Part shown: positions 1 to 64,000 of the stretch, in pieces
Layout of the letters: each line of letters starts with the position of its first letter
How positions within the stretch are numbered: the first letter of the stretch is position 1
Origin: Pseudomonas saudimassiliensis
GTDB taxonomy: Bacteria > Pseudomonadota > Gammaproteobacteria > Pseudomonadales > Pseudomonadaceae
Assembly: GCF_000939975.1 (NCBI RefSeq)
Contig: NZ_LK391969.1
Location: forward strand, 776,693 to 840,692
Direction of reading: 5' to 3'
DNA: 64,000 bases
Notes under the pieces: model-generated
Seen by the model: the letters and a program-made list of their open reading frames with translations, nothing else
Databases searched by the model: none
What the model was told of the DNA's origin: nothing
Made by a program: the position numbers and the translations under genes

Positions 1-53
1 CCCAACTTTGCAACCCGCTATACATCACATCATTAATTTCCCTAAAGATGCCG

Positions 54-66
54 TGAAATCAATTCA
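54..66. promoter_or_regulatory. MetR-type box upstream of mesX
   Basis: The sequence TGAA-N5-TTCA is an exact match to the MetR consensus known from enteric bacteria. It lies 138 bases before the mesX start, in an AT-rich 204-base leader with no gene. MetR activates methionine synthase genes, which fits the two genes downstream. The leader otherwise shows nothing I can name. Assignment rests on motif and context only. Confidence 0.5.
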
Positions 67-204
67 TTACCGTCTTTCAGTCTCGCGACCTAAGATACAG
101 CCAGGCAAAAAGATAATACCCAACATTATTCAGCACTAAAGCCGGCGTAATCGCGACACTAAAAAACTCCAGCTTTATCTAAAGACCAAGGCATCAGGTT
201 TACC

Positions 205-1188
205 ATGAACACAGAATTGACATTCACCATCAAGCGTACTCGCTTCGACGAACACTATCGCCCCTCCGGCAATACGCGAATCACCACTAACTTCGCGAAC
301 CTGGCCCGGGGAGAGAATCGCCAGGAAAACCTGCGCAACACCTTGACCATGATTAACAATCGCTTCAATACCCTGGCGCACTGGGATAACCCGCACAGCG
401 ATCGCTATGCCGTCGAGCTTGAGATCATTTCCGTGGAACTGGACGCTGATGCTCAGATCGGCGGACCCGGCATTCCTCTTATTGAAGTGTTGAAGACACA
501 GATTGTCGATCAGAAAACCGGCAAGGTGATCGATGGTATTGTCGGGAACAACTTTTCTTCCTATGTGCGTGACTACGACTTCAGCGTTCTGCTGCATGAG
601 CATAACCAGAACCGGGCTGAATTCAGCGTGCCGGACAACTTCGGCGATCTGCATGGGAAGCTGTTCAAATCGTTTGTGGAATCAAAGACCTACAAAGAGC
701 ATTTCACCAAGGCGCCGGTGATCTGCCTGAGCGTGTCCAACACCAAGGTGTACCATCGCACCGGCAATGAGCATCCGGTACTGGGCGTTGAGTACCAGCA
801 GGATGAATATTCCCTGACCGATGACTATTTCAGGAAGATGGGATTGCAGGTTCGTTATTTCATGCCTCTCAATAGCGTCGCGCCCCTGGCCTTCTATTTT
901 TCCGGTGACTTGCTGGTTGATTACACGCACCTGGAACTTGTCAGCACGATCAGCACCATGGACACCTTCCAGAAGATCTACCGGCCGGAAATCTACAACG
1001 CGAACTCGGCGGCAGGCAAGTGCTACCAGCCGAGTCTGAACAACCAGGATTATTCGCTGACGCGTATTGTGTATGACCGGGAAGAGCGCAGCCGACTGGC
1101 TCGCGAGCAGGGCCGATTAGTTGAGGAAACTTTTATCAAACCCTACCGGAACTTTCTCGAACAATGGTCCGCCAATTACGCTCTTTAA
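205..1188 (+). CDS. mesX: DUF1852 protein, MesX-type partner of methionine synthase MesD
   Basis: This 327-residue soluble protein matches my memory of the DUF1852 family, which is found beside short MetE-like proteins. Family knowledge: MesX is needed, together with oxygen, for MesD to make methionine without folate, and its exact chemistry is unclear. The protein has no signal peptide or membrane segment. The start ATG has only a weak ribosome site. The gene ends 20 bases before the MetE-like gene in the same direction, so the two form an operon, probably MetR-controlled through the box at 54-66. Base composition is somewhat richer in AT than the island genes. The family call rests mainly on the neighbour. 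Confidence 0.72.
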   Translation: MNTELTFTIKRTRFDEHYRPSGNTRITTNFANLARGENRQENLRNTLTMINNRFNTLAHWDNPHSDRYAVELEIISVELDADAQIGGPGIPLIEVLKTQIVDQKTGKVIDGIVGNNFSSYVRDYDFSVLLHEHNQNRAEFSVPDNFGDLHGKLFKSFVESKTYKEHFTKAPVICLSVSNTKVYHRTGNEHPVLGVEYQQDEYSLTDDYFRKMGLQVRYFMPLNSVAPLAFYFSGDLLVDYTHLELVSTISTMDTFQKIYRPEIYNANSAAGKCYQPSLNNQDYSLTRIVYDREERSRLAREQGRLVEETFIKPYRNFLEQWSANYAL

Positions 1189-1208
1189 CTGATTGAAATA
1201 AGGCATTA

Positions 1209-2240
1209 ATGATGAAAAAGTTGTTACCCACTTCAACAGCGGGCAGCTTGCCCAAACCCTCCTGGCTGGCCCAGCCGGAAACACTCTGGTCAGACTGGAA
1301 GTTGCAGGGCGATGAACTGATCGAAGGCAAACAGGACGCCCTGAGTTTGTCATTACATGAGCAACAACAGGCCGGCATCGATATCGTGAGTGACGGCGAG
1401 CAGTCACGCCAGCACTTCGTCACCACCTTTATCGAGCACCTGGATGGGGTGGATTTTGCGAAACGCGAGACGGTCCGGATTCGTGACCGTTACGACGCGA
1501 GCGTGCCGACGGTTACCGGGGCTGTCAGCCGCCAGAAGCCGGTGTTTGTGGAAGACGCCAAGTTGCTGCGGCGGCAGACCGACCAGCCCATCAAATGGGC
1601 CCTGCCTGGCCCCATGACCATGATCGACACGTTGTATGACGCCCATTACAAGAGCCGGGAAAAGCTGGCCTGGGAGTTCGCCGGGATTCTCAACCAGGAG
1701 GCCCGAGAGCTGGAGGCCGCTGGCGTGGATATCATCCAGTTTGATGAACCCGCCTTCAACGTGTTCTTTGACGAGGTCAACGATTGGGGGATCGCTACCC
1801 TGGAGCGCGCCATCGAGGGCCTGAAGTGCGAAACGGCCGTGCACATCTGCTACGGCTATGGCATCAAGGCCAACACTGACTGGAAGAAGACGCTGGGCTC
1901 GGAGTGGCGGCAGTACGAGGAAATCTTCCCCAAGCTGCAGGCCTCCAACATCGACATCATTTCACTGGAATGCCAGAACTCCCGTGTGCCGATGGAGCTG
2001 TTGGAACTGGTGCGCGGCAAGAAGGTGATGGTCGGCGCCATTGATGTGGCGACCAACGTCATCGAAACACCCGAGCAGGTGGCCGATACCCTACGTAAGG
2101 CGCTGCAGTTCGTGGACGCCGACAAGCTCTGCCCTTGTACCAACTGTGGCATGGCGCCCCTGCCCCGCCAGGTAGCGAGGGGCAAGCTAAACGCATTGGC
2201 TGCCGGCGCGGATATCGTCCGGCGGGAACTGCTGGGCTGA
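1209..2240 (+). CDS. mesD: Short MetE-like folate-independent methionine synthase (MesD type)
   Basis: This 343-residue protein corresponds to the C-terminal catalytic half of cobalamin-independent methionine synthase; the N-terminal half of full MetE (about 750 residues) is absent. It begins with the typical TSTAGSLPKP stretch. The zinc ligands are recognisable: a His-x-Cys pair in HICYGYG near residue 216 and the CPCTNCGMAPL motif near residue 312. It would transfer a methyl group to homocysteine from a donor other than polyglutamyl methyl-THF. An AAGG ribosome site precedes ATGATG at 1209. It is coupled to mesX. A generic 5-methyltetrahydropteroyltriglutamate-homocysteine methyltransferase annotation is the usual alternative, but length and partner favour MesD. 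Confidence 0.75.
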   Translation: MMKKLLPTSTAGSLPKPSWLAQPETLWSDWKLQGDELIEGKQDALSLSLHEQQQAGIDIVSDGEQSRQHFVTTFIEHLDGVDFAKRETVRIRDRYDASVPTVTGAVSRQKPVFVEDAKLLRRQTDQPIKWALPGPMTMIDTLYDAHYKSREKLAWEFAGILNQEARELEAAGVDIIQFDEPAFNVFFDEVNDWGIATLERAIEGLKCETAVHICYGYGIKANTDWKKTLGSEWRQYEEIFPKLQASNIDIISLECQNSRVPMELLELVRGKKVMVGAIDVATNVIETPEQVADTLRKALQFVDADKLCPCTNCGMAPLPRQVARGKLNALAAGADIVRRELLG

Positions 2241-2320
2241 TGCTGCGGTAACGCGCCGGAATCGCCTCGCCAGGGGCGGCCGGGCGCCGCGCCGCGGGGG
2301 CGCCTGAAAGCACCCGAGCG

Positions 2321-2713
2321 TCAATACCCCGCCTGGATAACCTCGATACCCTTGCGCAAGATACCCCGCCAGGCATCGTCTATTTCCTTGTCGAAGGCAG
2401 CATCATGGGTGGCGATGGTCGCCAGCAGGGCATCGAGCCAGTAATCGTACAGATGCGGCTCGATGTTCAGCTTGTCGCGCGAATGCGACGCCGCGAGCGC
2501 CTGCAGCTTGGTGGGTGGCAGCCCGCGTGCGTACAGCACCAGGTTCAGGATGCCCTGGCGCAACAACAGCTTCTGCGCCGGCATGTCGGTGCGTTCGAAC
2601 TTGGCGCGCACCTCCGCCGATGAGGCGAGAAAGGTGCGGTAGAAATCATCGAAGAAGGCGGCGGAGGCACAGCAGCGTCCATAGCTCTGCATTACCAGTT
2701 CGTCAGGTCTCAC
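2321..2713 (-). CDS. Small bacterial globin-like protein
   Basis: This 130-residue protein looks like a single-domain bacterial globin: mostly helical, with an FYRTFLASSAEVRAKF stretch early and a conserved histidine in LAASHSRDKLNI near residue 77 that could be the proximal haem ligand. Related short globins are common in Pseudomonas and may bind oxygen or NO. The start is a GTG with AAGGG about 8 bases upstream; an internal ATG at residue 7 is possible. It converges with mesD, the gap being an 80-base GC-rich stretch without a clear terminator. Its physiological role cannot be read from the sequence. Confidence 0.7.
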   Translation of the reverse strand: MRPDELVMQSYGRCCASAAFFDDFYRTFLASSAEVRAKFERTDMPAQKLLLRQGILNLVLYARGLPPTKLQALAASHSRDKLNIEPHLYDYWLDALLATIATHDAAFDKEIDDAWRGILRKGIEVIQAGY

Positions 2714-2830
2714 GGGGTTCCCTTATTTTGTACATTAAGTGCGTTCCATCTGGGTAAGTGCCAGCGTCTGCGTGGCAGGCTTCGGTCGAACCATTAGGGT
2801 TCTCACCTGCCGCGGCACCGCGCAAACGAA

Positions 2831-2860
2831 AAAGGCCCAGCTTTTCAGCTGGGCCTTTTC
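2831..2860 (-). terminator. Terminator after tRNA-Ser
   Basis: A perfect hairpin (AAAAGGCCCAGC / GCTGGGCCTTTT with a short loop) sits just after the tRNA 3' end on the minus strand and is followed by a T-rich run. It is symmetrical enough to work in both directions. Confidence 0.75.
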
Positions 2861-2868
2861 GTTTTGTC

Positions 2869-2959
2869 TGGCGGAGAGGGAGGGATTCGAACCCTCGATA
2901 CGCTATTAACGTATACACACTTTCCAGGCGTGCTCCTTCAGCCACTCGGACACCTCTCC
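2869..2959 (-). tRNA. tRNA-Ser (anticodon GGA)
   Basis: Read on the minus strand, the gene starts GGAGAGG and ends CCTCTCC-G-CCA, giving a perfect 7-bp acceptor stem with an encoded CCA. The anticodon loop CTGGAAA gives anticodon GGA. The long variable arm typical of class II serine tRNAs is present, and the GGTTCGAATCC T-arm is canonical. Length is 91 nt including CCA. Confidence 0.95.
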
Positions 2960-2999
2960 GCAATCTCGTCACTGGGTTTCCCCTGTTCCGAGGCGCGCT

Positions 3000-3028
3000 A
3001 ATGTACCCAAAACAGAGCGGTTTGGCAA
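3000..3028 (-). promoter_or_regulatory. Sigma70-like promoter for tRNA-Ser
   Basis: On the minus strand a TTGCCA hexamer (3028-3023), a 17-base spacer and a TACATT hexamer (3005-3000) precede the tRNA by about 40 bases. Spacing is ideal for sigma70. Confidence 0.5.
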
Positions 3029-3112
3029 ACCCTAATTTGCAGACTCGCCAGTCATCTTCATCTTGGTACACTGCGCCCTGGCCTGGCTAATTACAATTGA
3101 TGAGGTTCCTGG

Positions 3113-3802
3113 ATGAGCGAGCTGGTTTCCTACAGTTTTTCCGACGGTGTTGCCCTGTTGAGTCTCGACAATGGCAAGGCCAATGCCCTCTCCCCCGAGC
3201 TGTTCGAGGCGTTCAATGCTGCGCTGGACCGGGCCGAGCAGGATCGGGCCGTGGTAGTCATCAAGGGGAAGGAAGGCATCTTTTCCGGCGGCTATGACCT
3301 CAAGGTCATGACCTCAAGCCCGGAGGCGGCCAAGGGGCTGGTTGCGATCGGCTCGACGCTTTCCCGCCGGCTGCTGGCGCACCCCTTCCCGGTCGTAGCC
3401 ATGTGCACCGGGCACGCGATTGCCAAGGGCGCCTTCCTGCTGCTATCAGCAGATTACCGCATCGGTGTGCAGGGCCCGTTCAAGATCGGCCTCAATGAAG
3501 TGGCCATCGGCATGACCATGCACCATGTGGGTATCGAACTGGCCCGGGCACGCCTGACCAACAGCGCCTTCACCCGTTCGGTGATCAACGCCGAACTGTT
3601 CTCGCCAGAAGATGCGGTTACCGCGGGCTTTCTGGATCGGGTAGTACCCGCCGAGGCGCTGGAAAGCGAAGCCATGGCGATGGCGGCGCAACTGGCCAAG
3701 CTGAACATGACTGCCCACCGTAATACCAAGCGCAAGAGCCGTAAGGCACTGCTTGAGCTGCTGGATGAGTCCATCGAAGAAGACAAGCTGCACAATCTCT
3801 GA
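3113..3802 (+). CDS. Crotonase / enoyl-CoA hydratase family protein
   Basis: This 229-residue crotonase-fold protein has the oxyanion-hole segment IFSGGYDLKVM near residue 61 and a second segment TGHAIAKGAFLLLSADYR near residue 103. The usual catalytic glutamates of enoyl-CoA hydratase are not at their normal places: the segment that normally reads GGGxE here reads AKGAF. The true reaction may therefore be isomerisation, thioester hydrolysis or something else. It is shorter than typical hydratases (about 260). The stop overlaps the start of the next gene by one base (TGATG), so the two are translationally coupled. It lies outside the steroid island and looks like a core Pseudomonas gene. Confidence 0.75.
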   Translation: MSELVSYSFSDGVALLSLDNGKANALSPELFEAFNAALDRAEQDRAVVVIKGKEGIFSGGYDLKVMTSSPEAAKGLVAIGSTLSRRLLAHPFPVVAMCTGHAIAKGAFLLLSADYRIGVQGPFKIGLNEVAIGMTMHHVGIELARARLTNSAFTRSVINAELFSPEDAVTAGFLDRVVPAEALESEAMAMAAQLAKLNMTAHRNTKRKSRKALLELLDESIEEDKLHNL

Positions 3803-4860
3803 TGGATTCCATTACCCAGGCGGTGTTGGGCGCCTCACTCCAGGGCGCCCTGCTCGGACGCTGGCAGGGCCGCAAAGCACTGCTTTATGGCGCGATGCTG
3901 GGCACGGTGCCCGATATGGATGTGGTGCTGGACTACGGCGATGCCGTTGCCGACATGACCTACCACCGGGGTTTCAGCCATTCGTTGCTGGTGCTCGGGG
4001 TGCTCAGCGTGGTGCTAGCCTGGCTGGTGCGCCGCTGGCGGCCACACCCGCACTACAGCGGCACCCGGCTGTGGCTGTGCATCTGGCTGATCCTGACTAC
4101 CCATGTGCTGCTGGATGCCTTCACGACCTATGGCACCCAGCTGTTCTGGCCGCTGCCCACCCCACCGGTGGCGATCTCGAGCATCTTCATCATCGACCCG
4201 CTGTATACCCTGCCGCTGTTGCTGGCAGTGGTCGGCGCCCTGATGTTGGGCTTCAAACGACAGGCCGGCTGGCGCCTACAATACGCCGCCCTGGCACTGA
4301 GCAGTGTCTATCTGGCCAGCACCCTGGCGGGCAAGCAGATGGCCGAGCACCGATTGGCACAGGCGCTGGCCGCCGAGGGCATCCAGGCCGAGGCGACCTT
4401 TACCTCCCCTACTCCATTCAATACGGTGTTGTGGCGCGTGGTCGCCGTGGCGGGGGATGACTATTACGAGGGGTTGACCGGTTGGTTCGATCGCCAACCA
4501 CTGCAGCTGGAACGCCTGCCGCGCCATGCCAGTGCCGCCCAACCGGTGCTGGAGCAGTCGCCGCAGCATCAACGGCTGCGCTGGTTTACCCAGGACGTGC
4601 TGCGCTATGACCTGATCGACAACCAGTGGGTGGTCACTGATCTGCGCCTCGGCATGACCGGGTATCACCCCTTCCGTTTCGCCCTGGCCCGGGTCGGGCC
4701 CGCCGGTGTGCAATTGATCGAGCACGCGGAGCTGTGGCCTACCCCGGACGCCGACCTCGAAGATCTCAAGGCGCTGCAGCGGCGCGCATTGGACGAAGGT
4801 TATCCGCTGTCCCTGGCACGGTTGGCGGCACCGCTGGCAGAGTCGCCCGCCGCGCCCTGA
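3802..4860 (+). CDS. YdjM/DUF457-type membrane metal-dependent hydrolase
   Basis: This 352-residue protein has an N-terminal half with about four membrane helices carrying the family motifs: MDSITQAVLGASLQGAL at the start, an acidic motif VPDMDVVLDY near residue 37, and HRGFSHSLLVL near residue 55. These histidines and aspartates are thought to bind metal. The C-terminal half (from about residue 185) is soluble. Family members are inner-membrane proteins of unknown substrate, some LexA-controlled in other bacteria; I see no LexA box here. It is coupled to the crotonase through a one-base overlap, suggesting a shared function. Confidence 0.75.
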   Translation: MDSITQAVLGASLQGALLGRWQGRKALLYGAMLGTVPDMDVVLDYGDAVADMTYHRGFSHSLLVLGVLSVVLAWLVRRWRPHPHYSGTRLWLCIWLILTTHVLLDAFTTYGTQLFWPLPTPPVAISSIFIIDPLYTLPLLLAVVGALMLGFKRQAGWRLQYAALALSSVYLASTLAGKQMAEHRLAQALAAEGIQAEATFTSPTPFNTVLWRVVAVAGDDYYEGLTGWFDRQPLQLERLPRHASAAQPVLEQSPQHQRLRWFTQDVLRYDLIDNQWVVTDLRLGMTGYHPFRFALARVGPAGVQLIEHAELWPTPDADLEDLKALQRRALDEGYPLSLARLAAPLAESPAAP

Positions 4861-4882
4861 CGGGGCGGCGGAATCGATTCCC

Positions 4883-5986
4883 CTAGTTTCGCTGCTGGTA
4901 CTGGGTAATCAGTGCGGTGGCGGTATCCTCTTCGTGCACCCATTCCCGCCAGATGGCCAGCAACAACGCCATCAGCACCGGGCCGATGAACAAACCGACC
5001 AGCCCCATGGTGGTTACCCCACCGATCAGGCCGAAGAAGGTCAGCAGGAACGGCAGTTTGATCGGCCCACCGACCAGCGATGGGCGAATGGTCTTGTCCA
5101 CGATGAACAGCTCCACCGAGCCCCAGATGAACAGCCCCACACCCGCCACGGTGTTGCCGCTACCCACCAGATACAGCGATACCAGGGTGAACGCCAGCGG
5201 CGCGCCGCCGGGGATCAGCGCCATCACCCCGGTGATCAGCCCCAGTGCCACCGGCGACGGCACGCCGGCGATCCAGTAGGCGATCCCGAGGATGATGCCT
5301 TCACCAATGGCGATCAGCCCCATGCCGATGACCGTGGCGGTGACGGTAGCTGGCACCATGCGGGAGAAGCGCTGCCAGCGGGCCGGGAGCACCTCCTCCC
5401 CGACCCGATCCACCTGCCGCACCAGCAGATGCCCGTCACGGTAGAGGAAGAACAGCGTGATCAGCATGAACAGCAGCGCCAGCGCCAGAGAGAACGCCTT
5501 GCTCCCCATGGTCATGACGATGCGGGAGATGTTGCCCAGGTGCTGACCGCTCGCCATCTGGATGATCTCGCTGATCGCATGGGGATGGTTCAGGTATTCG
5601 TCCCACTGCTCCGCCAGCCAGGTGCCTACCAAGGGTAAGGCGCCGATCCAGCCGGGCACATCGGTGCCCTCGCGGTTGGCTTCCACCAACCAGGCTACCC
5701 AGCTCTGGGCTTCCTCCAGGGCGAAGGTGAACGCCATGGTCAGGGGCACGATAAGCACGCCCAGAATAAGCAGAATGGCGATGGCCGCGGCCAGCGCGCG
5801 ACTACCGCCACACAGCCGTATCAGACGCTGATACAACGGCCAGGTGGCAAAAGCGATGATCAAGGCGGCGAGAACGGGGACGATGAAGCCGTGGAAGAAA
5901 TAGATACCGGCAATGATCACCAGCAGTAGTAGCCAGCGGGCCGCCGAGTTGGACGGCATGATGGATGGGGGTGGCGTTGTACTCAT
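4883..5986 (-). CDS. AI-2E family transporter (PerM/TqsA-like permease)
   Basis: This 367-residue inner-membrane protein has about eight helices: an early pair near residues 20-75, one near 145-175, and a C-terminal block ending in the GLIGGVTTMGLVGLFIGPVLMALLLA stretch typical of the family. Members export small molecules or ions; AI-2 transport is proven for only a few. I chose the start at 5986 because GGGAG lies six bases before that ATG; a longer frame reading to 6022 lacks a ribosome site. The divergent MFS gene starts 210 bases away, and the gap must hold both promoters. Confidence 0.82.
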   Translation of the reverse strand: MSTTPPPSIMPSNSAARWLLLLVIIAGIYFFHGFIVPVLAALIIAFATWPLYQRLIRLCGGSRALAAAIAILLILGVLIVPLTMAFTFALEEAQSWVAWLVEANREGTDVPGWIGALPLVGTWLAEQWDEYLNHPHAISEIIQMASGQHLGNISRIVMTMGSKAFSLALALLFMLITLFFLYRDGHLLVRQVDRVGEEVLPARWQRFSRMVPATVTATVIGMGLIAIGEGIILGIAYWIAGVPSPVALGLITGVMALIPGGAPLAFTLVSLYLVGSGNTVAGVGLFIWGSVELFIVDKTIRPSLVGGPIKLPFLLTFFGLIGGVTTMGLVGLFIGPVLMALLLAIWREWVHEEDTATALITQYQQRN

Positions 5987-6196
5987 AAGCTCCCTTTGTG
6001 GTCCGGTAATGCCCGGGGTCATTCTCGCGTAACCGCCCCGTCATCATAGCAGCAGCGGGCTCAGCGGCAGCGGCTTTACTTTTACAAGCTGTGATCCACA
6101 TGCAACTGCATAAGCCCCCTTGATACCGACTGTGGCGCCCATACTATCGCTGCGTCTGTAATAATGGTGCGGTTTTCCGCTAGCGAGACTTTATCA

Positions 6197-7411
6197 ATGC
6201 ACAGCCCGGTGGCATCCCCCGCTCTGAAAAGCAGCAATACCCTGCCCATGGCTGCCTGCATGCTGGCATTGTTTACCACCATCCTCACCAGCCATATGCC
6301 GACCCCCCTGTATGCCGCCTGGCAACAGGCCTGGGGATTCTCTGCCACGGCATTGACGGCGGTCTTCTCGATCTACGTACTGGGTGTGGTCATCACCCTG
6401 CTGACCATGGGCTCGCTGTCGGATCAGTTGGGCCGTCGCCAGATGCTGATACCGGGCTTGCTGTTCATCATGGTCGGCTCGGTCATCTTCATGCTGGCGG
6501 CGGATATCTACCACCTGGCGGCGGCGCGCCTGCTGACCGGCATCGGCACCGGCCTGGTAACCGGCGCCGCCACCGCCGCAGTGGTCGAGCTGGAACCCAA
6601 CGGCAACTGGACCCGCGGCGCCACCCTGTCGGCACTCGCCTTCACCCTTGGCGCGGCCACCGGCCCGACAGTCAGCTCGATGACCTTGCGCTGGACCGAC
6701 CACGGCACCGTCTGGTCGTTTCTGGTGGCCATCGCCCTCTGCCTCATCACCCTGGTCATGCTCGCACGGGCGCCCTGGCCGGCCCACCTAGGCCAGCGCC
6801 AGCAAGACTTCCGCTGGCGCGCCTGGCGACCGACGCCGGTCAGGGTGCCCCGTGCGCTATTGGGCACCTTCACCTTTGCTGCCGCGGCCATTTCCCTGGC
6901 CTGGTCCACCGGGAGCCTGTATTCGGCGCTGGGCCCGACCCTGGCGCGGGAGCTGATCGGCGTCAGTGACCTGGCGCTGGCGGGGCTGTTTGCGGCCGCC
7001 TGGCAATTGGTTGCGGGGTTGAGTCAGTTCGCGGCCCAGCGTCAGCCGCTGAATCGCCTGCTGATGGCCGGCCCCGTGCTGTTGATCTTGGGCCTGATTG
7101 CCCTGGGCGGTGCGGTGTGGCAGGCCTCCGTCTGGCTGTTCATTGGCGCGACGGTCATGACCGGTATAGCGGCGGGCACTATCGGCGTGATCGCTACCGT
7201 GACCATCGCCCGGTCCGCGCCGCCGTCCGAGCGCGGCGCGATGAATTCGGCGTTTTTCCTGGTGGCTTACCTGACCATGGCGACCATCGTCCTGAGCATT
7301 GGCTTTGCCAGTGACCAGATCGGCCTGGTGAACAGCACCCTGGGCTTCGTCGCGCTGATCTGCTGCGCGGCCCTGGGCATCATGTTCATGCGCCGCCGGG
7401 TTCAGCCGTAG
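6197..7411 (+). CDS. MFS drug-exporter-like permease
   Basis: This 404-residue protein has about 12 predicted helices. The loop between helices 2 and 3 carries the MFS signature SLSDQLGRRQM near residue 75, followed by a motif of the DHA1 type (LLTGIGTGLVTGAATAAVVE). The substrate is unknown; the context (AI-2E permease, AzlCD) gives no clue. The start at 6197 is preferred over an in-frame ATG at 6164 because AGCGAG lies before it. Its last codons run to the azlD stop on the other strand, so the two transcripts converge with a 10-base overlap. Confidence 0.8.
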   Translation: MHSPVASPALKSSNTLPMAACMLALFTTILTSHMPTPLYAAWQQAWGFSATALTAVFSIYVLGVVITLLTMGSLSDQLGRRQMLIPGLLFIMVGSVIFMLAADIYHLAAARLLTGIGTGLVTGAATAAVVELEPNGNWTRGATLSALAFTLGAATGPTVSSMTLRWTDHGTVWSFLVAIALCLITLVMLARAPWPAHLGQRQQDFRWRAWRPTPVRVPRALLGTFTFAAAAISLAWSTGSLYSALGPTLARELIGVSDLALAGLFAAAWQLVAGLSQFAAQRQPLNRLLMAGPVLLILGLIALGGAVWQASVWLFIGATVMTGIAAGTIGVIATVTIARSAPPSERGAMNSAFFLVAYLTMATIVLSIGFASDQIGLVNSTLGFVALICCAALGIMFMRRRVQP

Positions 7412-7728
7412 AGATAGCGCCAGCAGAAGAAGCACAGCATGCCGCCGGCAATGGTCGCAAGCAGGTTGCGCCAGCGCGCGGCGATGATAATGGCGACCAC
7501 CCCGCCGGCGAGGTAGGCATTATCCAGCGACAGCTGTAGCCCCTCTCCGTCGGGCATGAGCATGATGGGCACCACGATGGCCGTCAGCACCGCAACCGGC
7601 ACATAGGTCAGAGCGCGCGCCACCAGCGGGTTGAAACGCACCCGGTGGCCCACCGCGAACAGGGTGTAGCGGATGGCGAAGGTGATCACCGCCATCCCCA
7701 GAATCAGGCTGATCTCGAAGCTGCTCAT
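7402..7728 (-). CDS. azlD: AzlD family branched-chain amino acid exporter subunit
   Basis: This 108-residue protein has four hydrophobic helices and the N-terminal [13 protein letters not shown] stretch typical of AzlD. It is the small subunit of a two-component exporter known for branched-chain amino acids or azaleucine in other bacteria. Its ATG overlaps the azlC stop (ATGA), a classic translational coupling that fits a complex of fixed stoichiometry. Confidence 0.85.
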
Positions 7729-8444
7729 GGTGCCTCCGGCAGTGAGTCGCGGCGCCCTTTGGCCCCTTCAGCCCAGACCCCAGCCACGACGCCCGCCAGG
7801 GCTGCCAGCATCAGCCCCAGCTGGAACGGCAGCCCGTGGGCCAGCACCGCGGTGGCGCCCGCCACCAGCGCCGCGACTATCATCGGCCGGTTGCGCAGCA
7901 GCGGCACCACGATGCCGATGAAGGTCGCGACCATGGCAAAATCCAACCCCCAGTCCCCCAGCCCCGGCAGCGCCTGGCCGAGCAGTACGCCGACCAGGGT
8001 ACAAACGAACCAGAGGCTGTACATCGCCAGGCACGAGCCCAGGAAATACCAGTGCTTGTGCTCCAGCGGCCCCTGGCCGAGCAGGTAGTGACGATGCACC
8101 ACGGCAAAACTCTCGTCGGTCAGCCAGAAGGCCAGCGGTATCCGCCAGCGCTGCGGCAGATGCCGGACGTGGGGCAGCAGGCTGGCGCTGTACAGGGCAT
8201 GGCGCAGGTTGACGATCAGGGTGGTCAGCAGGATCACCACCAGCCCGGCGCCGGAGGCCACCAGGCTCGCGGCGACAAACTGGGCCGAGCCAGCGAACAC
8301 CAGGGCAGACATGGCCAACGTCGCGGTGATCGACAGGCCGGAGGACACGGCAAGGGTGCCGAAGACAATACCGAACGGCAAGGTGCCGACAAGCATGGGG
8401 ACGGTGTCCCGCATACCCAGCAGGAACTCCCTGGAAGCGGACAT
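7725..8444 (-). CDS. azlC: AzlC family branched-chain amino acid permease
   Basis: This 239-residue membrane protein has five or more helices and the AzlC hallmarks [17 protein letters not shown] near the N-terminus and [13 protein letters not shown] near residue 88. Together with AzlD it forms an exporter of branched-chain amino acids or analogues. The start at 8444 (MSASREF) has an AGAGAA element about ten bases upstream; the frame is open further upstream but without a ribosome site. Its leader holds a strong stem-loop (8474-8502) between it and the end of mxtR. Confidence 0.85.
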
Positions 8445-8473
8445 CAGATTCTCTATTGGTTCATGAAGGGGAA

Positions 8474-8502
8474 GCGCTGGTCGGTGCATGACCGACCAGC
8501 GC
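8474..8502. other. 12-bp stem-loop between mxtR end and azlC start
   Basis: GCGCTGGTCGGT, a five-base loop and the perfect complement form a very stable hairpin. There is no T-run on either side, so a simple intrinsic terminator is not clear. It may end mxtR transcription or act in the azlCD leader. Confidence 0.5.
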
Positions 8503-8529
8503 CAATTCTAGCAAGTTGCCAGCGCCAGG

Positions 8530-11500
8530 TCAGAGATTGACGTAGCGACTGATCAACGCCCGCAGCGCTGCGGGCTTCACCGGCTTGGGCAGGTAATCCA
8601 GGCCATTGAGCCGAATGCGCATGATGAGCTCGTCGCGGCCATCAGCGCTGATCACCACGCCCGGCAGCGTCGTTTCCGACAAGCCGCGCAGCCAGGTCAT
8701 CAGCTCGATGCCGGTATCGCCTTCGTCCAGGTGGTAGTCCACCAGTACCAGTTCCGGGCGGAAGCCCGAGTCCAGCAGCGCCTGCACTTCGCGCCGATCC
8801 CGGGCGATGCCGACATTGCACTGCCAACGGCTCAGCAGGCTGTTCATGCCGGTGAGAATGTTGGGCTCGTTATCGATGCACAGCACCTGGGCGCCGCTCA
8901 GCGCCGGCACGTTCTGCGCGTGGGGCGTCCTGGCCCGGCGGTCATAGCTGTCCACCGGGACGGTCACGCTGAACACACTGCCGCGCCCCGGCCAGGACCG
9001 CACCGCCAGCTCATGCCCGAGCACGCGGCACAGGCCATCGGCGATGGCCAGCCCCAGCCCCAAGCCCTTCTCGGCCTGGGTGCGGTGGTTATCCAGCCGC
9101 TGGAACTCCTCGAAGATGGTCTGCAACTTGTCCCGGGGGATACCCGGCCCCTGGTCCCAGACCTCGATGCGTACCTTACCCGGCAACCGGCGCATACCCA
9201 GCACCACCCGGGAGTCGGCCGCATAACGGAAGGCGTTGGTGAGGAAGTTCTGCAGCACCCGACGCAGCAGGCGGATATCGCTGCGCACCCGCAGGCGACT
9301 GCCGTAGACCCGCAAATCAACGCCCTGCTCCGCCGCCAGTGCGCCGAACTCGATGCGCAACGGCTCCAGCAACTCGGTCAGCAGGAAGCTGCTCCATTCC
9401 GGGGTGATGCGGTCGGATTCCAGGCGTGACAGGTCGAGCAGGTCGGAGATCAGGTCCTCCGCCGAACGCAGCGAGGTATCCAGGTGCCGCACCAGTTCCT
9501 GGGCTTCAGCGGGCAGGTTCGGCTGGTGGGCCAGGGAGGCGGAGAACAGCCGGGCCGCGTTCATCGGCTGCATCAGGTCATGGCTCACGGCAGTGAGGAA
9601 GCGCCCCTTGGATTGGCTGGCCTGCTCGGTCTGGGCCTTGGCCTGGATCAGCGCCTGGTTGAGCTCGGACAGTTCCCGGGTACGCTCGGCCACCCGCTGC
9701 TCCAGGCCCTCATTGGATTCCTTGAGCCCCTTTTCGGCCTCGCGGAAGGCGGTGATGTCGGTAAAACTCATGACGAAGCCGCCGCCTGGCATGGGGTTGC
9801 CGATAATCTCGATCACCCGACCATTGGGAAACAGGCGCTCGGAGCGGTGGGCAGTGCCGCGCCGCATCCAGTTGACGCGCTTTTCCACGTGCATCTGCGG
9901 ATCGCCCGGCCCGCACAGGCCACGGCGTGCGTTGCACAGGATGAGATCGGCAATGGGCCGGCCGATGGTAATCAGCCCCTCAGGGTACTGGAACATCTCC
10001 AGGTAGCGATGGTTCCAGGCCACCAAGCGCAGCTCCTTGTCCACCACGCTGATGCCCTGGGTAATATTCTCGATCGCGCCCTGCAGCAGCCCGCGGTTGA
10101 ATTGCAATACCTCGGAGGCTTCGTCGACGATGCGCACTACGTCCTCGAAGTGCATGTCGCGCCCTTCGATGGCGGCTTTCACCACCACCCGCGCCGAGGA
10201 CGCGCCCAGTACCCCGGCCAGCAGCCGCTCGGTCTGGGTGATCCAGCTGCTGTCGGCCACCTGGCTCGGGACGAAGGCCACGTCCTGGGCCTCGGCAAAA
10301 CGCTCGAACCCGGCCCGCGCCCGCTCGTCACCGACAAAGCGCGCCGCCAGGGTCAGCAGGTCTTCCACGGTAACCCGCAACATGGCCCGGCTGGGACCGT
10401 CGGCCCACTGGTCGCCGTCCAGACTGACAAAGCGGCTGGCCTGCCAGTGTTCGAGTACCCGGGTCCGGCTGAAAATGGACACCACCACGAAGACCGCAAA
10501 GTTGCAGCCCAGGGCCAGCATGCTGCCCAGGGTCAGCCCATCGACCGGCAGGCCGAAGGCGTTGTCGTACATCTCCGCCAGCAGCGGCCAGTCCGCGATG
10601 CCATCGATACCCAGCACAGGCAGGATCAGCAGGTAGAGCCACAGGGCGATCCCCACCATCAGCCCGGCGAAGACGCCGGTACGGTTGGCCTGCTTCCAGA
10701 ACAGCGCGCCGAACATCGCCGGTGCCAGCTGGGCGATCGCGGCAAAGGCAATCTGCCCGGTATTGGCCAGGCTGCCAGCGTTGCCGATCACGCGATAGAC
10801 CACATAGGCCAGCAGCAGGATGATTAAGATGCTGCTGCGGCGGATATTCAGCAGCCAGCCCCGGAATTCCTCGTAGGAGCGCTCCGATTGCTTCTGGTTG
10901 CGCAGCAGCAGCGGCAGCACCACGTCATTGGAGACCATGGTACTCAGGGCGATGGCCGCGACGATCACCATCCCGGTGGCCGCCGAGGCGCCGCCGATGA
11001 AAGCCAGCAGCGCCAGCACCGGCTGGCCTTCCATCAGCGGCAGGTTGATGACATAGGAATCAGGGGAGTAAGCCGTGCCAAAATTCAATTGGCCGGCCAG
11101 GCTGATCGGCACCACGAACAAGCCGGCCAGCACCAGGTAGGCTGGGAAAACCCAGCGCGCTACCCGCAGGTCGGTGGACTGGATATTCTCCACTACCGTG
11201 ACCTGGAACTGGCGCGGCAGGCACAGGAAGGCCAGGATCGCGATGAAGGTCTGGAACAGCAGGTTGGTATGCAGGGTCTCGCGCTGCCAGTACTCGGCAA
11301 GCTCCGGGCTATTGCCCGCCCGCTCAAGCAGGTCGGCAAAGCCGCCGAACAGCCCGAAGGTGACGAATACACCCACCGCGATAAAGGCCAGTAATTTGAC
11401 CAGCGACTCGAAGGCAATGGCGAGCATCATGCCCCGGTGGTGTTCGGTAGCATCCAGGCTGCGGGTGCCAAACAGGATGGTGAACAATGCCAGCAGGAAA

Positions 11501-12003
11501 GTCACCACCAGCGCGGTGTCTTCTGCCCCCTGCCCGCCCTCGGCCAGCGACGCCTGCGCGCCGGTGAGCAGGGTGAACCCCAGCACTATGCCCTTTAGCT
11601 GCAGGGCAATATAGGGCAGCACGCTCACCAGGCACAGCAGCGCCACCACCACGCCCAGGCCCTGGGACTTGCCATAGCGCGACGCGATGAAGTCGGCGAT
11701 GGAGGTGATGTTTTCCTGCTTGCTGATCGCCAGCATGCGCGCGTACAGGCGCCAGCCGAGCATGAACAGGATCACCGGGCCGATATAGATCGGCAGAAAA
11801 TCCCAGATCTGGCCCGCGGCCATGCCCACCGCGCCAAAAAAGGTCCAGCTGGTACACCAAACCGCCAGCGACAGGCTGTAGACCCAGACGCGCACCCGGG
11901 GACTGAACTCGCCGGTCTGCCGATCACCCCAGAAGGCGATGGCGAACAGGCAAGCCATGTAGATCAGGAAAATGGACGCAACCAGTCCGCCGGAAAGCAT
12001 CAT
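8530..12003 (-). CDS. mxtR: Transporter-like hybrid sensor kinase, MxtR/CrbS type
   Basis: This 1157-residue hybrid kinase has four parts. Residues 1 to about 510 form a sodium/solute-symporter (SLC5-like) domain with about 13 helices. A PAS-like region lies near 630-760 and is followed by a coiled coil. The kinase core has phospho-acceptor His808 in SHDLMQPMN, an N-box near 919, DQGPGIP near 950 and GLGLGLAIADG near 980. A receiver domain (1040-1157) has its phosphate acceptor near Asp1089. In Pseudomonas MxtR and in Pseudomonas/Vibrio CrbS, this architecture controls acetate use through the LuxR regulator ErdR/CrbR. Here that regulator lies only 475 bases away. Two ATGs are adjacent at the start and the ribosome site is weak. 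Confidence 0.85.
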   Translation of the reverse strand: MMLSGGLVASIFLIYMACLFAIAFWGDRQTGEFSPRVRVWVYSLSLAVWCTSWTFFGAVGMAAGQIWDFLPIYIGPVILFMLGWRLYARMLAISKQENITSIADFIASRYGKSQGLGVVVALLCLVSVLPYIALQLKGIVLGFTLLTGAQASLAEGGQGAEDTALVVTFLLALFTILFGTRSLDATEHHRGMMLAIAFESLVKLLAFIAVGVFVTFGLFGGFADLLERAGNSPELAEYWQRETLHTNLLFQTFIAILAFLCLPRQFQVTVVENIQSTDLRVARWVFPAYLVLAGLFVVPISLAGQLNFGTAYSPDSYVINLPLMEGQPVLALLAFIGGASAATGMVIVAAIALSTMVSNDVVLPLLLRNQKQSERSYEEFRGWLLNIRRSSILIILLLAYVVYRVIGNAGSLANTGQIAFAAIAQLAPAMFGALFWKQANRTGVFAGLMVGIALWLYLLILPVLGIDGIADWPLLAEMYDNAFGLPVDGLTLGSMLALGCNFAVFVVVSIFSRTRVLEHWQASRFVSLDGDQWADGPSRAMLRVTVEDLLTLAARFVGDERARAGFERFAEAQDVAFVPSQVADSSWITQTERLLAGVLGASSARVVVKAAIEGRDMHFEDVVRIVDEASEVLQFNRGLLQGAIENITQGISVVDKELRLVAWNHRYLEMFQYPEGLITIGRPIADLILCNARRGLCGPGDPQMHVEKRVNWMRRGTAHRSERLFPNGRVIEIIGNPMPGGGFVMSFTDITAFREAEKGLKESNEGLEQRVAERTRELSELNQALIQAKAQTEQASQSKGRFLTAVSHDLMQPMNAARLFSASLAHQPNLPAEAQELVRHLDTSLRSAEDLISDLLDLSRLESDRITPEWSSFLLTELLEPLRIEFGALAAEQGVDLRVYGSRLRVRSDIRLLRRVLQNFLTNAFRYAADSRVVLGMRRLPGKVRIEVWDQGPGIPRDKLQTIFEEFQRLDNHRTQAEKGLGLGLAIADGLCRVLGHELAVRSWPGRGSVFSVTVPVDSYDRRARTPHAQNVPALSGAQVLCIDNEPNILTGMNSLLSRWQCNVGIARDRREVQALLDSGFRPELVLVDYHLDEGDTGIELMTWLRGLSETTLPGVVISADGRDELIMRIRLNGLDYLPKPVKPAALRALISRYVNL

Positions 12004-12095
12004 TGACGGTCAATCTCGAAAATGGGGAGTGCGTAGTCTGGCAGGCAGCGCCCGCTTTGCCCAGAAGCAGGGTCTCAGACCTAAGTCGAAGCCGC

Positions 12096-12476
12096 TCAGC
12101 TGCCGAGCAGGACCAGCGCCCAAACCACGGCGATCATCACCAGGCTGAGCAGCTGCGCCGCGCTGCCCATATCCTTGGACGCTTTCGACAGCGGGTGCCG
12201 CTCCAGCGAGATGCGATCGATAGCCGTCTCGATCGCCGAATTGAGCAATTCCACCACCAGCGACAGCAGCACCACCGCAATCAGCAGGGCGCGGGAGGTC
12301 GGCGTGACGGGCACCAGGCAGGCCACCGGCAACAACAGCGCCGCGATCCAGACCAGTTGCCGGAAAGCCGCTTCGCCCCGGTAGGCCACCTTGAGCCCAT
12401 CCAGCGAATAGCCGCAGGCGCGCCAGATGCGGCGGATGCCGGTGATGCCTTTATAGGGGTTGTCTGCCGGTTCCAT
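12096..12476 (-). CDS. dgkA: Diacylglycerol kinase
   Basis: This 126-residue integral membrane enzyme has three helices. It phosphorylates diacylglycerol to phosphatidate using ATP at the inner membrane, recycling lipid from membrane-derived oligosaccharide synthesis. The family motif ELLNSAIETAIDR near residue 70 carries the catalytic and metal-binding glutamates, and KDMGSAAQ follows. The start is two bases from the end of the erdR stop codon, so the gene is co-transcribed with erdR; the same pairing is known in Pseudomonas aeruginosa. Confidence 0.93.
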   Translation of the reverse strand: MEPADNPYKGITGIRRIWRACGYSLDGLKVAYRGEAAFRQLVWIAALLLPVACLVPVTPTSRALLIAVVLLSLVVELLNSAIETAIDRISLERHPLSKASKDMGSAAQLLSLVMIAVVWALVLLGS

Positions 12477-12477
12477 G

Positions 12478-13149
12478 TCAGGCGAGGGGCTGGCGCCCCG
12501 ATTTGGCCAGCTCCATATGCTGCAGCGCCAGCGCCGCCTGGGTGCGGGTACGTACGCCCAGCTTACGGAAGATGGCGGTCACGTGGGCCTTGATGGTGGC
12601 CTCGGAGACATTCAGCTCGTAGGCGATCTGCTTGTTGAGCAAACCGTCACAGACCATGCTCAATACCCGGAATTGCTGGGGCGTCAGGCTGGCCAGCTGG
12701 GCGCTGATGGCCTCCTCCTCGGCGCTGAGCGGGGCGACCGCTTCATTTACCTGGGCGGGCCAGCAGACATCGCCGTCGAGGACGTCCTGCACCGACTGCT
12801 GGATAGCCTCGAGGCTGGAGGATTTGGGAATGAAGCCGCTGGCGCCGAAGTCCCGGGCGCGCTTGACCACCGCAGCTTCTTCCTGGGCGGAGATGACGAT
12901 CACCGGCACATGGGGATAATGACTGCGCAACAGTACCAGCCCGGAGAAACCGTGGGCGCCCGGCATGTTCAGATCCAGCAGGACCAGATCCCAGGCGCTG
13001 CGCTGATCGAGCAGGGACTGCAATTCGGCAATCGACCCGGCTTCGGTCAACTTGATCTCGGCATTCAGCCCGCTGCTCAACGCCTGGAACAGCGCGCTGC
13101 GAAACAAGGGATGGTCGTCCGCAATCAGAATCTCGTAGATTGGCCCCAT
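12478..13149 (-). CDS. erdR: NarL/LuxR-family response regulator ErdR (CrbR)
   Basis: This 223-residue protein has an N-terminal receiver with acidic pocket ADDH (residues 10-13), phospho-acceptor Asp59 in LLDLNMPG and a conserved lysine in FIPKSSS. The C-terminal LuxR helix-turn-helix (about 155-215) carries GLLNKQIAYELNVSEATIKAHVT. Known relatives ErdR/CrbR activate acetyl-CoA synthetase and ethanol/acetate genes after phosphorylation by MxtR/CrbS. The start at 13149 is chosen because GGGAG lies six bases before that ATG; upstream in-frame ATGs lack this. It forms an operon with dgkA. Confidence 0.88.
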   Translation of the reverse strand: MGPIYEILIADDHPLFRSALFQALSSGLNAEIKLTEAGSIAELQSLLDQRSAWDLVLLDLNMPGAHGFSGLVLLRSHYPHVPVIVISAQEEAAVVKRARDFGASGFIPKSSSLEAIQQSVQDVLDGDVCWPAQVNEAVAPLSAEEEAISAQLASLTPQQFRVLSMVCDGLLNKQIAYELNVSEATIKAHVTAIFRKLGVRTRTQAALALQHMELAKSGRQPLA

Positions 13150-13322
13150 GCCGCTCCCTGCCTGTGTAATGTGTCCGGATATGTCATCGCGCAGCGACAC
13201 AGACTGACACTGGAGACAGCATCCGTCAATTCGTTTGCCGGAACCCTATGAATGACACGTTGTCTTGTACCGGTCGAGCTGCGCATAATTCACCTCTTTT
13301 TTCTGACAGTACAAGGGCTTGC

Positions 13323-14252
13323 ATGAATCTGCGCAGCTACCGGGCGGACGCCCTGATGTTGATTACCGCGCTCATCTGGGGCACCACCTTCGTGGCCCAG
13401 AGTCTGGGCATGGCTCACATCGGTCCATTTCTCTTCACCGCCCTGCGCTTTGCCATTGGCTCACTGGTGATACTGCCGCTGGTGCTGCTGGTTCGGCCCA
13501 GCGCCGATCCTGCGGCACGCCGCTTCAGCAAGCCGATGGTGCTGGGCAGTGTGGTGCTGGGCATGGTGTTGACCCTGGGCATCAACTTGCAGCAGATCGG
13601 CCTGATGTTCACCACGGTGACCAACTCGGGGTTCATTACTGGGCTTTACGTCATCCTGGTCCCCCTGTTCAGCCTGCTGCTGGGTATCCGCAGCGGTCTG
13701 GCGACCTGGGGCGGCGCCGGGCTGGCGGTGGTGGGCATGCTGCTGCTCAGCGTCAACGCCGATTACCGCATTGCCTCCGGCGACCTGTTGCAACTGGCTG
13801 GCGCGGCCTGCTGGGCGGTTCATGTGTTGCTGGTCGGGACACTGGCTTCGCGCTTTGATCCGATTCGCGTTGCCTTTATCCAGTTCGTGGTATGTGCGCT
13901 CATCAGCGCCGTGCTGGCCCTGCTGCTGGAGGAAATCGACCCGAACGCCATCCGCCTGGCGTTGCCGGCCATTCTCTACGGCGGTTTGCTGGCGGTGGGT
14001 ATCGGTTTCACCTTGCAGGTGGTGGCGCAGAAGGACGCGGTAGCATCACATGCCGCTATCATCCTCAGCCTGGAAGCGGTATTTGCCGCGCTGGCCGGTT
14101 GGCTGGTGCTCAACGAAACCCTCAGCGTGCGCGGCTTCATCGGCTGTGGCCTGATGCTGACCGGCATGCTGATCGCCCAGCTGGTGCCGCTGTATCGGCA
14201 GCGCCGGCACAGCCCGGCCACGGTTCAACAGGAGCCGGCTGGCCATCACTGA
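13323..14252 (+). CDS. EamA/DMT-family permease
   Basis: This 309-residue protein has ten predicted helices arranged as two EamA repeats (about 8-140 and 155-290), with the characteristic ADALMLITALIWGTTF beginning and a second-repeat motif SLEAVFAALAGWLVLNE near residue 248. DMT permeases usually export amino acids or metabolites; the substrate cannot be predicted. The start is set at 13323 by AAGGG ten bases upstream. It runs divergently from erdR, with the promoters of both in the 173-base gap. Confidence 0.82.
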   Translation: MNLRSYRADALMLITALIWGTTFVAQSLGMAHIGPFLFTALRFAIGSLVILPLVLLVRPSADPAARRFSKPMVLGSVVLGMVLTLGINLQQIGLMFTTVTNSGFITGLYVILVPLFSLLLGIRSGLATWGGAGLAVVGMLLLSVNADYRIASGDLLQLAGAACWAVHVLLVGTLASRFDPIRVAFIQFVVCALISAVLALLLEEIDPNAIRLALPAILYGGLLAVGIGFTLQVVAQKDAVASHAAIILSLEAVFAALAGWLVLNETLSVRGFIGCGLMLTGMLIAQLVPLYRQRRHSPATVQQEPAGHH

Positions 14253-14339
14253 GTAAATTTCCGCCAGCCCAGAACCAGTCGGGGTGAAGGCGGTCACAGA
14301 TGTACGCTCGCACACATGAAAAGTCGCCGGAGATCCCTA

Positions 14340-14738
14340 ATGCGTTACCTTATCGTCATGCTTACCCTGTTGATCGCTCTGCCCAGCCAGGCGGCATCAT
14401 TGCGCGAAACCCGTCTGGAATCCGCCCTGAAGACGGTGGCGGAACAGAGCAGCAAGGGAACGCCTCGACAACTGAACGCCAACATCGTCGATGAAGGTTT
14501 CACCGCCCAGGGCCAGGAACTCATCAATCACCTGACCGTCGATACCGTCTATGCCTCGCACATGCAGAGTGATCCGCTGGTGGTGCGCAGCCAGTTGCAG
14601 AGCAGCGTATGCGCCGATCAGCGCTTCCGCCGCCTGCTGGATATGGGTGCCACCCTGACCTACCATTTCGTCCTGGCCGACTCCAACCAGCCGGTACTGA
14701 CCCAGAGTTTCGTGGCAGATCATTGCCAGGCGATGTAA
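14340..14738 (+). CDS. Small secreted protein of the PA3611-like (QSregVF) family
   Basis: This 132-residue protein has a clear Sec signal peptide (MRYLIVMLTLLIALPSQA, cleavage after about residue 18). It has two cysteines, in SSVCADQRF and near the C-terminus in DHCQAM, that could form a disulfide. It resembles the small periplasmic or secreted Pseudomonas protein PA3611, which lies in the same neighbourhood next to recX and has been called a quorum-sensing-regulated virulence factor; its function is unknown. The start at 14340 has GGAG with seven bases of spacing. Confidence 0.6.
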   Translation: MRYLIVMLTLLIALPSQAASLRETRLESALKTVAEQSSKGTPRQLNANIVDEGFTAQGQELINHLTVDTVYASHMQSDPLVVRSQLQSSVCADQRFRRLLDMGATLTYHFVLADSNQPVLTQSFVADHCQAM

Positions 14739-14755
14739 CCCATACGGGCTAACGG

Positions 14756-14772
14756 GCGTGCAAGTTGCACGC
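14756..14772. terminator. Possible bidirectional hairpin between convergent genes
   Basis: GCGTGCAA and its complement TTGCACGC flank one base, between the ends of the PA3611-like gene and recX. There is no clear T-run, so termination is only likely. Confidence 0.4.
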
Positions 14773-14782
14773 TCGGACCGTA

Positions 14783-15229
14783 TCAGATGTTGTGGAAGTA
14801 ACCGCCGAAACCGCGGTACTGCATGAAGCGTTGCTGTTTGGCACGCTCCTTGAGATCAGTGGCCTGACCTTCGGGGAAGCGCTTGGCGAATGCGCTCTGG
14901 GCCAGGGCGCCCCAATCCCAGGCGTCATCCCTCAGCACCTCATCTATCAGCCGCTCCGCCACACCCCGCTGGCGTAGCTCTTCGCGCAGCCGGACCGGCC
15001 CATAACCGCGCTGGCTGCGGGAATAGACATAGGCTTCACAGAAGCGCTCATCACTGAGCAGCCCCTGCTCCTGCAACCGATCCAGTTCGATTTCCGCCAG
15101 CTCGGTGGCAGCACCGCGCTGGCGCAACTTGCGCAGCATCTCGGCGTAGCTGTGTTCCCGCCGGGCCAGCAGATCCATCGCGGTGCGGCGGATCGCTGCC
15201 GGGGTATCCAGGGTCTGTTTGCCGAACAC
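14783..15229 (-). CDS. recX: RecX, modulator of RecA
   Basis: This 148-residue helical protein has three RecX repeats; the motifs AMDLLARREHSYAEMLRKL near residue 17 and RSQRGYGPVRLREELRQRG near residue 78 are diagnostic. RecX binds the RecA filament and restrains recombination and SOS signalling. The start appears to be GTG, with no strong ribosome site, which fits low expression by read-through from recA, whose stop is 16 bases upstream. Confidence 0.9.
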   Translation of the reverse strand: MFGKQTLDTPAAIRRTAMDLLARREHSYAEMLRKLRQRGAATELAEIELDRLQEQGLLSDERFCEAYVYSRSQRGYGPVRLREELRQRGVAERLIDEVLRDDAWDWGALAQSAFAKRFPEGQATDLKERAKQQRFMQYRGFGGYFHNI

Positions 15230-15245
15230 GGCTCAGCAGACGATA

Positions 15246-16286
15246 TCAACCGTCGAGATCGGCATTCTCTTCAACTGCTGCAGCGGCCTTGTTGCTGGGC
15301 TTGGGCAGCAATTCGTCGCGGATGGCCTTTTCGATTTCATCGGCAATCTGCTGGTTGTCCGCGAGGAACTTGGCCGCGTTGGCCTTGCCCTGGCCGATCT
15401 TGTTGCCCTTGTAGCTGTACCAGGCACCGGATTTCTCGATCTGGCCAATCTGTACACCCAGGTCGATGATCTCGGCGTTGTGGTAGATGCCGGTGCCGTA
15501 CAGGATCTGGAACTCGGCCTGACGGAACGGCGGCGCCACCTTGTTCTTCACGACCTTGACCCGGGTTTCACTGCCGACCACCTCGTCGCCTTCCTTCACC
15601 GCGCCGGTACGGCGGATATCCAGACGGACCGAGGAGTAGAACTTCAGCGCGTTACCACCGGTGGTGGTTTCCGGGTTGCCGAACATCACGCCGATCTTCA
15701 TGCGGATCTGGTTGATGAAGATCACCAGGCAGTTGGCATTCTTGATGTTGCCGGTGATCTTGCGCAGCGCCTGGGACATCAGTCGCGCCTGCACGCCCAC
15801 GTGGTGGTCACCCATGTCGCCTTCGATCTCGGCCTTGGGCACCAGCGCCGCCACGGAGTCGACGATGATCACGTCGACGGCGTTGGAGCGCACCAGCATG
15901 TCGGTGATCTCCAGAGCCTGTTCACCGGTATCCGGCTGGGAGACCAGCAGGTCATCGACATTCACGCCCAGCTTGCCGGCGTACTCCGGGTCCAGCGCGT
16001 GCTCGGCGTCAACGAAGGCGCAGGTGGCGCCGTTCTTCTGCGCCTGGGCAATGACCGACAGGGTCAATGTGGTCTTACCGGATGATTCCGGACCGTAGAT
16101 CTCGACAATACGGCCCTTGGGCAGACCGCCCAGGCCCAGGGCGATATCCAGACCCAGCGAGCCGGTGGAGATCGACGGGATCGCCTGGCGTTCATGATCG
16201 CCCATGCGCATGACCGCGCCCTTGCCAAATTGACGTTCAATCTGACTCAAAGCCGCCGAAAGCGCCTTCTTTTTGTTGTCGTCCAT
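15246..16286 (-). CDS. recA: Recombinase A
   Basis: This 346-residue protein is standard RecA length. Walker A is [11 protein letters not shown] near residue 65, Walker B is [12 protein letters not shown] near residue 140, and DNA-binding loop 2 carries the [14 protein letters not shown] region. It promotes strand exchange and triggers LexA self-cleavage. The start at 16286 (MDDNKKKAL) has AGAGGA upstream; a longer frame to 16340 runs through the promoter. A LexA box lies at 16345-16360. Confidence 0.97.
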
Positions 16287-16344
16287 TGTGCATCCTCTGG
16301 TATGGGGGGGTACGCGAGCGTCCCGAAATTGGAGAAACAAAATA

Positions 16345-16360
16345 CTGTATGTATGGTCAG
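16345..16360 (-). promoter_or_regulatory. LexA (SOS) box of recA
   Basis: The 16-base CTG-N10-CAG sequence CTGTATGTATGGTCAG lies about 60 bases before the recA start. It matches the gammaproteobacterial SOS consensus with an imperfect right half. This is the expected autoregulation of recA. Confidence 0.7.
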
Positions 16361-16426
16361 TGATTATTCCACAGTTGCCCGGAATCGCCTACCCCCTTTC
16401 ATCGAGACTGTGCGGCGATCAGCAAT

Positions 16427-16945
16427 TTATCCCGACCGGTTAGCCGCCAGTTTCTCCAGTTCCCGGATCAATCCCTCCAGTCCGTGCAACACCGTCTGTG
16501 CGCGTACATCCCGGCGGCTGCCATGCAGGCGGCGGCACTGACTGAGCACGCCCCGGTCGCGCACCGCCCAGGCAAACCACACAGTCCCGACCGGCTTGTC
16601 CGGTGTGCCGCCCTCCGGACCGGCAATGCCACTCACCGCGACCGCCAGGTCCGCCTCGGCGGCTTCCAGCGCGCCCTCGGCCATGGCCCGCACCACCGGC
16701 TCGCTGACTGCACCGAACTGCTGCAGATCCGCCTCATCCACCCCCAGCCAGCGCGCCTTGCTGTGGTTGGCGTAGGTGACAAAACCGGTATCGAACCAGC
16801 CGGAGCTACCGCTCACCCGGGTGATTGCCTCGGCGATGCCGCCGCCGGTGCAGGATTCGGCGGCCGTCACCCGCAGCCCCTGTTGGCGCAGGGCATTGCC
16901 CAGCCGGGCTGCAGCCGAATCGATCAAGGGATCATAGTGTGACAT
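16427..16945 (-). CDS. pncC: NMN amidohydrolase (CinA C-terminal type)
   Basis: This 172-residue protein corresponds to the stand-alone CinA C-terminal domain, which deamidates nicotinamide mononucleotide in the pyridine-nucleotide salvage cycle. Diagnostic motifs are [16 protein letters not shown] near residue 26, [14 protein letters not shown] near residue 56 and [20 protein letters not shown] near residue 102. The start at 16945 follows GAGGAG with proper spacing. It sits upstream of recA in the same direction, the usual Pseudomonas order, and divergently from mutS. Confidence 0.9.
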
Positions 16946-17030
16946 CAGCATCTCCTCATCTTGCGTGAAAGACGGCACCGCTTTGTTAGACTATGCCCTT
17001 TTCTTGCAGAACTATCGATCAGGGAACTTC

Positions 17031-19607
17031 ATGAGCCGCGCCGAGAAATCCGTTACCCACACGCCGATGATGCAGCAGTATTTCGGCATAAAACAGCAGC
17101 ATCCCGATCAGTTGCTGTTCTATCGGATGGGCGATTTCTACGAGTTGTTCCACGAGGACGCGAAGAAGGCCGCGCGCCTGCTGGATATCACCCTCACTGC
17201 CCGGGGCAACTCCGGGGGGCAACCGATCCCCATGGCCGGTATCCCCTTCCATGCCGCCGAGGGCTATCTGGCCAAGCTGGTCAAGCTCGGCGAATCCGTG
17301 GTGATCTGCGAGCAGATCGGTGACCCGGCCACCAGCAAGGGACCGGTCGAGCGGCAGGTGGTGCGTATCCTTACCCCCGGCACCGTGAGCGACGAGGCGC
17401 TGCTTGATGAACGCCGCGACAACCTGCTGGCGGCCCTGGTCGGCAACGAACGGCGCTTCGGCCTGGCGACCCTGGATATCAACAGTGGGCGCTTCACTGC
17501 CATGGAGCTGGGCGGCTGGGAAACCCTGCTCGGCGAGCTGGAACGCCTGGCGCCCGCGGAATTGCTGATCCCCGACGATTGGGAAGCCAACACACCGATT
17601 GAGCGTCGCCGCTCGGTACGCCGCCGCGCCCCTTGGGAATTCGACCAGGACAGCGCCCACAAGACCCTGACCCAGCAGTTCGGCACCAAGGACCTGGTCG
17701 GCTTCGGTTGCGCCGACCTGACCCTGGGCCTGGGCGCTGCCGGGGCGCTGCTGTGCTACGCCAAGGAAACCCAGCGCACCGCCCTGCCCCACCTGCGCAG
17801 CATTGTGCAGGAACGCTTCGAAGACAGCGTGGTGATCGATGGCGCCAGCCGGCGCAACCTGGAGATCGACTGCAACCTGGCGGGCAGCCGCGACAATACG
17901 CTGCTCGATGTGCTGGATCACAGTGCCACTGCCATGGGCAGCCGCCTGCTGGCCCGCTGGCTGAACCGCCCGCTGCGCGACCTGACCGTATTGCAGGCAC
18001 GGCAGGACAGCATCGCCGGGCTGATCGATGGCTACCACTACGAGACCATCCATCCAGTGCTCAAGGGCATTGGCGATATCGAACGCATCCTCGCCCGCGT
18101 CGCGCTGCGCTCGGCCCGCCCGCGGGACCTGGCGCGGCTGCGCGATGCGCTGGCCACCCTGCCGGAGCTGCAGGCCACCCTCGAGCCGGTCACCACTCCC
18201 CACATCGCCGCACTGGCGCGGACGGTCTCGACCTACCCCGAGCTCGCCGAATTGCTGCAGCGGGCCGTCATCGACAATCCGCCCGCGGTGATCCGCGACG
18301 GCGGCGTGATCAAGGCCGGCTATGACAGCGAACTGGATGAGCTGCAGAACATCAGCGAGAACGCCGGGCAATACCTGGTCGACCTGGAAACCCGTGAACG
18401 CGAGCGCACCGGCCTGTCGACCCTCAAGGTTGGCTACAACCGCGTGCATGGCTATTTCATCGAGCTGTCCCGCGGCCAGTCGCAGCAGGCGCCAGCCGAT
18501 TACATTCGCCGGCAGACCCTCAAGGGCGCCGAGCGCTTCATCACCCCCGAGCTCAAGGAGTTCGAGGACAAGGCCCTGTCGGCGCGCAGCCGTGCCCTGG
18601 CCCGGGAAAAACAGCTCTACGACGAGTTGCTGGACCGCCTGAACGAAGACCTGGCTCGACTGCAGGACAGCGCCGCCAGCCTCGCCGAGCTGGACGTGCT
18701 GACCTGCCTGGCAGAACGGGCCGCCACCCTCGACTATTGCCGCCCGACCTTCATCCCCGGCAGCAGCCAGCTGTGCATCGAACAGGGCCGCCATCCGGTG
18801 GTGGAGAAGGTGCTCGACGGCCCCTTTGTCGCCAACGACCTGCAGCTCACCGCAGACACCCGCATGCTGGTCATCACTGGTCCGAACATGGGCGGTAAAT
18901 CGACCTACATGCGCCAGACGGCACTGATCGTGCTGCTGGCCCATATCGGGGCCTTTGTGCCGGCCGCCAAAGTGGAGCTGTCCCCGGTCGACCGTATCTT
19001 CACCCGCATCGGCTCCAGCGACGACCTGGCCGGCGGCCGCTCGACCTTCATGGTGGAAATGAGCGAAACCGCCAACATCCTGCACAACGCCACCGATTGC
19101 AGCCTGGTGCTGATGGATGAAGTGGGCCGCGGTACCAGTACCTTCGATGGCCTGTCGCTGGCCTGGTCAGCCGCCGAATACCTGGCCCAGGTTCGGGCGT
19201 TTACCCTGTTCGCCACGCACTATTTCGAGCTGACGGCCCTGGCCGACAGCGACCCGGGCGTGGCCAACGTGCACCTGAACGCCACCGAACATAACGAGCG
19301 CATCGTCTTCCTGCATACCGTATTACCCGGCCCGGCAAGCCAGAGCTATGGCCTGCAGGTGGCCCAATTGGCCGGCGTTCCGCGACCGGTAATCGAGCGG
19401 GCACGCCAGCACCTGGCCGACCTGGAGCAGCAGAGCCTGAAACAGCTCTCCAGCGGCTCGACCCAGCACAGCATGCCGGTGCAGAACGACCTCTTCGCCG
19501 CGGCGCCCCATCCGGTGCTGGAAGCGCTGCAGCGTCTCAAGCCGGACGAACTGACCCCACGCCAGGCGCTGGAATTACTGTATCAATGGAAGGCAGAAGC
19601 AGGCTGA
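17031..19607 (+). CDS. mutS: DNA mismatch repair protein MutS
   Basis: This 858-residue protein is full length for MutS. The mismatch-binding N-terminal motif reads [12 protein letters not shown] (the Phe-x-Glu wedge, near residue 36). The clamp and lever regions follow, then the ATPase with Walker [14 protein letters not shown] near residue 617, Walker [17 protein letters not shown] near 691 and the GLQVAQLAG segment near the end. It recognises mismatches and recruits MutL. AGGGAA precedes the start at 17031; an in-frame ATG at 16965 would overlap the pncC leader and is unlikely. Confidence 0.97.
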
Positions 19608-19620
19608 AAAACAGGATAAA

Positions 19621-19635
19621 TGATACTAATTATCA
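19621..19635. promoter_or_regulatory. Fur box upstream of fdxA
   Basis: The sequence TGATACTAATTATCA matches the 7-1-7 Fur consensus TGATAATNATTATCA at all but one defined position. It lies in the 144-base gap between mutS and fdxA, about 115 bases before the fdxA start. Confidence 0.6.
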
Positions 19636-19751
19636 TTAAACTGCAGCCAAATGTCGCCAGCGGGTAAATATCCGCTTGCGACGTGCCCCACCGGGAAATT
19701 TGCTGCTAGAATACGCGCCATCTTTCGTCACGCCTTTTTGGGAGACCAGCC

Positions 19752-20075
19752 ATGACCTTTGTTGTGACCGACAACTGCATCAAATGCAAGTACACCGATT
19801 GCGTTGAGGTCTGCCCTGTAGACTGCTTCTACGAAGGTCCGAACTTCCTGGTCATTCACCCCGACGAGTGCATCGACTGCGCCCTGTGCGAGCCCGAGTG
19901 CCCGGCCAACGCGATCTTCGCCGAGGACGAGGTGCCGGAGAACCAGCAGGTCTACATCGAGCTCAACGCCGAACTGGCTGACATCTGGCCGAACATCACC
20001 GAAAAGAAAGATTCCCTGCCCGATGCGGAAGAGTGGGACGGTGTGGCGGACAAGCTGGAGCATCTGGAGCGCTGA
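19752..20075 (+). CDS. fdxA: 7Fe ferredoxin FdxA
   Basis: This 107-residue soluble ferredoxin has one [3Fe-4S] and one [4Fe-4S] cluster. Ligands are visible as Cys9, Cys17 and Cys50 plus Cys21, Cys40, Cys43 and Cys46; extra cysteines lie at 12 and 25. The [12 protein letters not shown] motif is canonical. It is a low-potential electron carrier of the Azotobacter FdI type. GGGAG lies at ideal distance before the ATG. A strong terminator follows at 20099-20124 and marks the left edge of the steroid island. Confidence 0.96.
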
Positions 20076-20098
20076 GTTCAGCCCCGGAAGTAGAAAAA

Positions 20099-20124
20099 GG
20101 CCGATCTGATGATCGGCCTTTTTT
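20099..20124 (+). terminator. Intrinsic terminator of fdxA
   Basis: GGCCGATC-TGAT-GATCGGCC forms an 8-bp perfect stem followed by six T residues, 24 bases after the fdxA stop. Confidence 0.9.
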
Positions 20125-20178
20125 ATGGTCCATCGAGCTGGGATGCTGGATTGCGGATTGAACCGCCCCCAGCGTCAC

Positions 20179-21345
20179 CTACCGCGACCGCGGCATCCCC
20201 AGACCAAACTGCGCGATCAACTCACGCTGGATCTCGTTGGTCCCACCCCCGAAGGTCAGGGTCACGCAGGCACGGACATCATATTCCAGCTCACCCTGCA
20301 GGAAGGCAGCGGCGCTGCCCTCGCGGATCAGGCCGTTGGCGCCCACCACTTCGCTGAGCTTGCGCAGGATATCGACCACCGCCTCGGAACCGAATACCTT
20401 GGTGGTCGAGGCCAGCGCTACATCCATGCGCCCCTGCTCCAGGTCGGCGGCAATGCGGAAATTGATCAGGCGCATGGCCTCGATCCTGGCGTAGCACTCG
20501 GCGAGCAGGCTGCGCACCCAGGCCTGATCCGTCGCGCGCCGGCCCTGTTCATCCTCCGCCCGCGCCCATAGATAGACCTTGCGGAAGATCCCCACCACCC
20601 GATCCGACCAGGAACCCAGCCCCAGCCGCTCGTGGTTGAGCTGGGCGGTCACCAGGTTCCAGCCCTTGTTCAACTCACCCACCAAGCGATTCGACGGGAC
20701 GAACACATTGTCGTAGTAGGTCGCCGCGGTCGGGTTGCTGCAGGTCGGGATCAGGGTATGGGAGAAGCCCTCGGCCTGGGTGTCGACGATCAGGATGGAA
20801 ATACCCTTGTGCCGCGCCTCCTCCGGGTTGGTCCGCGCCGCCAGCCAGATGTAGTCGGCGGAATGGGCACCGGAGGTCCACAGCTTGTTGCCATTGACCA
20901 CGAAGCCGTTGTCCTCGACCCGCGCCGTGGTTTTCAGGGTAGCCAGGTCGGACCCGGCGCCCGGCTCGGAGTAGCCGATGGCAAAATGAATCTCCCCGGC
21001 GGCGATACCCGGCAGGAAGCTTTCCTTCTGTTCCGCCGAGCCATGCTGCATCAGTGCCGGGCCTACGGTGCTGATGGTGACGAAGGGCAGCGGCGCGCCG
21101 GCAATGTTGGCCTCCTCGAAGAAGATCAACTGCTCGGTCGGGCCATAGCCCTGCCCGCCGTATTCCTTCGGCCAGCCGACCGCCAGCCAACCGTCCTTGC
21201 CCATCTGCCGCACCAGCCGGTTCGACGTGTCCGAGCCCTCCGCGCCGCGCAACTCACAGCGCAGCTCGTCAGTCATCAGGTTGTTGAAGTAATCCCGCAC
21301 CTCCAGGCGCAGCTTTTTCTGTTCCGCGGTCAGATCGACAAACAT
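20179..21345 (-). CDS. Acyl-CoA dehydrogenase subunit, steroid side chain (FadE29/ChsE2-like)
   Basis: This 388-residue protein has the acyl-CoA dehydrogenase fold, with the FAD-contact segment GYSEPGAGSDLATLKT near residue 120 and the C-terminal TFGGGTNEIQRELIAQFGLG. It is one half of a heteromeric alpha2beta2 enzyme; the partner is the 378-residue protein at 22939-24075. In cholesterol degraders such pairs (ChsE1/ChsE2) dehydrogenate the last three-carbon side chain of the C22 steroid acyl-CoA. GAGGAG lies eight bases before the ATG. It is the last gene of a six-gene leftward operon starting at 25911. Confidence 0.82.
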   Translation of the reverse strand: MFVDLTAEQKKLRLEVRDYFNNLMTDELRCELRGAEGSDTSNRLVRQMGKDGWLAVGWPKEYGGQGYGPTEQLIFFEEANIAGAPLPFVTISTVGPALMQHGSAEQKESFLPGIAAGEIHFAIGYSEPGAGSDLATLKTTARVEDNGFVVNGNKLWTSGAHSADYIWLAARTNPEEARHKGISILIVDTQAEGFSHTLIPTCSNPTAATYYDNVFVPSNRLVGELNKGWNLVTAQLNHERLGLGSWSDRVVGIFRKVYLWARAEDEQGRRATDQAWVRSLLAECYARIEAMRLINFRIAADLEQGRMDVALASTTKVFGSEAVVDILRKLSEVVGANGLIREGSAAAFLQGELEYDVRACVTLTFGGGTNEIQRELIAQFGLGMPRSR

Positions 21346-21355
21346 GCTGCGCTCC

Positions 21356-22534
21356 TCAGGCTACGCCCAGAATCAGGCCGCTGGTCGGCACACCAGTGCC
21401 GGCGGTAACCAGTACGTTTTCCACATTGCCCACCTGGTTCACCGAACTGCCGCGCACCTGGCGCACGCCCTCGGCGATGCCGTTCATGCCGTGGATGTAG
21501 GCCTCGCCCAACTGCCCGCCATGGGTATTGATCGGCAGCCGCCCGCCGCGGGCATGGTGCCCGGCGCGGATGAATTCCTTGGCGCCGCCCCGATCGCAGA
21601 AGCCGAACTCTTCCAGCTGCGGCATGACAAAGGGCGTGAAATGGTCATAGATGACGGCAGTCTGGATCGCATCCGGACCCAGGCCGGATTGGCGGTAGAT
21701 CTCCCTGGCCACCACGCCCATCTCCGGCAGGCCGGTGATGTCGTCACGGTAGAAGGACGTCATGCTTTGCTGACCTTCGGCGATACCCTGGGACGCTCCC
21801 TTGATGATCACCGGCTTCTGCTGCAGATCACGGGCGCGCTCCACCGAGGTGATGACCATGGCCACTGCGCCATCGGATTCCTGGCAGCAGTCTAAAAGGC
21901 GCAGCGGGTCGCAGATCCAGCGGGAGTTCTGGTGATCTTCCAGGGTAATCGGCTTGCCATGGAAAAACGCCGCCGGATTGGTCGCGGCAAAGTCGCGAGC
22001 GGCCACGGCGATCCGGCCGAAATCCTCGGTGGTGGCGCCATAGGTGTGCATGTAGCGGCGGGCGAACATACCGACCCAGGAGGCCGGGGTATGGAAGCCG
22101 TGGGGCATGTACCAGCCATAGTTGACGTTATCGAACAACGGCGTGTCGCCGAAGCCGTAGCTGCCGGTACCAAAGCGGTACCAGGAGCGCTCGTTCATTG
22201 CCCGGTAGACCACCACGGTCTTCGCCACGCCGGTGGCCACGGCCATGGCCGCGTGCATCACCGGACCACAGGCCGCGCCGCCGCCATGGGGCACCTGGGA
22301 AAAGAACTTGACCTGGTCGCAGCCCAGCAGCCGGGCGATCTCGTACTCGGGCACCTTGTCCACTGAGTAGGAGCTGAAACCGTCAACATCCTTGGGGTCG
22401 ATACCAGCATCAGCCAGGGCCGCCAGTGTCGCTTCCATTGCCAGGCGCAGTTCGGTGCGCCCGGAATTCTTGGAAAACTCGGTAGCGCCCAGGCCGGCAA
22501 TCGCAGCCTTGCCGGAAAGCAATGCATCATTCAT
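21356..22534 (-). CDS. Ltp2-like steroid side-chain aldolase (thiolase/SCP-x fold)
   Basis: This 392-residue thiolase-superfamily protein lacks an obvious thiolase active-site Cys/His pattern and instead looks like the Ltp2 group: early AIAGLGATEFSKNSGRTE, a central CCQESDGAVAMVI, and a C-terminal NTHGGQLGEAYIHGMNG stretch. Ltp2 cleaves the 17-hydroxy-pregnenoyl-CoA product to androst-dienedione and propionyl-CoA, in complex with the DUF35 domain of ChsH2. A gene for such a protein (24089-25069) is in the same operon. The start is placed at 22534 with GGAG upstream, 13 bases after the preceding stop. Confidence 0.82.
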   Translation of the reverse strand: MNDALLSGKAAIAGLGATEFSKNSGRTELRLAMEATLAALADAGIDPKDVDGFSSYSVDKVPEYEIARLLGCDQVKFFSQVPHGGGAACGPVMHAAMAVATGVAKTVVVYRAMNERSWYRFGTGSYGFGDTPLFDNVNYGWYMPHGFHTPASWVGMFARRYMHTYGATTEDFGRIAVAARDFAATNPAAFFHGKPITLEDHQNSRWICDPLRLLDCCQESDGAVAMVITSVERARDLQQKPVIIKGASQGIAEGQQSMTSFYRDDITGLPEMGVVAREIYRQSGLGPDAIQTAVIYDHFTPFVMPQLEEFGFCDRGGAKEFIRAGHHARGGRLPINTHGGQLGEAYIHGMNGIAEGVRQVRGSSVNQVGNVENVLVTAGTGVPTSGLILGVA

Positions 22535-22547
22535 CTGTGCGTCTCCG

Positions 22548-22970
22548 TTATGCGGGCAGGACCAGGCTGACCGTACCGGCCGCGTGGTTGCCCATGGAAT
22601 TCTTGCCCTTGAGGGTGATGACCACCGATCGGCTGGCCTCATCCCGCTCCGTTACCTCACCGCTGAAGGTCATGGTGTCACCGGGGTAGTTCGGCACCCC
22701 CAGCTTGATGCGGATATCCTTGAAGCTGGCCAGCGGGCCGGCCCAGTCTTCGATAAACCGCTGCACCAGCGCGGTGGTGGTGAGGATGTTCATGAAGATG
22801 TGCGGCGAGCCCAGTTCCCGGGCGGCCTCGACGTCGTGGTGGCCGGGAAAGTAGTCACGGGTGGCGATGGCGCCGCCGTTGATCAGGGTCACGGTGATCG
22901 GAATCGACAGCTCGGGCAGTTGCTCGCCGAGGCTGGTTTCAGCAAAGGTTATTGTTTTCATCGAGGTCAT
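22548..22970 (-). CDS. Small hotdog-fold hydratase subunit (ChsH1-like)
   Basis: This 140-residue MaoC-like single-hotdog protein contains the segment ATRDYFPGHHDVEAAR near residue 36, where Asp and His match the catalytic hydratase motif of the MaoC family. In actinobacteria ChsH1 pairs with the N-terminal hotdog of ChsH2 to hydrate the dehydrogenated steroid acyl-CoA. Its start at 22970 lies inside the end of the upstream dehydrogenase gene (32-base overlap), which indicates translational coupling. A second ATG at 22961 is also possible. Confidence 0.78.
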   Translation of the reverse strand: MTSMKTITFAETSLGEQLPELSIPITVTLINGGAIATRDYFPGHHDVEAARELGSPHIFMNILTTTALVQRFIEDWAGPLASFKDIRIKLGVPNYPGDTMTFSGEVTERDEASRSVVITLKGKNSMGNHAAGTVSLVLPA

Positions 22971-24075
22971 ATTTCCATCCAAGCTTGTCATTGTTGGCCA
23001 GCCAGTCACCGAGACGCTCGAGCGTGGCAGCGGAGCCGCCCAGTGTCAGGCTCAGGTAACGGCTCCAGTAGAGAAAACGGTGAATCGGATAGGTCAGGTC
23101 GACACCGATACCGCCGTGCACATGCTGGGTCTTGTGGCCGACCAGGTGGGCCGCCTCGGTACCCAGGAAGCGCGTCGCCAGCGCCTCGGAATCACTTGGC
23201 AGGCCGGCATCCAGGCGGTAGCACAGCTGGTAGAGCGCGGTCCGCAACCCTTCCAGGGCGATATGGGAATCGGCCATGCTCATCTGCACCGCCTGGAAGG
23301 TACCGATAGCCCGGCCAAACTGTTCGCGCTGGTTGATGTACTCCACGGTACGCCGCACCTGCTCTTCGCTGACGCCCAGCTGGAGCGCCGCCACCGCGGC
23401 GATGGCGCGCTGCTCGAGCCAGGGCAAGGCTGCCGCGGGCAGTACCTGGTCCGCCTCGACCAGCACGTTGCGGCACAGCACATCCGCTACCGCCAGGCCG
23501 TGATTGGCAACACCCGCTACCAGTTCGACGCCTTCACTGCGCGGATCGAGCAGCACCAGTCGCGGGCCTTCCGCGCTATCAGCCACCAGCAGCAGGCGAT
23601 CCGCCTGGGCGGCGACATCCACCGCGTTGGCCTGGCCCTGCAGTTGCAAGCGCCCTTCCTGCTGTACCAGTTGCAGGGCCAGGCCGCGGCCAGCGGCCAG
23701 GCCTTGCAGCGACAGGCTCAGCAGCAGCTCACCGGCGGCGGCCTGCTGGACCAGTTCACGCTGGCTGTCGGTGCCATGCGCGACCAGGCAGGCGGCGGTC
23801 AACTGGTGTTGCCACAGCGGAACCTGGCCCAGCCCAGCGCCCTGCGCCTTGAGCACGCAGTGCAGATCGGTAATCCCCATGCCACTGCCGCCGAAGGCTT
23901 CCGGGATCGCCAGCGCCTGCAGGCCAGTCTCGATGCAGGTCTGCCACAGCGGCAGCATGAACGGCTGATCATCCAGATCGAATTCGCGCATCTGCTCATC
24001 GGTGCAGTAGTCGCGAAACACGCTGTCCGCCATCTCGGCGATAGCCCGCTGGTCTTCACTCAGTGAAAAATCCAT
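22939..24075 (-). CDS. Acyl-CoA dehydrogenase subunit (FadE28/ChsE1-like)
   Basis: This 378-residue acyl-CoA dehydrogenase-fold protein has a diverged FAD-binding middle and the conserved C-terminal HVHGGIGVDLTYPIHRFLYW near residue 336. It lacks the GGTNEIQR element present in its presumed partner at 20179-21345, as expected when two different subunits share the flavin sites of an alpha2beta2 enzyme. The ribosome site AGGAGG lies seven bases before the ATG. It overlaps the next gene and belongs to the side-chain operon. Confidence 0.8.
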   Translation of the reverse strand: MDFSLSEDQRAIAEMADSVFRDYCTDEQMREFDLDDQPFMLPLWQTCIETGLQALAIPEAFGGSGMGITDLHCVLKAQGAGLGQVPLWQHQLTAACLVAHGTDSQRELVQQAAAGELLLSLSLQGLAAGRGLALQLVQQEGRLQLQGQANAVDVAAQADRLLLVADSAEGPRLVLLDPRSEGVELVAGVANHGLAVADVLCRNVLVEADQVLPAAALPWLEQRAIAAVAALQLGVSEEQVRRTVEYINQREQFGRAIGTFQAVQMSMADSHIALEGLRTALYQLCYRLDAGLPSDSEALATRFLGTEAAHLVGHKTQHVHGGIGVDLTYPIHRFLYWSRYLSLTLGGSAATLERLGDWLANNDKLGWKYDLDENNNLC

Positions 24076-24088
24076 GGCACGCCTCCTG

Positions 24089-25069
24089 TCAGCCCACCGG
24101 GCGGAATTGCGGCAGGGTCTGCCGGTCGTCGAAACGCTGGAATTCCACCTGCAGCTGTTGACCGATTTCCAGTTGCTCCGGCTCTACGCCCACCAGGCCG
24201 GCGATCAACCGTACGCCCTCCTCCAGCTCGACCAGGCCAATCGGGTTGGGGTAATCGAACGGCGGGACTTCCGGGTAATGCATGACGACAAAGGAATACA
24301 GGCTGGCCCTGCCGCTGGCTTCCTGCGTGTCCCACTCGAAGCTGTGGCACTTGATGCACACCGGCGCGGGCGGATGGCGCAGCGTCTGGCAATCGGTGCA
24401 GCGCTGGATCAGCAGCTTGCCGGCCTCGCAGCCGTCCCAGAAGAACCGGGTGTCATCGCTCTTGCCCGGCAGCGGGCGCTTGGCCTTGGGGGCTTCCTTC
24501 GGCTGGGCTTGGGCCTTGGCGGCCTCGGGACGCTGGGCCGGCTTGAACTTGAAGACGCGGAACAGCTGGCGCCCGACTTCCTCGTCGCTGGCACCGTTTT
24601 CCCCTTGGGAGAAATAGGTCATCAGCACGGTTACGAAGAAACCGGTACCCAGGGGCGTGGTCTTCTCATCGCTGACACTGTCCAGCTTGCTGGAGAAGAA
24701 CAGACGCTCACCGGCAATGACCGGGCGGTCGAAGTGCAGATCCGAATTGACCGCCACCACCGCTGGATAACCGTAGGGCTCGATGACCTTGAGCACCTCG
24801 AAGTTGTTCTCCTTGCTCGAACCCTCGGGGAAGTTCTCCTGGTCCAGGCCACCCATGCCCCACACCTGCAGCATGCCGGGCGGTGCGACCACATCGGCGT
24901 GGCCCTGGGCACGGGCAAATGCCGGGTCGGTATACAGCGGATTCTTGATCCCCATGATCTCGCACCACTGCCGGATCATGGGTGCATTCACCCGATCCCA
25001 GGCGTAGACGCGACCGTACTCGCGCCCGACCATGGCCTGTATCTTGTCTAGCAATTCTTGTTCAGCCAA
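24089..25069 (-). CDS. Hotdog hydratase fused to DUF35 zinc-ribbon/OB domain (ChsH2-like)
   Basis: This 326-residue protein has two domains. Residues 1 to about 165 are a MaoC-like hotdog; an alanine/proline/lysine-rich linker spans about 175-205; the rest is a DUF35 domain with a zinc ribbon (CTDC, eleven residues, CIKC near 231-249) and an OB-fold. In actinobacteria the hotdog works with ChsH1 as a hydratase and the DUF35 part binds the Ltp2 aldolase, so hydration and retro-aldol cleavage are physically linked. The start is TTG with AGGAG seven bases upstream; no better ATG fits. Confidence 0.82.
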   Translation of the reverse strand: MAEQELLDKIQAMVGREYGRVYAWDRVNAPMIRQWCEIMGIKNPLYTDPAFARAQGHADVVAPPGMLQVWGMGGLDQENFPEGSSKENNFEVLKVIEPYGYPAVVAVNSDLHFDRPVIAGERLFFSSKLDSVSDEKTTPLGTGFFVTVLMTYFSQGENGASDEEVGRQLFRVFKFKPAQRPEAAKAQAQPKEAPKAKRPLPGKSDDTRFFWDGCEAGKLLIQRCTDCQTLRHPPAPVCIKCHSFEWDTQEASGRASLYSFVVMHYPEVPPFDYPNPIGLVELEEGVRLIAGLVGVEPEQLEIGQQLQVEFQRFDDRQTLPQFRPVG

Positions 25070-25125
25070 GTTCGTCTCCTGATCGTTCTATTGGACGCTG
25101 CCGTTGTCGGCGTCGTCAGGTTGGG

Positions 25126-25911
25126 TCACGCCTTGCCGGCATTGGAGGCAGCCAGAAACGCTGGCCGTTCTCCGCCGCCGTGCAACAGCAGGTTGGTACC
25201 GCTGAAATAGGCCGCCATTGGCGAGCCGGCATACAGACAGGCATTGGCGATATCCTCCGGCTCGCCCATGCGGCCAGCGGGAATGCCCGCCCCCACCGCG
25301 GCAATACCGGCCTCGTCGCCATAATGCAGATGGGATTGTTCGGTGCGGATCAGCCCGGGACTGATGGTCAGCACCCTGACCTTGGGGCCCCACTCCACCG
25401 CCAGCGAGCTGGCCAGCGCCACGATGCCGGCCTTGGCAGCACCATAGACGGCAGTACCGGGCGAGGGACGCGAGGCGCTGACCGAACCGATAAAGATGAT
25501 CACCCCGCCCTCGGCCTGCTGCTGCATCAGCTGGTTGGCCTGCTGGGCGATGTTCAGCGGCGCCAGCAGATTCAGGCGCAGGATGCTTTCGCTGAAGCGC
25601 GGGGAGGCAGTGGCGGCCTCGGCATAGGGGCTGCCGCCGGCATTGTTGACCAGCACATCGAGCCGGCCGGCCAGTTCGCCGATACGTTCGAACACGGCAG
25701 CCGTGGCCTCCACATCCCGTACGTCGGCGGCCAGGAACTGCGCCTGGCGACCGTCCGCCTCGGGCAAGTGCTCGGGCTCCTGGCGCCCGCAGACGAATAC
25801 CTGCGCCCCGGCGGCCAGATAGGCACTGGCGATACCCGCACCAATACCCTTGGTGCCGCCGGTAACCAGCACCACCTTGCCGCGATAATCCAGTTGGCTG
25901 GGAGACTGCAT
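25126..25911 (-). CDS. SDR oxidoreductase, first gene of the side-chain operon
   Basis: This 261-residue classical short-chain dehydrogenase has the NAD(P)-binding TGGTKGIGAGIA near residue 18, NNAGG near 90, and the catalytic Ser...Tyr-x-x-x-Lys in SVSASRPSPGTAVYGAAK near 140-158. SDR genes next to side-chain modules are also found in actinobacterial steroid clusters; the hydroxyl oxidised or reduced is unknown. GAGGGG precedes the start at 25911. Its promoter region (25912-26051) holds an operator-like palindrome shared with the divergent hydratase gene. Confidence 0.78.
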   Translation of the reverse strand: MQSPSQLDYRGKVVLVTGGTKGIGAGIASAYLAAGAQVFVCGRQEPEHLPEADGRQAQFLAADVRDVEATAAVFERIGELAGRLDVLVNNAGGSPYAEAATASPRFSESILRLNLLAPLNIAQQANQLMQQQAEGGVIIFIGSVSASRPSPGTAVYGAAKAGIVALASSLAVEWGPKVRVLTISPGLIRTEQSHLHYGDEAGIAAVGAGIPAGRMGEPEDIANACLYAGSPMAAYFSGTNLLLHGGGERPAFLAASNAGKA

Positions 25912-25969
25912 ACACCACCCCTCATTTGAAGTCATGGCCTCACTCTATGGGCTCGACCGTCTCCTCACT

Positions 25970-25987
25970 TCGTCTGAACGGACGATG
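25970..25987. promoter_or_regulatory. Operator-like palindrome, site C (between divergent units)
   Basis: TCGTCTGAACGGACGATG is the most symmetrical copy of the island motif and lies midway between two divergent starts (59 and 65 bases away). It would control both the six-gene side-chain operon and the enoyl-CoA hydratase. A -10-like AACAAT begins 29.5 bases from its centre on the rightward side; the leftward hexamer CATAGA is weaker. Confidence 0.6.
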
Positions 25988-26051
25988 AAGCACACCCATG
26001 CCAAACCAACAATCGAAGCCAGTTCCCATCCTCTGCAGCCAAAGGCCTACC

Positions 26052-26837
26052 ATGTCCTCATCCGACTCCCCCTGCGTCCTGCTCGACCTGCCCGCCCCCG
26101 GCGTGGCCCGGCTCACCCTCAACCGGCCAACGGTGACCAACGCCCTCAGCCTCGAACTGCAGGCACTGCTGGCCGAGCACTTCCGCCAACTGGCCACCGA
26201 CCCGCAGATCCGCTGCATCATCCTCACCGGCGGTGACAAGGTATTCGCCGCCGGGGGCGACATCTCCAGCATGGCCGGGGTTGGCGCCATCGATATCTAC
26301 CAGCGCCATACCGAACGCACCTGGGCGCCGATCCAGCAATGCCCCAAGCCGGTGATCGCCGCGGTGTGCGGCTATGCCTACGGTGGCGGCTGCGAACTGG
26401 CAATGCATGCCGACATCCTCATTGCCGGGCGCAGCGCGCGCTTCTCCCAGCCGGAAATCCGCATCGGCATCATGCCTGGCATCGGCGGCACCCAGCGGCT
26501 GGTGCGCGCGGTGGGCAAGGCCAAGGCGATGCAGATGGCGCTGACCGGCCGGCCCATCAGCGCCGAAGAAGCCCATATCGCCGGATTGGTCAGCGAGGTA
26601 GTGGAGGACGACCAGGTACAGGCTGCGGCCCTGGAGCAGGCCATATTGATTGCCGGGATGCCGCCGCTGGCCGCCGAGCAGATAAAGGAAGTGATCCTGG
26701 CCGGCATGGACGCCTCGCTGGAGGCGGCGCTGGCGTTGGAGCGCAAGGCTAACGCTTTGCTGTTCGCCTCCCAGGATCAGAAGGAAGGGATGCAGGCGTT
26801 TATCGAGAAGCGCCGGCCGCGGTTTACCGGCAACTGA
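26052..26837 (+). CDS. Enoyl-CoA hydratase
   Basis: This 261-residue crotonase-fold enzyme has both catalytic glutamates in their normal motifs, YGGGCELAMHAD near residue 115 and SQPEIRIGIMPGIGGTQR near residue 137. It should therefore be a true hydratase adding water to a trans-2-enoyl-CoA, unlike the crotonase at 3113. In this setting it could act on a longer steroid side chain or on C/D-ring intermediates. AAAGG lies nine bases before the chosen ATG at 26052; an in-frame ATG at 25998 is less likely. Confidence 0.85.
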   Translation: MSSSDSPCVLLDLPAPGVARLTLNRPTVTNALSLELQALLAEHFRQLATDPQIRCIILTGGDKVFAAGGDISSMAGVGAIDIYQRHTERTWAPIQQCPKPVIAAVCGYAYGGGCELAMHADILIAGRSARFSQPEIRIGIMPGIGGTQRLVRAVGKAKAMQMALTGRPISAEEAHIAGLVSEVVEDDQVQAAALEQAILIAGMPPLAAEQIKEVILAGMDASLEAALALERKANALLFASQDQKEGMQAFIEKRRPRFTGN

Positions 26838-26838
26838 C

Positions 26839-26873
26839 AAACAATAATCCCGCCAGCGGCGGGATTATTGTTT
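26839..26873. terminator. Bidirectional terminator between convergent genes
   Basis: A perfect 16-bp stem with a three-base loop has A-rich and T-rich ends, so it can stop both the hydratase transcript and the long leftward operon ending with the DUF1329 gene. Confidence 0.9.
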
Positions 26874-26908
26874 CTAGCACTAGTCCGCGCCAAGGAGCGG
26901 ACCCGTGG

Positions 26909-28288
26909 TCAGCGACCCGCGCGGCGCGCGGCCTCAGGGCCGAAATCGCGGGACGACAGCCCGCCCTGGTTGAGGAGATAGCCCTTGGGCTGCTCGTTGA
27001 CCAGGTTGAACGCCAGATGACTGCGTGCCTGCAGGTCATGGTACAGACCGGCACCGGCTTGCCAGGTCTGGGCTTCGGGCGCGTAATAGTAGTTGACCAT
27101 CGAGGTGCGCCACAGGCCACCGCGGGCGTCGTAGTTGTCGCCCATCACCATCAGCCAGGTATCCTCGTCCACATACATGTGCCGCTTGGTGTACAGGTGG
27201 CGGTAGTTGTCCTTGATGTTGGCTTCCAGCACCCAGACCCTTCTCAGCTCATAGCGCATGTACTCGGGATTGACGTGGCCCGGGGTCAGCAGGTCTTCAT
27301 ATTTCACCTCCGGAGAGTGGATGCGATAGGCGTTGGCCGGTACGTACATCTCCTGCTTGCCGACGATCTTCCAGTTGTAGCGCTGGCCCGAGCCGTTGAA
27401 GATCCGCACCTCGTCGACGGTGATGGTGCCGCCGGAGCCGGGGAACTGCATGTCAAAGCCATATTCCGGCGACTGGCGCACACGGCGGGTACCCGGGTCG
27501 TAGCGCCAGCTCTGACGCGGCTCCTTGGCATGGTCGAAGAACTCGATGCCGGTGTTGATTTCACCCCGGTCGCGCTGGGGCAGCAGCGTCTCATTGCGGT
27601 AGTAGGATGATGCGCCGGTAGTGGTGCCGATCTTGCCCGGCTCCAGTGGCGGCGCCAGGTTCTTCGACGCCACCTGGCCCCAGGTGATGCGACCGTTGCT
27701 CAGCACATAGGCGTTATCCGACACCAGCTCTTCGGTCCAGGGGCGGTAGGTGAAGAAGGATGATGTCCACATCAGCTCCAGCCCGGTTTTCGGGAAGGGG
27801 AAAAGGATGCCACCGGTGGTTCCCTCGACGCCCTCACCATCACTGACCACCTTGGCTGACTTGGCATTCTCCAGGGTCGCTTCACAGACGCTGTCGGGGA
27901 AGCGGAAGTCCCGGCGGGTTTCATATACCGGAATGGCAAAGGTGTCCGGATAGGTCTCGAACAGGGCCTTCTGGCCGGCCGACAGGCGCTCGGCGTGCTC
28001 GGCCATGTTCGCTGCGGTAATGGTGAACAGCGGCTGGTCATCGGGATAGGGGTCTACCGGATGCTGGCCGGGAATCGGCGCTTCCATGTGATCCGGCACG
28101 CCCAGCCATTTGCCGGTCCACGCGGTGATGCTGCCGTCGGCGTTGGCTGCCTTCTCGGCGCCAACACAGGTGAGATCCTTGCCCAGGCGGGCGATTTCTT
28201 CCGGCGTGGCAGCAGCGTGTGCCAGCCCTGCACCCAGCAGCATATTCGCAGCCACCACGGCCGCACCCAGAGGTTTGATCATGCGCAT
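26909..28288 (-). CDS. DUF1329 periplasmic lipid-binding-like protein
   Basis: This 459-residue protein has a Sec signal peptide (cleavage near AHAA, residue 25) and no lipobox. The DUF1329 family has a LolA/LolB-like fold that could hold a hydrophobic ligand in the periplasm. The segment ANAYRIHSPEVKYEDLLTPG is near residue 320. It is directly downstream (13 bases) of a DUF1302 gene; the two families regularly occur as a pair near lipid-related genes. Here the pair would serve steroid passage through the envelope. AGGGAG precedes the ATG. It is the last gene of the hsaA-kstD operon. Confidence 0.8.
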   Translation of the reverse strand: MRMIKPLGAAVVAANMLLGAGLAHAAATPEEIARLGKDLTCVGAEKAANADGSITAWTGKWLGVPDHMEAPIPGQHPVDPYPDDQPLFTITAANMAEHAERLSAGQKALFETYPDTFAIPVYETRRDFRFPDSVCEATLENAKSAKVVSDGEGVEGTTGGILFPFPKTGLELMWTSSFFTYRPWTEELVSDNAYVLSNGRITWGQVASKNLAPPLEPGKIGTTTGASSYYRNETLLPQRDRGEINTGIEFFDHAKEPRQSWRYDPGTRRVRQSPEYGFDMQFPGSGGTITVDEVRIFNGSGQRYNWKIVGKQEMYVPANAYRIHSPEVKYEDLLTPGHVNPEYMRYELRRVWVLEANIKDNYRHLYTKRHMYVDEDTWLMVMGDNYDARGGLWRTSMVNYYYAPEAQTWQAGAGLYHDLQARSHLAFNLVNEQPKGYLLNQGGLSSRDFGPEAARRAGR

Positions 28289-28301
28289 GCGGTTTGCTCC
28301 C

Positions 28302-29960
28302 TCAGAAAGTGTATTTGACGTTGAATGACAGATAGTCGCGGTCGGCCATCAGGCGGCCCTTGTCGACATCCGGCGAGGACAGGTAGTTGACCCAGGTGGT
28401 GCCGATCTCGAAGTTGCCCATGTAGCTGAAGTCCGCGCCCAGCGTCAGGGTCTTCTCGTCGCGACCCAGGCCCTGGTAGGCGCTGCCATCGAGGTTCTGC
28501 TGCCAGGTGGCGTTCAGGCTCAGGTCCCAGCCGGTGAATACGCTCGGATAATCAAGGACCGCACCCAGGCCCAGCAGGGTGCTGGAGCGGGTCTGGGTGC
28601 CATAGGTGTAGTCGTCGTCGGTGGAGATTACCCCGCCGGCGTCCATGTAGAGGGTGTCGACATCCATGATGCGCTGGTTGACCACTTCCCCCATCAGGGT
28701 CGTCTGGTTGGCGAGGCCGTTGGGACCCATCATGTAGACGAAGTTGGCACTGGTCATCAGCAGCTCACCGGTGGTCGGTGCACCGCCGGCCAGCACCACG
28801 GGTGCATCCTGGCGCAGGCTGATATCCGAGCCGATCTGCACATCGCCCACCTTGGAGGTCAGGCTCAGGCCGGTCAGCTTGATGTCCTCGAAATAGCCGA
28901 ACTTGATCACCGGGCCGGCGGCGTCCAGGTGGTCGATGCTGTCCAGGGACGAGTAGCGGGTGGTGCCCGTCATATCCAGGAACATGGAGGCAACGCGGTC
29001 GTGATAGCGGTAGTGGTAGAGCCCGACCTCGGTGTTGAAGTCGATATTCCAGCGCACCCCCAACCCCCATTGGCCGGAATCACGCGGGTCGCGATCGCCG
29101 GCACTGGCCACCACGGCACCGTCCGGCAGACTGTCGATTACCCCCGGGGCAAAGCGCATGAACTGCGCGCCGGGGCCGAAGAAGTCGGTGGTGCTGAAGA
29201 AGTCACCCACCGGGTTCAGGCGGGTCTTTTCCCACTCCAACTGGTAGAAACCGGTAAATGCCCATCGATCGTTCAGCGCGTAGGTGAAGGAGAACTGGTT
29301 GACCGGCAGGTAGGCATCCTTGGCTTCGGTACCGGGGACGTTGAACTTGGTCGCATCCACCGGCGCCTGGCCCTGGCTGATGTTGGTCCAGAACAGACTC
29401 TCGCCCCAGGCCACCAGATGGCGGCCCAGATTCATTGACAGGTACTGTTCTTCGCCGATCGGCCAGCTGCCATAGACGTAGGCATCGAGCAGCTGGAAGC
29501 GGCTGCCACTCTCGCTGCGGGTCTTGCTGACGAAGTGCTGCTCGTCGCCGCCCTGACCCACCAGGCGGTTGACCGTGGCGGCCGAGTCGTTGTCGTTCGT
29601 GCCCTTGTAGACGTCGTCATAGAAATGACTGGCGCGCAGTACCGCACCGTAGTTGTCCTTGGTGGCGAGGATCTCGCCGAACAGGCTGACCCGGTTGTTC
29701 ACCGGCGCATAGCGGTCGAAGTTGCGGGTGCCGTCGTCGTTGTTCAGCGCTTCCGGGGCTAGGTAGCGGCTGTCAGGGCCGCGGGTCCGGAAGGAATAGG
29801 TGTAGTTGGCAGTAATCTGGGAATCGATGCTCAGCCCGTTGCTGAAATCCAGCGAGGGCAAGGCAGTGGCCGTCGGGCTGTTCAACGCAACCGCAACGGC
29901 CATCGCGAGGGGTGTACCCCGCACTGCAAGGCGCGCAAGAGGGATCTTCTTGTTATTCAC
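28302..29960 (-). CDS. DUF1302 outer-membrane beta-barrel protein
   Basis: This 552-residue protein has a signal peptide (basic N-terminus, then LAMAVAVALNSPTATA) and many alternating hydrophobic strands with aromatic girdles. It ends in SFNVKYTF, the terminal aromatic residue typical of outer-membrane barrels. The family is thought to form a channel for hydrophobic compounds. I place the start at a GTG (29960), since AGGAG lies six bases before it; the open frame continues upstream without a ribosome site. It pairs with the DUF1329 protein and follows the acyl-CoA ligase gene. Confidence 0.8.
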   Translation of the reverse strand: MNNKKIPLARLAVRGTPLAMAVAVALNSPTATALPSLDFSNGLSIDSQITANYTYSFRTRGPDSRYLAPEALNNDDGTRNFDRYAPVNNRVSLFGEILATKDNYGAVLRASHFYDDVYKGTNDNDSAATVNRLVGQGGDEQHFVSKTRSESGSRFQLLDAYVYGSWPIGEEQYLSMNLGRHLVAWGESLFWTNISQGQAPVDATKFNVPGTEAKDAYLPVNQFSFTYALNDRWAFTGFYQLEWEKTRLNPVGDFFSTTDFFGPGAQFMRFAPGVIDSLPDGAVVASAGDRDPRDSGQWGLGVRWNIDFNTEVGLYHYRYHDRVASMFLDMTGTTRYSSLDSIDHLDAAGPVIKFGYFEDIKLTGLSLTSKVGDVQIGSDISLRQDAPVVLAGGAPTTGELLMTSANFVYMMGPNGLANQTTLMGEVVNQRIMDVDTLYMDAGGVISTDDDYTYGTQTRSSTLLGLGAVLDYPSVFTGWDLSLNATWQQNLDGSAYQGLGRDEKTLTLGADFSYMGNFEIGTTWVNYLSSPDVDKGRLMADRDYLSFNVKYTF

Positions 29961-30038
29961 TGTCTGCTCCTGATGTTGTTGTTCGCACAGTGGTTTGCGA
30001 GCTTCAAGTATCAGAATGGCGACAGCGAACCGCATACC

Positions 30039-31655
30039 TCATACAGAGTATGAAGCGCTTTCTTCCTCCCGCAGCTGCCGAGCCAGCAGCAGCTTGTCCA
30101 CCTTGTTCGAGGCGTTGGTGGGCAGTTGCTCGAAGAATTCCACCCGCCGCGGCACCTTGTAGTTGGCCATCCGCTCGCGGCTCCAGGTGATCAGCTCCAC
30201 TGCCGTCAGGGCCTCGCCCTGTCGCAGCACCACGCAGGCGCAACCGACCTCACCCATGCGCTCGTCCGGCACCCCCAACACTGCCACCTGGGCAATGGCT
30301 GGATGTTCGCTCAACGCTGCTTCGATTTCCGCCGGATAACAGTTGAAGCCACCGACGATGAACATGTCCTTGAGTCGCCCGGTGATGCGCAGATTGCCCT
30401 GTCCATCCAGGCTGCCGATGTCTCCGGTATGCAACCAGCCCTGGGCATCAAACGTATCCTGGGTAGCCCCGGGGTCATCGAAATAGCCCTGCATCAGATG
30501 AAAGCCCCGCAGGCATATCTCGCCGTTGTGCCCCACCGGAACCGGCTTGCCCTCGGAATCGAGGATCGCCAGCTCGGTGCCGGGGATCGGCTTACCGCTG
30601 GTGCCGGCAATCACCTCGGCCGAGTCCGCCGGATCGCAGATCGTCGCCAGACCGCCACATTCGGTCAGGCCATAGGCAGTGGTGACCACCGCGCAGCCCA
30701 GCTCCTGGCGGATGCGCTGGATCAGCACCGGTGGAATGGTCGAGGCGCCGGTGACCGCGACCCGCAGGCTGGACAGGTCCTTGCGGCCCAGCTCGGGGTG
30801 ATCGAGCATCGACAGGTACAGCGTCGGCGGCCCAGGCAGCACGGTGATGCGCTCCTCGGCCACCCGCCGGAAGACCTCATCGGCATCGAATACCGGTTGC
30901 GGCAGGATGGTTGCGCCGCCCAGCAGGCAGGTCAGCCAACCGGCCTTGTAGCCGAAGGAATGGAAGAACGGGTTGACCACCAGATAGCGATCGCCAGGTA
31001 CCAGCCCGATGATCCGCACATATTCGTTGAAGGCGCGCAGGGACGGGCCATGGGCGCACATCACGCCCTTGGACTTGCCGGTGGTGCCCGAGGTGAACAG
31101 CAGGTCGGACAGATCCGTCGGGGCGATCGACCTGGCACTGGCCAGCGCCTGCTCCAGGGGTACCTGCCCGGCGCCGGCCAGAAACTGCTGCAGTTCCTGG
31201 TCGCCCGGCTGGCTCGGCGCAGTACCGATGACGACCATGCGTTCCAGCGTGGCCGGGCGGTACTGATCCAGCATCGCCGGGTAGTCGGTACCGAGGAAAC
31301 TGCCCTGGACGAAGGCTAGGCGCGCGCCGCTGCGGGCGACGATATCCGCCGCCTCGGCGCCCTTCATGCGGGTATTGAGCGGCACCAGCACCGCACCGGC
31401 CGCCTGCAAGCCCAGGGCCAGCACTACCCACTCCACACAGTTGGGCGCCCAGATCACCACGCGGTCGCCCTTGCCGATGCCGGCGGCGATCAACGCGCGC
31501 GTGACCTGCAACATGTGTCCGGGCAGTTCGGCATAGGTGATGCGCTGCTCGCCATGCTCCAACGCCGCGCGTGGGCCATGGCGTTCGGCAGCCTCCAGCA
31601 CCAGTGCCGGGATGGATGCGGGCAGATCTTCAAAGCTCGGGTATACACTGGCCAT
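30039..31655 (-). CDS. Acyl-CoA ligase (AMP-forming), FadD3-like
   Basis: This 538-residue adenylate-forming ligase has the P-loop motif LLFTSGTTGKSKGVM near residue 167, TTAYGLTECGG near 310, the hinge GDIGSLDGQGNLRITGRLKD near 403 and the C-terminal catalytic lysine in ASNKVDK. It activates a carboxylate to its CoA ester. Being in the ring A/B operon with hsaA and kstD, it may activate the HIP acid left after ring A/B removal (FadD3 role) or a steroid C22/C24 acid. The start is uncertain: ATG at 31655 or GTG at 31670; neither has a strong ribosome site. Confidence 0.78.
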   Translation of the reverse strand: MASVYPSFEDLPASIPALVLEAAERHGPRAALEHGEQRITYAELPGHMLQVTRALIAAGIGKGDRVVIWAPNCVEWVVLALGLQAAGAVLVPLNTRMKGAEAADIVARSGARLAFVQGSFLGTDYPAMLDQYRPATLERMVVIGTAPSQPGDQELQQFLAGAGQVPLEQALASARSIAPTDLSDLLFTSGTTGKSKGVMCAHGPSLRAFNEYVRIIGLVPGDRYLVVNPFFHSFGYKAGWLTCLLGGATILPQPVFDADEVFRRVAEERITVLPGPPTLYLSMLDHPELGRKDLSSLRVAVTGASTIPPVLIQRIRQELGCAVVTTAYGLTECGGLATICDPADSAEVIAGTSGKPIPGTELAILDSEGKPVPVGHNGEICLRGFHLMQGYFDDPGATQDTFDAQGWLHTGDIGSLDGQGNLRITGRLKDMFIVGGFNCYPAEIEAALSEHPAIAQVAVLGVPDERMGEVGCACVVLRQGEALTAVELITWSRERMANYKVPRRVEFFEQLPTNASNKVDKLLLARQLREEESASYSV

Positions 31656-31674
31656 GACTACTTGTCTCACTTGT

Positions 31675-32709
31675 TCAGTCGGGGAAACGCAAATGCACCC
31701 GGTCGCTGGTGGCGACCGCCTGGCAGGCCAGCGTCCAGCCTTCGTTCAGCTCCTGCTGGTCCAGAGCGTCGTTGTTCATCAGGTCCACGCTGCCTTCGAC
31801 CAGGGTGCACATGCACGACGCACAGGATCCGACCAGGCAGGAGTGCGGCGCCTGGATGCCCTCGCGGCGCATGGCAGCCAGCAGCAGCTCGCCCTCCTCG
31901 CAATCGATCTCGTGGGTTTCTCCATCCAGTTCCACCACCAGCCGGGTTGCCGCCGCGCCCAGATGCTCGACGATGGACACGTTCGGCTGCTCGCTTTCAC
32001 TGGGCAGGGATACAAAGCGCTCCACATGCACTGCCTTGCCCGGCAGGCCGGCCACGCCCAGCGCCTCGACACAGGCATCCATGAAGGGGCCGGGGCCACA
32101 GATGAACGCCTCGGCATGCTCGAAGCCCGCGGCCAGATGGGCCAGCTGTGGCACACTCGGCAGGCCCTGCACGCTGTTGAGCCAGTGGATCACCTGCAGC
32201 CGCTGCGGGTATTCGCGCACCAGCCCCTGCAGCAGCTCCTGGAAGATCACCGACTTTTCATCCCGGTTGGCGTACACCAGCCGCACCCGGCCGTCTGCCT
32301 GGCTGAGTACCGAGCGCAGGATCGACAGCACCGGGGTGATGCCGCTGCCCCCAGCGAACAGCAGGAAGTCGCCGTCCAGCTGCCGTGGCACGAATACACC
32401 GGCCGGCGCCAGCACCTGGATGCGGTCGCCGGGCTTGACCTGGTCACACAGCCAGTTGGAGCCGCGCCCGTCGTCCACACGCTTGACCGTGACCCGCAGG
32501 TTTTCCTCGGCGAAGGGTGAACTGGACAGCGAGTAGCACCGCGGCAGCCAGTCGTCGCCATGGGGAATGCGCAGGGTCAGGAACTGACCGGGGCGATAGC
32601 GGAAGCGCTCCGCCAGCTCCGGTGGCACTGTCATTTCGAAGGAGCAGCTGTCGTGGGTTTCCGCGATAACCGCGGCCACTTCCAGGGTGATGTATTCGGG
32701 CGTCGTCAT
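31675..32709 (-). CDS. kshB: 3-Ketosteroid 9alpha-hydroxylase reductase (KshB-like)
   Basis: This 344-residue protein has an FAD-binding part with RCYSLSSSP near residue 57, an NAD-binding part with FAGGSGITPVLSI near 117 and ICGPGPFMDA near 203, and a C-terminal plant-type [2Fe-2S] domain with Cys291, Cys296, Cys299 and Cys329. This order is that of KshB, which passes electrons from NADH to the Rieske oxygenase KshA. The KshA candidate lies 16 kb away at 48461. The gene sits two bases downstream of the SDR gene in the hsaA-kstD operon. It could also serve another oxygenase. Confidence 0.85.
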   Translation of the reverse strand: MTTPEYITLEVAAVIAETHDSCSFEMTVPPELAERFRYRPGQFLTLRIPHGDDWLPRCYSLSSSPFAEENLRVTVKRVDDGRGSNWLCDQVKPGDRIQVLAPAGVFVPRQLDGDFLLFAGGSGITPVLSILRSVLSQADGRVRLVYANRDEKSVIFQELLQGLVREYPQRLQVIHWLNSVQGLPSVPQLAHLAAGFEHAEAFICGPGPFMDACVEALGVAGLPGKAVHVERFVSLPSESEQPNVSIVEHLGAAATRLVVELDGETHEIDCEEGELLLAAMRREGIQAPHSCLVGSCASCMCTLVEGSVDLMNNDALDQQELNEGWTLACQAVATSDRVHLRFPD

Positions 32710-32711
32710 AA

Positions 32712-33473
32712 TCAGATACTCATTACAAATTGTCCGCTGTCCACGCGCAGCTCGATGCCGTTGACGGCCCGGGAGTCGTCCGAAGCCAGATACAGCACAG
32801 CCCCGGCGACATCCTCGGGAAGGCAGGCGCGGTTCATCGGATCGTGATCGATGGTAAACAGCGATGAATCCATCCCCTGCGGATAGCCGCCCTGGGTCAT
32901 CGGGGTCATGACCCCGTCGGGATGGACCGAGTTACAGCGAATGCGGTATTTGGCGCGGCGACAGTGCACCGCCACGCTGCGGGTCAGCGCGGCAACTGCC
33001 CCCTTGCTGGCGCCGTACGCCAGATAGTCATGGCGCGCGGCCAGCGCCGCGATCGAGGACATGTTGATGATGGAGCCGCCGCCGGCATCCTTCATCAGCG
33101 CCACGGCGGTCTGGCAACCGAGGAATACGCTGTCCGAATTGATCCGCAGCAGCCGGTGCCACTGCTCCAGCGTGGCTTCCTCGATGCTGCCGGGAATCAG
33201 CACGCCGGCGTTGTTGACCAGCACGTCCAGCCGCGGAAAGCGTTCGCGCACCAGCGCCGCCAGCGCCTGCCAGTCCGCCGGGTCGCTGACGTCCTGACGC
33301 AGGAACAACGCCTGGTCGCCCAGCTCGGCAGCCAGTCGCTCGCCCTGCTCCACATTCAGATCAGTCAGCACCACCTGCGCTCCTTCACCCACGAAGCGCC
33401 GGGCCACCGCAGCGCCGATACCGCTGGCGGCGCCGGTGACGACCGCTACCCGGTCAAGCAGTCGCGGTTGCAT
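32712..33473 (-). CDS. 3beta/17beta-hydroxysteroid dehydrogenase-like SDR
   Basis: This 253-residue SDR closely resembles in my memory the Comamonas testosteroni 3beta/17beta-HSD: RVAVVTGAASGIGAAVARRF at the start, NNAGVLIPGSIE near residue 80, and NSVHPDGVMTPM near residue 177. The catalytic Ser and Tyr-x-x-x-Lys (YGASK near 150) are present. It would oxidise a 3beta or 17beta hydroxyl to the ketone using NAD. AGGAG precedes the ATG at 33473, which lies inside the end of kstD (20-base overlap). Confidence 0.82.
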   Translation of the reverse strand: MQPRLLDRVAVVTGAASGIGAAVARRFVGEGAQVVLTDLNVEQGERLAAELGDQALFLRQDVSDPADWQALAALVRERFPRLDVLVNNAGVLIPGSIEEATLEQWHRLLRINSDSVFLGCQTAVALMKDAGGGSIINMSSIAALAARHDYLAYGASKGAVAALTRSVAVHCRRAKYRIRCNSVHPDGVMTPMTQGGYPQGMDSSLFTIDHDPMNRACLPEDVAGAVLYLASDDSRAVNGIELRVDSGQFVMSI

Positions 33474-35196
33474 GCCGCTGCTCCTGCCGGGCCTGCGCGG
33501 CATGGTGCGCGGCGACATACCCGAAGGTCATCGCCGGACCCAGGGTGCCGCCCGCGCCCGGATAGGTGGTGCCCATCACCGAAGACGAGGTATTGCCGAT
33601 GGCATACAGCCCGGCGATCGGCTCGCCGGACTCATGCAGCACCTGCGCATGCTCGTTGGTCAGCAGGCCGCCCTTGGTGCCGATGTCGCCGGCGTACATG
33701 GGCATGGCATAGAACGGGCCCTTCTCCAGCGGCGCCAGGCAGGGGTTGGGCGTGACGTTGCTGTCGCCGTAGTAGCGATCGAACACGTTGCCGCCACGGC
33801 CGAAATCCTCGTCCACGCCACTGCGGGCAAAACCGTTGACCCGCTCCACGGTGGCCTTGAGACCGCTGGCGTCAACGCCGATCTGGCCGGCCAGGGCGTC
33901 CAGCGACTCGGCCCTGTAGTAGACGTTGTTCAGCCAGGCCTTGCGCAGGCGGCTGTCAGGCATGATCTGCGCCGGCATCAACGGACCCATGGCGTAGTTG
34001 AAGCGGAACTTGCTGTCGAAGATCACCCAGCCCGGAATGCTCGCGCCGGTCTGCTGGTGGTCATCGTACATGGCGGTGACGAACTCCAGGTAAGGCGCCG
34101 CCTCGTTGACGAAGCGTTTGCCCTGGCCGTTGACCACAATGGCGCCGGGGAAGGCGCGCTCGGCAAAGACGCCGCGGGCGCGGTCCTCGCCGGGCACCAG
34201 CAGGCTCGGCGCCCACCAGCCCCAGTCCATCAGATCGGTGGCCGCGCCCAGTTGCTGGGCGGCGAGCAGCGCCGCCCCGGTATTGTTGCCGGCGGGCGTG
34301 GCGCTCCAGGCGACATTGCTGGGCTGGGGCAGATACTTGTCCCGCAGCGCCTGGTTCTGTTCGAAGCCGCCGGCAGCCAGCACCACTCCCTTGCGTGCAT
34401 GCAGACGCTGCAACTGGCCCTCACGCTCCACCAGAATGCCCGTGACCCGGCCATCTTCCTCGATCAGTTCACGCATGTCGGTCTTCAGCCACAGGGCGAT
34501 ACCGCGGTCCATCATGGAGGCACGCAGACTGGCTACCAGTGAGCTGCCCAGCGCCGCGCGGCGGTCGCGCTTGCTCTTGGTCCTGCGCCGCCAGGCGAAG
34601 TCGAGCTTGTAGCGCAGCATCATCCACAGCACCATCAGCCGCCAGCCACGGGATTTGGACATGGCGCGGTGCGCATCCCTGGCGGTCCAGGCGATGCGGC
34701 CCATCAGCATGTTGCCCGGCGCACCCTCGCGCATGGCGTGCAGCTCGTCACCCAGCTGGCTGAGATCGAACAGCTCGGGGTCCAGACTGCGACCGCCCGG
34801 CAGCGAGCCAGGCAGGTGGGGATAGTAATCGGGGTATTTTTCCGCCACGGCGTAACGCACCCGGGTGTGCTTTTCCAGCCAGGCGATCATTTCTGGGGCT
34901 TTCTTCAGATAGGTGCGCAGGCGGCGCTCGTCAACCCGGTCGCCGACAGCGGCCTTCAGGTAGGTCCAGGACAACTCTTCACTGTCATTACCGCCCTTGG
35001 CCCGGAAGTAATGGTTATTGGGGATCCAGATGCCACCGCCGGACAGGGCCGAGGTTCCGCCGTACTGGTCGGCCTTTTCCACCACCAGTACCTTCAGGCC
35101 CTGGTCCGCGGCGGTCACTGCGGCGGTCATGCCGCCCGCGCCGGAGCCCACCACGATAAGGTCATACTCTGCGCTGAATTCATTGTTGTTATGCAT
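33454..35196 (-). CDS. kstD: 3-Ketosteroid dehydrogenase (KstD family flavoprotein)
   Basis: This 580-residue FAD enzyme has the dinucleotide motif LIVVGSGAGGMTAAVTAADQG near residue 14, EKADQYGGTSALSGGGIWIPNN near 42 and a C-terminal YAIGNTSSSVMGTTYPGAGGTLGPAMTFGYVA. It introduces a double bond into ring A of 3-ketosteroids, most likely delta-1, which is needed with 9alpha-hydroxylation to open ring B. A delta-4(5alpha) enzyme of the same family cannot be excluded from the sequence. The start at 35196 (MHNNNEF) has a weak AAGAG; a much longer upstream frame overlaps hsaA and is not coding. Confidence 0.82.
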   Translation of the reverse strand: MHNNNEFSAEYDLIVVGSGAGGMTAAVTAADQGLKVLVVEKADQYGGTSALSGGGIWIPNNHYFRAKGGNDSEELSWTYLKAAVGDRVDERRLRTYLKKAPEMIAWLEKHTRVRYAVAEKYPDYYPHLPGSLPGGRSLDPELFDLSQLGDELHAMREGAPGNMLMGRIAWTARDAHRAMSKSRGWRLMVLWMMLRYKLDFAWRRRTKSKRDRRAALGSSLVASLRASMMDRGIALWLKTDMRELIEEDGRVTGILVEREGQLQRLHARKGVVLAAGGFEQNQALRDKYLPQPSNVAWSATPAGNNTGAALLAAQQLGAATDLMDWGWWAPSLLVPGEDRARGVFAERAFPGAIVVNGQGKRFVNEAAPYLEFVTAMYDDHQQTGASIPGWVIFDSKFRFNYAMGPLMPAQIMPDSRLRKAWLNNVYYRAESLDALAGQIGVDASGLKATVERVNGFARSGVDEDFGRGGNVFDRYYGDSNVTPNPCLAPLEKGPFYAMPMYAGDIGTKGGLLTNEHAQVLHESGEPIAGLYAIGNTSSSVMGTTYPGAGGTLGPAMTFGYVAAHHAAQARQEQRHATATA

Positions 35197-35254
35197 GTCG
35201 AGACTCTTGTCACTGTTCAGCAGGTGCCGCCGGCGGGCCGGCGGCCAGGTTGGA

Positions 35255-36445
35255 TCAGACGTAGGGGTCAGGGTTGGGCAGGCCCAGCTGCACCGCACCG
35301 TAGGTCCGGGCGAAGGCCGCCACGTTGTTGGAGATATGCCCCCGCGCCTGGTGCAGGTCGCGGAACACGCGGGCCACCGGGTTGGTGTTGTACAGGCCGG
35401 ACGCCGCCATGCAGCGCAGCAGCTGATCGGCCTTGTCGGCACAGATATTGGTCACGTAGGCCGACTGGTAGCGGTACAGCAGACGGGTTTCCACATCGGG
35501 GAACTCGTTGCGCTCGGCCAGCTCCATCAGGTGCGCCATGTTGCGCTCGAGCACCAGCCGGAGCTGGTCCAGGGTCAGGGTCGCGTCGGCCACCACTTCC
35601 TGGGCCAGCGGGTCTTCCGCGGTCTTGGCGCCGTGCTTGCCGATATGCTTGGCAGCATTGGCACGGAATTCGTTGATCGCCCCCTGCAACGCACCCAGGC
35701 AGGAGCTGGATACCGCGCGGGTAAAGATCTGCGCGAAGGGAATGGCGTACAGCGGATTGGTATTGACCAGGCGACCGGGGGTGGCCTCCATGCTGGTGTT
35801 GTTGGTGCGCTGGACCCGGTGGAAGGGCACGAAGGCATCTTCCACCACGATGTCATGACTACCGGTGCCGCGCAGGCCCAGCACATCCCAGTTGCGCTCG
35901 ATACGGTAGTCGCTGATCGGCACCAGGAAGGTGCCATGTTCGGCGCCTTCGCCATTGGCATCCGGCGGGATGATGCCGCCCAGCAGGGTCCAGGTGCAGT
36001 GCTCGCTGCCGCTGGAGAAACCCCAGCGGCCGCTGATGCGATAACCACCCTCGACCGGCGTGACCTTGGCGACCGGCATGTAGGTCGAGCCCACCAGGGT
36101 GTCGGGGTTGTCGCCCCACACATCTTCCTGGGCCTGCACGTCGAAGCGTGCCAGCTGCCAGGGATGTACGCCCATCACGCCGTAGATCCAGGCGGTGGAC
36201 ATGCAGCCTTCGGCCAGTGCCATCTGGATCTCGAAGAACCCACGCGGGTCCATCTCGAAACCGCCGAAGCGCTTGGGCTGCATGGCGCGGAACAGTCCCG
36301 CCTCGCGCATATCAGCCACAGTCTCGACCGGCACTTTCATGTCCCGGTCAGCCTGTTCGGCTCGCGCCCGCAGGGCCGGGATCAACTGCCGTGCGCTGGC
36401 CAGCAATTCGCGTTCTTTTTCACTTCTTTCGCGGGTGACACCCAT
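35255..36445 (-). CDS. hsaA: 3-HSA monooxygenase, oxygenase component (HsaA-like)
   Basis: This 396-residue protein has the acyl-CoA dehydrogenase fold used by two-component flavin monooxygenases, with PKRFGGFEMDPRGFFEIQM near residue 57, GRWGFSSGSEHCTW near 139 and a C-terminal region around RDLHQARGHISNN near 365. It uses reduced flavin to hydroxylate the aromatic ring A of 3-HSA to a catechol. The reductase partner is hsaB at 38309. GGAGGAG lies before the ATG. It is the first gene of a seven-gene leftward operon down to 26909, and its promoter carries operator site E. Confidence 0.87.
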   Translation of the reverse strand: MGVTRERSEKERELLASARQLIPALRARAEQADRDMKVPVETVADMREAGLFRAMQPKRFGGFEMDPRGFFEIQMALAEGCMSTAWIYGVMGVHPWQLARFDVQAQEDVWGDNPDTLVGSTYMPVAKVTPVEGGYRISGRWGFSSGSEHCTWTLLGGIIPPDANGEGAEHGTFLVPISDYRIERNWDVLGLRGTGSHDIVVEDAFVPFHRVQRTNNTSMEATPGRLVNTNPLYAIPFAQIFTRAVSSSCLGALQGAINEFRANAAKHIGKHGAKTAEDPLAQEVVADATLTLDQLRLVLERNMAHLMELAERNEFPDVETRLLYRYQSAYVTNICADKADQLLRCMAASGLYNTNPVARVFRDLHQARGHISNNVAAFARTYGAVQLGLPNPDPYV

Positions 36446-36496
36446 CGTGTGCTCCTCCAGAGACTATCGGCAGCGCCCCTATGCGCAGCTGTTTCG

Positions 36497-36540
36497 ATTA
36501 TCTGGAGCCGGTGCCGGCCACTCATCGTCAAAGCGGACTA
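36497..36540 (-). promoter_or_regulatory. hsaA operon promoter with operator site E
   Basis: The 18-base motif (TAGTCCGCTTTGACGATG in gene orientation, 36540-36523) is followed by a good -10 hexamer, GATAAT (36502-36497), starting 29.5 bases from the motif centre. No consensus -35 is seen, as expected for an activator-dependent promoter. The rest of the 247-base gap (36446-36692) holds no gene. Confidence 0.6.
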
Positions 36541-36692
36541 TGGCTGGGCCAGTAGGCGAAAATGAGGTAATTCCGGCAACCGCAGAATAGCGGCAACGCC
36601 GAGCCACCGGTCGGTGACCCAGCGCGCATAGGCGTGCAGGCATGGGGCAACTCCCGGCCAGGAAGGCCGAGAGGTCCATCAATAGCGCGGGT

Positions 36693-38123
36693 TCAGCGGC
36701 TGATCTGCGACTGCATGACCGCAGTAAAACCCTCGTGGTAGGGCGGCAGCATGCCCCAGTCGCCGCGCGGGTCCGTGGCCGGCGCCTGGTATACCGTGCG
36801 CACGTGACTGAACTCGAGAAAGCCTTCATGGCCGTGGTAACGCCCCAGACCGGAGGCGCCGACGCCGCCGAAGGGTGCGTTTTCCAGCGCCGCATGCATC
36901 AGCGCATCGTTGATGCTCACGCCGCCGGACAGGGTGTGGCCCAGCACATAGTGCTGCTCGGCCTGGTCGCTGCCGAAGTAGTACAGCGCCAGCGGCCGTT
37001 CGCCCTGGTTGATCTCCTCGACCACATGGTGGATGTCGCTGTAGCTGAGCACCACCAGCGCCTGGCCGAAGATTTCCTCGCGCATGATGCGACTGGTCAA
37101 GGGCGGATTGATCACCAGGCTCAGGGGCCGCTTGCGCTGGCTGGCATCGAAGGCCACGTCGGGGCACTGGACAACCTCCACGCCCAGGTCGCGGACCTCG
37201 TCCAGGTAGGCATCAAGGCGCTGGAGATGGCGCTCATTGACCACACTGACCAGATCCGGGTTATCCGTCACCGTGGGGTACAGCCCGCTGTAGGCCTCGG
37301 CGAACTGGCGGATGAATTGTTCGCGCTGCGCCACCGGCACGAATACCCGATCCGGGGAAATGCAAATTTGCCCGCCATTGGTGCCCTTGGCAATGGCCAG
37401 CCGTCGCGCCGCCTCGGCGATATCGGCACTCTCACCGATAACGACCGGCGACTTGCCGCCCAGCTCCAGGGTCACGGGCACCAGGTTGTCCGCGGCCCGG
37501 CGCATGATGTCGCGGCCCACCTCGGTGCTGCCGGTGAATACCAGGTGATTGAAGGGCTGGCTGGCGAAGGCCTGCCCCACCTCCACCCCGCCGGTGATGA
37601 TCGCCAGCTCCAACGGGTCGAAGCGTTCGCCAATCAACTGCGCCAAAAGCTCGGCGGTGCGCGGGACGATTTCCGATGGTTTGAGCACCGCCCGGTTGCC
37701 GGCGGCAAAAGCGCAAGCCAATGGGCTCAGCAAAGTAAACAGTGGTGCGTTCCAGGTGCCGATGATGCCGACACTACCCTTGGGCTGGTAACGAACCCAG
37801 CCCTGGGCGCCCAGCTGGTCATAGGGGGCAAACACCGGGCGTGGCTCGTCTGCCATCCAGCCCTCCAGATGATCGCGGGCATGCTTGAGTGAGCCCAGCG
37901 ACCCCAGCACATCGTTCATCAGGCCGAAGCCCGGGTGGCGCCCGCCGAAGTCGGCATCCATGGCCTCGGCCAGCGGCTGATGGTGGTCGACCAGCAGATC
38001 GATCACCTGCTGAAGGCGGCTGCGGCGCTGCTCGGCACTGACCGGACCCTGCTGGTCAAATGCCTGGCGCTGAGCTGCAAGCAGGGAAGATAACTCGTCG
38101 ATGGATTGCAGATGGGCACGCAT
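36693..38123 (-). CDS. Aldehyde dehydrogenase, possible steroid aldehyde dehydrogenase
   Basis: This 476-residue ALDH-superfamily enzyme resembles the coniferyl-aldehyde dehydrogenase group. It has GIIGTWNAPLFTLLSPLACA near residue 119, VFTGSTEVGRDIM near 197, the catalytic Glu in TLELGGKSP near 218 and the catalytic Cys in NGGQICISPDRV near 252. In bile-acid-degrading Pseudomonas a similar enzyme (Sad) oxidises the C22 aldehyde left by side-chain aldolysis. That would fit here, but the substrate is inferred. AGGAG precedes the ATG at 38123. It is a single-gene unit under operator site F. Confidence 0.75.
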   Translation of the reverse strand: MRAHLQSIDELSSLLAAQRQAFDQQGPVSAEQRRSRLQQVIDLLVDHHQPLAEAMDADFGGRHPGFGLMNDVLGSLGSLKHARDHLEGWMADEPRPVFAPYDQLGAQGWVRYQPKGSVGIIGTWNAPLFTLLSPLACAFAAGNRAVLKPSEIVPRTAELLAQLIGERFDPLELAIITGGVEVGQAFASQPFNHLVFTGSTEVGRDIMRRAADNLVPVTLELGGKSPVVIGESADIAEAARRLAIAKGTNGGQICISPDRVFVPVAQREQFIRQFAEAYSGLYPTVTDNPDLVSVVNERHLQRLDAYLDEVRDLGVEVVQCPDVAFDASQRKRPLSLVINPPLTSRIMREEIFGQALVVLSYSDIHHVVEEINQGERPLALYYFGSDQAEQHYVLGHTLSGGVSINDALMHAALENAPFGGVGASGLGRYHGHEGFLEFSHVRTVYQAPATDPRGDWGMLPPYHEGFTAVMQSQISR

Positions 38124-38170
38124 GCAGCCTTCTCCTTGTTCTTGTTTGCCGTAGCATCGTAGTAGCCCGC

Positions 38171-38214
38171 AAGATAGATAAGCGCCCTGCCCCGCACCTC
38201 GTCCATTCGGACCA
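38171..38214 (-). promoter_or_regulatory. Aldehyde dehydrogenase promoter with operator site F
   Basis: In gene orientation the motif reads TGGTCCGAATGGACGAGG (38214-38197), and a -10-like TATCTT (38176-38171) starts 29.5 bases from its centre. It lies back to back with site G for the hsaB operon. Confidence 0.55.
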
Positions 38215-38231
38215 GTATCCCCACTCTGCGT

Positions 38232-38275
38232 TAGTCCATAAAGACGATGACCGGCCAGTGTCCCCGCCCAATACT
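38232..38275 (+). promoter_or_regulatory. hsaB operon promoter with operator site G
   Basis: TAGTCCATAAAGACGATG (38232-38249) is followed by a -10-like AATACT (38270-38275) starting 29.5 bases from the motif centre and about 35 bases before the hsaB start. Confidence 0.6.
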
Positions 38276-38308
38276 GCGGCCACTGAACCTGAATAATACG
38301 AGGCAGAT

Positions 38309-39322
38309 ATGACTGCTCAGGCAAGCTTCAATCCCAGGGCGTTTCGCGACGCCCTGAGCACCTTCACCACGGGCGTGACCATCATCACCACCCGTGCTGC
38401 AGATGGCTCACCGGTTGGCATTACCGCCAACAGCTTCAACTCGGTATCGCTCAACCCGCCACTGGTGTTGTGGAGTCTGGCCAAGTCCGCCTACAGCCTG
38501 GATGCCTTCGCCCATACCAAGCAGTGGAACGTACATGTGCTCTCGGTAGAGCAGGAAGGCCTGTCGGGCCGTTTTGCCGCCCGTGGCGAAGACAAGTTTG
38601 CCGGCATCGAACTGGATCGCGGCATCAACGACATCCCGCTGCTGCACAACTGCACTGCACGCTTCCAGTGCCGCACCGCCTTCATGTACGAGGGCGGCGA
38701 CCACATGATATTTGTCGGCGAGGTGCTCGGTTTCGACCAGAGCCACCTGCCGCCGCTGGCCTTCCAGAGCGGCCAGTATGCCCTGACCGCACGCAAGCCG
38801 CGCGAAGGCGTGCGCCTGTCGCGGATTGAGCAGGTCGCCCCGGACTGCAGTTATACCGAGGATCTGCTGGGCTACCTGGCCGGCCGCGCCCACTACCAGC
38901 TGGTAGCCTACCTGCGCACCCTGCTGCAGAACCACCAGCTCGATGAACACGCCTTCTTCGTACTGTCGGTACTGAGTATCCAGGACAACCTTACCCTCAA
39001 GGAAATCAACCACTTCGTCGCCTATACCGGACGCGAGGTGTCGATCTCCATGCTGCTGTTCCTGCAGAAACAGGGCTACATCGTGGCTGACGAACAATCC
39101 GGTGAACAGCGTTTCCTGCTGACCGGGGAAGGCCGCGAAGTCTCCCTGGAGCATGTGGCGCTGGCCAAGGCTGTCGAGGAAGAAGTCACCGAAAAGCTCG
39201 GCGTCGGCGATACCCAGGCGCTGAAGTTCCTGCTCAAGCGACTGATCCAGGCGACCGACCCCGGCTTGCCCGATCTCTGGACCCTCGACGGCCCGGCTGA
39301 TCAACAGCCTAACGCTGATTAA
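38309..39322 (+). CDS. hsaB: Flavin reductase HsaB with C-terminal MarR-like domain
   Basis: This 337-residue protein has two parts. Residues 1 to about 165 are a flavin reductase with FTTGVTIITTRAADGSPVGITANSFNSVSLNPP near the start, the FMN/FAD-binding pattern of HsaB/HpaC enzymes. Residues from about 185 to 315 look like a MarR winged helix (FFVLSVLSIQDNLTLKEINHF, then SISMLLFLQKQGYIV). Actinobacterial HsaB is only about 190 residues. A similar extension in the p-hydroxyphenylacetate hydroxylase reductase of Acinetobacter is an autoinhibitory substrate-sensing domain. It supplies reduced flavin to HsaA. GAGG precedes the ATG. Confidence 0.85.
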   Translation: MTAQASFNPRAFRDALSTFTTGVTIITTRAADGSPVGITANSFNSVSLNPPLVLWSLAKSAYSLDAFAHTKQWNVHVLSVEQEGLSGRFAARGEDKFAGIELDRGINDIPLLHNCTARFQCRTAFMYEGGDHMIFVGEVLGFDQSHLPPLAFQSGQYALTARKPREGVRLSRIEQVAPDCSYTEDLLGYLAGRAHYQLVAYLRTLLQNHQLDEHAFFVLSVLSIQDNLTLKEINHFVAYTGREVSISMLLFLQKQGYIVADEQSGEQRFLLTGEGREVSLEHVALAKAVEEEVTEKLGVGDTQALKFLLKRLIQATDPGLPDLWTLDGPADQQPNAD

Positions 39323-39333
39323 GGGGCCGCGGC

Positions 39334-40107
39334 ATGTCACTCCTTGAGCGATTTTCCCTGGATGGCAGCGTGGCCCTGGTCACCGGCGCCGGCAAGGGTA
39401 TTGGCCAGGCGATTGCCCTGGCCTATGCCGAGGCTGGTGCCAGTGTCGTCTGCGCCGCCCGCACCCTGGCTGATGTGGAAGCCGTTGCCGAGCAGATTCG
39501 CCGCCAGGGCGGCCAGGCCATTGCGCTCAGTTGCGATGTCAATGACGCCGCCCAGCGCGAAGCCGCCGTTGCCGCCGCTGTGGCGGCCTTCGGCAAGCTG
39601 ACCCATCTGGTCAACAACGCCGGCGGCGGCGGGCCCAACAGTCCGTTGAAACTGAGCTGGCAGGAGTTCGACCGCTCAATGCACTTCAACGTTACCAGCG
39701 CCTATCACCTCATCCAGCTGTGCGCGCCGCACATGCGTGAGGCCGGCCAGGGCAACGTCATCAACATTACCTCCGGGGCGGCGCGTTATATCCAGCGCAA
39801 TTTCAGCCGCTACGCCGCGGCCAAGGCGGCGTTGACTCACCTGGGCAAGATGCTGGCCCAGGACTTCGCCCCGGTGATCCGCATCAACGCCATCGCCCCC
39901 GGGCCGATCATGACCGACGCGCTGGCTGGGGTGATGACCGACGAGATTCGCCAGATCATGGAAAACAATACGCCCCTGGGCTGCCTGGGCGAAGTAGAAG
40001 ATATCGCCGCCGCGGCGCTCTACCTGGCGTCCCCGGCTTCGCGCTGGGTGACCGGCAAGGTCATCGAAGTCGATGGCGGTGCCGAAACCAGCGTCTTCCC
40101 TACCTGA
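39334..40107 (+). CDS. SDR resembling 7alpha-hydroxysteroid dehydrogenase
   Basis: This 257-residue SDR has LVTGAGKGIGQAIALAYAEAGA near residue 15, NNAGGGGP near 90 and catalytic Ser/Tyr/Lys in ITSGAARYIQRNFSRYAAAKAAL near 145-165. The pattern, with NAIAPGPIMTDAL after it, is like enterobacterial 7alpha-HSD, which oxidises the 7-hydroxyl of bile acids. Its position between hsaB and hsaE would be odd for an enzyme acting on intact bile acids; a role on a hydroxylated ring intermediate is possible. It starts 12 bases after hsaB with AAGGGG upstream. Confidence 0.72.
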   Translation: MSLLERFSLDGSVALVTGAGKGIGQAIALAYAEAGASVVCAARTLADVEAVAEQIRRQGGQAIALSCDVNDAAQREAAVAAAVAAFGKLTHLVNNAGGGGPNSPLKLSWQEFDRSMHFNVTSAYHLIQLCAPHMREAGQGNVINITSGAARYIQRNFSRYAAAKAALTHLGKMLAQDFAPVIRINAIAPGPIMTDALAGVMTDEIRQIMENNTPLGCLGEVEDIAAAALYLASPASRWVTGKVIEVDGGAETSVFPT

Positions 40108-40120
40108 ACGGAACCCGATA

Positions 40121-40912
40121 ATGGACGAACAACTGATCAAGGCGCTGGGCGATGAACTGCATGCCGCCCTGCGCGACCGCACGGCGCTGGCGCCACTGAC
40201 CGAGCGCTACCCGCAGATTACCCTGGACGATGCCTACCGTATTTCCCTGCAGTTCCTGCAGCGCCGCGAGGCGCTGGGCGAGCGCGTGATCGGCAAGAAG
40301 ATCGGCGTTACCAGCAAGGCCGTGCAGGACATGCTCAATGTGCACCAGCCGGACTTCGGTTTTCTCACCGACCGCATGCAGGTGGCCGACGACAGCGCCG
40401 TGAGCCTGGCCGAATACAACCTGATCGCCCCCCGCGCCGAAGGCGAGATTGCCTTCATCCTGGCCGAGGACCTGAACGGCCCCGGCATGACCGCCGGCGA
40501 TGTGCTGGCGGCGACCGAGTCGGTGGCGCCCTGCTTCGAGATTGTCGATTCGCGTATCGCCAACTGGCAGATCCGCATCGAGGATACCGTGGCGGACAAC
40601 GCCTCCTGCGGGGTCTTCGCACTGGGCGAGTCGCGCATCGATCCGCGCAGCCTGGATCTGGCCGCGGTTGAACTGAACATGCGCCGCAACGGCCAGCCGG
40701 CCGGTAGCGGCCTGGGTTCGGCCGTCCAGGGCCACCCCTGCGAGGCCGTCGCCTGGCTGGCCAACACCCTGGGCAAGCTCGGGATCCCCTTCCGCCGGGG
40801 CGAAATCATCCTGTCCGGCGCGCTGGCGCCGCTGGTGCCGGTCAGTGCCGGCGACCATATCGACATGCACATCAGCGGACTGGGTAATGCCAGCCTGCGT
40901 TTCATCGACTAA
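40121..40912 (+). CDS. hsaE: 2-Hydroxypenta-2,4-dienoate-type hydratase (HsaE/TesE)
   Basis: This 263-residue member of the fumarylacetoacetase-like hydratases (MhpD/TesE group) has [17 protein letters not shown] near residue 59, a metal-binding acidic stretch [12 protein letters not shown] near 103 and a second at [12 protein letters not shown] near 138. It adds water to 2-hydroxyhexa-2,4-dienoate from ring A to give 4-hydroxy-2-oxohexanoate. It starts 14 bases after the SDR stop and is followed after 16 bases by hsaG. Confidence 0.9.
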
Positions 40913-40928
40913 CGTCCGGAGGCAACCC

Positions 40929-41849
40929 ATGAGCAAGAAGATCCGCTGTGCCCTGATCGGGCCTGGCAATATTGGCACCGACCTGCTGTACAAGCTGCAG
41001 CGCAGCGAGGTACTGGAGCCGGTGTGGATGGTCGGCATCGACCCCACCTCCGAGGGCCTCAAGCGCGCCGAGGAAATGGGCCTGAAGACTACCAGCGAGG
41101 GTGTCGATGGCCTGTTGCCGCACGTACGTGACGACGACATCCGCATCGCCTTCGATGCCACCTCGGCCTATGTGCATGCCGAGAACAGCCGCAAGCTCAA
41201 CGAGCTGGGCGTATGGATGATCGACCTGACCCCGGCGGCGATCGGCCCCTTCGTGGTGCCCTCGGTGAATCTGCAAGAACACGCAGGTCAGCCGATTCTC
41301 AACGTCAACATGGTCACCTGCGGTGGCCAGGCCACCATTCCCATGGTCGCCGCGGTATCCCGTGTGCAATCGGTGGAATACGGCGAGATCGTCGCGACCG
41401 TGTCGTCCCGCTCAGTAGGACCGGGCACGCGCAAGAATATCGATGAATTCACCCGCACCACCTCCGGCGCCATCGAGCAGGTGGGCGGCGCGAAGAAGGG
41501 CAAGGCGATCATCGTCATCAACCCGGCCGAGCCGCCGCTGATCATGCGCGACACCATCCACTGCCTGACGACCGACACCCCGGACCAGGCGCGCATCACC
41601 GACTCGATCCACAGCATGATTGCCGAGGTGCAGAAATACGTGCCCGGTTACAAGCTGGTCAACGGCCCGGTATTCGACGGCAACCGCGTCTCGGTGTTCA
41701 TGGAGGTCGAGGGTCTTGGCGACTTCCTGCCCAAGTACGCCGGCAATCTGGACATCATGACCGCCGCCGGCGCTCGCACCGCCGAACTGTTCGCCGAGAA
41801 GATGCTCGATGGCAGTTTCGACCCCGACGCCATTGCCGCCACCCTGTAA
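40929..41849 (+). CDS. hsaG: Acylating acetaldehyde/propionaldehyde dehydrogenase (HsaG/TesF)
   Basis: This 306-residue enzyme converts the aldehyde released by the next gene's aldolase to propionyl-CoA or acetyl-CoA with NAD and CoA. The NAD-binding motif [17 protein letters not shown] begins near residue 7 and the catalytic cysteine is in [14 protein letters not shown] near residue 127. Length and motifs are those of BphJ/DmpF/TesF. GGAGG precedes the ATG at 40929. It is expected to form a channelling complex with the aldolase HsaF. Confidence 0.93.
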
Positions 41850-41859
41850 GGAGCCGCCC

Positions 41860-42885
41860 ATGAACCTGCAAGGCAAGAAAATCACACTGCACGACATGAC
41901 CCTGCGTGATGGTATGCACCCCAAGCGCCACCAGATCAGCCTGGAGCAGATGCAGGCCATCGCCAAAGGTCTGGATGATGCGGGCATTCCGCTGATCGAA
42001 GTAACCCACGGTGACGGCCTGGGCGGCAGCTCGGTGAACTACGGCTTCCCGGCGCATACCGACGAGCAGTACCTGTCGGCCGTGGTGCCATTGATGAAGA
42101 ACGCCAAGGTATCCGCCCTGCTGCTGCCGGGCATCGGTACCATCGACCACCTGAAAATGGCCCGGGAGATCGGCGTCAATACTATCCGCGTGGCCACCCA
42201 CTGCACCGAGGCCGATGTGTCCGAACAGCACATCAACCTGGCCCGCAAGCTGGAGATGGACACCGTCGGCTTTCTGATGATGGCGCACATGAACAGCCCC
42301 GAAGGCCTGGCCGAGCAGGCCAGGCTGATGGAAAGCTATGGTGCCAACTGCGTATACATCACCGACTCGGCGGGCTATATGCTGCCCCATGATGTCAGCG
42401 CGCGGATCAGCGCGGTGCGCGCCGCCCTGCGCCCGGACACCGAGATAGGCTTCCACGGTCACCACAACCTGGCCATGGGCGTAGCCAACTCCATCGCCGC
42501 GATCGAGTGCGGTGCTACCCGTATCGACGCCGCCGCTGCAGGGCTGGGCGCCGGCGCCGGCAATACGCCGATGGAGATCCTGGTCGCCGTGTGCGCGCGC
42601 ATGGGTATCGAGACCGGCGTTGACGTGTTCGGTATCCAGGACGTAGCCGACGACCTGGTGGTGCCGATCATGGACTTCCCCATCCGCAGCGACAAGGACG
42701 CCCTGACCATGGGCTATGGCGGCGTCTACGGCTCCTTCCTGCTGTTCGCCAAGCGCGCCGAGAAGAAGTACGGCGTACCGGCCCGGGAAATCCTGGTCGA
42801 GATGGGCCGCCGCGGCATGGTTGGCGGCCAGGAAGACATGATCGAAGACACCGCGCTTACCCTGCTCAAGCAGCGCCAGGGCTGA
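41860..42885 (+). CDS. hsaF: 4-Hydroxy-2-oxovalerate/hexanoate aldolase (HsaF/TesG)
   Basis: This 341-residue TIM-barrel metal-dependent aldolase of the DmpG family has the signature [15 protein letters not shown] near residue 11 (metal-binding Asp, catalytic Arg and His) and [15 protein letters not shown] near 198 with the metal-binding His-x-His. It splits 4-hydroxy-2-oxohexanoate to pyruvate and propanal, which passes to HsaG. AAGGAG precedes the ATG. The 179 bases after it contain one imperfect hairpin (42907-42928) without a T-run, and no gene. Confidence 0.93.
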
Positions 42886-43064
42886 GCCAGCGGCACCATC
42901 TGGGATGGTTCGAGCACCAGCTCGTACCAAGGCTAGCCGGCACCGCAACCGCTGCCGGCGGACTGGACTGGTCGCGTCTGGCGCGCCTCGGATTCGGCCC
43001 GACCGGTCGTAGCCGGGGCGCAGCTCCCAGGCCCGCTGCCCTCCCCCAACCCAGGAGATCCACC

Positions 43065-44378
43065 ATGTCGGCAACCGATATCCACACCAGCAGAGCCAGC
43101 CATACGGTGCTGGCCCTGCTGGTCGGGGGTTATGCGAGCATCTTTCTCGGCCGCCAGATCATGGCGGTGATGATAGAGCCCATCAAACTCGAGTTCGGTG
43201 CCAGCGATACCGCCATGGGACTGATTTCCGGGCTGGCCTTTGCCGTGGCCTACGCCCTGATGGGCCTGCCTGCCGGGGGCCTGGCTGACCGCCACTCCCG
43301 GGTTCGCCTGTTGGCCCTGTGCGGCGTCGTCTGGGCGATCACCACGGTTATCTGCGGCTTGGCCGTCAGTTTCCCGATGCTGGTGGTGGCGCGCATGCTG
43401 GTGGCGGTGACCGAAGCACCGGTTACCCCTGCCTCCCTATCGCTGATTGCCGACCTGTACCCGGCACGCAACCGTTCCCTGGCCATCAGCTGCTTTACCG
43501 CTGCACCAACGCTGTCCGCCATCGTCGGGTTGAGCCTGGGCGCCTGGGTCATCGACACCTGGGGCTGGCGCACCGGCTTTCATATCATCGCCACGCCCCC
43601 GCTGCTGATCTCGGTACTGTTGGCGCTCGCCGTGCGCGAGCCACCCCGCGGCCGTTTCGACAATCCACTGCATGCCGGTGCACCGGGGCTGACCCTGTGG
43701 CGTTCGGCAGGGCAGCTGCTGGGCAACCCCCACTATCGCAAGCTGGTCGCCGCCTGCGCCTGGTTCAGTTTCAGCGGGCTGGCCTTTGCCATGTGGAACA
43801 CGCCGTTCCTGATCCGCTCCCATGGCCTGTCGCTGCAGAGTGCCGGCATCCTCGCCGGAGTGGTCACCGGTTGCAGCGCGGCTGTGGGCGGGCTGTTCAG
43901 CGGTTGGCTGAGTGATCGGCTGAATGTGCGCAGCCCGGCCTGGCTGCTGGGCTTGCCGCTGATTGGCACTGGCTTCACCCTGCTCAGCATGCTGCTGTAC
44001 CTGCTCTGGCCGCCGGGCATCGCGTTCCGGGTGGGCGCGGTCGATGTGCCAGCCGCCATGCTCTGGTGCGCGCTGGCGGGTTTCTTCACCATGTGGTGGG
44101 TGGCGCCCTGCTTCAATCTGTTGACGCAGATGGTCAGCCCCTGGCAGCGCGCTACCGCCATTGCCCTGCAGACCATCTGCACTACCCTGGCCGGGATCGG
44201 CCTCGGGCCGCTGTTGACCGGTGCGTTAAGCGACCTGTTGCTGCCCTGGAGTGGCGGCGAGTCGCTGCGGCATGCCCTGCTGCTGGTGCACCTGAGCCTG
44301 CTGCTAGCGATGTTCCTGCTGTGGCGGCTGTACCGCCAGCAGGCCTTCGCGCCAGCGCAGGCGTTGCCAGCAACGTGA
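43065..44378 (+). CDS. MFS transporter at the end of the hsaB operon
   Basis: This 437-residue protein has 12 predicted helices, with the MFS loop motif GGLADRHSRVRLLAL near residue 70 and TEAPVTPASLSLIADLYP near 114. It resembles anion/aromatic-acid or glucarate-type MFS uptake proteins. It could move a steroid acid or a HIP-like intermediate across the inner membrane, but nothing in the sequence fixes the substrate. AGGAGA precedes the ATG. It converges with hsdA, the stops being 14 bases apart. Confidence 0.75.
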   Translation: MSATDIHTSRASHTVLALLVGGYASIFLGRQIMAVMIEPIKLEFGASDTAMGLISGLAFAVAYALMGLPAGGLADRHSRVRLLALCGVVWAITTVICGLAVSFPMLVVARMLVAVTEAPVTPASLSLIADLYPARNRSLAISCFTAAPTLSAIVGLSLGAWVIDTWGWRTGFHIIATPPLLISVLLALAVREPPRGRFDNPLHAGAPGLTLWRSAGQLLGNPHYRKLVAACAWFSFSGLAFAMWNTPFLIRSHGLSLQSAGILAGVVTGCSAAVGGLFSGWLSDRLNVRSPAWLLGLPLIGTGFTLLSMLLYLLWPPGIAFRVGAVDVPAAMLWCALAGFFTMWWVAPCFNLLTQMVSPWQRATAIALQTICTTLAGIGLGPLLTGALSDLLLPWSGGESLRHALLLVHLSLLLAMFLLWRLYRQQAFAPAQALPAT

Positions 44379-44392
44379 GGGGAACCCGGCGC

Positions 44393-45160
44393 TCAGAAGC
44401 GACCGGGGCGTACCATGGCATCCATGCCGCCGTCGGCAAACAACACAGTGCCATGGATGAAGCTCGCCTGCGGCGACAACAGGAAGCGGATCACCTCGGC
44501 CAGTTCCCCGGGCTGGCTGCCACGGCCCAGCGGCGCGACGAACTTGCGGGTCGCCTCACCATAGCGCGGGTCCTCGGTGGACGCCTGGTACAGGGGCGTC
44601 TCGACCACGCCCGGCGCGACCACATTGAGCCGCACGCCGCGTCTGGCCCAGTCGTGCACCTGCCGGCGCACCAGCGCGCTGATGGCGTATTTGGAACCGG
44701 CATAGGCCATGCTCGGCTCGGCGGCCTGATTGGCCGCTTCGATGGCGGCGCTTTCCTCACCGGCCAGCATCAGCTCGACGATGGCTTGCTTGTCCGCCCC
44801 CGGCTGCACCGAGGCGACCGAACCGACCACCACGGCGGACGGCTGGCTACCCTTGCTCAGCGCATCAGCCAGACCCGCGAGCAGACTGCTGGCGGCAAAA
44901 TAATTGACCGCCAGAATCAGCCCGCAACTTGGCGCGGTGACGCCAACACCGGCGCACAGCACCAGATGATCCAGCGTTCCGCCACAGCGGTCGAGTACCT
45001 CGCTGATCGCCTGCTGGCGCCCCGCAGCGGTGGCCAGGTCGGCGTTGATGTCACTGTTGGCGCGGTCAATGCCGATAACAGTGTGGCCGGCCTCCTGCAA
45101 CTGCCGGGATAGCGCGGCACCGATGCCGGAGGCGGCGCCGGTAATGGCGGTAATGGGCAT
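44393..45160 (-). CDS. hsdA: 3alpha-hydroxysteroid dehydrogenase/carbonyl reductase (HsdA)
   Basis: This 255-residue protein closely matches my memory of Comamonas testosteroni 3alpha-HSD/CR: short TGAASGIGAAL coenzyme motif at the very start, GTLDHLVLCAGVG near residue 60, SVNYF-like AVNYFAASSLLAG, YAGSKYAI near the catalytic Tyr, and DPRYGEATRKFVAPLGR near 200. It oxidises 3alpha-hydroxysteroids (such as bile acids and androsterone) to 3-ketones, the entry step for kstD and kshAB. AGGAG precedes the ATG at 45160. It is the last gene of the Cache-EthD-amidase operon. Confidence 0.88.
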   Translation of the reverse strand: MPITAITGAASGIGAALSRQLQEAGHTVIGIDRANSDINADLATAAGRQQAISEVLDRCGGTLDHLVLCAGVGVTAPSCGLILAVNYFAASSLLAGLADALSKGSQPSAVVVGSVASVQPGADKQAIVELMLAGEESAAIEAANQAAEPSMAYAGSKYAISALVRRQVHDWARRGVRLNVVAPGVVETPLYQASTEDPRYGEATRKFVAPLGRGSQPGELAEVIRFLLSPQASFIHGTVLFADGGMDAMVRPGRF

Positions 45161-45242
45161 GCTTGAACTCCTGTTGTGATGGCTCTTGCAGGTTGGCCGA
45201 CGTCGACCAGCCCGGTCTCTATTCCTTGGTGAAGCAGCTGGA

Positions 45243-46763
45243 TCAGACCGGCGGCAGCCGATCGAACCAGGGCTGCGCCTGTTCCAGCTGGCCGGCCAGC
45301 TGCAGCAGGGTGCGCTCGGCACCGAAGCGGCCGGCGAACATCACGCCGACCGGCAATCCCTCCGGGCTCCAGTACAAGGGCACCGACATCGCCGGCTGGC
45401 CGGTGATGTTGTACAGCACGGTAAATACCGAACTGCGGGTAGCCACCGGGCCGAATTGATCCAGCGGCAGGTCCATGTCCACCACGCCCAGCGGCGGGGG
45501 CGCCCAGGTCATGGTCGGGCTGAGCACCAGGTCAAAGTGCTCCATGAAGCGGGTCATGTCACGGCTGGTCTGACGCAACCCTTCCTGGGCGCGCAGGTAA
45601 TCCACGGCGCTGAGCTGCCGCCCCCAGGCCAGCATCTCCATGTTCACCGGTTCCAGATCGTCCGCGGTCACCTTGCGCCCCAGCTGGGTTTCCCGCTGAG
45701 CCACCCGTTCGGCCAGGCCGGCCACACTGAGGGTACCGGAAGCCTGCATGGCGGCGCGCATGTCCACCTCGGGAACCGCCTCCACCAGCTCATGGCCCAG
45801 CTCGCTGCACAGCTGCACGGCCTGGTCCAGCGCCGCCAGGCAGACCGCGTCCACCGGCATCTCCAGCAGCGGCTTGCGCATCACCGCAATGCGCAAACGC
45901 CGCAGCGCCTGCTGCAGCTGGTCGAGATAACTGCCCTGCCCCGGCGCGCCGAAACCCGGCCCGGGGGTTTCCCAGGCCAGCGCATCGAGCATGGCGGCCG
46001 AGTCACGCACGCTGCGGCTGATCACATGTTGCGCCGACAACAGGCCGCGGGCTTCGCCCGGGCCATTGCCGATCGGCACCAGGTCGCGACTCGGCTTGAG
46101 ACCGAACAGGCCGCAGGAGGACGCCGGCAGGCGGATCGAGCCGCCGCCATCACTGGCATGGGCCACCGGCAGGATGCCCGCCGCCACGGCCGCCGCCGCG
46201 CCCCCGGAAGAGCCGCCGGCGCTGTGTTCAAGATTCCAGGGATTGCGCGTATCGCCAAACAGGGTGCCTTCGGTGGACGGACTGTTGCCGAACTCGGGAC
46301 TGTTGGTCTTGCCGAAGATCACCAATCCCGCCTGGCGCGCCCGGCGCACATAGGCATCGTCCGCCGCAACCCGGGCCTCGCGAAAGAACCGCGAGCCGTG
46401 GGTGGTGATGGTGTCGGCCATGCTGACACCCAGGTCCTTGAGCAGGAAGGGCACCCCACGGAACGGGCCGTCGGGCAGGGCCTCCCCGGCCAGCCGGCGC
46501 GCAGTCTCATAATGCCTGATGACCACCGCGTTGATGTGGGGATTGACCTGTTCGGTACGGGCGATCGCCAGCTCCAGCAGTTCGGCGGGGCTGACCTCGC
46601 CCTGCCGGACCAGCCGGGCCAGCTCCAGGCCATCGCAGCGCCGGTATTCATTAAAACCCATGCTGCCTGCAGCCATTGCCGGCAGCGGGCGCAGGCCCAA
46701 CGCGGTGCCGGCCGCCAGGCAGGCCGTGCCCTGCAGGAAATGCCGTCGTGTTATCCCGGGCAT
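45243..46763 (-). CDS. Tat-exported amidase (amidase signature family)
   Basis: This 506-residue protein has a twin-arginine signal (ITRRHFLQGTACLAAGTAL, cleavage near AMA-AG) and an amidase-signature domain. The catalytic lysine is in FLLKDLGVS near residue 108 and the serine-rich loop in SAGGSSGGAAAAVAAG near 184. It would hydrolyse an amide (or ester) in the periplasm. Lying just before hsdA, it may release free bile acids from glycine or taurine conjugates; this is inference, as characterised bile salt hydrolases belong to another fold. The ATG at 46763 with AAGGAGG is preferred to the GTG just before it. Confidence 0.8.
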   Translation of the reverse strand: MPGITRRHFLQGTACLAAGTALGLRPLPAMAAGSMGFNEYRRCDGLELARLVRQGEVSPAELLELAIARTEQVNPHINAVVIRHYETARRLAGEALPDGPFRGVPFLLKDLGVSMADTITTHGSRFFREARVAADDAYVRRARQAGLVIFGKTNSPEFGNSPSTEGTLFGDTRNPWNLEHSAGGSSGGAAAAVAAGILPVAHASDGGGSIRLPASSCGLFGLKPSRDLVPIGNGPGEARGLLSAQHVISRSVRDSAAMLDALAWETPGPGFGAPGQGSYLDQLQQALRRLRIAVMRKPLLEMPVDAVCLAALDQAVQLCSELGHELVEAVPEVDMRAAMQASGTLSVAGLAERVAQRETQLGRKVTADDLEPVNMEMLAWGRQLSAVDYLRAQEGLRQTSRDMTRFMEHFDLVLSPTMTWAPPPLGVVDMDLPLDQFGPVATRSSVFTVLYNITGQPAMSVPLYWSPEGLPVGVMFAGRFGAERTLLQLAGQLEQAQPWFDRLPPV

Positions 46764-46807
46764 CACCCCTCCTTGTTCTTATTGTGTGGTGTTTTGTCTT
46801 GTCTTGG

Positions 46808-47449
46808 TCACGGCTGAAAGGCGACGAACCTTTCCTGCAGGGTCGCCAGTGGGGTATCACATCGCTCGACCTGCACCATCCTCTGCAGCCCGGGCAATTG
46901 CGTCAGCGCGGCGGGTAGCGGCTCGCTGCGATCAAGCCAGTCGATCCATAACAGCGCGTTACAGGGCAGCGGGCAGCGCGGGTCATTGTCCAGCAGGTCC
47001 AGGTGCATGCCGTGCAGATCCGGGCGGGCACTCGTCAGTTGCTCGGCCAACTGCCGCGCCTCGGCCAGCAGACTGTCCCCGTGCCATTCCAGCAGCAGGA
47101 CCCGGCTGTCGAGCCGCCCTGTCGCCGGGTCCCGGGCTGGGGTGATCAACACATGCCGGCGCACCCCGGCGACGCGGATCCGCGCCGGGTCCATGAATTT
47201 CAGTTCATCGTCCATGACCAGCTGCCGGGAGCGGGAGCCCATCACATCCACGTCATCCAGCCAGGCCGGGGCTTCGAATTCACTGATGCAATCGAAATCC
47301 AGCTCCGGATGATCGAGCAGATGGTTGCGCGTATAGCCCAGGAACGGGAAATACTGCATGGCCAGCGGGCAGTGGGTGGTTTCGTAGTAATCCCGAAACC
47401 CGGCGCGGTCCAGGTCGGCGCGCCGTGAAACCAGGGAAACAGCTTTCAT
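46808..47449 (-). CDS. EthD-domain protein
   Basis: This 213-residue soluble protein has an N-terminal EthD-like (dimeric alpha/beta barrel) domain with AGFRDYYETTHCPLAMQYF near residue 15, and a second similar fold may follow from about residue 105. EthD relatives occur beside degradation genes and some act as small isomerases, decarboxylases or heme-binding proteins; the reaction here is unknown. Its ATG overlaps the stop of the Cache gene (ATGA), so the two are translationally coupled. Confidence 0.65.
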   Translation of the reverse strand: MKAVSLVSRRADLDRAGFRDYYETTHCPLAMQYFPFLGYTRNHLLDHPELDFDCISEFEAPAWLDDVDVMGSRSRQLVMDDELKFMDPARIRVAGVRRHVLITPARDPATGRLDSRVLLLEWHGDSLLAEARQLAEQLTSARPDLHGMHLDLLDNDPRCPLPCNALLWIDWLDRSEPLPAALTQLPGLQRMVQVERCDTPLATLQERFVAFQP

Positions 47450-48330
47450 TCCTTTTCCTTCGCCATCGGGTTGTCCGGCATCTCGCCGTACCAGCCAACC
47501 AGTACCAAGTAGCGGCCCACCCGCTGGATCAGCGCCGTCTTGGGCTCGACCTTCTGGGTCGCCGGGTTGCGCCACTGGTAACTGAACTGGCCAGTGTCAC
47601 GGCCCTGCATATATTCCAGCAGCGGCGCCCCCAGGGGCTCGCCGGCATGGTCGTCGACATTGTCGAAGCGGCTGCCGACCAGGCCACGGTTGTAGCCATG
47701 GCCAACGAAACGCTCGGTCTCGCTGTCGATGATCACCGGATAGGTGTCGTCCTGGTAGAACTGGGCATCCAGCTGGTTGATCTGGCGGATGGTTTGTTCG
47801 GCATCGTCGGTCAGCGCGGCCGCGACCCGTTCCAGCATGTTCTGCGCATCGGCGGGATCGGAGCGGGGAATGTAGTAGCCGACGGCAAGGATGTGTTCAT
47901 CGAGGATCTGGTAGAAGGCCTTCTTGCGCTCGACCCGGCCCTGCCGCCAATTGATCCAGCGATACTCGCCTTGCTGGATCTGGCCGGTGACCGGCTGCGC
48001 CAGCACCGCCTCGAACCCCAGTTGCAACTGGTCATCCAGCAGGGGCGATATGTCCCGCCCGATCAGCTTGCGCGACGGGCCGCCGCTGGCCAGCATGGTG
48101 CCTTTACGGTCGACTACAAAGACGTACAGGTCATCCTCGGAGAAGGGCCCGGTCCGGCTGAAGGCGGCAAAGGCGCGCTCGCCCTCCTCCTGGTAATAGG
48201 CCACCGCCCGCTCCAGCAACGCCCGGGCGCGCTCCTCGTCACTCTTGGTCGTGGTAGCGGCGACCAGTACGCCGCAGAACAGCGCCGACAGCAGCATACC
48301 GGCCGCCAGCCATTTCTTCATTGGTGTCAT
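47446..48330 (-). CDS. Secreted Cache-domain protein
   Basis: This 294-residue protein has a signal peptide (MTPMKKWLAAGMLLSALF...) and two Cache-like modules, one near residues 50-170 with DDLYVFVVDRKGTMLASGG, the other near 180-285 with DTYPVIIDSETERFVGHG. Cache domains bind small ligands outside the membrane, normally as the input of chemoreceptors or kinases, but here there is no output domain. It could be a periplasmic binding or scavenging protein. GGGAG precedes the ATG at 48330. It is the first gene of the operon leading to hsdA, under operator site B. Confidence 0.7.
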   Translation of the reverse strand: MTPMKKWLAAGMLLSALFCGVLVAATTTKSDEERARALLERAVAYYQEEGERAFAAFSRTGPFSEDDLYVFVVDRKGTMLASGGPSRKLIGRDISPLLDDQLQLGFEAVLAQPVTGQIQQGEYRWINWRQGRVERKKAFYQILDEHILAVGYYIPRSDPADAQNMLERVAAALTDDAEQTIRQINQLDAQFYQDDTYPVIIDSETERFVGHGYNRGLVGSRFDNVDDHAGEPLGAPLLEYMQGRDTGQFSYQWRNPATQKVEPKTALIQRVGRYLVLVGWYGEMPDNPMAKEKE

Positions 48331-48389
48331 CAGCAACTCCCGATCCGTCACAGGGTAGCCCTGACGGTAGGATATGCCGCCGGCGGCAA

Positions 48390-48407
48390 CATCGTCCGTT
48401 CGGACGG
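48390..48407. promoter_or_regulatory. Operator-like palindrome, site B
   Basis: CATCGTCCGTTCGGACGG on the plus strand lies 60 bases before the Cache gene start and after the kshA terminator. A weak -10-like TACCGT starts 29.5 bases from its centre. Confidence 0.5.
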
Positions 48408-48415
48408 CAGCAACG

Positions 48416-48440
48416 AAAAAGGCCGCCCCATGGGGCGGCC
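48416..48440 (-). terminator. Intrinsic terminator of kshA
   Basis: A perfect 20-base palindrome (GGCCGCCCCATGGGGCGGCC) is followed on the minus strand by five T residues, 20 bases after the kshA stop. Confidence 0.85.
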
Positions 48441-48460
48441 CTGTTCACTGCCGGTCCGGC

Positions 48461-49501
48461 TCAGCGATTGTCGACGGTAATGAACTCGCGCAGCTCGTTC
48501 ATCTCCGCCGGGATCTCGGCCTCATCGGTGTAGAACTGTGCGTACCATTCACGCAGCTGGTAGATGGGGCCGTCCCCTTCCGCCAGTACCGGGAAGTCCA
48601 CCGGCCGCTTGGTACTCCAGATATCCACGTCCTGGTAGAAGGAGTTGCGGTTCTGTTGCACATACTCCAGCGCCAGCGCCTGGTTCTGTTCATCGGTCCA
48701 GCCGGGGATTTTCTTGACCAGTACGCCGAAACGCAGCTCGAACTGGTTCGGTTTGGTCGGCACGTGGCAGTTGAGCAGGATCGACTCCACCTTCATGCCG
48801 TCGTATTCCGCGGTCATGCGGGTGAAGTGGGTCGCCGGGCCGTAATAGGCCGAGTCCGCCACCAGGTCGCCGCCCAGGCGTTCGGAATCACCGTGGAACA
48901 GCTGGGTGCCGATGTGCCCCTGGAAGGTATTGCGGAAATACTTGGTCGGCGCATCGTGTACCGGACCGAAATGCTGCGCATCGACCAGGTTGTCCACCAG
49001 TTCGCGCGGGTGGGTGTCGATGATCATCAGGTCCAGGTGCCAGTCGTTGTCCCACTCGGGGCTGTCGATTTCCGGGAAGTAGGGGATCTCGACGCCCTCT
49101 GCCGGCGGCAAGCCTTCCGGGTTGTGCCAGACGAACAGCAACCGGTTGACCTCGCAGGTCAGCCACTTGCGGGTCTTGGCCTTGGGCGGAATGCGCTTGC
49201 AGTAGGGAATGTCGGTACAGCGGCCGCTGGCATCGAATTGCCAATGGTGGAACGGGCAGATCACCTTGCCATCCACCAGCTGGCCCTGGGACAGGTCTGC
49301 GCCCATATGCGGGCAATAGGAGTCCAGCACGGCGATCTGGTCGTCCTTGCCGACGAAGGCCAGCAGGCGCGTGCCGAAGATATTCAGGGTGTGCAGCTTG
49401 CCGTCACGGAAGCTGGCTGCTTCGCCAATACAATGCCAACCGCGGGCGTAACGGTACTCTGCCGTTTCCGCCACGGGTTTGATTTCGATCATCTGATTCA
49501 T
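48461..49501 (-). CDS. kshA: 3-Ketosteroid 9alpha-hydroxylase oxygenase (KshA-like Rieske protein)
   Basis: This 346-residue Rieske oxygenase has [2Fe-2S] ligands Cys63/His65 (CPHMGADLSQG) and Cys82/His85 (CPFHHWQFD). The mononuclear iron ligands lie in NLVDAQHFGPVHDAP (His177, His182, with bridging Asp174). This matches KshA, which hydroxylates C9 of 3-ketosteroids so that ring B opens. Electrons would come from KshB at 31675. The start at 49501 follows GAGGAT; an in-frame ATG at 49492 and longer frames are less likely. The 189-base leader contains a degenerate operator (site H). Confidence 0.85.
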   Translation of the reverse strand: MNQMIEIKPVAETAEYRYARGWHCIGEAASFRDGKLHTLNIFGTRLLAFVGKDDQIAVLDSYCPHMGADLSQGQLVDGKVICPFHHWQFDASGRCTDIPYCKRIPPKAKTRKWLTCEVNRLLFVWHNPEGLPPAEGVEIPYFPEIDSPEWDNDWHLDLMIIDTHPRELVDNLVDAQHFGPVHDAPTKYFRNTFQGHIGTQLFHGDSERLGGDLVADSAYYGPATHFTRMTAEYDGMKVESILLNCHVPTKPNQFELRFGVLVKKIPGWTDEQNQALALEYVQQNRNSFYQDVDIWSTKRPVDFPVLAEGDGPIYQLREWYAQFYTDEAEIPAEMNELREFITVDNR

Positions 49502-49654
49502 AATCCCGATCCTCACTGAGCGTTGAGCGTTGTTATAGTTTTTCGGCACGGCTCGGTTCAGCCCACCATGCAGCACCGCCCGATGCGGCGGCATGAACCT
49601 GTCGGAAAACCACATCCGATGTGCGGTATCTTCGCGCCAGCATGGCGCCCGCTA

Positions 49655-49672
49655 CATCCCTCACTTGGACTA
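49655..49672. promoter_or_regulatory. Degenerate operator-like site H upstream of kshA
   Basis: CATCCCTCACTTGGACTA keeps one half-site (GGACTA) and the outer CATC of the island motif but has lost GTC. It is 154 bases from the kshA start and no -10-like hexamer is at the standard spacing. Confidence 0.25.
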
Positions 49673-49690
49673 GGGCGCCAGCGGGTGACA

Positions 49691-50542
49691 TCAGACGGCC
49701 TGGTCGGGATGGTTCCAGGCCGGCACTATGCCGTGCTCCAGGGCAAAGGGCTGGGCATGTACGGTGCGCTTCTGGTGCAACCCCTGCTCGTCGTGCAGTG
49801 CCAACCAGCAGATCACGGCGGCCGGAACCGGCGGCGGCGCCGAGCCGGCGCCCAGCGCTCGTACCCCGGCCTCGCCAATGGTGGCCTTCAGTGCGTCCGT
49901 GGTGACTACCCCGGGGTTGACGGTGTAGGCGCGCAGCCCCTGCCCGCCCATTTCTGCCCTGAGTACGCCGGACAGCCGCGAGACCGCCGCCTTGCCGGCG
50001 CCATAGGCATAGCCCCAGCCGCCCTTGTCCGCAGCCACCGGCGGATTGCTCTCGCCGGCCCCCGAGGTGATGTTGATCACCACCCCGGCGCCCTGCTCCA
50101 GCATGGCCGGCAACAGCCGCTGGGTGAGCAGTACCGGCGCCAGCACATAACCCCGGTGCATGCGCTCCAGCGTGTCGGGTGTCAGGGCGAGGAAGGTGGC
50201 GTTCAGGTCACTGCCCTGATACACCGCGTTGTTGACCAGCACATCGATGCGCCCCGCCTCCCGCAGCAACTGCTCGGCGGCGGCCTGCACCGAGGCGGCG
50301 TCCAGCAGGTTCATCGGGATGCACCAGGCCTGGCGACCCAGTGCGCGGATCTCGGCGGCGACCGCGGCCAGACTACCCGGCAGTGGCTTGCCGTCCGCTC
50401 CGGTCAGCGCATGCTCATGCTGCTGCCCCTCTTCCAGCGTCCGTGCACTGATCGCCACATCAAAGCCGGCCCGGGCGAAAGCCAGCGCGGTTTCCCGGCC
50501 GATGCCACGGCTGGCGCCGGTCACCAATACCACCTTGTTCAT
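49691..50542 (-). CDS. SDR oxidoreductase upstream of kshA
   Basis: This 283-residue SDR is slightly longer than classical ones because of an insert after the coenzyme motif (residues 38-60). It has VLVTGASRGIGRETALAFARAG at the start, NNAVYQGSDLN near residue 107 and the catalytic Ser/Tyr/Lys in ITSGAGESN...YAYGAGKAAVSRL. NAV in place of the usual NAG is a small variation. The substrate is unknown; it may be another hydroxysteroid dehydrogenase. AGGAG precedes the ATG. Operator site D lies 63 bases upstream. Confidence 0.75.
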   Translation of the reverse strand: MNKVVLVTGASRGIGRETALAFARAGFDVAISARTLEEGQQHEHALTGADGKPLPGSLAAVAAEIRALGRQAWCIPMNLLDAASVQAAAEQLLREAGRIDVLVNNAVYQGSDLNATFLALTPDTLERMHRGYVLAPVLLTQRLLPAMLEQGAGVVINITSGAGESNPPVAADKGGWGYAYGAGKAAVSRLSGVLRAEMGGQGLRAYTVNPGVVTTDALKATIGEAGVRALGAGSAPPPVPAAVICWLALHDEQGLHQKRTVHAQPFALEHGIVPAWNHPDQAV

Positions 50543-50578
50543 ATTCTGCTCCTGAATGCCTGAGGCTATGCCGGGAGC

Positions 50579-50622
50579 AGTATCGAAGGGTGCTGCGCAG
50601 CGCTCATCGTCTGCGCAGACTA
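50579..50622 (-). promoter_or_regulatory. SDR (kshA region) promoter with operator site D
   Basis: In gene orientation TAGTCTGCGCAGACGATG (50622-50605) is followed by a -10-like GATACT (50584-50579) starting 29.5 bases from the motif centre. Confidence 0.6.
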
Positions 50623-50653
50623 GGAACCGCTGGCGGGGGGCGCCGCCCGTCGT

Positions 50654-51907
50654 TCAGCTGGCCGGTACCGCGCGCAGCTGCGGGCGTCTGATCACATGGA
50701 TCGGCTTGTGCAGCGGGCTGATATTGCCGCCGCGCCCCAGCGAGCCGACGCTGTTGAGCATCACCCGCACCAGCTCGGCCTGGCGGCGTACCCCGGTCTT
50801 GGAGAAGATTGCCCGCAGGTGCGCCCGCGCGGTATTGCGCATGATGCCCAGCTCCTCGGCGGCTTCCTCCAGCGACAGGCCGTTGGCCAGTTGCAGCGAC
50901 AGGGCCGTCTCCGCCGGCGTGAAGTTGAACAGCTCGCGGGCCACCCGGTTATCTACCTGGGATTTGCCCACCGCATCCCGGATATACACCATCACCGCCG
51001 GCTGGCCCCGGCCTTCGGCCCACTCGGCGCCGGCAATGGGCTCGACCACCACACCCAGGCTGACTTCGCCGGAGGGCCGGGCGACCGACAGCGCCTCCCG
51101 GGCGCCCCGGGGTTGCGGCGCGTCCTTGGACTCCACCGCATCGCGGATCAGTTTGTGCAGTTCCCGGTTATCGCTGGGGTAGCTCGCTTCCAGCCGCGAA
51201 CCGACCAGCTTGAGGCCATCGGCCTGACCCAGCAGCTCCCGGGCCACGTCGTTGAGCTGCAACACGCCGCCCGCGGCATCCAGCACCAGGGTAGCCACCG
51301 ACAGCCGGTTGACCGCCGCGGCGTACAGGTTACCCAGCGACTCGCTGCGCCCCAGCAGGTTGTGCACCTGCAGGCTACGGCGCAGGTGCGGCAACAGCCG
51401 CAGGCACAGGGCCCGGTCCTGTTCGTCGAAAGCCGGTTGGCGCTGGCTGCGGGTCAGCCGGAAGCCCAGCACGCCGGCATCGGCGGTGGCGATATTGGCG
51501 CCCATGATGTGGTAGACGTCGTTGGGCTGGCTGTAGTCGCGGTAGTAGGTGCTGCTCTCCCATTCCTCGCGGCTCATCAGTTGGTCCATGCTATAGACCT
51601 GGTCGGCCGGCATACGGCCCAAGGGCGCATCCCAGCGGTAATCATTGAAATAGGCCAGCTTGCCGGCCCACTCGGGCTGGCCGGAGATCAGGGTGATGCC
51701 CATGCTGTCGGCGCAGGGCGCGCGCAGGATCAGGCTGACATAGTTGGCCTGGAACAACACGCGCAGCTCGTCCAGTGCCAGGGACAGTTGCTCGGTCTCC
51801 AATGCGCCATCATGAATCAGACCGACGATACGGTCGTAGTCATCCAGCGACAGGGACGGGTGGCTGATCGGGAGTGCAGTTACTGCCGTGGTCATTGTTG
51901 TTGTCAT
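50654..51907 (-). CDS. LuxR-type regulator 1 (TesR/TeiR-like)
   Basis: This 417-residue protein has no receiver domain. Residues from about 20 to 200 form a likely ligand-sensing region, a PAS-like region lies near 205-320, and a C-terminal LuxR helix-turn-helix near 340-400 carries LSLEEAAEELGIMRNTARAHLRA-type helices. Comamonas testosterone regulators TesR/TeiR have this size and layout and activate steroid genes. Its C-terminal half is nearly identical to regulator 2, while the N-terminal half differs at many positions. AGAGGT precedes the ATG. I infer it binds the island operator; the ligand is unknown. Confidence 0.82.
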   Translation of the reverse strand: MTTTMTTAVTALPISHPSLSLDDYDRIVGLIHDGALETEQLSLALDELRVLFQANYVSLILRAPCADSMGITLISGQPEWAGKLAYFNDYRWDAPLGRMPADQVYSMDQLMSREEWESSTYYRDYSQPNDVYHIMGANIATADAGVLGFRLTRSQRQPAFDEQDRALCLRLLPHLRRSLQVHNLLGRSESLGNLYAAAVNRLSVATLVLDAAGGVLQLNDVARELLGQADGLKLVGSRLEASYPSDNRELHKLIRDAVESKDAPQPRGAREALSVARPSGEVSLGVVVEPIAGAEWAEGRGQPAVMVYIRDAVGKSQVDNRVARELFNFTPAETALSLQLANGLSLEEAAEELGIMRNTARAHLRAIFSKTGVRRQAELVRVMLNSVGSLGRGGNISPLHKPIHVIRRPQLRAVPAS

Positions 51908-51936
51908 GCTGTAGTACCTCTGCCTTTGGCTTGGCT

Positions 51937-51958
51937 AAGCCGGCTTTTTATCGTTATT
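51937..51958 (-). promoter_or_regulatory. 22-bp conserved leader element of regulator 1
   Basis: This segment matches the one at 53333-53354 in 19 of 22 positions and lies at nearly the same distance from the regulator start. It includes AATAACGATAA on the coding strand, which may be part of the promoter. Confidence 0.4.
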
Positions 51959-52035
51959 AGCGGCTGACCTTGGGGTCAGCCTGAAGCCTCCGTGCTTTCC
52001 AGGTCGACCGTCCGGGGTCGACCTTCAGACCCTAT

Positions 52036-53298
52036 TCAGCGGCTACGCAGGGAACGCAGCTCCGGTTGCGGGATGATTGCGCCGCGATTGCCCAGTGGGC
52101 TGACCTGGCCCCGGCCCAGCGAGCCGACGCTGTTGAGCATCACTCGGACCAGTTCGGCCTGGCGGCGCACACCGGTCTTGGAGAAGATCGCCCGCAGATG
52201 AGCCCGTGCGGTATTGCGCATGATACCCAGCTCTTCGGCTGCTTCCTCCAGCGACAGCCCGTTGGCCAGCTGCAGCGCCAGCAGGGTTTCTGCCGGGGTG
52301 AAGTTGAACAGCTCGCGGGCGATCCGGTTATCCACCTGGGATTTACCCACTGCATCGCGGATATACACCATCACCGCAGGTTGGCCGCGGCCTTCGGCCC
52401 ATTGGGCGCCGGGGATGGGTTCCACCACCAGCCCCAGGCTGACCTCACCGGAGGGCCGGGCAATGGACAGGGCTTCGCGCACTTCCCGGGGCTGGGGTGC
52501 ATCCTTGGATTCGAGTACGTCGCGGATCAGCTTGTGCAGTTCGCGGTTGTCACTGGGGTAGCTGGCTTCCAGCCGCGAGCCAACCAGTTTCAGGCCGTCG
52601 GCTTGCTTGAGCAGCGCCCGGGCCACGTCGTTGAGCTGCAGCACACTCCCCGCCTCGTCGAGCACCAGGGTGGCGACCGACAGGCGATTGATGGCCTCGG
52701 CATAGAGACTGCCCAGCGACTCGCTGCGCCCAAGCAGATTGTGCACCTGCAGGCTGCGCCGCAGGTGCGGCAACAGCCGCGTGCACAGCGCCTTGTCCTG
52801 TTCGGAGAAGGCCGGTTGCTGGTGGCCACGGGTGATGCGAAAACGCAGAACGCCGGCATCGGCGGTGGAGATATCCGCGCCCATGACGTGATAGACATCA
52901 TTATTCTTGCTGTATTCGCGGTAGTAGGCGCTGCTTTCCCACTCGGCGGGGCTCATGACGTCGGCCACGGTGAATACCCGATCGGCCGGCATGCTGGCGA
53001 AGGGCGTCTCGCCGTGCAGGTAGCGGAAATAGGTGACCTTGCCACTGCCTTCCAGATTGCCCGCCACCAGCATCAGGCCCACATCCTCGACCCCGGGAAT
53101 GCGCAGGATGAGAGTGACATAGTTGGCGTGGAACAGATTGCGCAGCTCTTCCAGGGCTACGGACAGCTGCTCGGTCTCCAGGCCGCCATCATGGATGTGC
53201 CCGATGATCCGGTCGTAATCATCCAGGGACAGGGACACGCTGGGCGGTAACTGCATTGTTGTGGTACGTGGTGTATGTGTTGTGCTTATTGTTGTCAT
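52036..53298 (-). CDS. LuxR-type regulator 2 (TesR/TeiR-like)
   Basis: This 420-residue paralogue of the preceding regulator has the same layout: variable sensory half, PAS-like middle and LuxR helix-turn-helix near 345-405. From about residue 235 to 395 the two proteins differ only at scattered positions, and the recognition helix region is identical. Nucleotide differences there are mostly silent, which indicates an old duplication under selection rather than recent copying. GAGGT precedes the ATG. It should bind the same operator as regulator 1 but respond to a different signal or with different sensitivity. Confidence 0.82.
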   Translation of the reverse strand: MTTISTTHTPRTTTMQLPPSVSLSLDDYDRIIGHIHDGGLETEQLSVALEELRNLFHANYVTLILRIPGVEDVGLMLVAGNLEGSGKVTYFRYLHGETPFASMPADRVFTVADVMSPAEWESSAYYREYSKNNDVYHVMGADISTADAGVLRFRITRGHQQPAFSEQDKALCTRLLPHLRRSLQVHNLLGRSESLGSLYAEAINRLSVATLVLDEAGSVLQLNDVARALLKQADGLKLVGSRLEASYPSDNRELHKLIRDVLESKDAPQPREVREALSIARPSGEVSLGLVVEPIPGAQWAEGRGQPAVMVYIRDAVGKSQVDNRIARELFNFTPAETLLALQLANGLSLEEAAEELGIMRNTARAHLRAIFSKTGVRRQAELVRVMLNSVGSLGRGQVSPLGNRGAIIPQPELRSLRSR

Positions 53299-53332
53299 CG
53301 CTGCAACCTCATGCCGTTTGTTGCTTCCGCAG

Positions 53333-53354
53333 AAGCCGGTCTCTTATCGTTATT
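53333..53354 (-). promoter_or_regulatory. 22-bp conserved leader element of regulator 2
   Basis: Counterpart of 51937-51958 (19 of 22 identical). The gap 53299-53456 between regulators 2 and 3 holds no gene. Confidence 0.4.
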
Positions 53355-53456
53355 TGGCACTTCAGGCTGGCGCCTATATTGCTCAGTTCGAGCCGCTTAG
53401 GCCAGCCCCCCGTGCCTCCATCGGTACTACTGATCTGAATCCATCTTTTTGGCTGA

Positions 53457-54605
53457 TCATGGCTGCCCCAGGGTCACCACACTGTTGAGCACCAGGCGGA
53501 CCAGCTCGGTCTGTCGGCGTACGCCGGTCTTGGAAAAGATCGCCCGTAGATGGGCCCTGGCCGTGTTGCGCCGGATGCCCAGCGAGGCGGCCGCCTCCTC
53601 CAGCGACAGACCATTGGCCAGCTCCATCGCCAAGGCTGTTTCCGAGGGGGTGAGACCGAAGACCTGGCGGGTGACGGAGGTGCTGAGCAGCGACTGGCCC
53701 ACCGCATCGCGGCAGTAGATCACCACCGCCGGCCTGCTCTCGCCCTCATCCCAGTTCTGTTGGGGCACCGGCTCGACGACGATGCCCAGGCTGACCTGCC
53801 CCGATGGCCGGGCAATGGACAACGCCTCAGCCAAGGCCACGCGGCCCTCGGTGGAGGCGCTGGCCGCCCGGATCGATTTGTACAACCGCTTGTTGTCGCC
53901 GGGGTAGCTGGCCTCCAGCCGCCCGCCGACCAGTTTGAGCCCGTCGCCGGCGGCCAGCATGTCCCGCGCCACCTGGTTGGACTCCAGCAGTTGGCCACTG
54001 CTGTCCAGGATCAGCGTGGCGACCGCCAACCGGCCCATCGCCTGAGCATAGAGCGCACTCAGGGAGTGGCGATGGCCGAGCAGGCTGTGGATGTGCAGCG
54101 CCCGGCTCATATGTGGAATCAGCGTGCTGCACAGGGCCCGGTCCGCTGCGGAAAAGGGCTGCTGGTCCGGTGCCCGGGTCACCCGGAAGCGAAACACCCC
54201 GCCACTGGGCGGGGCAATATCCACGCCCATGACGTCGAAGACGTTCTGCTTCCGACAGTAGCGCTGGTAGTAATCCGAGCTGCGCCAGCTGTCCATGCTC
54301 ATCAGGTCGGTGACCGTGAACACCTGGTTGACCGGGCAGTTGACGAAGGGCGTCTCCGATAACGGGTAGGTGATATAGGAGATGCTGCCCTGCCCTTCAA
54401 TGTCGCCGATCACCAGCATCAACCCCTTATCCGAATCCTGCGGGATACGCAGGATCAGGGTCACATAGTTGGCGCGGAACAACTGCTGCAGCCGCGTCAG
54501 ATAGCGGCTCCAGCTGTGATCATCCATGGCCGCGTCGTAGAGTTCGCCCAGCAACAGGTCGAAGGACGAGCTCTCCAGCGGCAGCGATCGCTGATCGGCA
54601 TTCAT
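53457..54605 (-). CDS. LuxR-type regulator 3, coupled to the RND transporter
   Basis: This 382-residue regulator is more distant from the other two over its whole length, yet the DNA-binding end (GIRRNTARAHLRAIFSKTGV) is almost the same. It lacks the threonine-rich N-terminal tail of regulators 1 and 2. Its ATG overlaps the stop of the transporter gene (ATGA), so it is made together with the BNR protein and the transporter. This suggests a feedback regulator tied to transport. The family is that of TesR/TeiR; the ligand is unknown. Confidence 0.8.
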   Translation of the reverse strand: MNADQRSLPLESSSFDLLLGELYDAAMDDHSWSRYLTRLQQLFRANYVTLILRIPQDSDKGLMLVIGDIEGQGSISYITYPLSETPFVNCPVNQVFTVTDLMSMDSWRSSDYYQRYCRKQNVFDVMGVDIAPPSGGVFRFRVTRAPDQQPFSAADRALCSTLIPHMSRALHIHSLLGHRHSLSALYAQAMGRLAVATLILDSSGQLLESNQVARDMLAAGDGLKLVGGRLEASYPGDNKRLYKSIRAASASTEGRVALAEALSIARPSGQVSLGIVVEPVPQQNWDEGESRPAVVIYCRDAVGQSLLSTSVTRQVFGLTPSETALAMELANGLSLEEAAASLGIRRNTARAHLRAIFSKTGVRRQTELVRLVLNSVVTLGQP

Positions 54606-57010
54606 GGGGTGGTCAATGGCCCGCCCGGCGCGGCCGCATAGCCGGTGGTTGCCGATGCCGCCTGGACCGTCACCAGCGGCTTGCTGCGGTTGAACCAGGC
54701 CGCCAGCCCGGGCAGCAGGAAGATGGCGCCGAACACGTTGACCAGGAACATGAAGGCCAGCAGCACACCCATGTCAGCCTGGAACTTCAGCGGCGCGAAT
54801 ACCCAGGTGCCCACACCCACCGACATGGTCACGGCGGTGAACAGCGCCGCCGTGCCCCGCTGGCACATGGCTTCGTAGAAGGCGGTGCGCACGTCCTTGC
54901 CCATGGCCAGCTCATGCTGCATGCGCTCGTACAGGTAGATACCGTAGTCGACCCCTACCCCTACGCCGAGTGCCATGACCGGCAGGGTAGCGACCTTGAG
55001 ACCGATGCCGAAGACCGCCATCACCGCGTTGCACAGGGTCGCAACGATGGCCAGCGGAATCAGCAGGCAGAGCACCGCGCGCACGGAGCGGAAGGTCAGC
55101 CAGCAGAACAGCGCCACCGCCAGCAGCAGTGAACCATGCATCTGGATCTCGGCCTTCTGCACTGCCTCGTTGGAGGCAGCCATCACGCCGATATTGCCGC
55201 CCGCCATCTTGAACTCGACCTTGGGCTCATCGATGTTGGCGATAATCTGCTCCACCTGCTCGGTTACCCGGGCGATGGTGTCACCTTCATGGTCGGTCAG
55301 GAACAGCAGCACCTGCATGGTCTGGCAACCGTCGACCACCAGCCCGTGGGAGCTGGAATAGGCGCGCGAACCGGGCATCAGGCCGCGGGACGAGCCGGGA
55401 ATGGCCGCCCAGCGCGGGTTACCCTCGTTATTCCCGGCGATGGACACCTTGCCCATGCCCGCCACGCTGTGCACCGAGCTGACCCGGTCGATGCTGCGGG
55501 CGTGGAAGTCCAGCTCCTCTACCGCGCGCATGACGTCGGCATCCAGGCAGGCTTCCTCGATATCGGTTTCCAGGTAGATGGACAGCACGTCCAGGCCGAT
55601 GGAGTATTTGCTGGAAATCTGCGCATTGTCCTGGTTGTAGCGCGAATCCTCCCGCAGCTCCGGCGCGCCGACGCCCACGTCACCGACGATCAGGTCACGG
55701 CTCTTCCAGGCCCCGGCCACCAGCAGCACCAGGCTGATGGCAAAGACCCCCAGCGCCGCCTTGGGCGTTGCCAGTACCGACAGGCTCCACCACAGCGCAT
55801 GCTTGCCATCAGCGTTCAACGCGCGCTGCGCGTAGGCGCGCCGGTCCAGCCGCAGGTAGGAGAGGATGATCGGCAGCATCATCTTGTTGGTGACAATCAT
55901 CAGCAAACCGCCGATACAGGCCGTCAGGCCCAGCTCATGCACGATCGGGATGTCGATCAGCATGATCACGCCAAAACCCAGGGCGTTCATCAGCAACGCC
56001 AGTGCGCCCGGGATAAAGATCTTGCAGAACGACACCCGCGCGGCTTCCAGGGAGTTGTGCCCGCCGAGAATGTCCTGCTTCCAGGCGTTGGTCATCTGCA
56101 CCGCGTGGGATACGCCGATCGAGAACACCAGGAAAGGCACCAGGATCGACAGCGGGTCGATGCCCATGCCGATCAGCGGCAGCACACCCAGCAACCAGAC
56201 CACCGGCACCAGCGCCACGCAGAGCGCGACTATGGTCTGCACCAGGGAGCGGGTATACACCCACAACATCAGCGCGGTAATGATGAAGGCGATGGCGAAG
56301 AAACCGATCACCATCAGCAGGCCGTCGATCACCTCACCGGTCAGCTTGGAGAAGCCGACGATATTGATCTGGATATTGTCGTTCTCGAAACGGGTACGGA
56401 TCTCTTCCAGCTGGGCGGCGATCTCGGTATAGGAAATCTGCTCGCCGGTCTCGGGATTGAATTCCTGCAGCTCGGCATTGACGATGGCGGCGCTCAGGTC
56501 ATTGGCTACCAGACGGCCGATCTCGCCTGACCGCGCGGTATTGCTGCGTACCTGCTCCAGGTCCTCGGGGGTGCCGGAGAAATGCGGTGGGATCACCACA
56601 TCGCCCACGAAACCGTCCTCGGAAATCTCCACATAGCGCACATCGGGGGTGAACAGCGAGCGCACGCTGGCCCGGCGCACCCCGGGAATGAAGAACACCT
56701 CATCGGTGACCTGGCGCAGTACATCGAGGAATTCGGCGTTGTAGATATCCCCTTCGCCCTTCCAGTTGACGCTCACCAGGATGGTGTTGGCACCGCTGAA
56801 GGTCTCGCTGTAATGCAGGTAGTTTTCCATGTAGGGGTGGGTGACCGGGATCTGCTTGTTGAAGCCCGGGTCGAGCTTGATCTGCGTGGCGCTGTACCCC
56901 AGCCCCAGGGTAATCAGGACGAAAATCGTGAGAAACAGCTTGCGGTTACCGAGCAGCCCATCTGCCATGGACTCCACCCAACGCGCCACCATCTGACTAT
57001 GCTTGGCCAT
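54602..57010 (-). CDS. RND/MMPL-family transporter
   Basis: This 802-residue protein has the RND layout: a helix near residue 30, a large periplasmic loop (about 45-220), helices near 225-375, a second TM near 415 with a second loop to about 630, and a final block of five helices (635-775). Motifs such as FSIGVSHAVQMTNAW and VMALGVGVGVDYGIYLYERM are those of the hydrophobe/lipid-exporter group. It probably moves steroids or other lipids with proton-motive force. It follows the BNR-repeat gene by nine bases, with GGGGGA upstream, and is coupled to regulator 3. Confidence 0.83.
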   Translation of the reverse strand: MAKHSQMVARWVESMADGLLGNRKLFLTIFVLITLGLGYSATQIKLDPGFNKQIPVTHPYMENYLHYSETFSGANTILVSVNWKGEGDIYNAEFLDVLRQVTDEVFFIPGVRRASVRSLFTPDVRYVEISEDGFVGDVVIPPHFSGTPEDLEQVRSNTARSGEIGRLVANDLSAAIVNAELQEFNPETGEQISYTEIAAQLEEIRTRFENDNIQINIVGFSKLTGEVIDGLLMVIGFFAIAFIITALMLWVYTRSLVQTIVALCVALVPVVWLLGVLPLIGMGIDPLSILVPFLVFSIGVSHAVQMTNAWKQDILGGHNSLEAARVSFCKIFIPGALALLMNALGFGVIMLIDIPIVHELGLTACIGGLLMIVTNKMMLPIILSYLRLDRRAYAQRALNADGKHALWWSLSVLATPKAALGVFAISLVLLVAGAWKSRDLIVGDVGVGAPELREDSRYNQDNAQISSKYSIGLDVLSIYLETDIEEACLDADVMRAVEELDFHARSIDRVSSVHSVAGMGKVSIAGNNEGNPRWAAIPGSSRGLMPGSRAYSSSHGLVVDGCQTMQVLLFLTDHEGDTIARVTEQVEQIIANIDEPKVEFKMAGGNIGVMAASNEAVQKAEIQMHGSLLLAVALFCWLTFRSVRAVLCLLIPLAIVATLCNAVMAVFGIGLKVATLPVMALGVGVGVDYGIYLYERMQHELAMGKDVRTAFYEAMCQRGTAALFTAVTMSVGVGTWVFAPLKFQADMGVLLAFMFLVNVFGAIFLLPGLAAWFNRSKPLVTVQAASATTGYAAAPGGPLTTP

Positions 57011-57019
57011 ACTTCCCCC

Positions 57020-57988
57020 TTATTGACCGATGACAGCGAGATAACCACGGTCCTGCTGCAGCAGGCCCCGCTGGCCAGCGACAAAGAGATCGCCGCCTGG
57101 CAATACCACGGCGGAGGTCAAAGTGCCCAGGCCACTGAGGTAGCCGGTGTCCTTGAGTTCGCCATCGCGTGAAATCTTGACGAAGGCACCACCGGTGCCG
57201 ACGATCACCAACCCCGAGGCATCCTCGGCATGGCCGTAGAGCGGCAGGCGGTGCGGCAGCTCGACCTGGCTCCAGTTCTGGCCATCGTCGCGGCTGACGA
57301 AAACGTGACCGCGCATGCCATAGGTAACCCAGACGGCATCGCCCAGGTAGGCCACGCCGAATAGTGAGCCGCGGTAGAAAGGTTCGATGCGCTCCCAGTT
57401 CTCGCCCTGGTCCTGGCTGCGCAGCACCAGGCCCATTTCGCCCACCATCAGTTGCAGGCGCTCGCCGTCGCCGTCCATGTCGTTCAGGTGCTCGCCATGG
57501 ATATCCAGCTCGCGCTCCTGCCAGCTCTGGCCACGGTCACTGGAACTGAAAAACTTGCCGAAACTACCGAAGGCGAAGATCTTTTCGCCGTCCGCGCTCC
57601 AGGCGCCCAGCAGCGGTTCGCCCAGCTCCTGGTCCTGCATCAATACCTCCCAGCTGTCGCCGGCATCATCGCTACGCATGAGCACGGCGTCATGTCCCAC
57701 CGCCAGCAGCGTGTCGCCGCCCAGCGGGCTGATGCCGGTCAGGGTGACGGGCAACTGGTCGTCGCCATGGGTCTCGCGCCAGGTATCACCCAGATCATCG
57801 CTGACGATAATGGTGCCGCGCTCACCCACCGCGATGACGCGGTCGTCCAGCCGGGCCAGATCGTTGATCTGCAGGCGGGCCAGATCGAGTTCGACTTGCT
57901 GACCATCGGTCTGCTGCCGCGGAGAGAAGGCGTACGCCACCAGGGCGATGACTACGAGACAGAAGGAATAGCTGATCAATTTACTCAT
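57020..57988 (-). CDS. BNR-repeat (YCF48-like) beta-propeller protein
   Basis: This 322-residue protein has an N-terminal signal/anchor helix (residues 3-21), then about five repeats with the Asp-box pattern S-x-D-x-G-x-x-W (for example SDDLGDTW, SDDAGDSW, SSDRGQSW, SQDQGENW, SRDDGQNW). Such propellers resemble photosystem assembly factor YCF48 and often accompany RND/MMPL transporters with DUF1302/DUF1329 proteins; a role as a periplasmic accessory is likely. It is the first gene of the operon leading to the transporter and regulator 3. The ribosome site is weak. Confidence 0.75.
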   Translation of the reverse strand: MSKLISYSFCLVVIALVAYAFSPRQQTDGQQVELDLARLQINDLARLDDRVIAVGERGTIIVSDDLGDTWRETHGDDQLPVTLTGISPLGGDTLLAVGHDAVLMRSDDAGDSWEVLMQDQELGEPLLGAWSADGEKIFAFGSFGKFFSSSDRGQSWQERELDIHGEHLNDMDGDGERLQLMVGEMGLVLRSQDQGENWERIEPFYRGSLFGVAYLGDAVWVTYGMRGHVFVSRDDGQNWSQVELPHRLPLYGHAEDASGLVIVGTGGAFVKISRDGELKDTGYLSGLGTLTSAVVLPGGDLFVAGQRGLLQQDRGYLAVIGQ

Positions 57989-58119
57989 GGCTCAATCCAA
58001 CCTGTGGGTATCCCTTGGCAGGGCACCTGTTGTTTTTATGAATCTGCAGCTGTTCATGCTTGAGACATAAAGGCAGCACAGCGAGTGATTGGATGGTGGT
58101 CCAGCAGCCGGCCTGTCAA

Positions 58120-58137
58120 CATCGTCCAAACGGCTTA
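58120..58137. promoter_or_regulatory. Operator-like site A upstream of the BNR gene
   Basis: CATCGTCCAAACGGCTTA matches the left half of the island motif well and the right half poorly. It is 132 bases from the BNR start, farther than other copies, and no -10-like hexamer lies at the standard spacing. Confidence 0.35.
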
Positions 58138-58205
58138 TGTCCTTGATGGATATCAAGGGAGGCGCAGGCGACCCCGCCGAAGGAAAAGGTCACCCGGAAA
58201 AGCAA

Positions 58206-58226
58206 GAGCCCGCAGAATGCGGGCTC
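58206..58226 (-). terminator. Probable terminator of the thiolase gene
   Basis: GAGCCCGC-AGAAT-GCGGGCTC forms an 8-bp perfect stem 19 bases after the thiolase stop, followed on the minus strand by TTGCTTTT. The remaining gap to 57988 contains site A only. Confidence 0.65.
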
Positions 58227-58244
58227 CGGTGAGACGGCAGGACC

Positions 58245-59447
58245 TCAGTCCAGCTCGAACAACCCAGCAGCCCCCATGCCGCCCCCGATGCACATGGAAA
58301 CAACTACATAACGCACACCCCGACGACGCCCTTCGAGCAGCGCATGACCGACCATCCGGGCCCCGCTCATGCCGAACGGGTGGCCGATGGAAATCGCGCC
58401 GCCATTCACATTCAGCCGATCATCCGGGATGCCCAGGTGATCACGGCAGTACAGCACCTGGCTGGCGAAGGCCTCGTTGATTTCCCACAGGCCGATATCC
58501 TCGACCTTGAGATTGAAGCGCTGCAGCAACTTGGGAATGGCATACACCGGCCCGATCCCCATCTCCTCCGGCTTGCAACCGGCCACCGCAATCCCGCGGT
58601 ACGTGCCCAGCGGCTTGAGGCCACGGCGCTCGGCTTCGGCGCGGCTCATCAGCAGGCAGGCGGCGGCACCATCGGAAAACTGCGAGGCATTACCGGCGGT
58701 GATGTGCTGGCCTTGCTTGATCCACTGCCCATCCTTCCATACCGGCGCCAGGCCTTGCAGACCTTCCAACGTGGTGCTCGGCCGATTGCACTCGTCGCGG
58801 TCTGCCGTTACCTGCTCATGCCCGGCCGGCTTGCCTTCCTTGTCGAACAGCAGTTTATTGGCCGTCAGCGGCACGATTTCCTCGTCGAACAGCCCCGCCT
58901 GCTGCGCCGCCGCAGTGCGCTGCTGGCTCTGCAGGGCGTACTCGTCCTGCGCCGCGCGGCTGATGCCGTAACGCTCGGCGACGATTTCCGCAGTCTCGAT
59001 CATCGGGATATACGCCGCTGGCGCGATTTCCATCACTGCCTCGGAGCGCGCCCGGTGGGCATTCTTGTGCTTGGTCTGGGTCAGCGACAGGGACTCCACG
59101 CCACCACCAATGGCTACGTCCAGTTCGCCGGCGATAATGGCCTTGGCTGCTTCACCGATAGCCATCAGGCCAGACGCACACATACGATCCAGCGCCATAC
59201 CCGGTACCGAATCCGGCAGCCCGCCGGTATAGGTGCACAGACGGCCGATGTTGTAGCCCTGGGTGCCCTGCTGCACCGCCGCCCCCATGATCACATCACC
59301 CACGTCCGCCGGATCGATACCGGCCCGCTCGACCACGGCCCGCACCACGTGCCCACCCAGGACCGGGGCCTCGGTGTCATTGAAGGAGCCGCGAAATGAC
59401 TTGGTCAGTGCGGTGCGCGCAGTGGCGACGATGACTGCTTCTTGCAT
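58245..59447 (-). CDS. Acetyl-CoA acyltransferase (thiolase), FadA6-like
   Basis: This 400-residue true thiolase has the nucleophilic Cys90 in ALDRMCASG, the catalytic His in [17 protein letters not shown] near residue 350 and the second Cys in [13 protein letters not shown] near 388. It cleaves a beta-ketoacyl-CoA with CoA. With the neighbouring dehydrogenases and SDRs it probably serves breakdown of the C/D rings, as FadA6 does in Mycobacterium, although a side-chain role (FadA5) is possible. GAGGA precedes the ATG at 59447. It is preceded in the operon by a MaoC gene. Confidence 0.85.
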
Positions 59448-59458
59448 GCTGATTTTCC

Positions 59459-59929
59459 TCAAACTGTTTGATTGAAGGTGTAGCGACTGATGGTGTCGAC
59501 GACGCAGCCAGGTCGTTCACTGCCCTCCACTTCCACCGTCACCCGCACCACGACTTGTACCGAACCATTGGCCAGGGTCTCGACCTGGGTAATCTCACCG
59601 GCGCCACGAATCCGCGCCCCCACCTTGACCGGCGCCGGGAAGCGCACCCGATCGCAGCCGTAGTTGACGCCCATCTGCAGGTTTTCCACGCTCATCAACT
59701 GCGGCAGGAAGTAGTTGACCAGTGACAGCGTCAGGTAACCGTGGGCGATGGTGCCGCCGAACGGGCCGGTCCTGGCCTTCTCCGGGTCCACGTGAATCCA
59801 CTGGTGGTCACCGGTGGCCTCGGCAAAGGTATCGACGCGCTGCTGGTCGATGGTGATCCACTCGGTTACGCCCAGGCTCTGGCCTATGGCTTGTTCCAGG
59901 GCGGCTGCGTTGTTGAACGTAGTGGTCAT
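59459..59929 (-). CDS. MaoC-like (R)-specific enoyl-CoA hydratase
   Basis: This 156-residue single-hotdog protein has the hydratase motif [18 protein letters not shown] near residue 37, with catalytic Asp and His, and [18 protein letters not shown] near 66. It should hydrate a trans-2-enoyl-CoA to the (R)-3-hydroxy form. AGGAG precedes the ATG at 59929. It starts a two-gene operon with the thiolase. The 446-base stretch upstream holds two large palindromic elements and no gene. Confidence 0.85.
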
Positions 59930-60001
59930 GTGTGTACTCCTCGAATTCTTCATTTCGTTGTGCTGGTCTGTTCGTGTGCTGGTCGTTCGGGTGATGAGGC
60001 A

Positions 60002-60100
60002 GGTCCGAGGCACCTATCTCAGACACGCCGTGAATCCATCCCTGGAGGCTCGCGGTTGCCATCCCTGGCAACCGACGGTCTGAGATAGGTGCCTCGGACC
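60002..60100. repeat. Palindromic element, copy 1 (23-bp arms, 53-bp core)
   Basis: Arms 60002-60024 and 60078-60100 are perfectly complementary over 23 bases. The core (60025-60077) contains an inner hairpin CGGTTGCC-ATCCCT-GGCAACCG and matches the core of copy 2, in opposite orientation, at 49 of 53 positions. The arms are unrelated to those of copy 2. Confidence 0.85.
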
Positions 60101-60228
60101 CGCCCTCTCGATCTCCGTGCGGGCTGAACGAAAACCCCACCCCCCAACCGCAACTCCGGATTGAGGTCTAGCCCCAAGGCTGGAAGATGTTTGGTTTTTT
60201 TCTCCGCTGCACGATGTCAGTTACGCGT

Positions 60229-60329
60229 GCTTGCCGGTGGGCTACTGCGGACCGTCGGTTGCCATGGATGGCAACCGCGAGCCTACAGGGACGTATTCAC
60301 GGCGTGTCCGCAGTAGCCCACCGGCAAGC
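60229..60329. repeat. Palindromic element, copy 2 (23-bp arms, 55-bp core)
   Basis: Arms 60229-60251 and 60307-60329 are perfectly complementary over 23 bases but differ in sequence from copy 1. The core (60252-60306), read on the minus strand, is 92 percent identical to copy 1 and has the same inner GGTTGCC hairpin. Copies 1 and 2 are 128 bases apart, and the space between them shows no gene. Confidence 0.85.
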
Positions 60330-60375
60330 GCGCAACCACCAGGACACCCAGCCACCAACCCACCGACACACAACA

Positions 60376-61170
60376 TCAGGCCTGTTGCGAACTCACCGGC
60401 ACCACTTCGCCAGTCATGTAGCTCGAATAGTCACTGGCCAAGAACATCATCACGTTGGCGACCTCCCAGCACTCTGCCCCCCGCCCATAGGCCTCGCGAC
60501 CTTCCAGCTCCTTGAGCAGCGCCTCGGGGGCGGATTTGCGGAGCATGGGGTGGACGGCCAGCGAGGGCGCCACCGCGTTGATGCGCACGTTGAGCTCGGC
60601 GGCTTCCAGCGCCGAACAGCGGGTCAGGGCCATCACGCCGGCCTTGGCGGCGGCGTAGTGGGCCTGTTCCTTCTGGCCGCGCCAACCCAGCACCGAGGCG
60701 TTGTTGACGATGACGCCGCCCTGCCCACGCGCCTTCATTACCTGCAGCATGTAACGGGTCATGCGCATGGTGCCGTTGAGGGTCACGTCGATGACCTTGT
60801 TCCACTCGGCGTCTTCCATCTCGATCAGCGCCTTGGTGGTGCCCAGCCCGGCGTTGTTGATCAACACATCGATGCCCTGCAGCTTGTCCTCGGCGAAGTC
60901 GATCAACGCCCGCACCTCGGCTTCATCGGTCACGTTGCACAATTTGCCCCAGACCTCAGCCAGGCCCGTGTCCTGCTTGAGCTTTTCAACCGATGCGGCA
61001 AGGCGCCCCTCGTGTACATCGCTGATGACGATGCCGCGGCAGCCTTCCTCGACCGCCTTGAGCGCCGCGGCGCCGCCAATGCCAGCGCCCGCAGCAGCGG
61101 TGATCAATACCGACTTGCCCTTGAGCAGGCCGTGGCCGGATACATATTCAGGATTCTTCAGGTCTTTCAT
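60376..61170 (-). CDS. SDR oxidoreductase, IpdF-like
   Basis: This 264-residue SDR has an unusual coenzyme motif, VLITAAAGAGIGGAAALKAVEEG near residue 20 (AAAGAGIG instead of TGxxxGIG), then NNAGLGTTKALIEM near 107 and catalytic Ser/Tyr/Lys in NNASVLGWRGQKEQAHYAAAKAGVM near 150-172. That AAAGxGIG form and its place beside acyl-CoA dehydrogenases recall mycobacterial IpdF, which oxidises the hydroxyl of 5-OH-HIP-CoA. It starts two bases after the dehydrogenase stop, in the C/D-ring operon. Confidence 0.72.
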   Translation of the reverse strand: MKDLKNPEYVSGHGLLKGKSVLITAAAGAGIGGAAALKAVEEGCRGIVISDVHEGRLAASVEKLKQDTGLAEVWGKLCNVTDEAEVRALIDFAEDKLQGIDVLINNAGLGTTKALIEMEDAEWNKVIDVTLNGTMRMTRYMLQVMKARGQGGVIVNNASVLGWRGQKEQAHYAAAKAGVMALTRCSALEAAELNVRINAVAPSLAVHPMLRKSAPEALLKELEGREAYGRGAECWEVANVMMFLASDYSSYMTGEVVPVSSQQA

Positions 61171-61172
61171 GG

Positions 61173-62354
61173 TTATCTGCCTTTGGCTTCCTTGGGCATG
61201 CCGAGGCCACGCTCGGCAATGATGTTGCGTTGAATCTGGTTGGTGCCGCCGTAGAGGGTGTCCGAGCGGGTGAACAGGAACAGCGACTGCAGCCGGGTCA
61301 GTTCGTAGGGCGCGGCGTCGATGATGTCCGCTTCCGGGCCCAGCACGTCCATGGCCAATGCGCCCAAGTGGCGGTGCCAGCTGGACCAGTGCAGTTTGTA
61401 GACCAGGGCGGAGCTGTCGGGCTGGCCCTGGTCGGTGCCGGAGAGCATGCGCATGGCGTTGTAGCGCATCAGCCGCAGACCGGTGTGGGCCTCGGCGATA
61501 CGCTGGCGCAGGGCCGGGACCCTGGCTGCGCCGTTGGCCTTGGCGATGCGGACGATGTCGTCCAGTTCGTTCTGGAACTGCATCTGCTGGCCGAGGGTGG
61601 AGACGCCGCGCTCGAAGCCCAGCAGCCCCATTGCGACCTTCCAGCCGTCACCCGGCTCGCCGACGATATCCGCGGCGACGGCGTCGTCGAAGAACACCTC
61701 GTTGAATTCGGAGGTGCCAGTCAATTGCTCGATCGGTCGTACGGTGATGCCCGGCTGGTGCATGGACACCAGGAAGAAGCCCAGCCCGCGATGGGCCTGG
61801 GAGTCGGGGTCGGTACGGGCGATGACGAAGCACCAGTCGGACTCGTGGGCCAGGGAGGTCCAGACCTTCTGGCCGTTGATGCGCCATTGCCCGTCCGCGT
61901 GCTGCTGGGCGCGGGTGCGCACATTGGCCAGGTCGGAACCGGCGCCCGGCTCGGAGTAGCCCTGGCACCAGAGCTCGGTGCCGGCGCGGATGCCCGGCAG
62001 GTAGCGCTGTTTCTGGTCTTCGCTGCCGAAGGCGATCAGGGTCGGGCCGGCCAGGCCTTCGCCGATGTGGCCTACACGGCCGGGGCCACCGGCGCGGGCG
62101 TATTCCTCGAAAAAGATCACCTGCTGCTCGATGGAAGCGCCGCGGCCGCCGTATTCCGTTGGCCAGCCGACACAGGTCCAGCCGCCAGCGGCCAGGTGCT
62201 GCTCCCAGCGTTTGCGCTCGGCGGGGAACATATGCTCGTCGCCGGGGCCGCCGCGGAATTTCAGCTGGGCAAATTCGCCGGTGAGGTTATCGCGTAGCCA
62301 GCCGGCGATCTCTTCACGGAAGGCTTCGTCGGCAGCGCTGAAGGTCAGTTTCAT
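61173..62354 (-). CDS. Acyl-CoA dehydrogenase, C/D-ring pair subunit 1
   Basis: This 393-residue acyl-CoA dehydrogenase has GYSEPGAGSDLANVRTRAQQ near residue 130, NGQKVWTSLAHESDW near 158 and the C-terminal DTLYGGTNQIQRNIIAERGLGMPKE. It is of the same subunit type as the protein at 20179-21345 and should form a heteromer with the next gene's product. Mycobacterial relatives FadE30 and FadE31-33 work on HIP-derived CoA esters. The start at 62354 follows GAGGA; the preceding gene ends ten bases upstream. Confidence 0.83.
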   Translation of the reverse strand: MKLTFSAADEAFREEIAGWLRDNLTGEFAQLKFRGGPGDEHMFPAERKRWEQHLAAGGWTCVGWPTEYGGRGASIEQQVIFFEEYARAGGPGRVGHIGEGLAGPTLIAFGSEDQKQRYLPGIRAGTELWCQGYSEPGAGSDLANVRTRAQQHADGQWRINGQKVWTSLAHESDWCFVIARTDPDSQAHRGLGFFLVSMHQPGITVRPIEQLTGTSEFNEVFFDDAVAADIVGEPGDGWKVAMGLLGFERGVSTLGQQMQFQNELDDIVRIAKANGAARVPALRQRIAEAHTGLRLMRYNAMRMLSGTDQGQPDSSALVYKLHWSSWHRHLGALAMDVLGPEADIIDAAPYELTRLQSLFLFTRSDTLYGGTNQIQRNIIAERGLGMPKEAKGR

Positions 62355-62364
62355 GTTGGTTTCC

Positions 62365-63546
62365 TCAATCCAGCAGCAGGCCGGCAATCAGCTCGCGCTG
62401 CGCATCGCCGTTGCCCAGGTAGAGTTCGCTGGCCTTGGCCCGTTTGAAATACAGGTGCACGTCATATTCCCAGGTAAAACCCACGCCGCCATGCAACTGG
62501 ATGGCGCTGCCGGCGTTGAAGAACAGGGTGTCGGAGCAGTAGGCCTTGGCCATGGCGGCGGCTTCGGGCAGCTCTGCAGCCAGCGCCGGGTCACCGTCAG
62601 CGCTCAGGGCTTCCTGGGCGACGCAGGCGGCGTAGTACACCGCCGAGCGCGCCACTTCGCACTTGAGCTGCATGTCTGCAGCCTTGTGCTTGAGCGCCTG
62701 GAAACTGGCGATGGGGCGGCCGAACTGCACCCGCTCCTGCATGTAGGCCACGCTCATGTCCAGGGTCTTCTGGGCGGCGCCCATCTGCTCGGCGGCCAGT
62801 GCCACCTTGGCCAGATCGATCAGCGTGCACAGTGCCGCGCCGCCCTGCCCGGCCTCGCCGAGCAGGGCGCTGCCCGGCACCTGCACGCGGCTGAGTTGCA
62901 GCGCGGCCTGGCGGCGGGTCTGATCCATGGTGGGCAGCCACTGGCGCTGTATGCCCGGCGTGGAGGCCGGTACCGCGAACAGGGAGATGCCGTCGGTGCC
63001 GCTGGTGCCCGGCTGGCGGGCGGCGATGATCAGCAGGTCGGCGGTATGCCCGTCGATGACGTAGCGCAGCTCGCCGTCCAGCTCGAAGCCGTCGGCGCCG
63101 GGCCGCCAGGTGGCGGTCACCGCGTTGCAGTCCCATTGCCCGCCGTGGTGCGCCGCCTGCGGGCCGGTCCAGGCCAGGGTCGCGGTCAGGCTGCCATCGA
63201 CGATGGCTGGCAGGTATTGCTGCTTCTGCTCGTCGTTGCCCGCCACCAGCAAACTGCTGACACCCAGGCAGACGGTGCTGAAGAAGGGCGAGCACAGGAG
63301 TACCCGGCCCATCTGTTCCAGCACCGCGCAGAGTTCGACATAGCCCAGGCCCATGCCGCCGTACTGCTCCGGCACGCTGATCGCCTGGAAGCACAGTTCC
63401 TGGCAGATGCGTTGCCAGAGTTCCGGGTCAAATCCCGCTTCGGTGGCCATGGCCTGGCGCACCGCGGCCGGGGTGGACACGTCCTCCAGGAAGGCCCGGG
63501 CGGTGTCGCGGATCATCTGCTGCTCTTCGGTGAAACGGAATTCCAT
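62365..63546 (-). CDS. Acyl-CoA dehydrogenase, C/D-ring pair subunit 2
   Basis: This 393-residue protein has the acyl-CoA dehydrogenase fold with the C-terminal IQLHGGVGFTWEYDVHLYFKRAKA motif near residue 348 and no GGTNxIQR element. It is thus the complementary subunit type, paralleling the 22939-24075 protein. The pair with subunit 1 would form an alpha2beta2 enzyme. GGAGG lies before the ATG. It is followed by subunit 1 and preceded by an SDR, 15 bases apart. Confidence 0.82.
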   Translation of the reverse strand: MEFRFTEEQQMIRDTARAFLEDVSTPAAVRQAMATEAGFDPELWQRICQELCFQAISVPEQYGGMGLGYVELCAVLEQMGRVLLCSPFFSTVCLGVSSLLVAGNDEQKQQYLPAIVDGSLTATLAWTGPQAAHHGGQWDCNAVTATWRPGADGFELDGELRYVIDGHTADLLIIAARQPGTSGTDGISLFAVPASTPGIQRQWLPTMDQTRRQAALQLSRVQVPGSALLGEAGQGGAALCTLIDLAKVALAAEQMGAAQKTLDMSVAYMQERVQFGRPIASFQALKHKAADMQLKCEVARSAVYYAACVAQEALSADGDPALAAELPEAAAMAKAYCSDTLFFNAGSAIQLHGGVGFTWEYDVHLYFKRAKASELYLGNGDAQRELIAGLLLD

Positions 63547-63561
63547 GGCGATTCCTCCGAA

Positions 63562-64000
63562 TCAGGCGCCGTATACCGGCTGCGCTGGAATCTCGGCCGC
63601 CAGCAGGGCCTGCATGGCCTCGCCCACTTCGGCGGGCAGCCAGCGGGCGCCCTTGTCCACGCCCTGGGTAGTACGCCAGCCATCGGCGATGGAGATCTTG
63701 CCGCCTTCGGATTCGAATACCCGACCGGTGATGTGGGCCGCCTCGGCGCTGGCCAGCCAGGCCAGCAGCGAGCTGACGTTTTCCGGGGCCCAGTAGTCGA
63801 AGCTGCCGTCGTCCGGTTTGGCCATGCGGGTCGCCATGGATTCGACCGCGGTGGTCATACCGGTGCGGGCCGCCGGGGCCACGGCGTTGGCGGTGATACC
63901 GTAGCGGCGCAGCTCGGCGGCCTGGTTGAGGGTCAGCGCGGCGATGCCGGCCTTGGCGGCGGCGTAGTTGGACTGGCCGATGGAACCCTGCAGGCCGGCG
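63562..64000 (-). CDS. SDR oxidoreductase (partial, Hsd4-like), cut by the window edge
   Basis: The C-terminal 146 residues are visible; the N-terminal coenzyme-binding half lies beyond the right edge. The reading frame is open to 64000 and shows the catalytic SIGQSNYAAAKAGIAALT, followed by NAVAPAARTGMTT and a long C-terminal extension after residue 60 of the visible part. This arrangement (QSNYAAAK...APAARTxMT) is typical of the 17beta-HSD4/Hsd4A-like group linked to steroid and fatty acyl-CoA breakdown. It is the first visible gene of the leftward C/D-ring operon, whose promoter is outside the window. Confidence 0.75.
   Translation of the reverse strand, partial: AGLQGSIGQSNYAAAKAGIAALTLNQAAELRRYGITANAVAPAARTGMTTAVESMATRMAKPDDGSFDYWAPENVSSLLAWLASAEAAHITGRVFESEGGKISIADGWRTTQGVDKGARWLPAEVGEAMQALLAAEIPAQPVYGA

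Follow-up and report, generated by a model that had tools for sequence, protein, structure and literature searches.

LuxR-type regulators resembling TeiR/TesR are already known from steroid-degrading bacteria. In Comamonas testosteroni this activator is encoded in the steroid cluster and described as necessary for inducing most known steroid genes (PMC6678751; PMC6895838; PMC13101464), TeiR also being described as a polar membrane kinase (PMC6678751). P. stutzeri Chol1 has two TeiR-like genes, and deleting one delays cholate degradation, according to unpublished data of the authors concerned (PMC8399759). The passages available from these four papers give no operator for TeiR/TesR. No paper on the motif described here or on such an operator was among the matches listed by a search in which the subscription literature was mostly uncovered, so that an earlier description is possible. 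Homologues of the actinobacterial KstR/KstR2 are reported to be absent from bile-acid-degrading Proteobacteria (PMC8399759). In Caenibius tardaugens, the available account has the repressor EdcR recognizing a palindrome, TnnCnnTACnAnTnGTAnnGnnA, placed over the -10 of steroid (oestrogen) promoters. In class II activation by LuxR, the lux box forms a dyad at about -42.5 that overlaps the -35 slot.

The window analysed here is a stretch of 64,000 nucleotides from Pseudomonas saudimassiliensis in which an earlier note, made by eye, had proposed a shared palindromic operator, TAGTCYGNNNRGACGATG, at six sites before steroid transcription units. All six are present at the coordinates given there (Table 1), with a perfect match at 50605 only, one difference at 25970, 36523 and 38232, and two at 38197 and 48390. 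We consider it likely (probability roughly 0.8) that this box is bound by LuxR-type activators that respond to steroids and are encoded within the cluster itself. With its N-terminal sensor and PAS domains, a LuxR protein would detect a steroid or a product formed early in breakdown, and its dimer would bind the dyad TMGTCY-N4-RGACGA, centred at about -42.5. Once bound, it would compensate for the missing -35 and recruit sigma-70 RNA polymerase to a -10 that begins some 20 nt beyond the box; about 15 promoters would then fire together.

The locus resembles each of the known systems in part. With TeiR/TesR it shares a LuxR-type protein in a steroid cluster, TeiR being compared by its description only; in contrast to the membrane kinase of that description, no transmembrane-like stretch is seen by hydropathy in nine LuxRs of the present type (maximum 1.58), and the proposed model does not need a kinase. 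The dyad position over the -35 slot is that of the lux box, but the sequence is different and the setting is a steroid cluster with a PAS-containing protein rather than quorum sensing. As with KstR/KstR2, one site would unite a large steroid regulon, although those proteins are TetR repressors. EdcR likewise has a palindrome in steroid promoters but, as far as its description goes, differs in being a repressor, in its sequence and in its position.

Table 1. Boxes, predicted transcription units and candidate regulators at the steroid locus, in window coordinates unless prefixed
Feature	Position	Strand	Details
Box before ECH gene (likely start 26052)	25970..25987	+	predicted -10 AACAAT, +1 ~26020
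Same palindrome, other strand, before side-chain operon	25968..25985	-	score 18.5; -10 TAGAGT in register; +1 ~25935
First gene of side-chain operon, SDR	25126-25935, likely start 25911	-	
Side-chain operon after SDR			ChsH2/MaoC-like, ACAD, Ltp2-like thiolase, ACAD
Box before hsaA operon	36523..36540	-	-10 GATAAT; start codon 45 nt from +1
Predicted operon hsaA-kstD-SDR-kshB-ligase-DUF1302-DUF1329	36445 down to 26909	-	
Box before aldehyde dehydrogenase (likely start 38123)	38197..38214	-	-10 TATCTT
Box before hsaB operon	38232..38249	+	-10 AATACT
Predicted operon hsaB-SDR-hsaE-hsaG-hsaF-MFS	38309 to 44378	+	
Box before Cache operon	48390..48407	-	weaker -10 TACCGT
Predicted operon Cache-EthD-amidase-SDR(hsdA-like)	48351 down to 44393	-	
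Box before SDR-kshA	50605..50622	-	-10 GATACT
Predicted operon SDR-kshA	50542 down to 48461	-	
LuxR paralogue (sensor, PAS, HTH), candidate binder	50654..51907	-	
LuxR paralogue, candidate binder	52036..53298	-	
LuxR paralogue, candidate binder	53457..54605	-	query in co-occurrence tests
Weak candidate box before BNR-repeat protein and MMPL transporter	58120..58137	-	score 15.1; poor -10
BNR-repeat protein and MMPL transporter genes	57988 down to 54602	-	
Fourth LuxR paralogue, outside window	L021:2588-3844		

The box was defined from an alignment of 55 sites in five genomes, made up of 16 sites from the P. saudimassiliensis genome and 39 of the 51 matrix matches from G037, G139, G007 and G122; duplicates on the opposite strand and part of the G122 matches were removed by hand. 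Its consensus is T-M-G-T-C-Y-N4-R-G-A-C-G-A-T-G. The GTC and GACGA columns are almost invariant, position 2 is A in 38 sites and C in 13, and conservation of T17 and G18 is restricted to the promoter side.

Enrichment of the motif was assessed by exact matching and with a matrix. Exact GTCYNNNNRGACGATG occurs 13 times in the genome, against once for the reversed control, and 10 of the 13 matches fall in 802.6-877.6 kb. Even without the window that defined the motif, six of the nine remaining matches fall within the neighbouring 38 kb (binomial P ~2e-10). A matrix built solely from the six window sites picks out eight held-out positions scoring 16.1-25.8 in the 37 kb past the window; across 400 kb sampled from this genome, the top two background scores are 17.6 and 15.0, and the thresholds of 15, 17 and 20 were picked after this background had been seen. 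These held-out sites stand before hsaC-like, Sal-like thiolase, DUF1329, SDR, MFS, acyl-CoA dehydrogenase and OYE genes. The exact motif thus clusters before steroid genes, one of them an hsaC-like gene beyond the window, which is the supporting outcome of the genome scan that the earlier note had proposed. The motif had gone unnoticed in the core part of the window, and matches scoring at least 13 in the window are limited to the six sites, three opposite-strand readings of them and the weak candidate of Table 1.

Could such a pattern be an artefact of chance or composition in a G+C-rich genome read by eye? When one mismatch is tolerated, GTCYGNNNRGACGATG gives 45 matches in the genome and 48 in the control, so that single-mismatch matches alone are uninformative, and exact matches to a shorter pattern can be numerous and scattered in Pseudomonadaceae lacking the LuxR (18 in G094). 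Against this, column-shuffled matrices yield 0-2 matches where the real matrix yields 55 (20 of 79 loci), matches to the longer pattern distinguish LuxR carriers from other genomes, and the box is present in genomes with G+C of 0.47 to 0.67. Together with the held-out sites and the -10 register described below, the shuffled matrices and the separation of LuxR carriers lead us to reject a chance origin as extremely improbable.

Of the 16 sites of P. saudimassiliensis, 13 have a -10-like hexamer that begins 19-22 nt beyond the box, as do 41/62 sites of the named relatives (the non-redundant part of 127 flanked sites scoring at least 20) and 20/39 sites of four other genomes; 4-nt windows off this register hold 0-5 such hexamers. 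Relative to the +1 predicted from the -10, the dyad is centred at about -42.5. The -35 slot reads GATGNN or similar, without a -35 consensus, and columns 19-21 are little conserved. For 16 of 19 site readings in the genome, the start codon of an ORF of at least 150 aa lies 0-98 nt past the predicted +1; none was found within 98 nt for the opposite-strand readings 863527, 874657 and 877558. Since the 25970 palindrome has an in-register -10 on both strands, it might act on the ECH gene as well as on the side-chain operon, although none of three orthologues of the side-chain SDR carries the site.

The combination of dyad position, fixed -10 and poor -35 points to an activator site rather than a repressor-type operator, which refines the shared regulatory site first proposed. 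It is unlikely that a steroid-responsive repressor occupies the box and leaves it on encountering substrate, in the manner of KstR or EdcR. Steroid repressors with palindromic operators are on record in these two cases, polymerase could be blocked by a site lying so close upstream of the -10, and TetR genes are found in the clusters of some relatives (G007, G555 and, at its edge, G037), as are LysR genes (G037, G139, G555). However, GATG in the -35 slot fits a promoter that needs help, and the LuxR-type steroid regulator already known, TeiR/TesR, is described as an activator. Furthermore, the two regulator families searched, TetR and LysR, have no gene in the P. saudimassiliensis cluster, the 12 TetR_N matches of the genome including none in 802-878 kb, and a TetR or LysR binder encoded there is therefore rejected.

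Some 25 genes of the window had been assigned to one regulon; our count is 26, with operon limits predicted from strand and spacing. The predicted regulon extends at least 37 kb beyond the window, and one SDR/SnoaL pair 550 kb away possibly belongs to it. Orthologous promoters were compared using the best match per locus at 45% identity and 70% coverage, many of the loci coming from closely related Pseudomonas. The site is present there, most clearly at HsaA (39/40 orthologues, against 0/39 for the inner gene KshB). Over all first genes, 77/185 orthologues carry it, compared with 28/334 for control genes; individual values include 19/69 for the SDR before kshA, 1/12 for SDR_L021, 0/23 for Sal, 0/7 for OYE and 0/3 for SDR-251. 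Enrichment and presence in orthologous promoters, the two points on which the earlier note could have been refuted, together bear out a regulatory site shared by the steroid transcription units. With the box and its promoter register defined, the regulon becomes testable: the promoters to measure are named, unassigned genes can be flagged by their box as likely steroid genes, and parts for steroid biosensors become available.

The guess that a LuxR protein is the binder gains support from co-occurrence. Among 148 genomes of the family, at least three exact boxes are found in 39/39 with a LuxR of the subfamily (one to four matches each) and in 1/109 without. Among 321 genomes of the class the corresponding figures are 2/2, one being P. 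saudimassiliensis itself, and 0/319. Genomes without a LuxR match are the remainder of each sample, and the samples have G000 and G020 in common. The pairing of box and LuxR is also seen in other families, among them or besides them in Aromatoleum, Thauera and Zoogloea, and G555, picked by its LuxR and box count, has boxes before hsaA- and hsaC-like genes. Carriers of the system should thus be recognizable in genomes by box counts. Given its fixed distance to the starts of many steroid operons and its travelling between species with the LuxR subfamily, the box is very probably the switch that turns on steroid breakdown in these bacteria.

Co-occurrence alone cannot separate a regulator from pathway genes: as LuxR genes are passed on along with the steroid genes, another common factor could be the binder. 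The activator might then be a conserved regulator encoded elsewhere, LuxR merely travelling with the pathway, and G290, 83% complete, does have five boxes without a LuxR match. We find this quite improbable because the distribution of the box matches that of the LuxR subfamily and not that of this KshA. KshA carriers with only a distant LuxR (G148, G063, G192, G095) have no boxes of at least 15 in 20 kb around KshA; nor do G008, G066 and G151, with a good KshA and no close LuxR, have any around it, while G028, of the same kind, has one of 15.8. G037 and G139, on the other hand, combine a weak KshA match (2.9e-42 and 7.9e-43) with a closer LuxR and many boxes. The exceptions are G027 (36% LuxR), with one box (23.9) before KshA, and G174 (37% LuxR), with single sites of 23.5 and 19.0. 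The stretches from G037, G139, G007, part of G122 and G555 were chosen for exact boxes, KshA or LuxR matches and those from G148, G063, G192 and G095 for their position around KshA/LuxR; the fair contrast is therefore that of whole-genome counts, not per-stretch counts. For the shorter pattern these are 9 in G037, 8 in G139, 7 in G007 (control 5) and 19 in G122; of genomes without the subfamily LuxR, G182 has 12.

To return to the LuxR-type activators, the P. saudimassiliensis genome encodes four paralogues of the box-tracking subfamily, three of them inside the window. The Pfam GerE cut-off (23.5) is passed by 52036-53298 (24.3), 53457-54605 (25.2) and L021:2588-3844 (26.1), 50654-51907 falling slightly under it (23.3). 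Pfam PAS is matched in 52036-53298 (at cut-off), 50654-51907 and L021:2588-3844. It has no match in 53457-54605, the structure model of which has, in our reading, a PAS-like helix/strand order at 182-299 (mean pLDDT 71.8), and none of the four matches a Pfam receiver domain. Solved structures give no match at 1e-5; relaxing the limit to E = 5 brings in 12 chains, ten over the HTH and the best being VpsT (0.02); NCBIfam matches are all far under cut-off and over the HTH region.

Identity among the four paralogues is 75-100% in the recognition segment, 66-96% in the HTH, 53-88% in PAS and 37-65% in the first sensor domain. Since the DNA-binding helix is alike and the first sensor domain far diverged, we tentatively suggest that all four may recognize one common box, passing signals from different steroids or intermediates to a single regulon. 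Nine LuxRs from box genomes have the segment RNTARAHLR without variation. As sole determinant the recognition helix is not supported, for in G008, G140, G113 and G164 a LuxR with RNTARAHLR is accompanied by no score of at least 17 in the stretch around it. Autoregulation of LuxR as a rule is likewise not supported, a box being present at its own promoter in 3/81 cases. In G007 a box lies 236 nt before the LuxR gene, and in G555 one precedes the second LuxR gene.

The earlier note had described six near-palindromic boxes before steroid-degradation operons, at window positions 25970, 36523, 38197, 38232, 48390 and 50605, and all six are present there. In the 3.34 Mb genome, where the window occupies 776,693-840,692, the exact consensus GTCYNNNNRGACGATG matches 13 times vs once for the reversed control, and ten of the 13 lie within 802.6-877.6 kb; two others are at 769,226 and 1,632,045. 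With the motif-defining window excluded, six of nine exact matches fall in the adjoining 38 kb (P ~2e-10). A matrix built from the six sites was scanned over 124 kb (cluster and flanks) and a 400 kb sample of the genome. The top two scores in the sample were 17.6 and 15.0; in leave-one-out the six sites scored 15.1-23.3. A scan of this kind was proposed in the same note, and it brought out eight further sites beyond the window (see table), scoring 16.1-25.8. The genes behind them encode two SDRs, an HsaC-like extradiol dioxygenase followed by a long gene row, a Sal-like thiolase accompanied by a ChsH2/MaoC protein, one DUF1329 and one OYE-family protein, an MFS transporter and acyl-CoA dehydrogenases. 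Gene families in and around the cluster were assigned by Pfam; names such as HsaA or HsdA are putative, resting on family and neighbourhood and in part taken from the earlier note.

Table. Boxes beyond the window (contig positions) and genes of the cluster and of the distant site (L021 and L024, fetched stretches of the same genome)
Feature	Position	Score	Basis or remark
LuxR paralogue of the cluster	window 50654-51907		
LuxR paralogue of the cluster	window 52036-53298		
LuxR paralogue of the cluster	window 53457-54605		co-occurrence query
LuxR paralogue of the cluster	L021:2588-3844		beyond window
KstD-like FAD protein	window 33454-35442		Pfam
HsaA, acyl-CoA-dehydrogenase type	window 35255-36445		Pfam
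Aldehyde dehydrogenase	window 36693-38324		Pfam
Flavin reductase, HsaB-like	window 38309-39322		Pfam
HsaE/G/F-like proteins	window 40073-42885		Pfam
KshA	window 48461-49615		Pfam
SDR and SnoaL-like genes	L024:5153-6034 and L024:6046-6519		~550 kb from cluster
Box	841224	22.1	
Box	851417	23.5	
Box	853942	18.3	
Box	855482	25.8	
Box	863467	23.3	
Box	863529	25.5	
Box	874655	16.1	
Box	877556	24.5	

Conservation was assessed in 79 named loci (1,523 kb) from Halopseudomonas, Pseudomonas, Stutzerimonas, Aromatoleum, Thauera, Zoogloea and others, which were fetched by LuxR similarity and so provide no control for LuxR absence. At least one site scoring >=17 is seen in 78 and one scoring >=20 in 63, with 234 sites >=17 in all. 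Absence of the box from orthologous promoters would have counted against a shared operator; a site lies upstream of 39/40 HsaA orthologues, and of 0/39 of the inner gene KshB. Summed over 16 first genes the frequency is 77/185, compared with 28/334 for 18 control genes. Among the latter, KshA (16/29) and KstD (3/4) probably lead operons elsewhere. The first genes Sal (0/23) and OYE (0/7) show no conservation of the site.

The box itself is a palindrome, TCGTCY-N4-RGACGA, whose distal half often has A in place of C and which carries T17 and G18 on the promoter side only. An alignment of 55 gene-oriented sites from five genomes (12 of 51 matches from relatives being omitted) shows a single conserved block downstream, with A at 40 (42/55), A at 42 (30) and T at 44 (35) from the box start, and we read this block as the -10 element. 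Hexamers with A2, T6 and at least 4/6 of TATAAT start at 38-41 in 13/16 own sites, 20/39 in the four other genomes and 41/62 non-redundant sites of the named relatives; 4-nt windows elsewhere hold at most five. With the element beginning at -12, the predicted transcription start falls ~51 from the box start; relative to it the dyad centre, at 8.5, lies near -42.5. T17 and G18 then coincide with the TG of a -35 hexamer at 17-bp spacing, so this asymmetry of the box may be what is left of a -35 element. Reading both strands at four palindromes, 16 of 19 own readings have a start codon of an ORF of >=150 aa 0-98 nt past the predicted +1, and 12 of the first-listed start codons lie 15-53 nt past it; three opposite-strand readings have none within 98 nt. 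The palindrome at 25970 has an in-register -10 in both directions. The longest ECH ORF (25998-26837) begins ahead of its predicted transcription start, and its true start is probably 26052.

Which protein might bind the box is suggested by co-occurrence. Taking matches to the LuxR query at E <=1e-60 as carriers, all 39 carriers among 148 genomes of the family sample have at least three exact TAGTCYNNNNRGACGATG (268 in total), while of the other 109 genomes 92 have none, 16 have one or two and one, G290, has five. The G290 assembly is 83% complete, and either a missing contig or a different binder could explain its boxes. Of 321 genomes in the class sample, two carry LuxR, our own and G555, and the same two hold at least three boxes; 15 others have one or two. 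In G555, stretches around the boxes and LuxRs place boxes upstream of hsaA- and hsaC-like genes. Four genomes of the order sample have closer LuxR proteins and matrix matches >=15 in stretches picked around boxes, KshA or LuxR: G037 (55%; 16 matches), G139 (47%; 7), G007 (41%; 6) and G122 (40%; 22). In G122 the TAG opening the box doubles as the LuxR stop codon (L134:15432, L139:3529). Four others with KshA and LuxR at 35-38% (G148, G063, G192, G095; L140-L143) gave no match >=15 in 20 kb each, and in another 20 stretches (L243-L262), where LuxR or KshA is distant, single sites >=17 appear in G174 (23.5, 19.0) and G027 (23.9), the remainder having none. Such order members may therefore use a different operator. 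No TetR or LysR gene was found in our cluster; relatives carry some, of varying kind.

The observed sites, their -10 register, conservation and co-occurrence with LuxR are consistent with the box being a class II activator site for the cluster's LuxR proteins, a reading from sequence to which we give a probability of about 0.8. These proteins would sense a ligand, bind the box and activate its promoters, the gene rows behind presumably forming operons. It is conceivable, if somewhat doubtful, that several divergent LuxR sensors feed one common box. In the predicted LuxR structure (mean pLDDT 71.8) an alpha/beta sensor domain comes first, followed by a PAS-like domain and an HTH; no membrane segment is evident from hydropathy. 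The closest named relatives of 53457-54605, at 87%, come from Pseudomonas sp. MYb185 and Halopseudomonas xiamenensis (own-genome records possibly being omitted from the comparison). LuxR-type steroid activators, TeiR/TesR, are already known (PMC6678751, PMC8399759, PMC6895838, PMC13101464), but the literature searched offers no operator for them among the matches listed, so the predicted regulon defined by the box appears new and is well defined, though of a known type.

Another exact site, at 251,078 (box 251076-251093, L024:5077-5094), lies upstream of two genes, for an SDR and a SnoaL-like protein, that may form a hydroxysteroid dehydrogenase/isomerase pair. It has no -10 by the hexamer test, a phage-integrase-family gene adjoins it, and 0/3 orthologues of the SDR in relatives have a site. 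Within the cluster, two DUF1329/DUF1302 pairs lie downstream of box-bearing promoters (window 26909-30035, L021:15354-18508), accompanied by an MMPL transporter and a BNR protein (window 54602-57988); together these look like a dedicated transport module. The first gene of the hsdA-like row (window 47446-48351) encodes a single Cache domain (sCache_2), for which a periplasmic ligand-binding role is conceivable.
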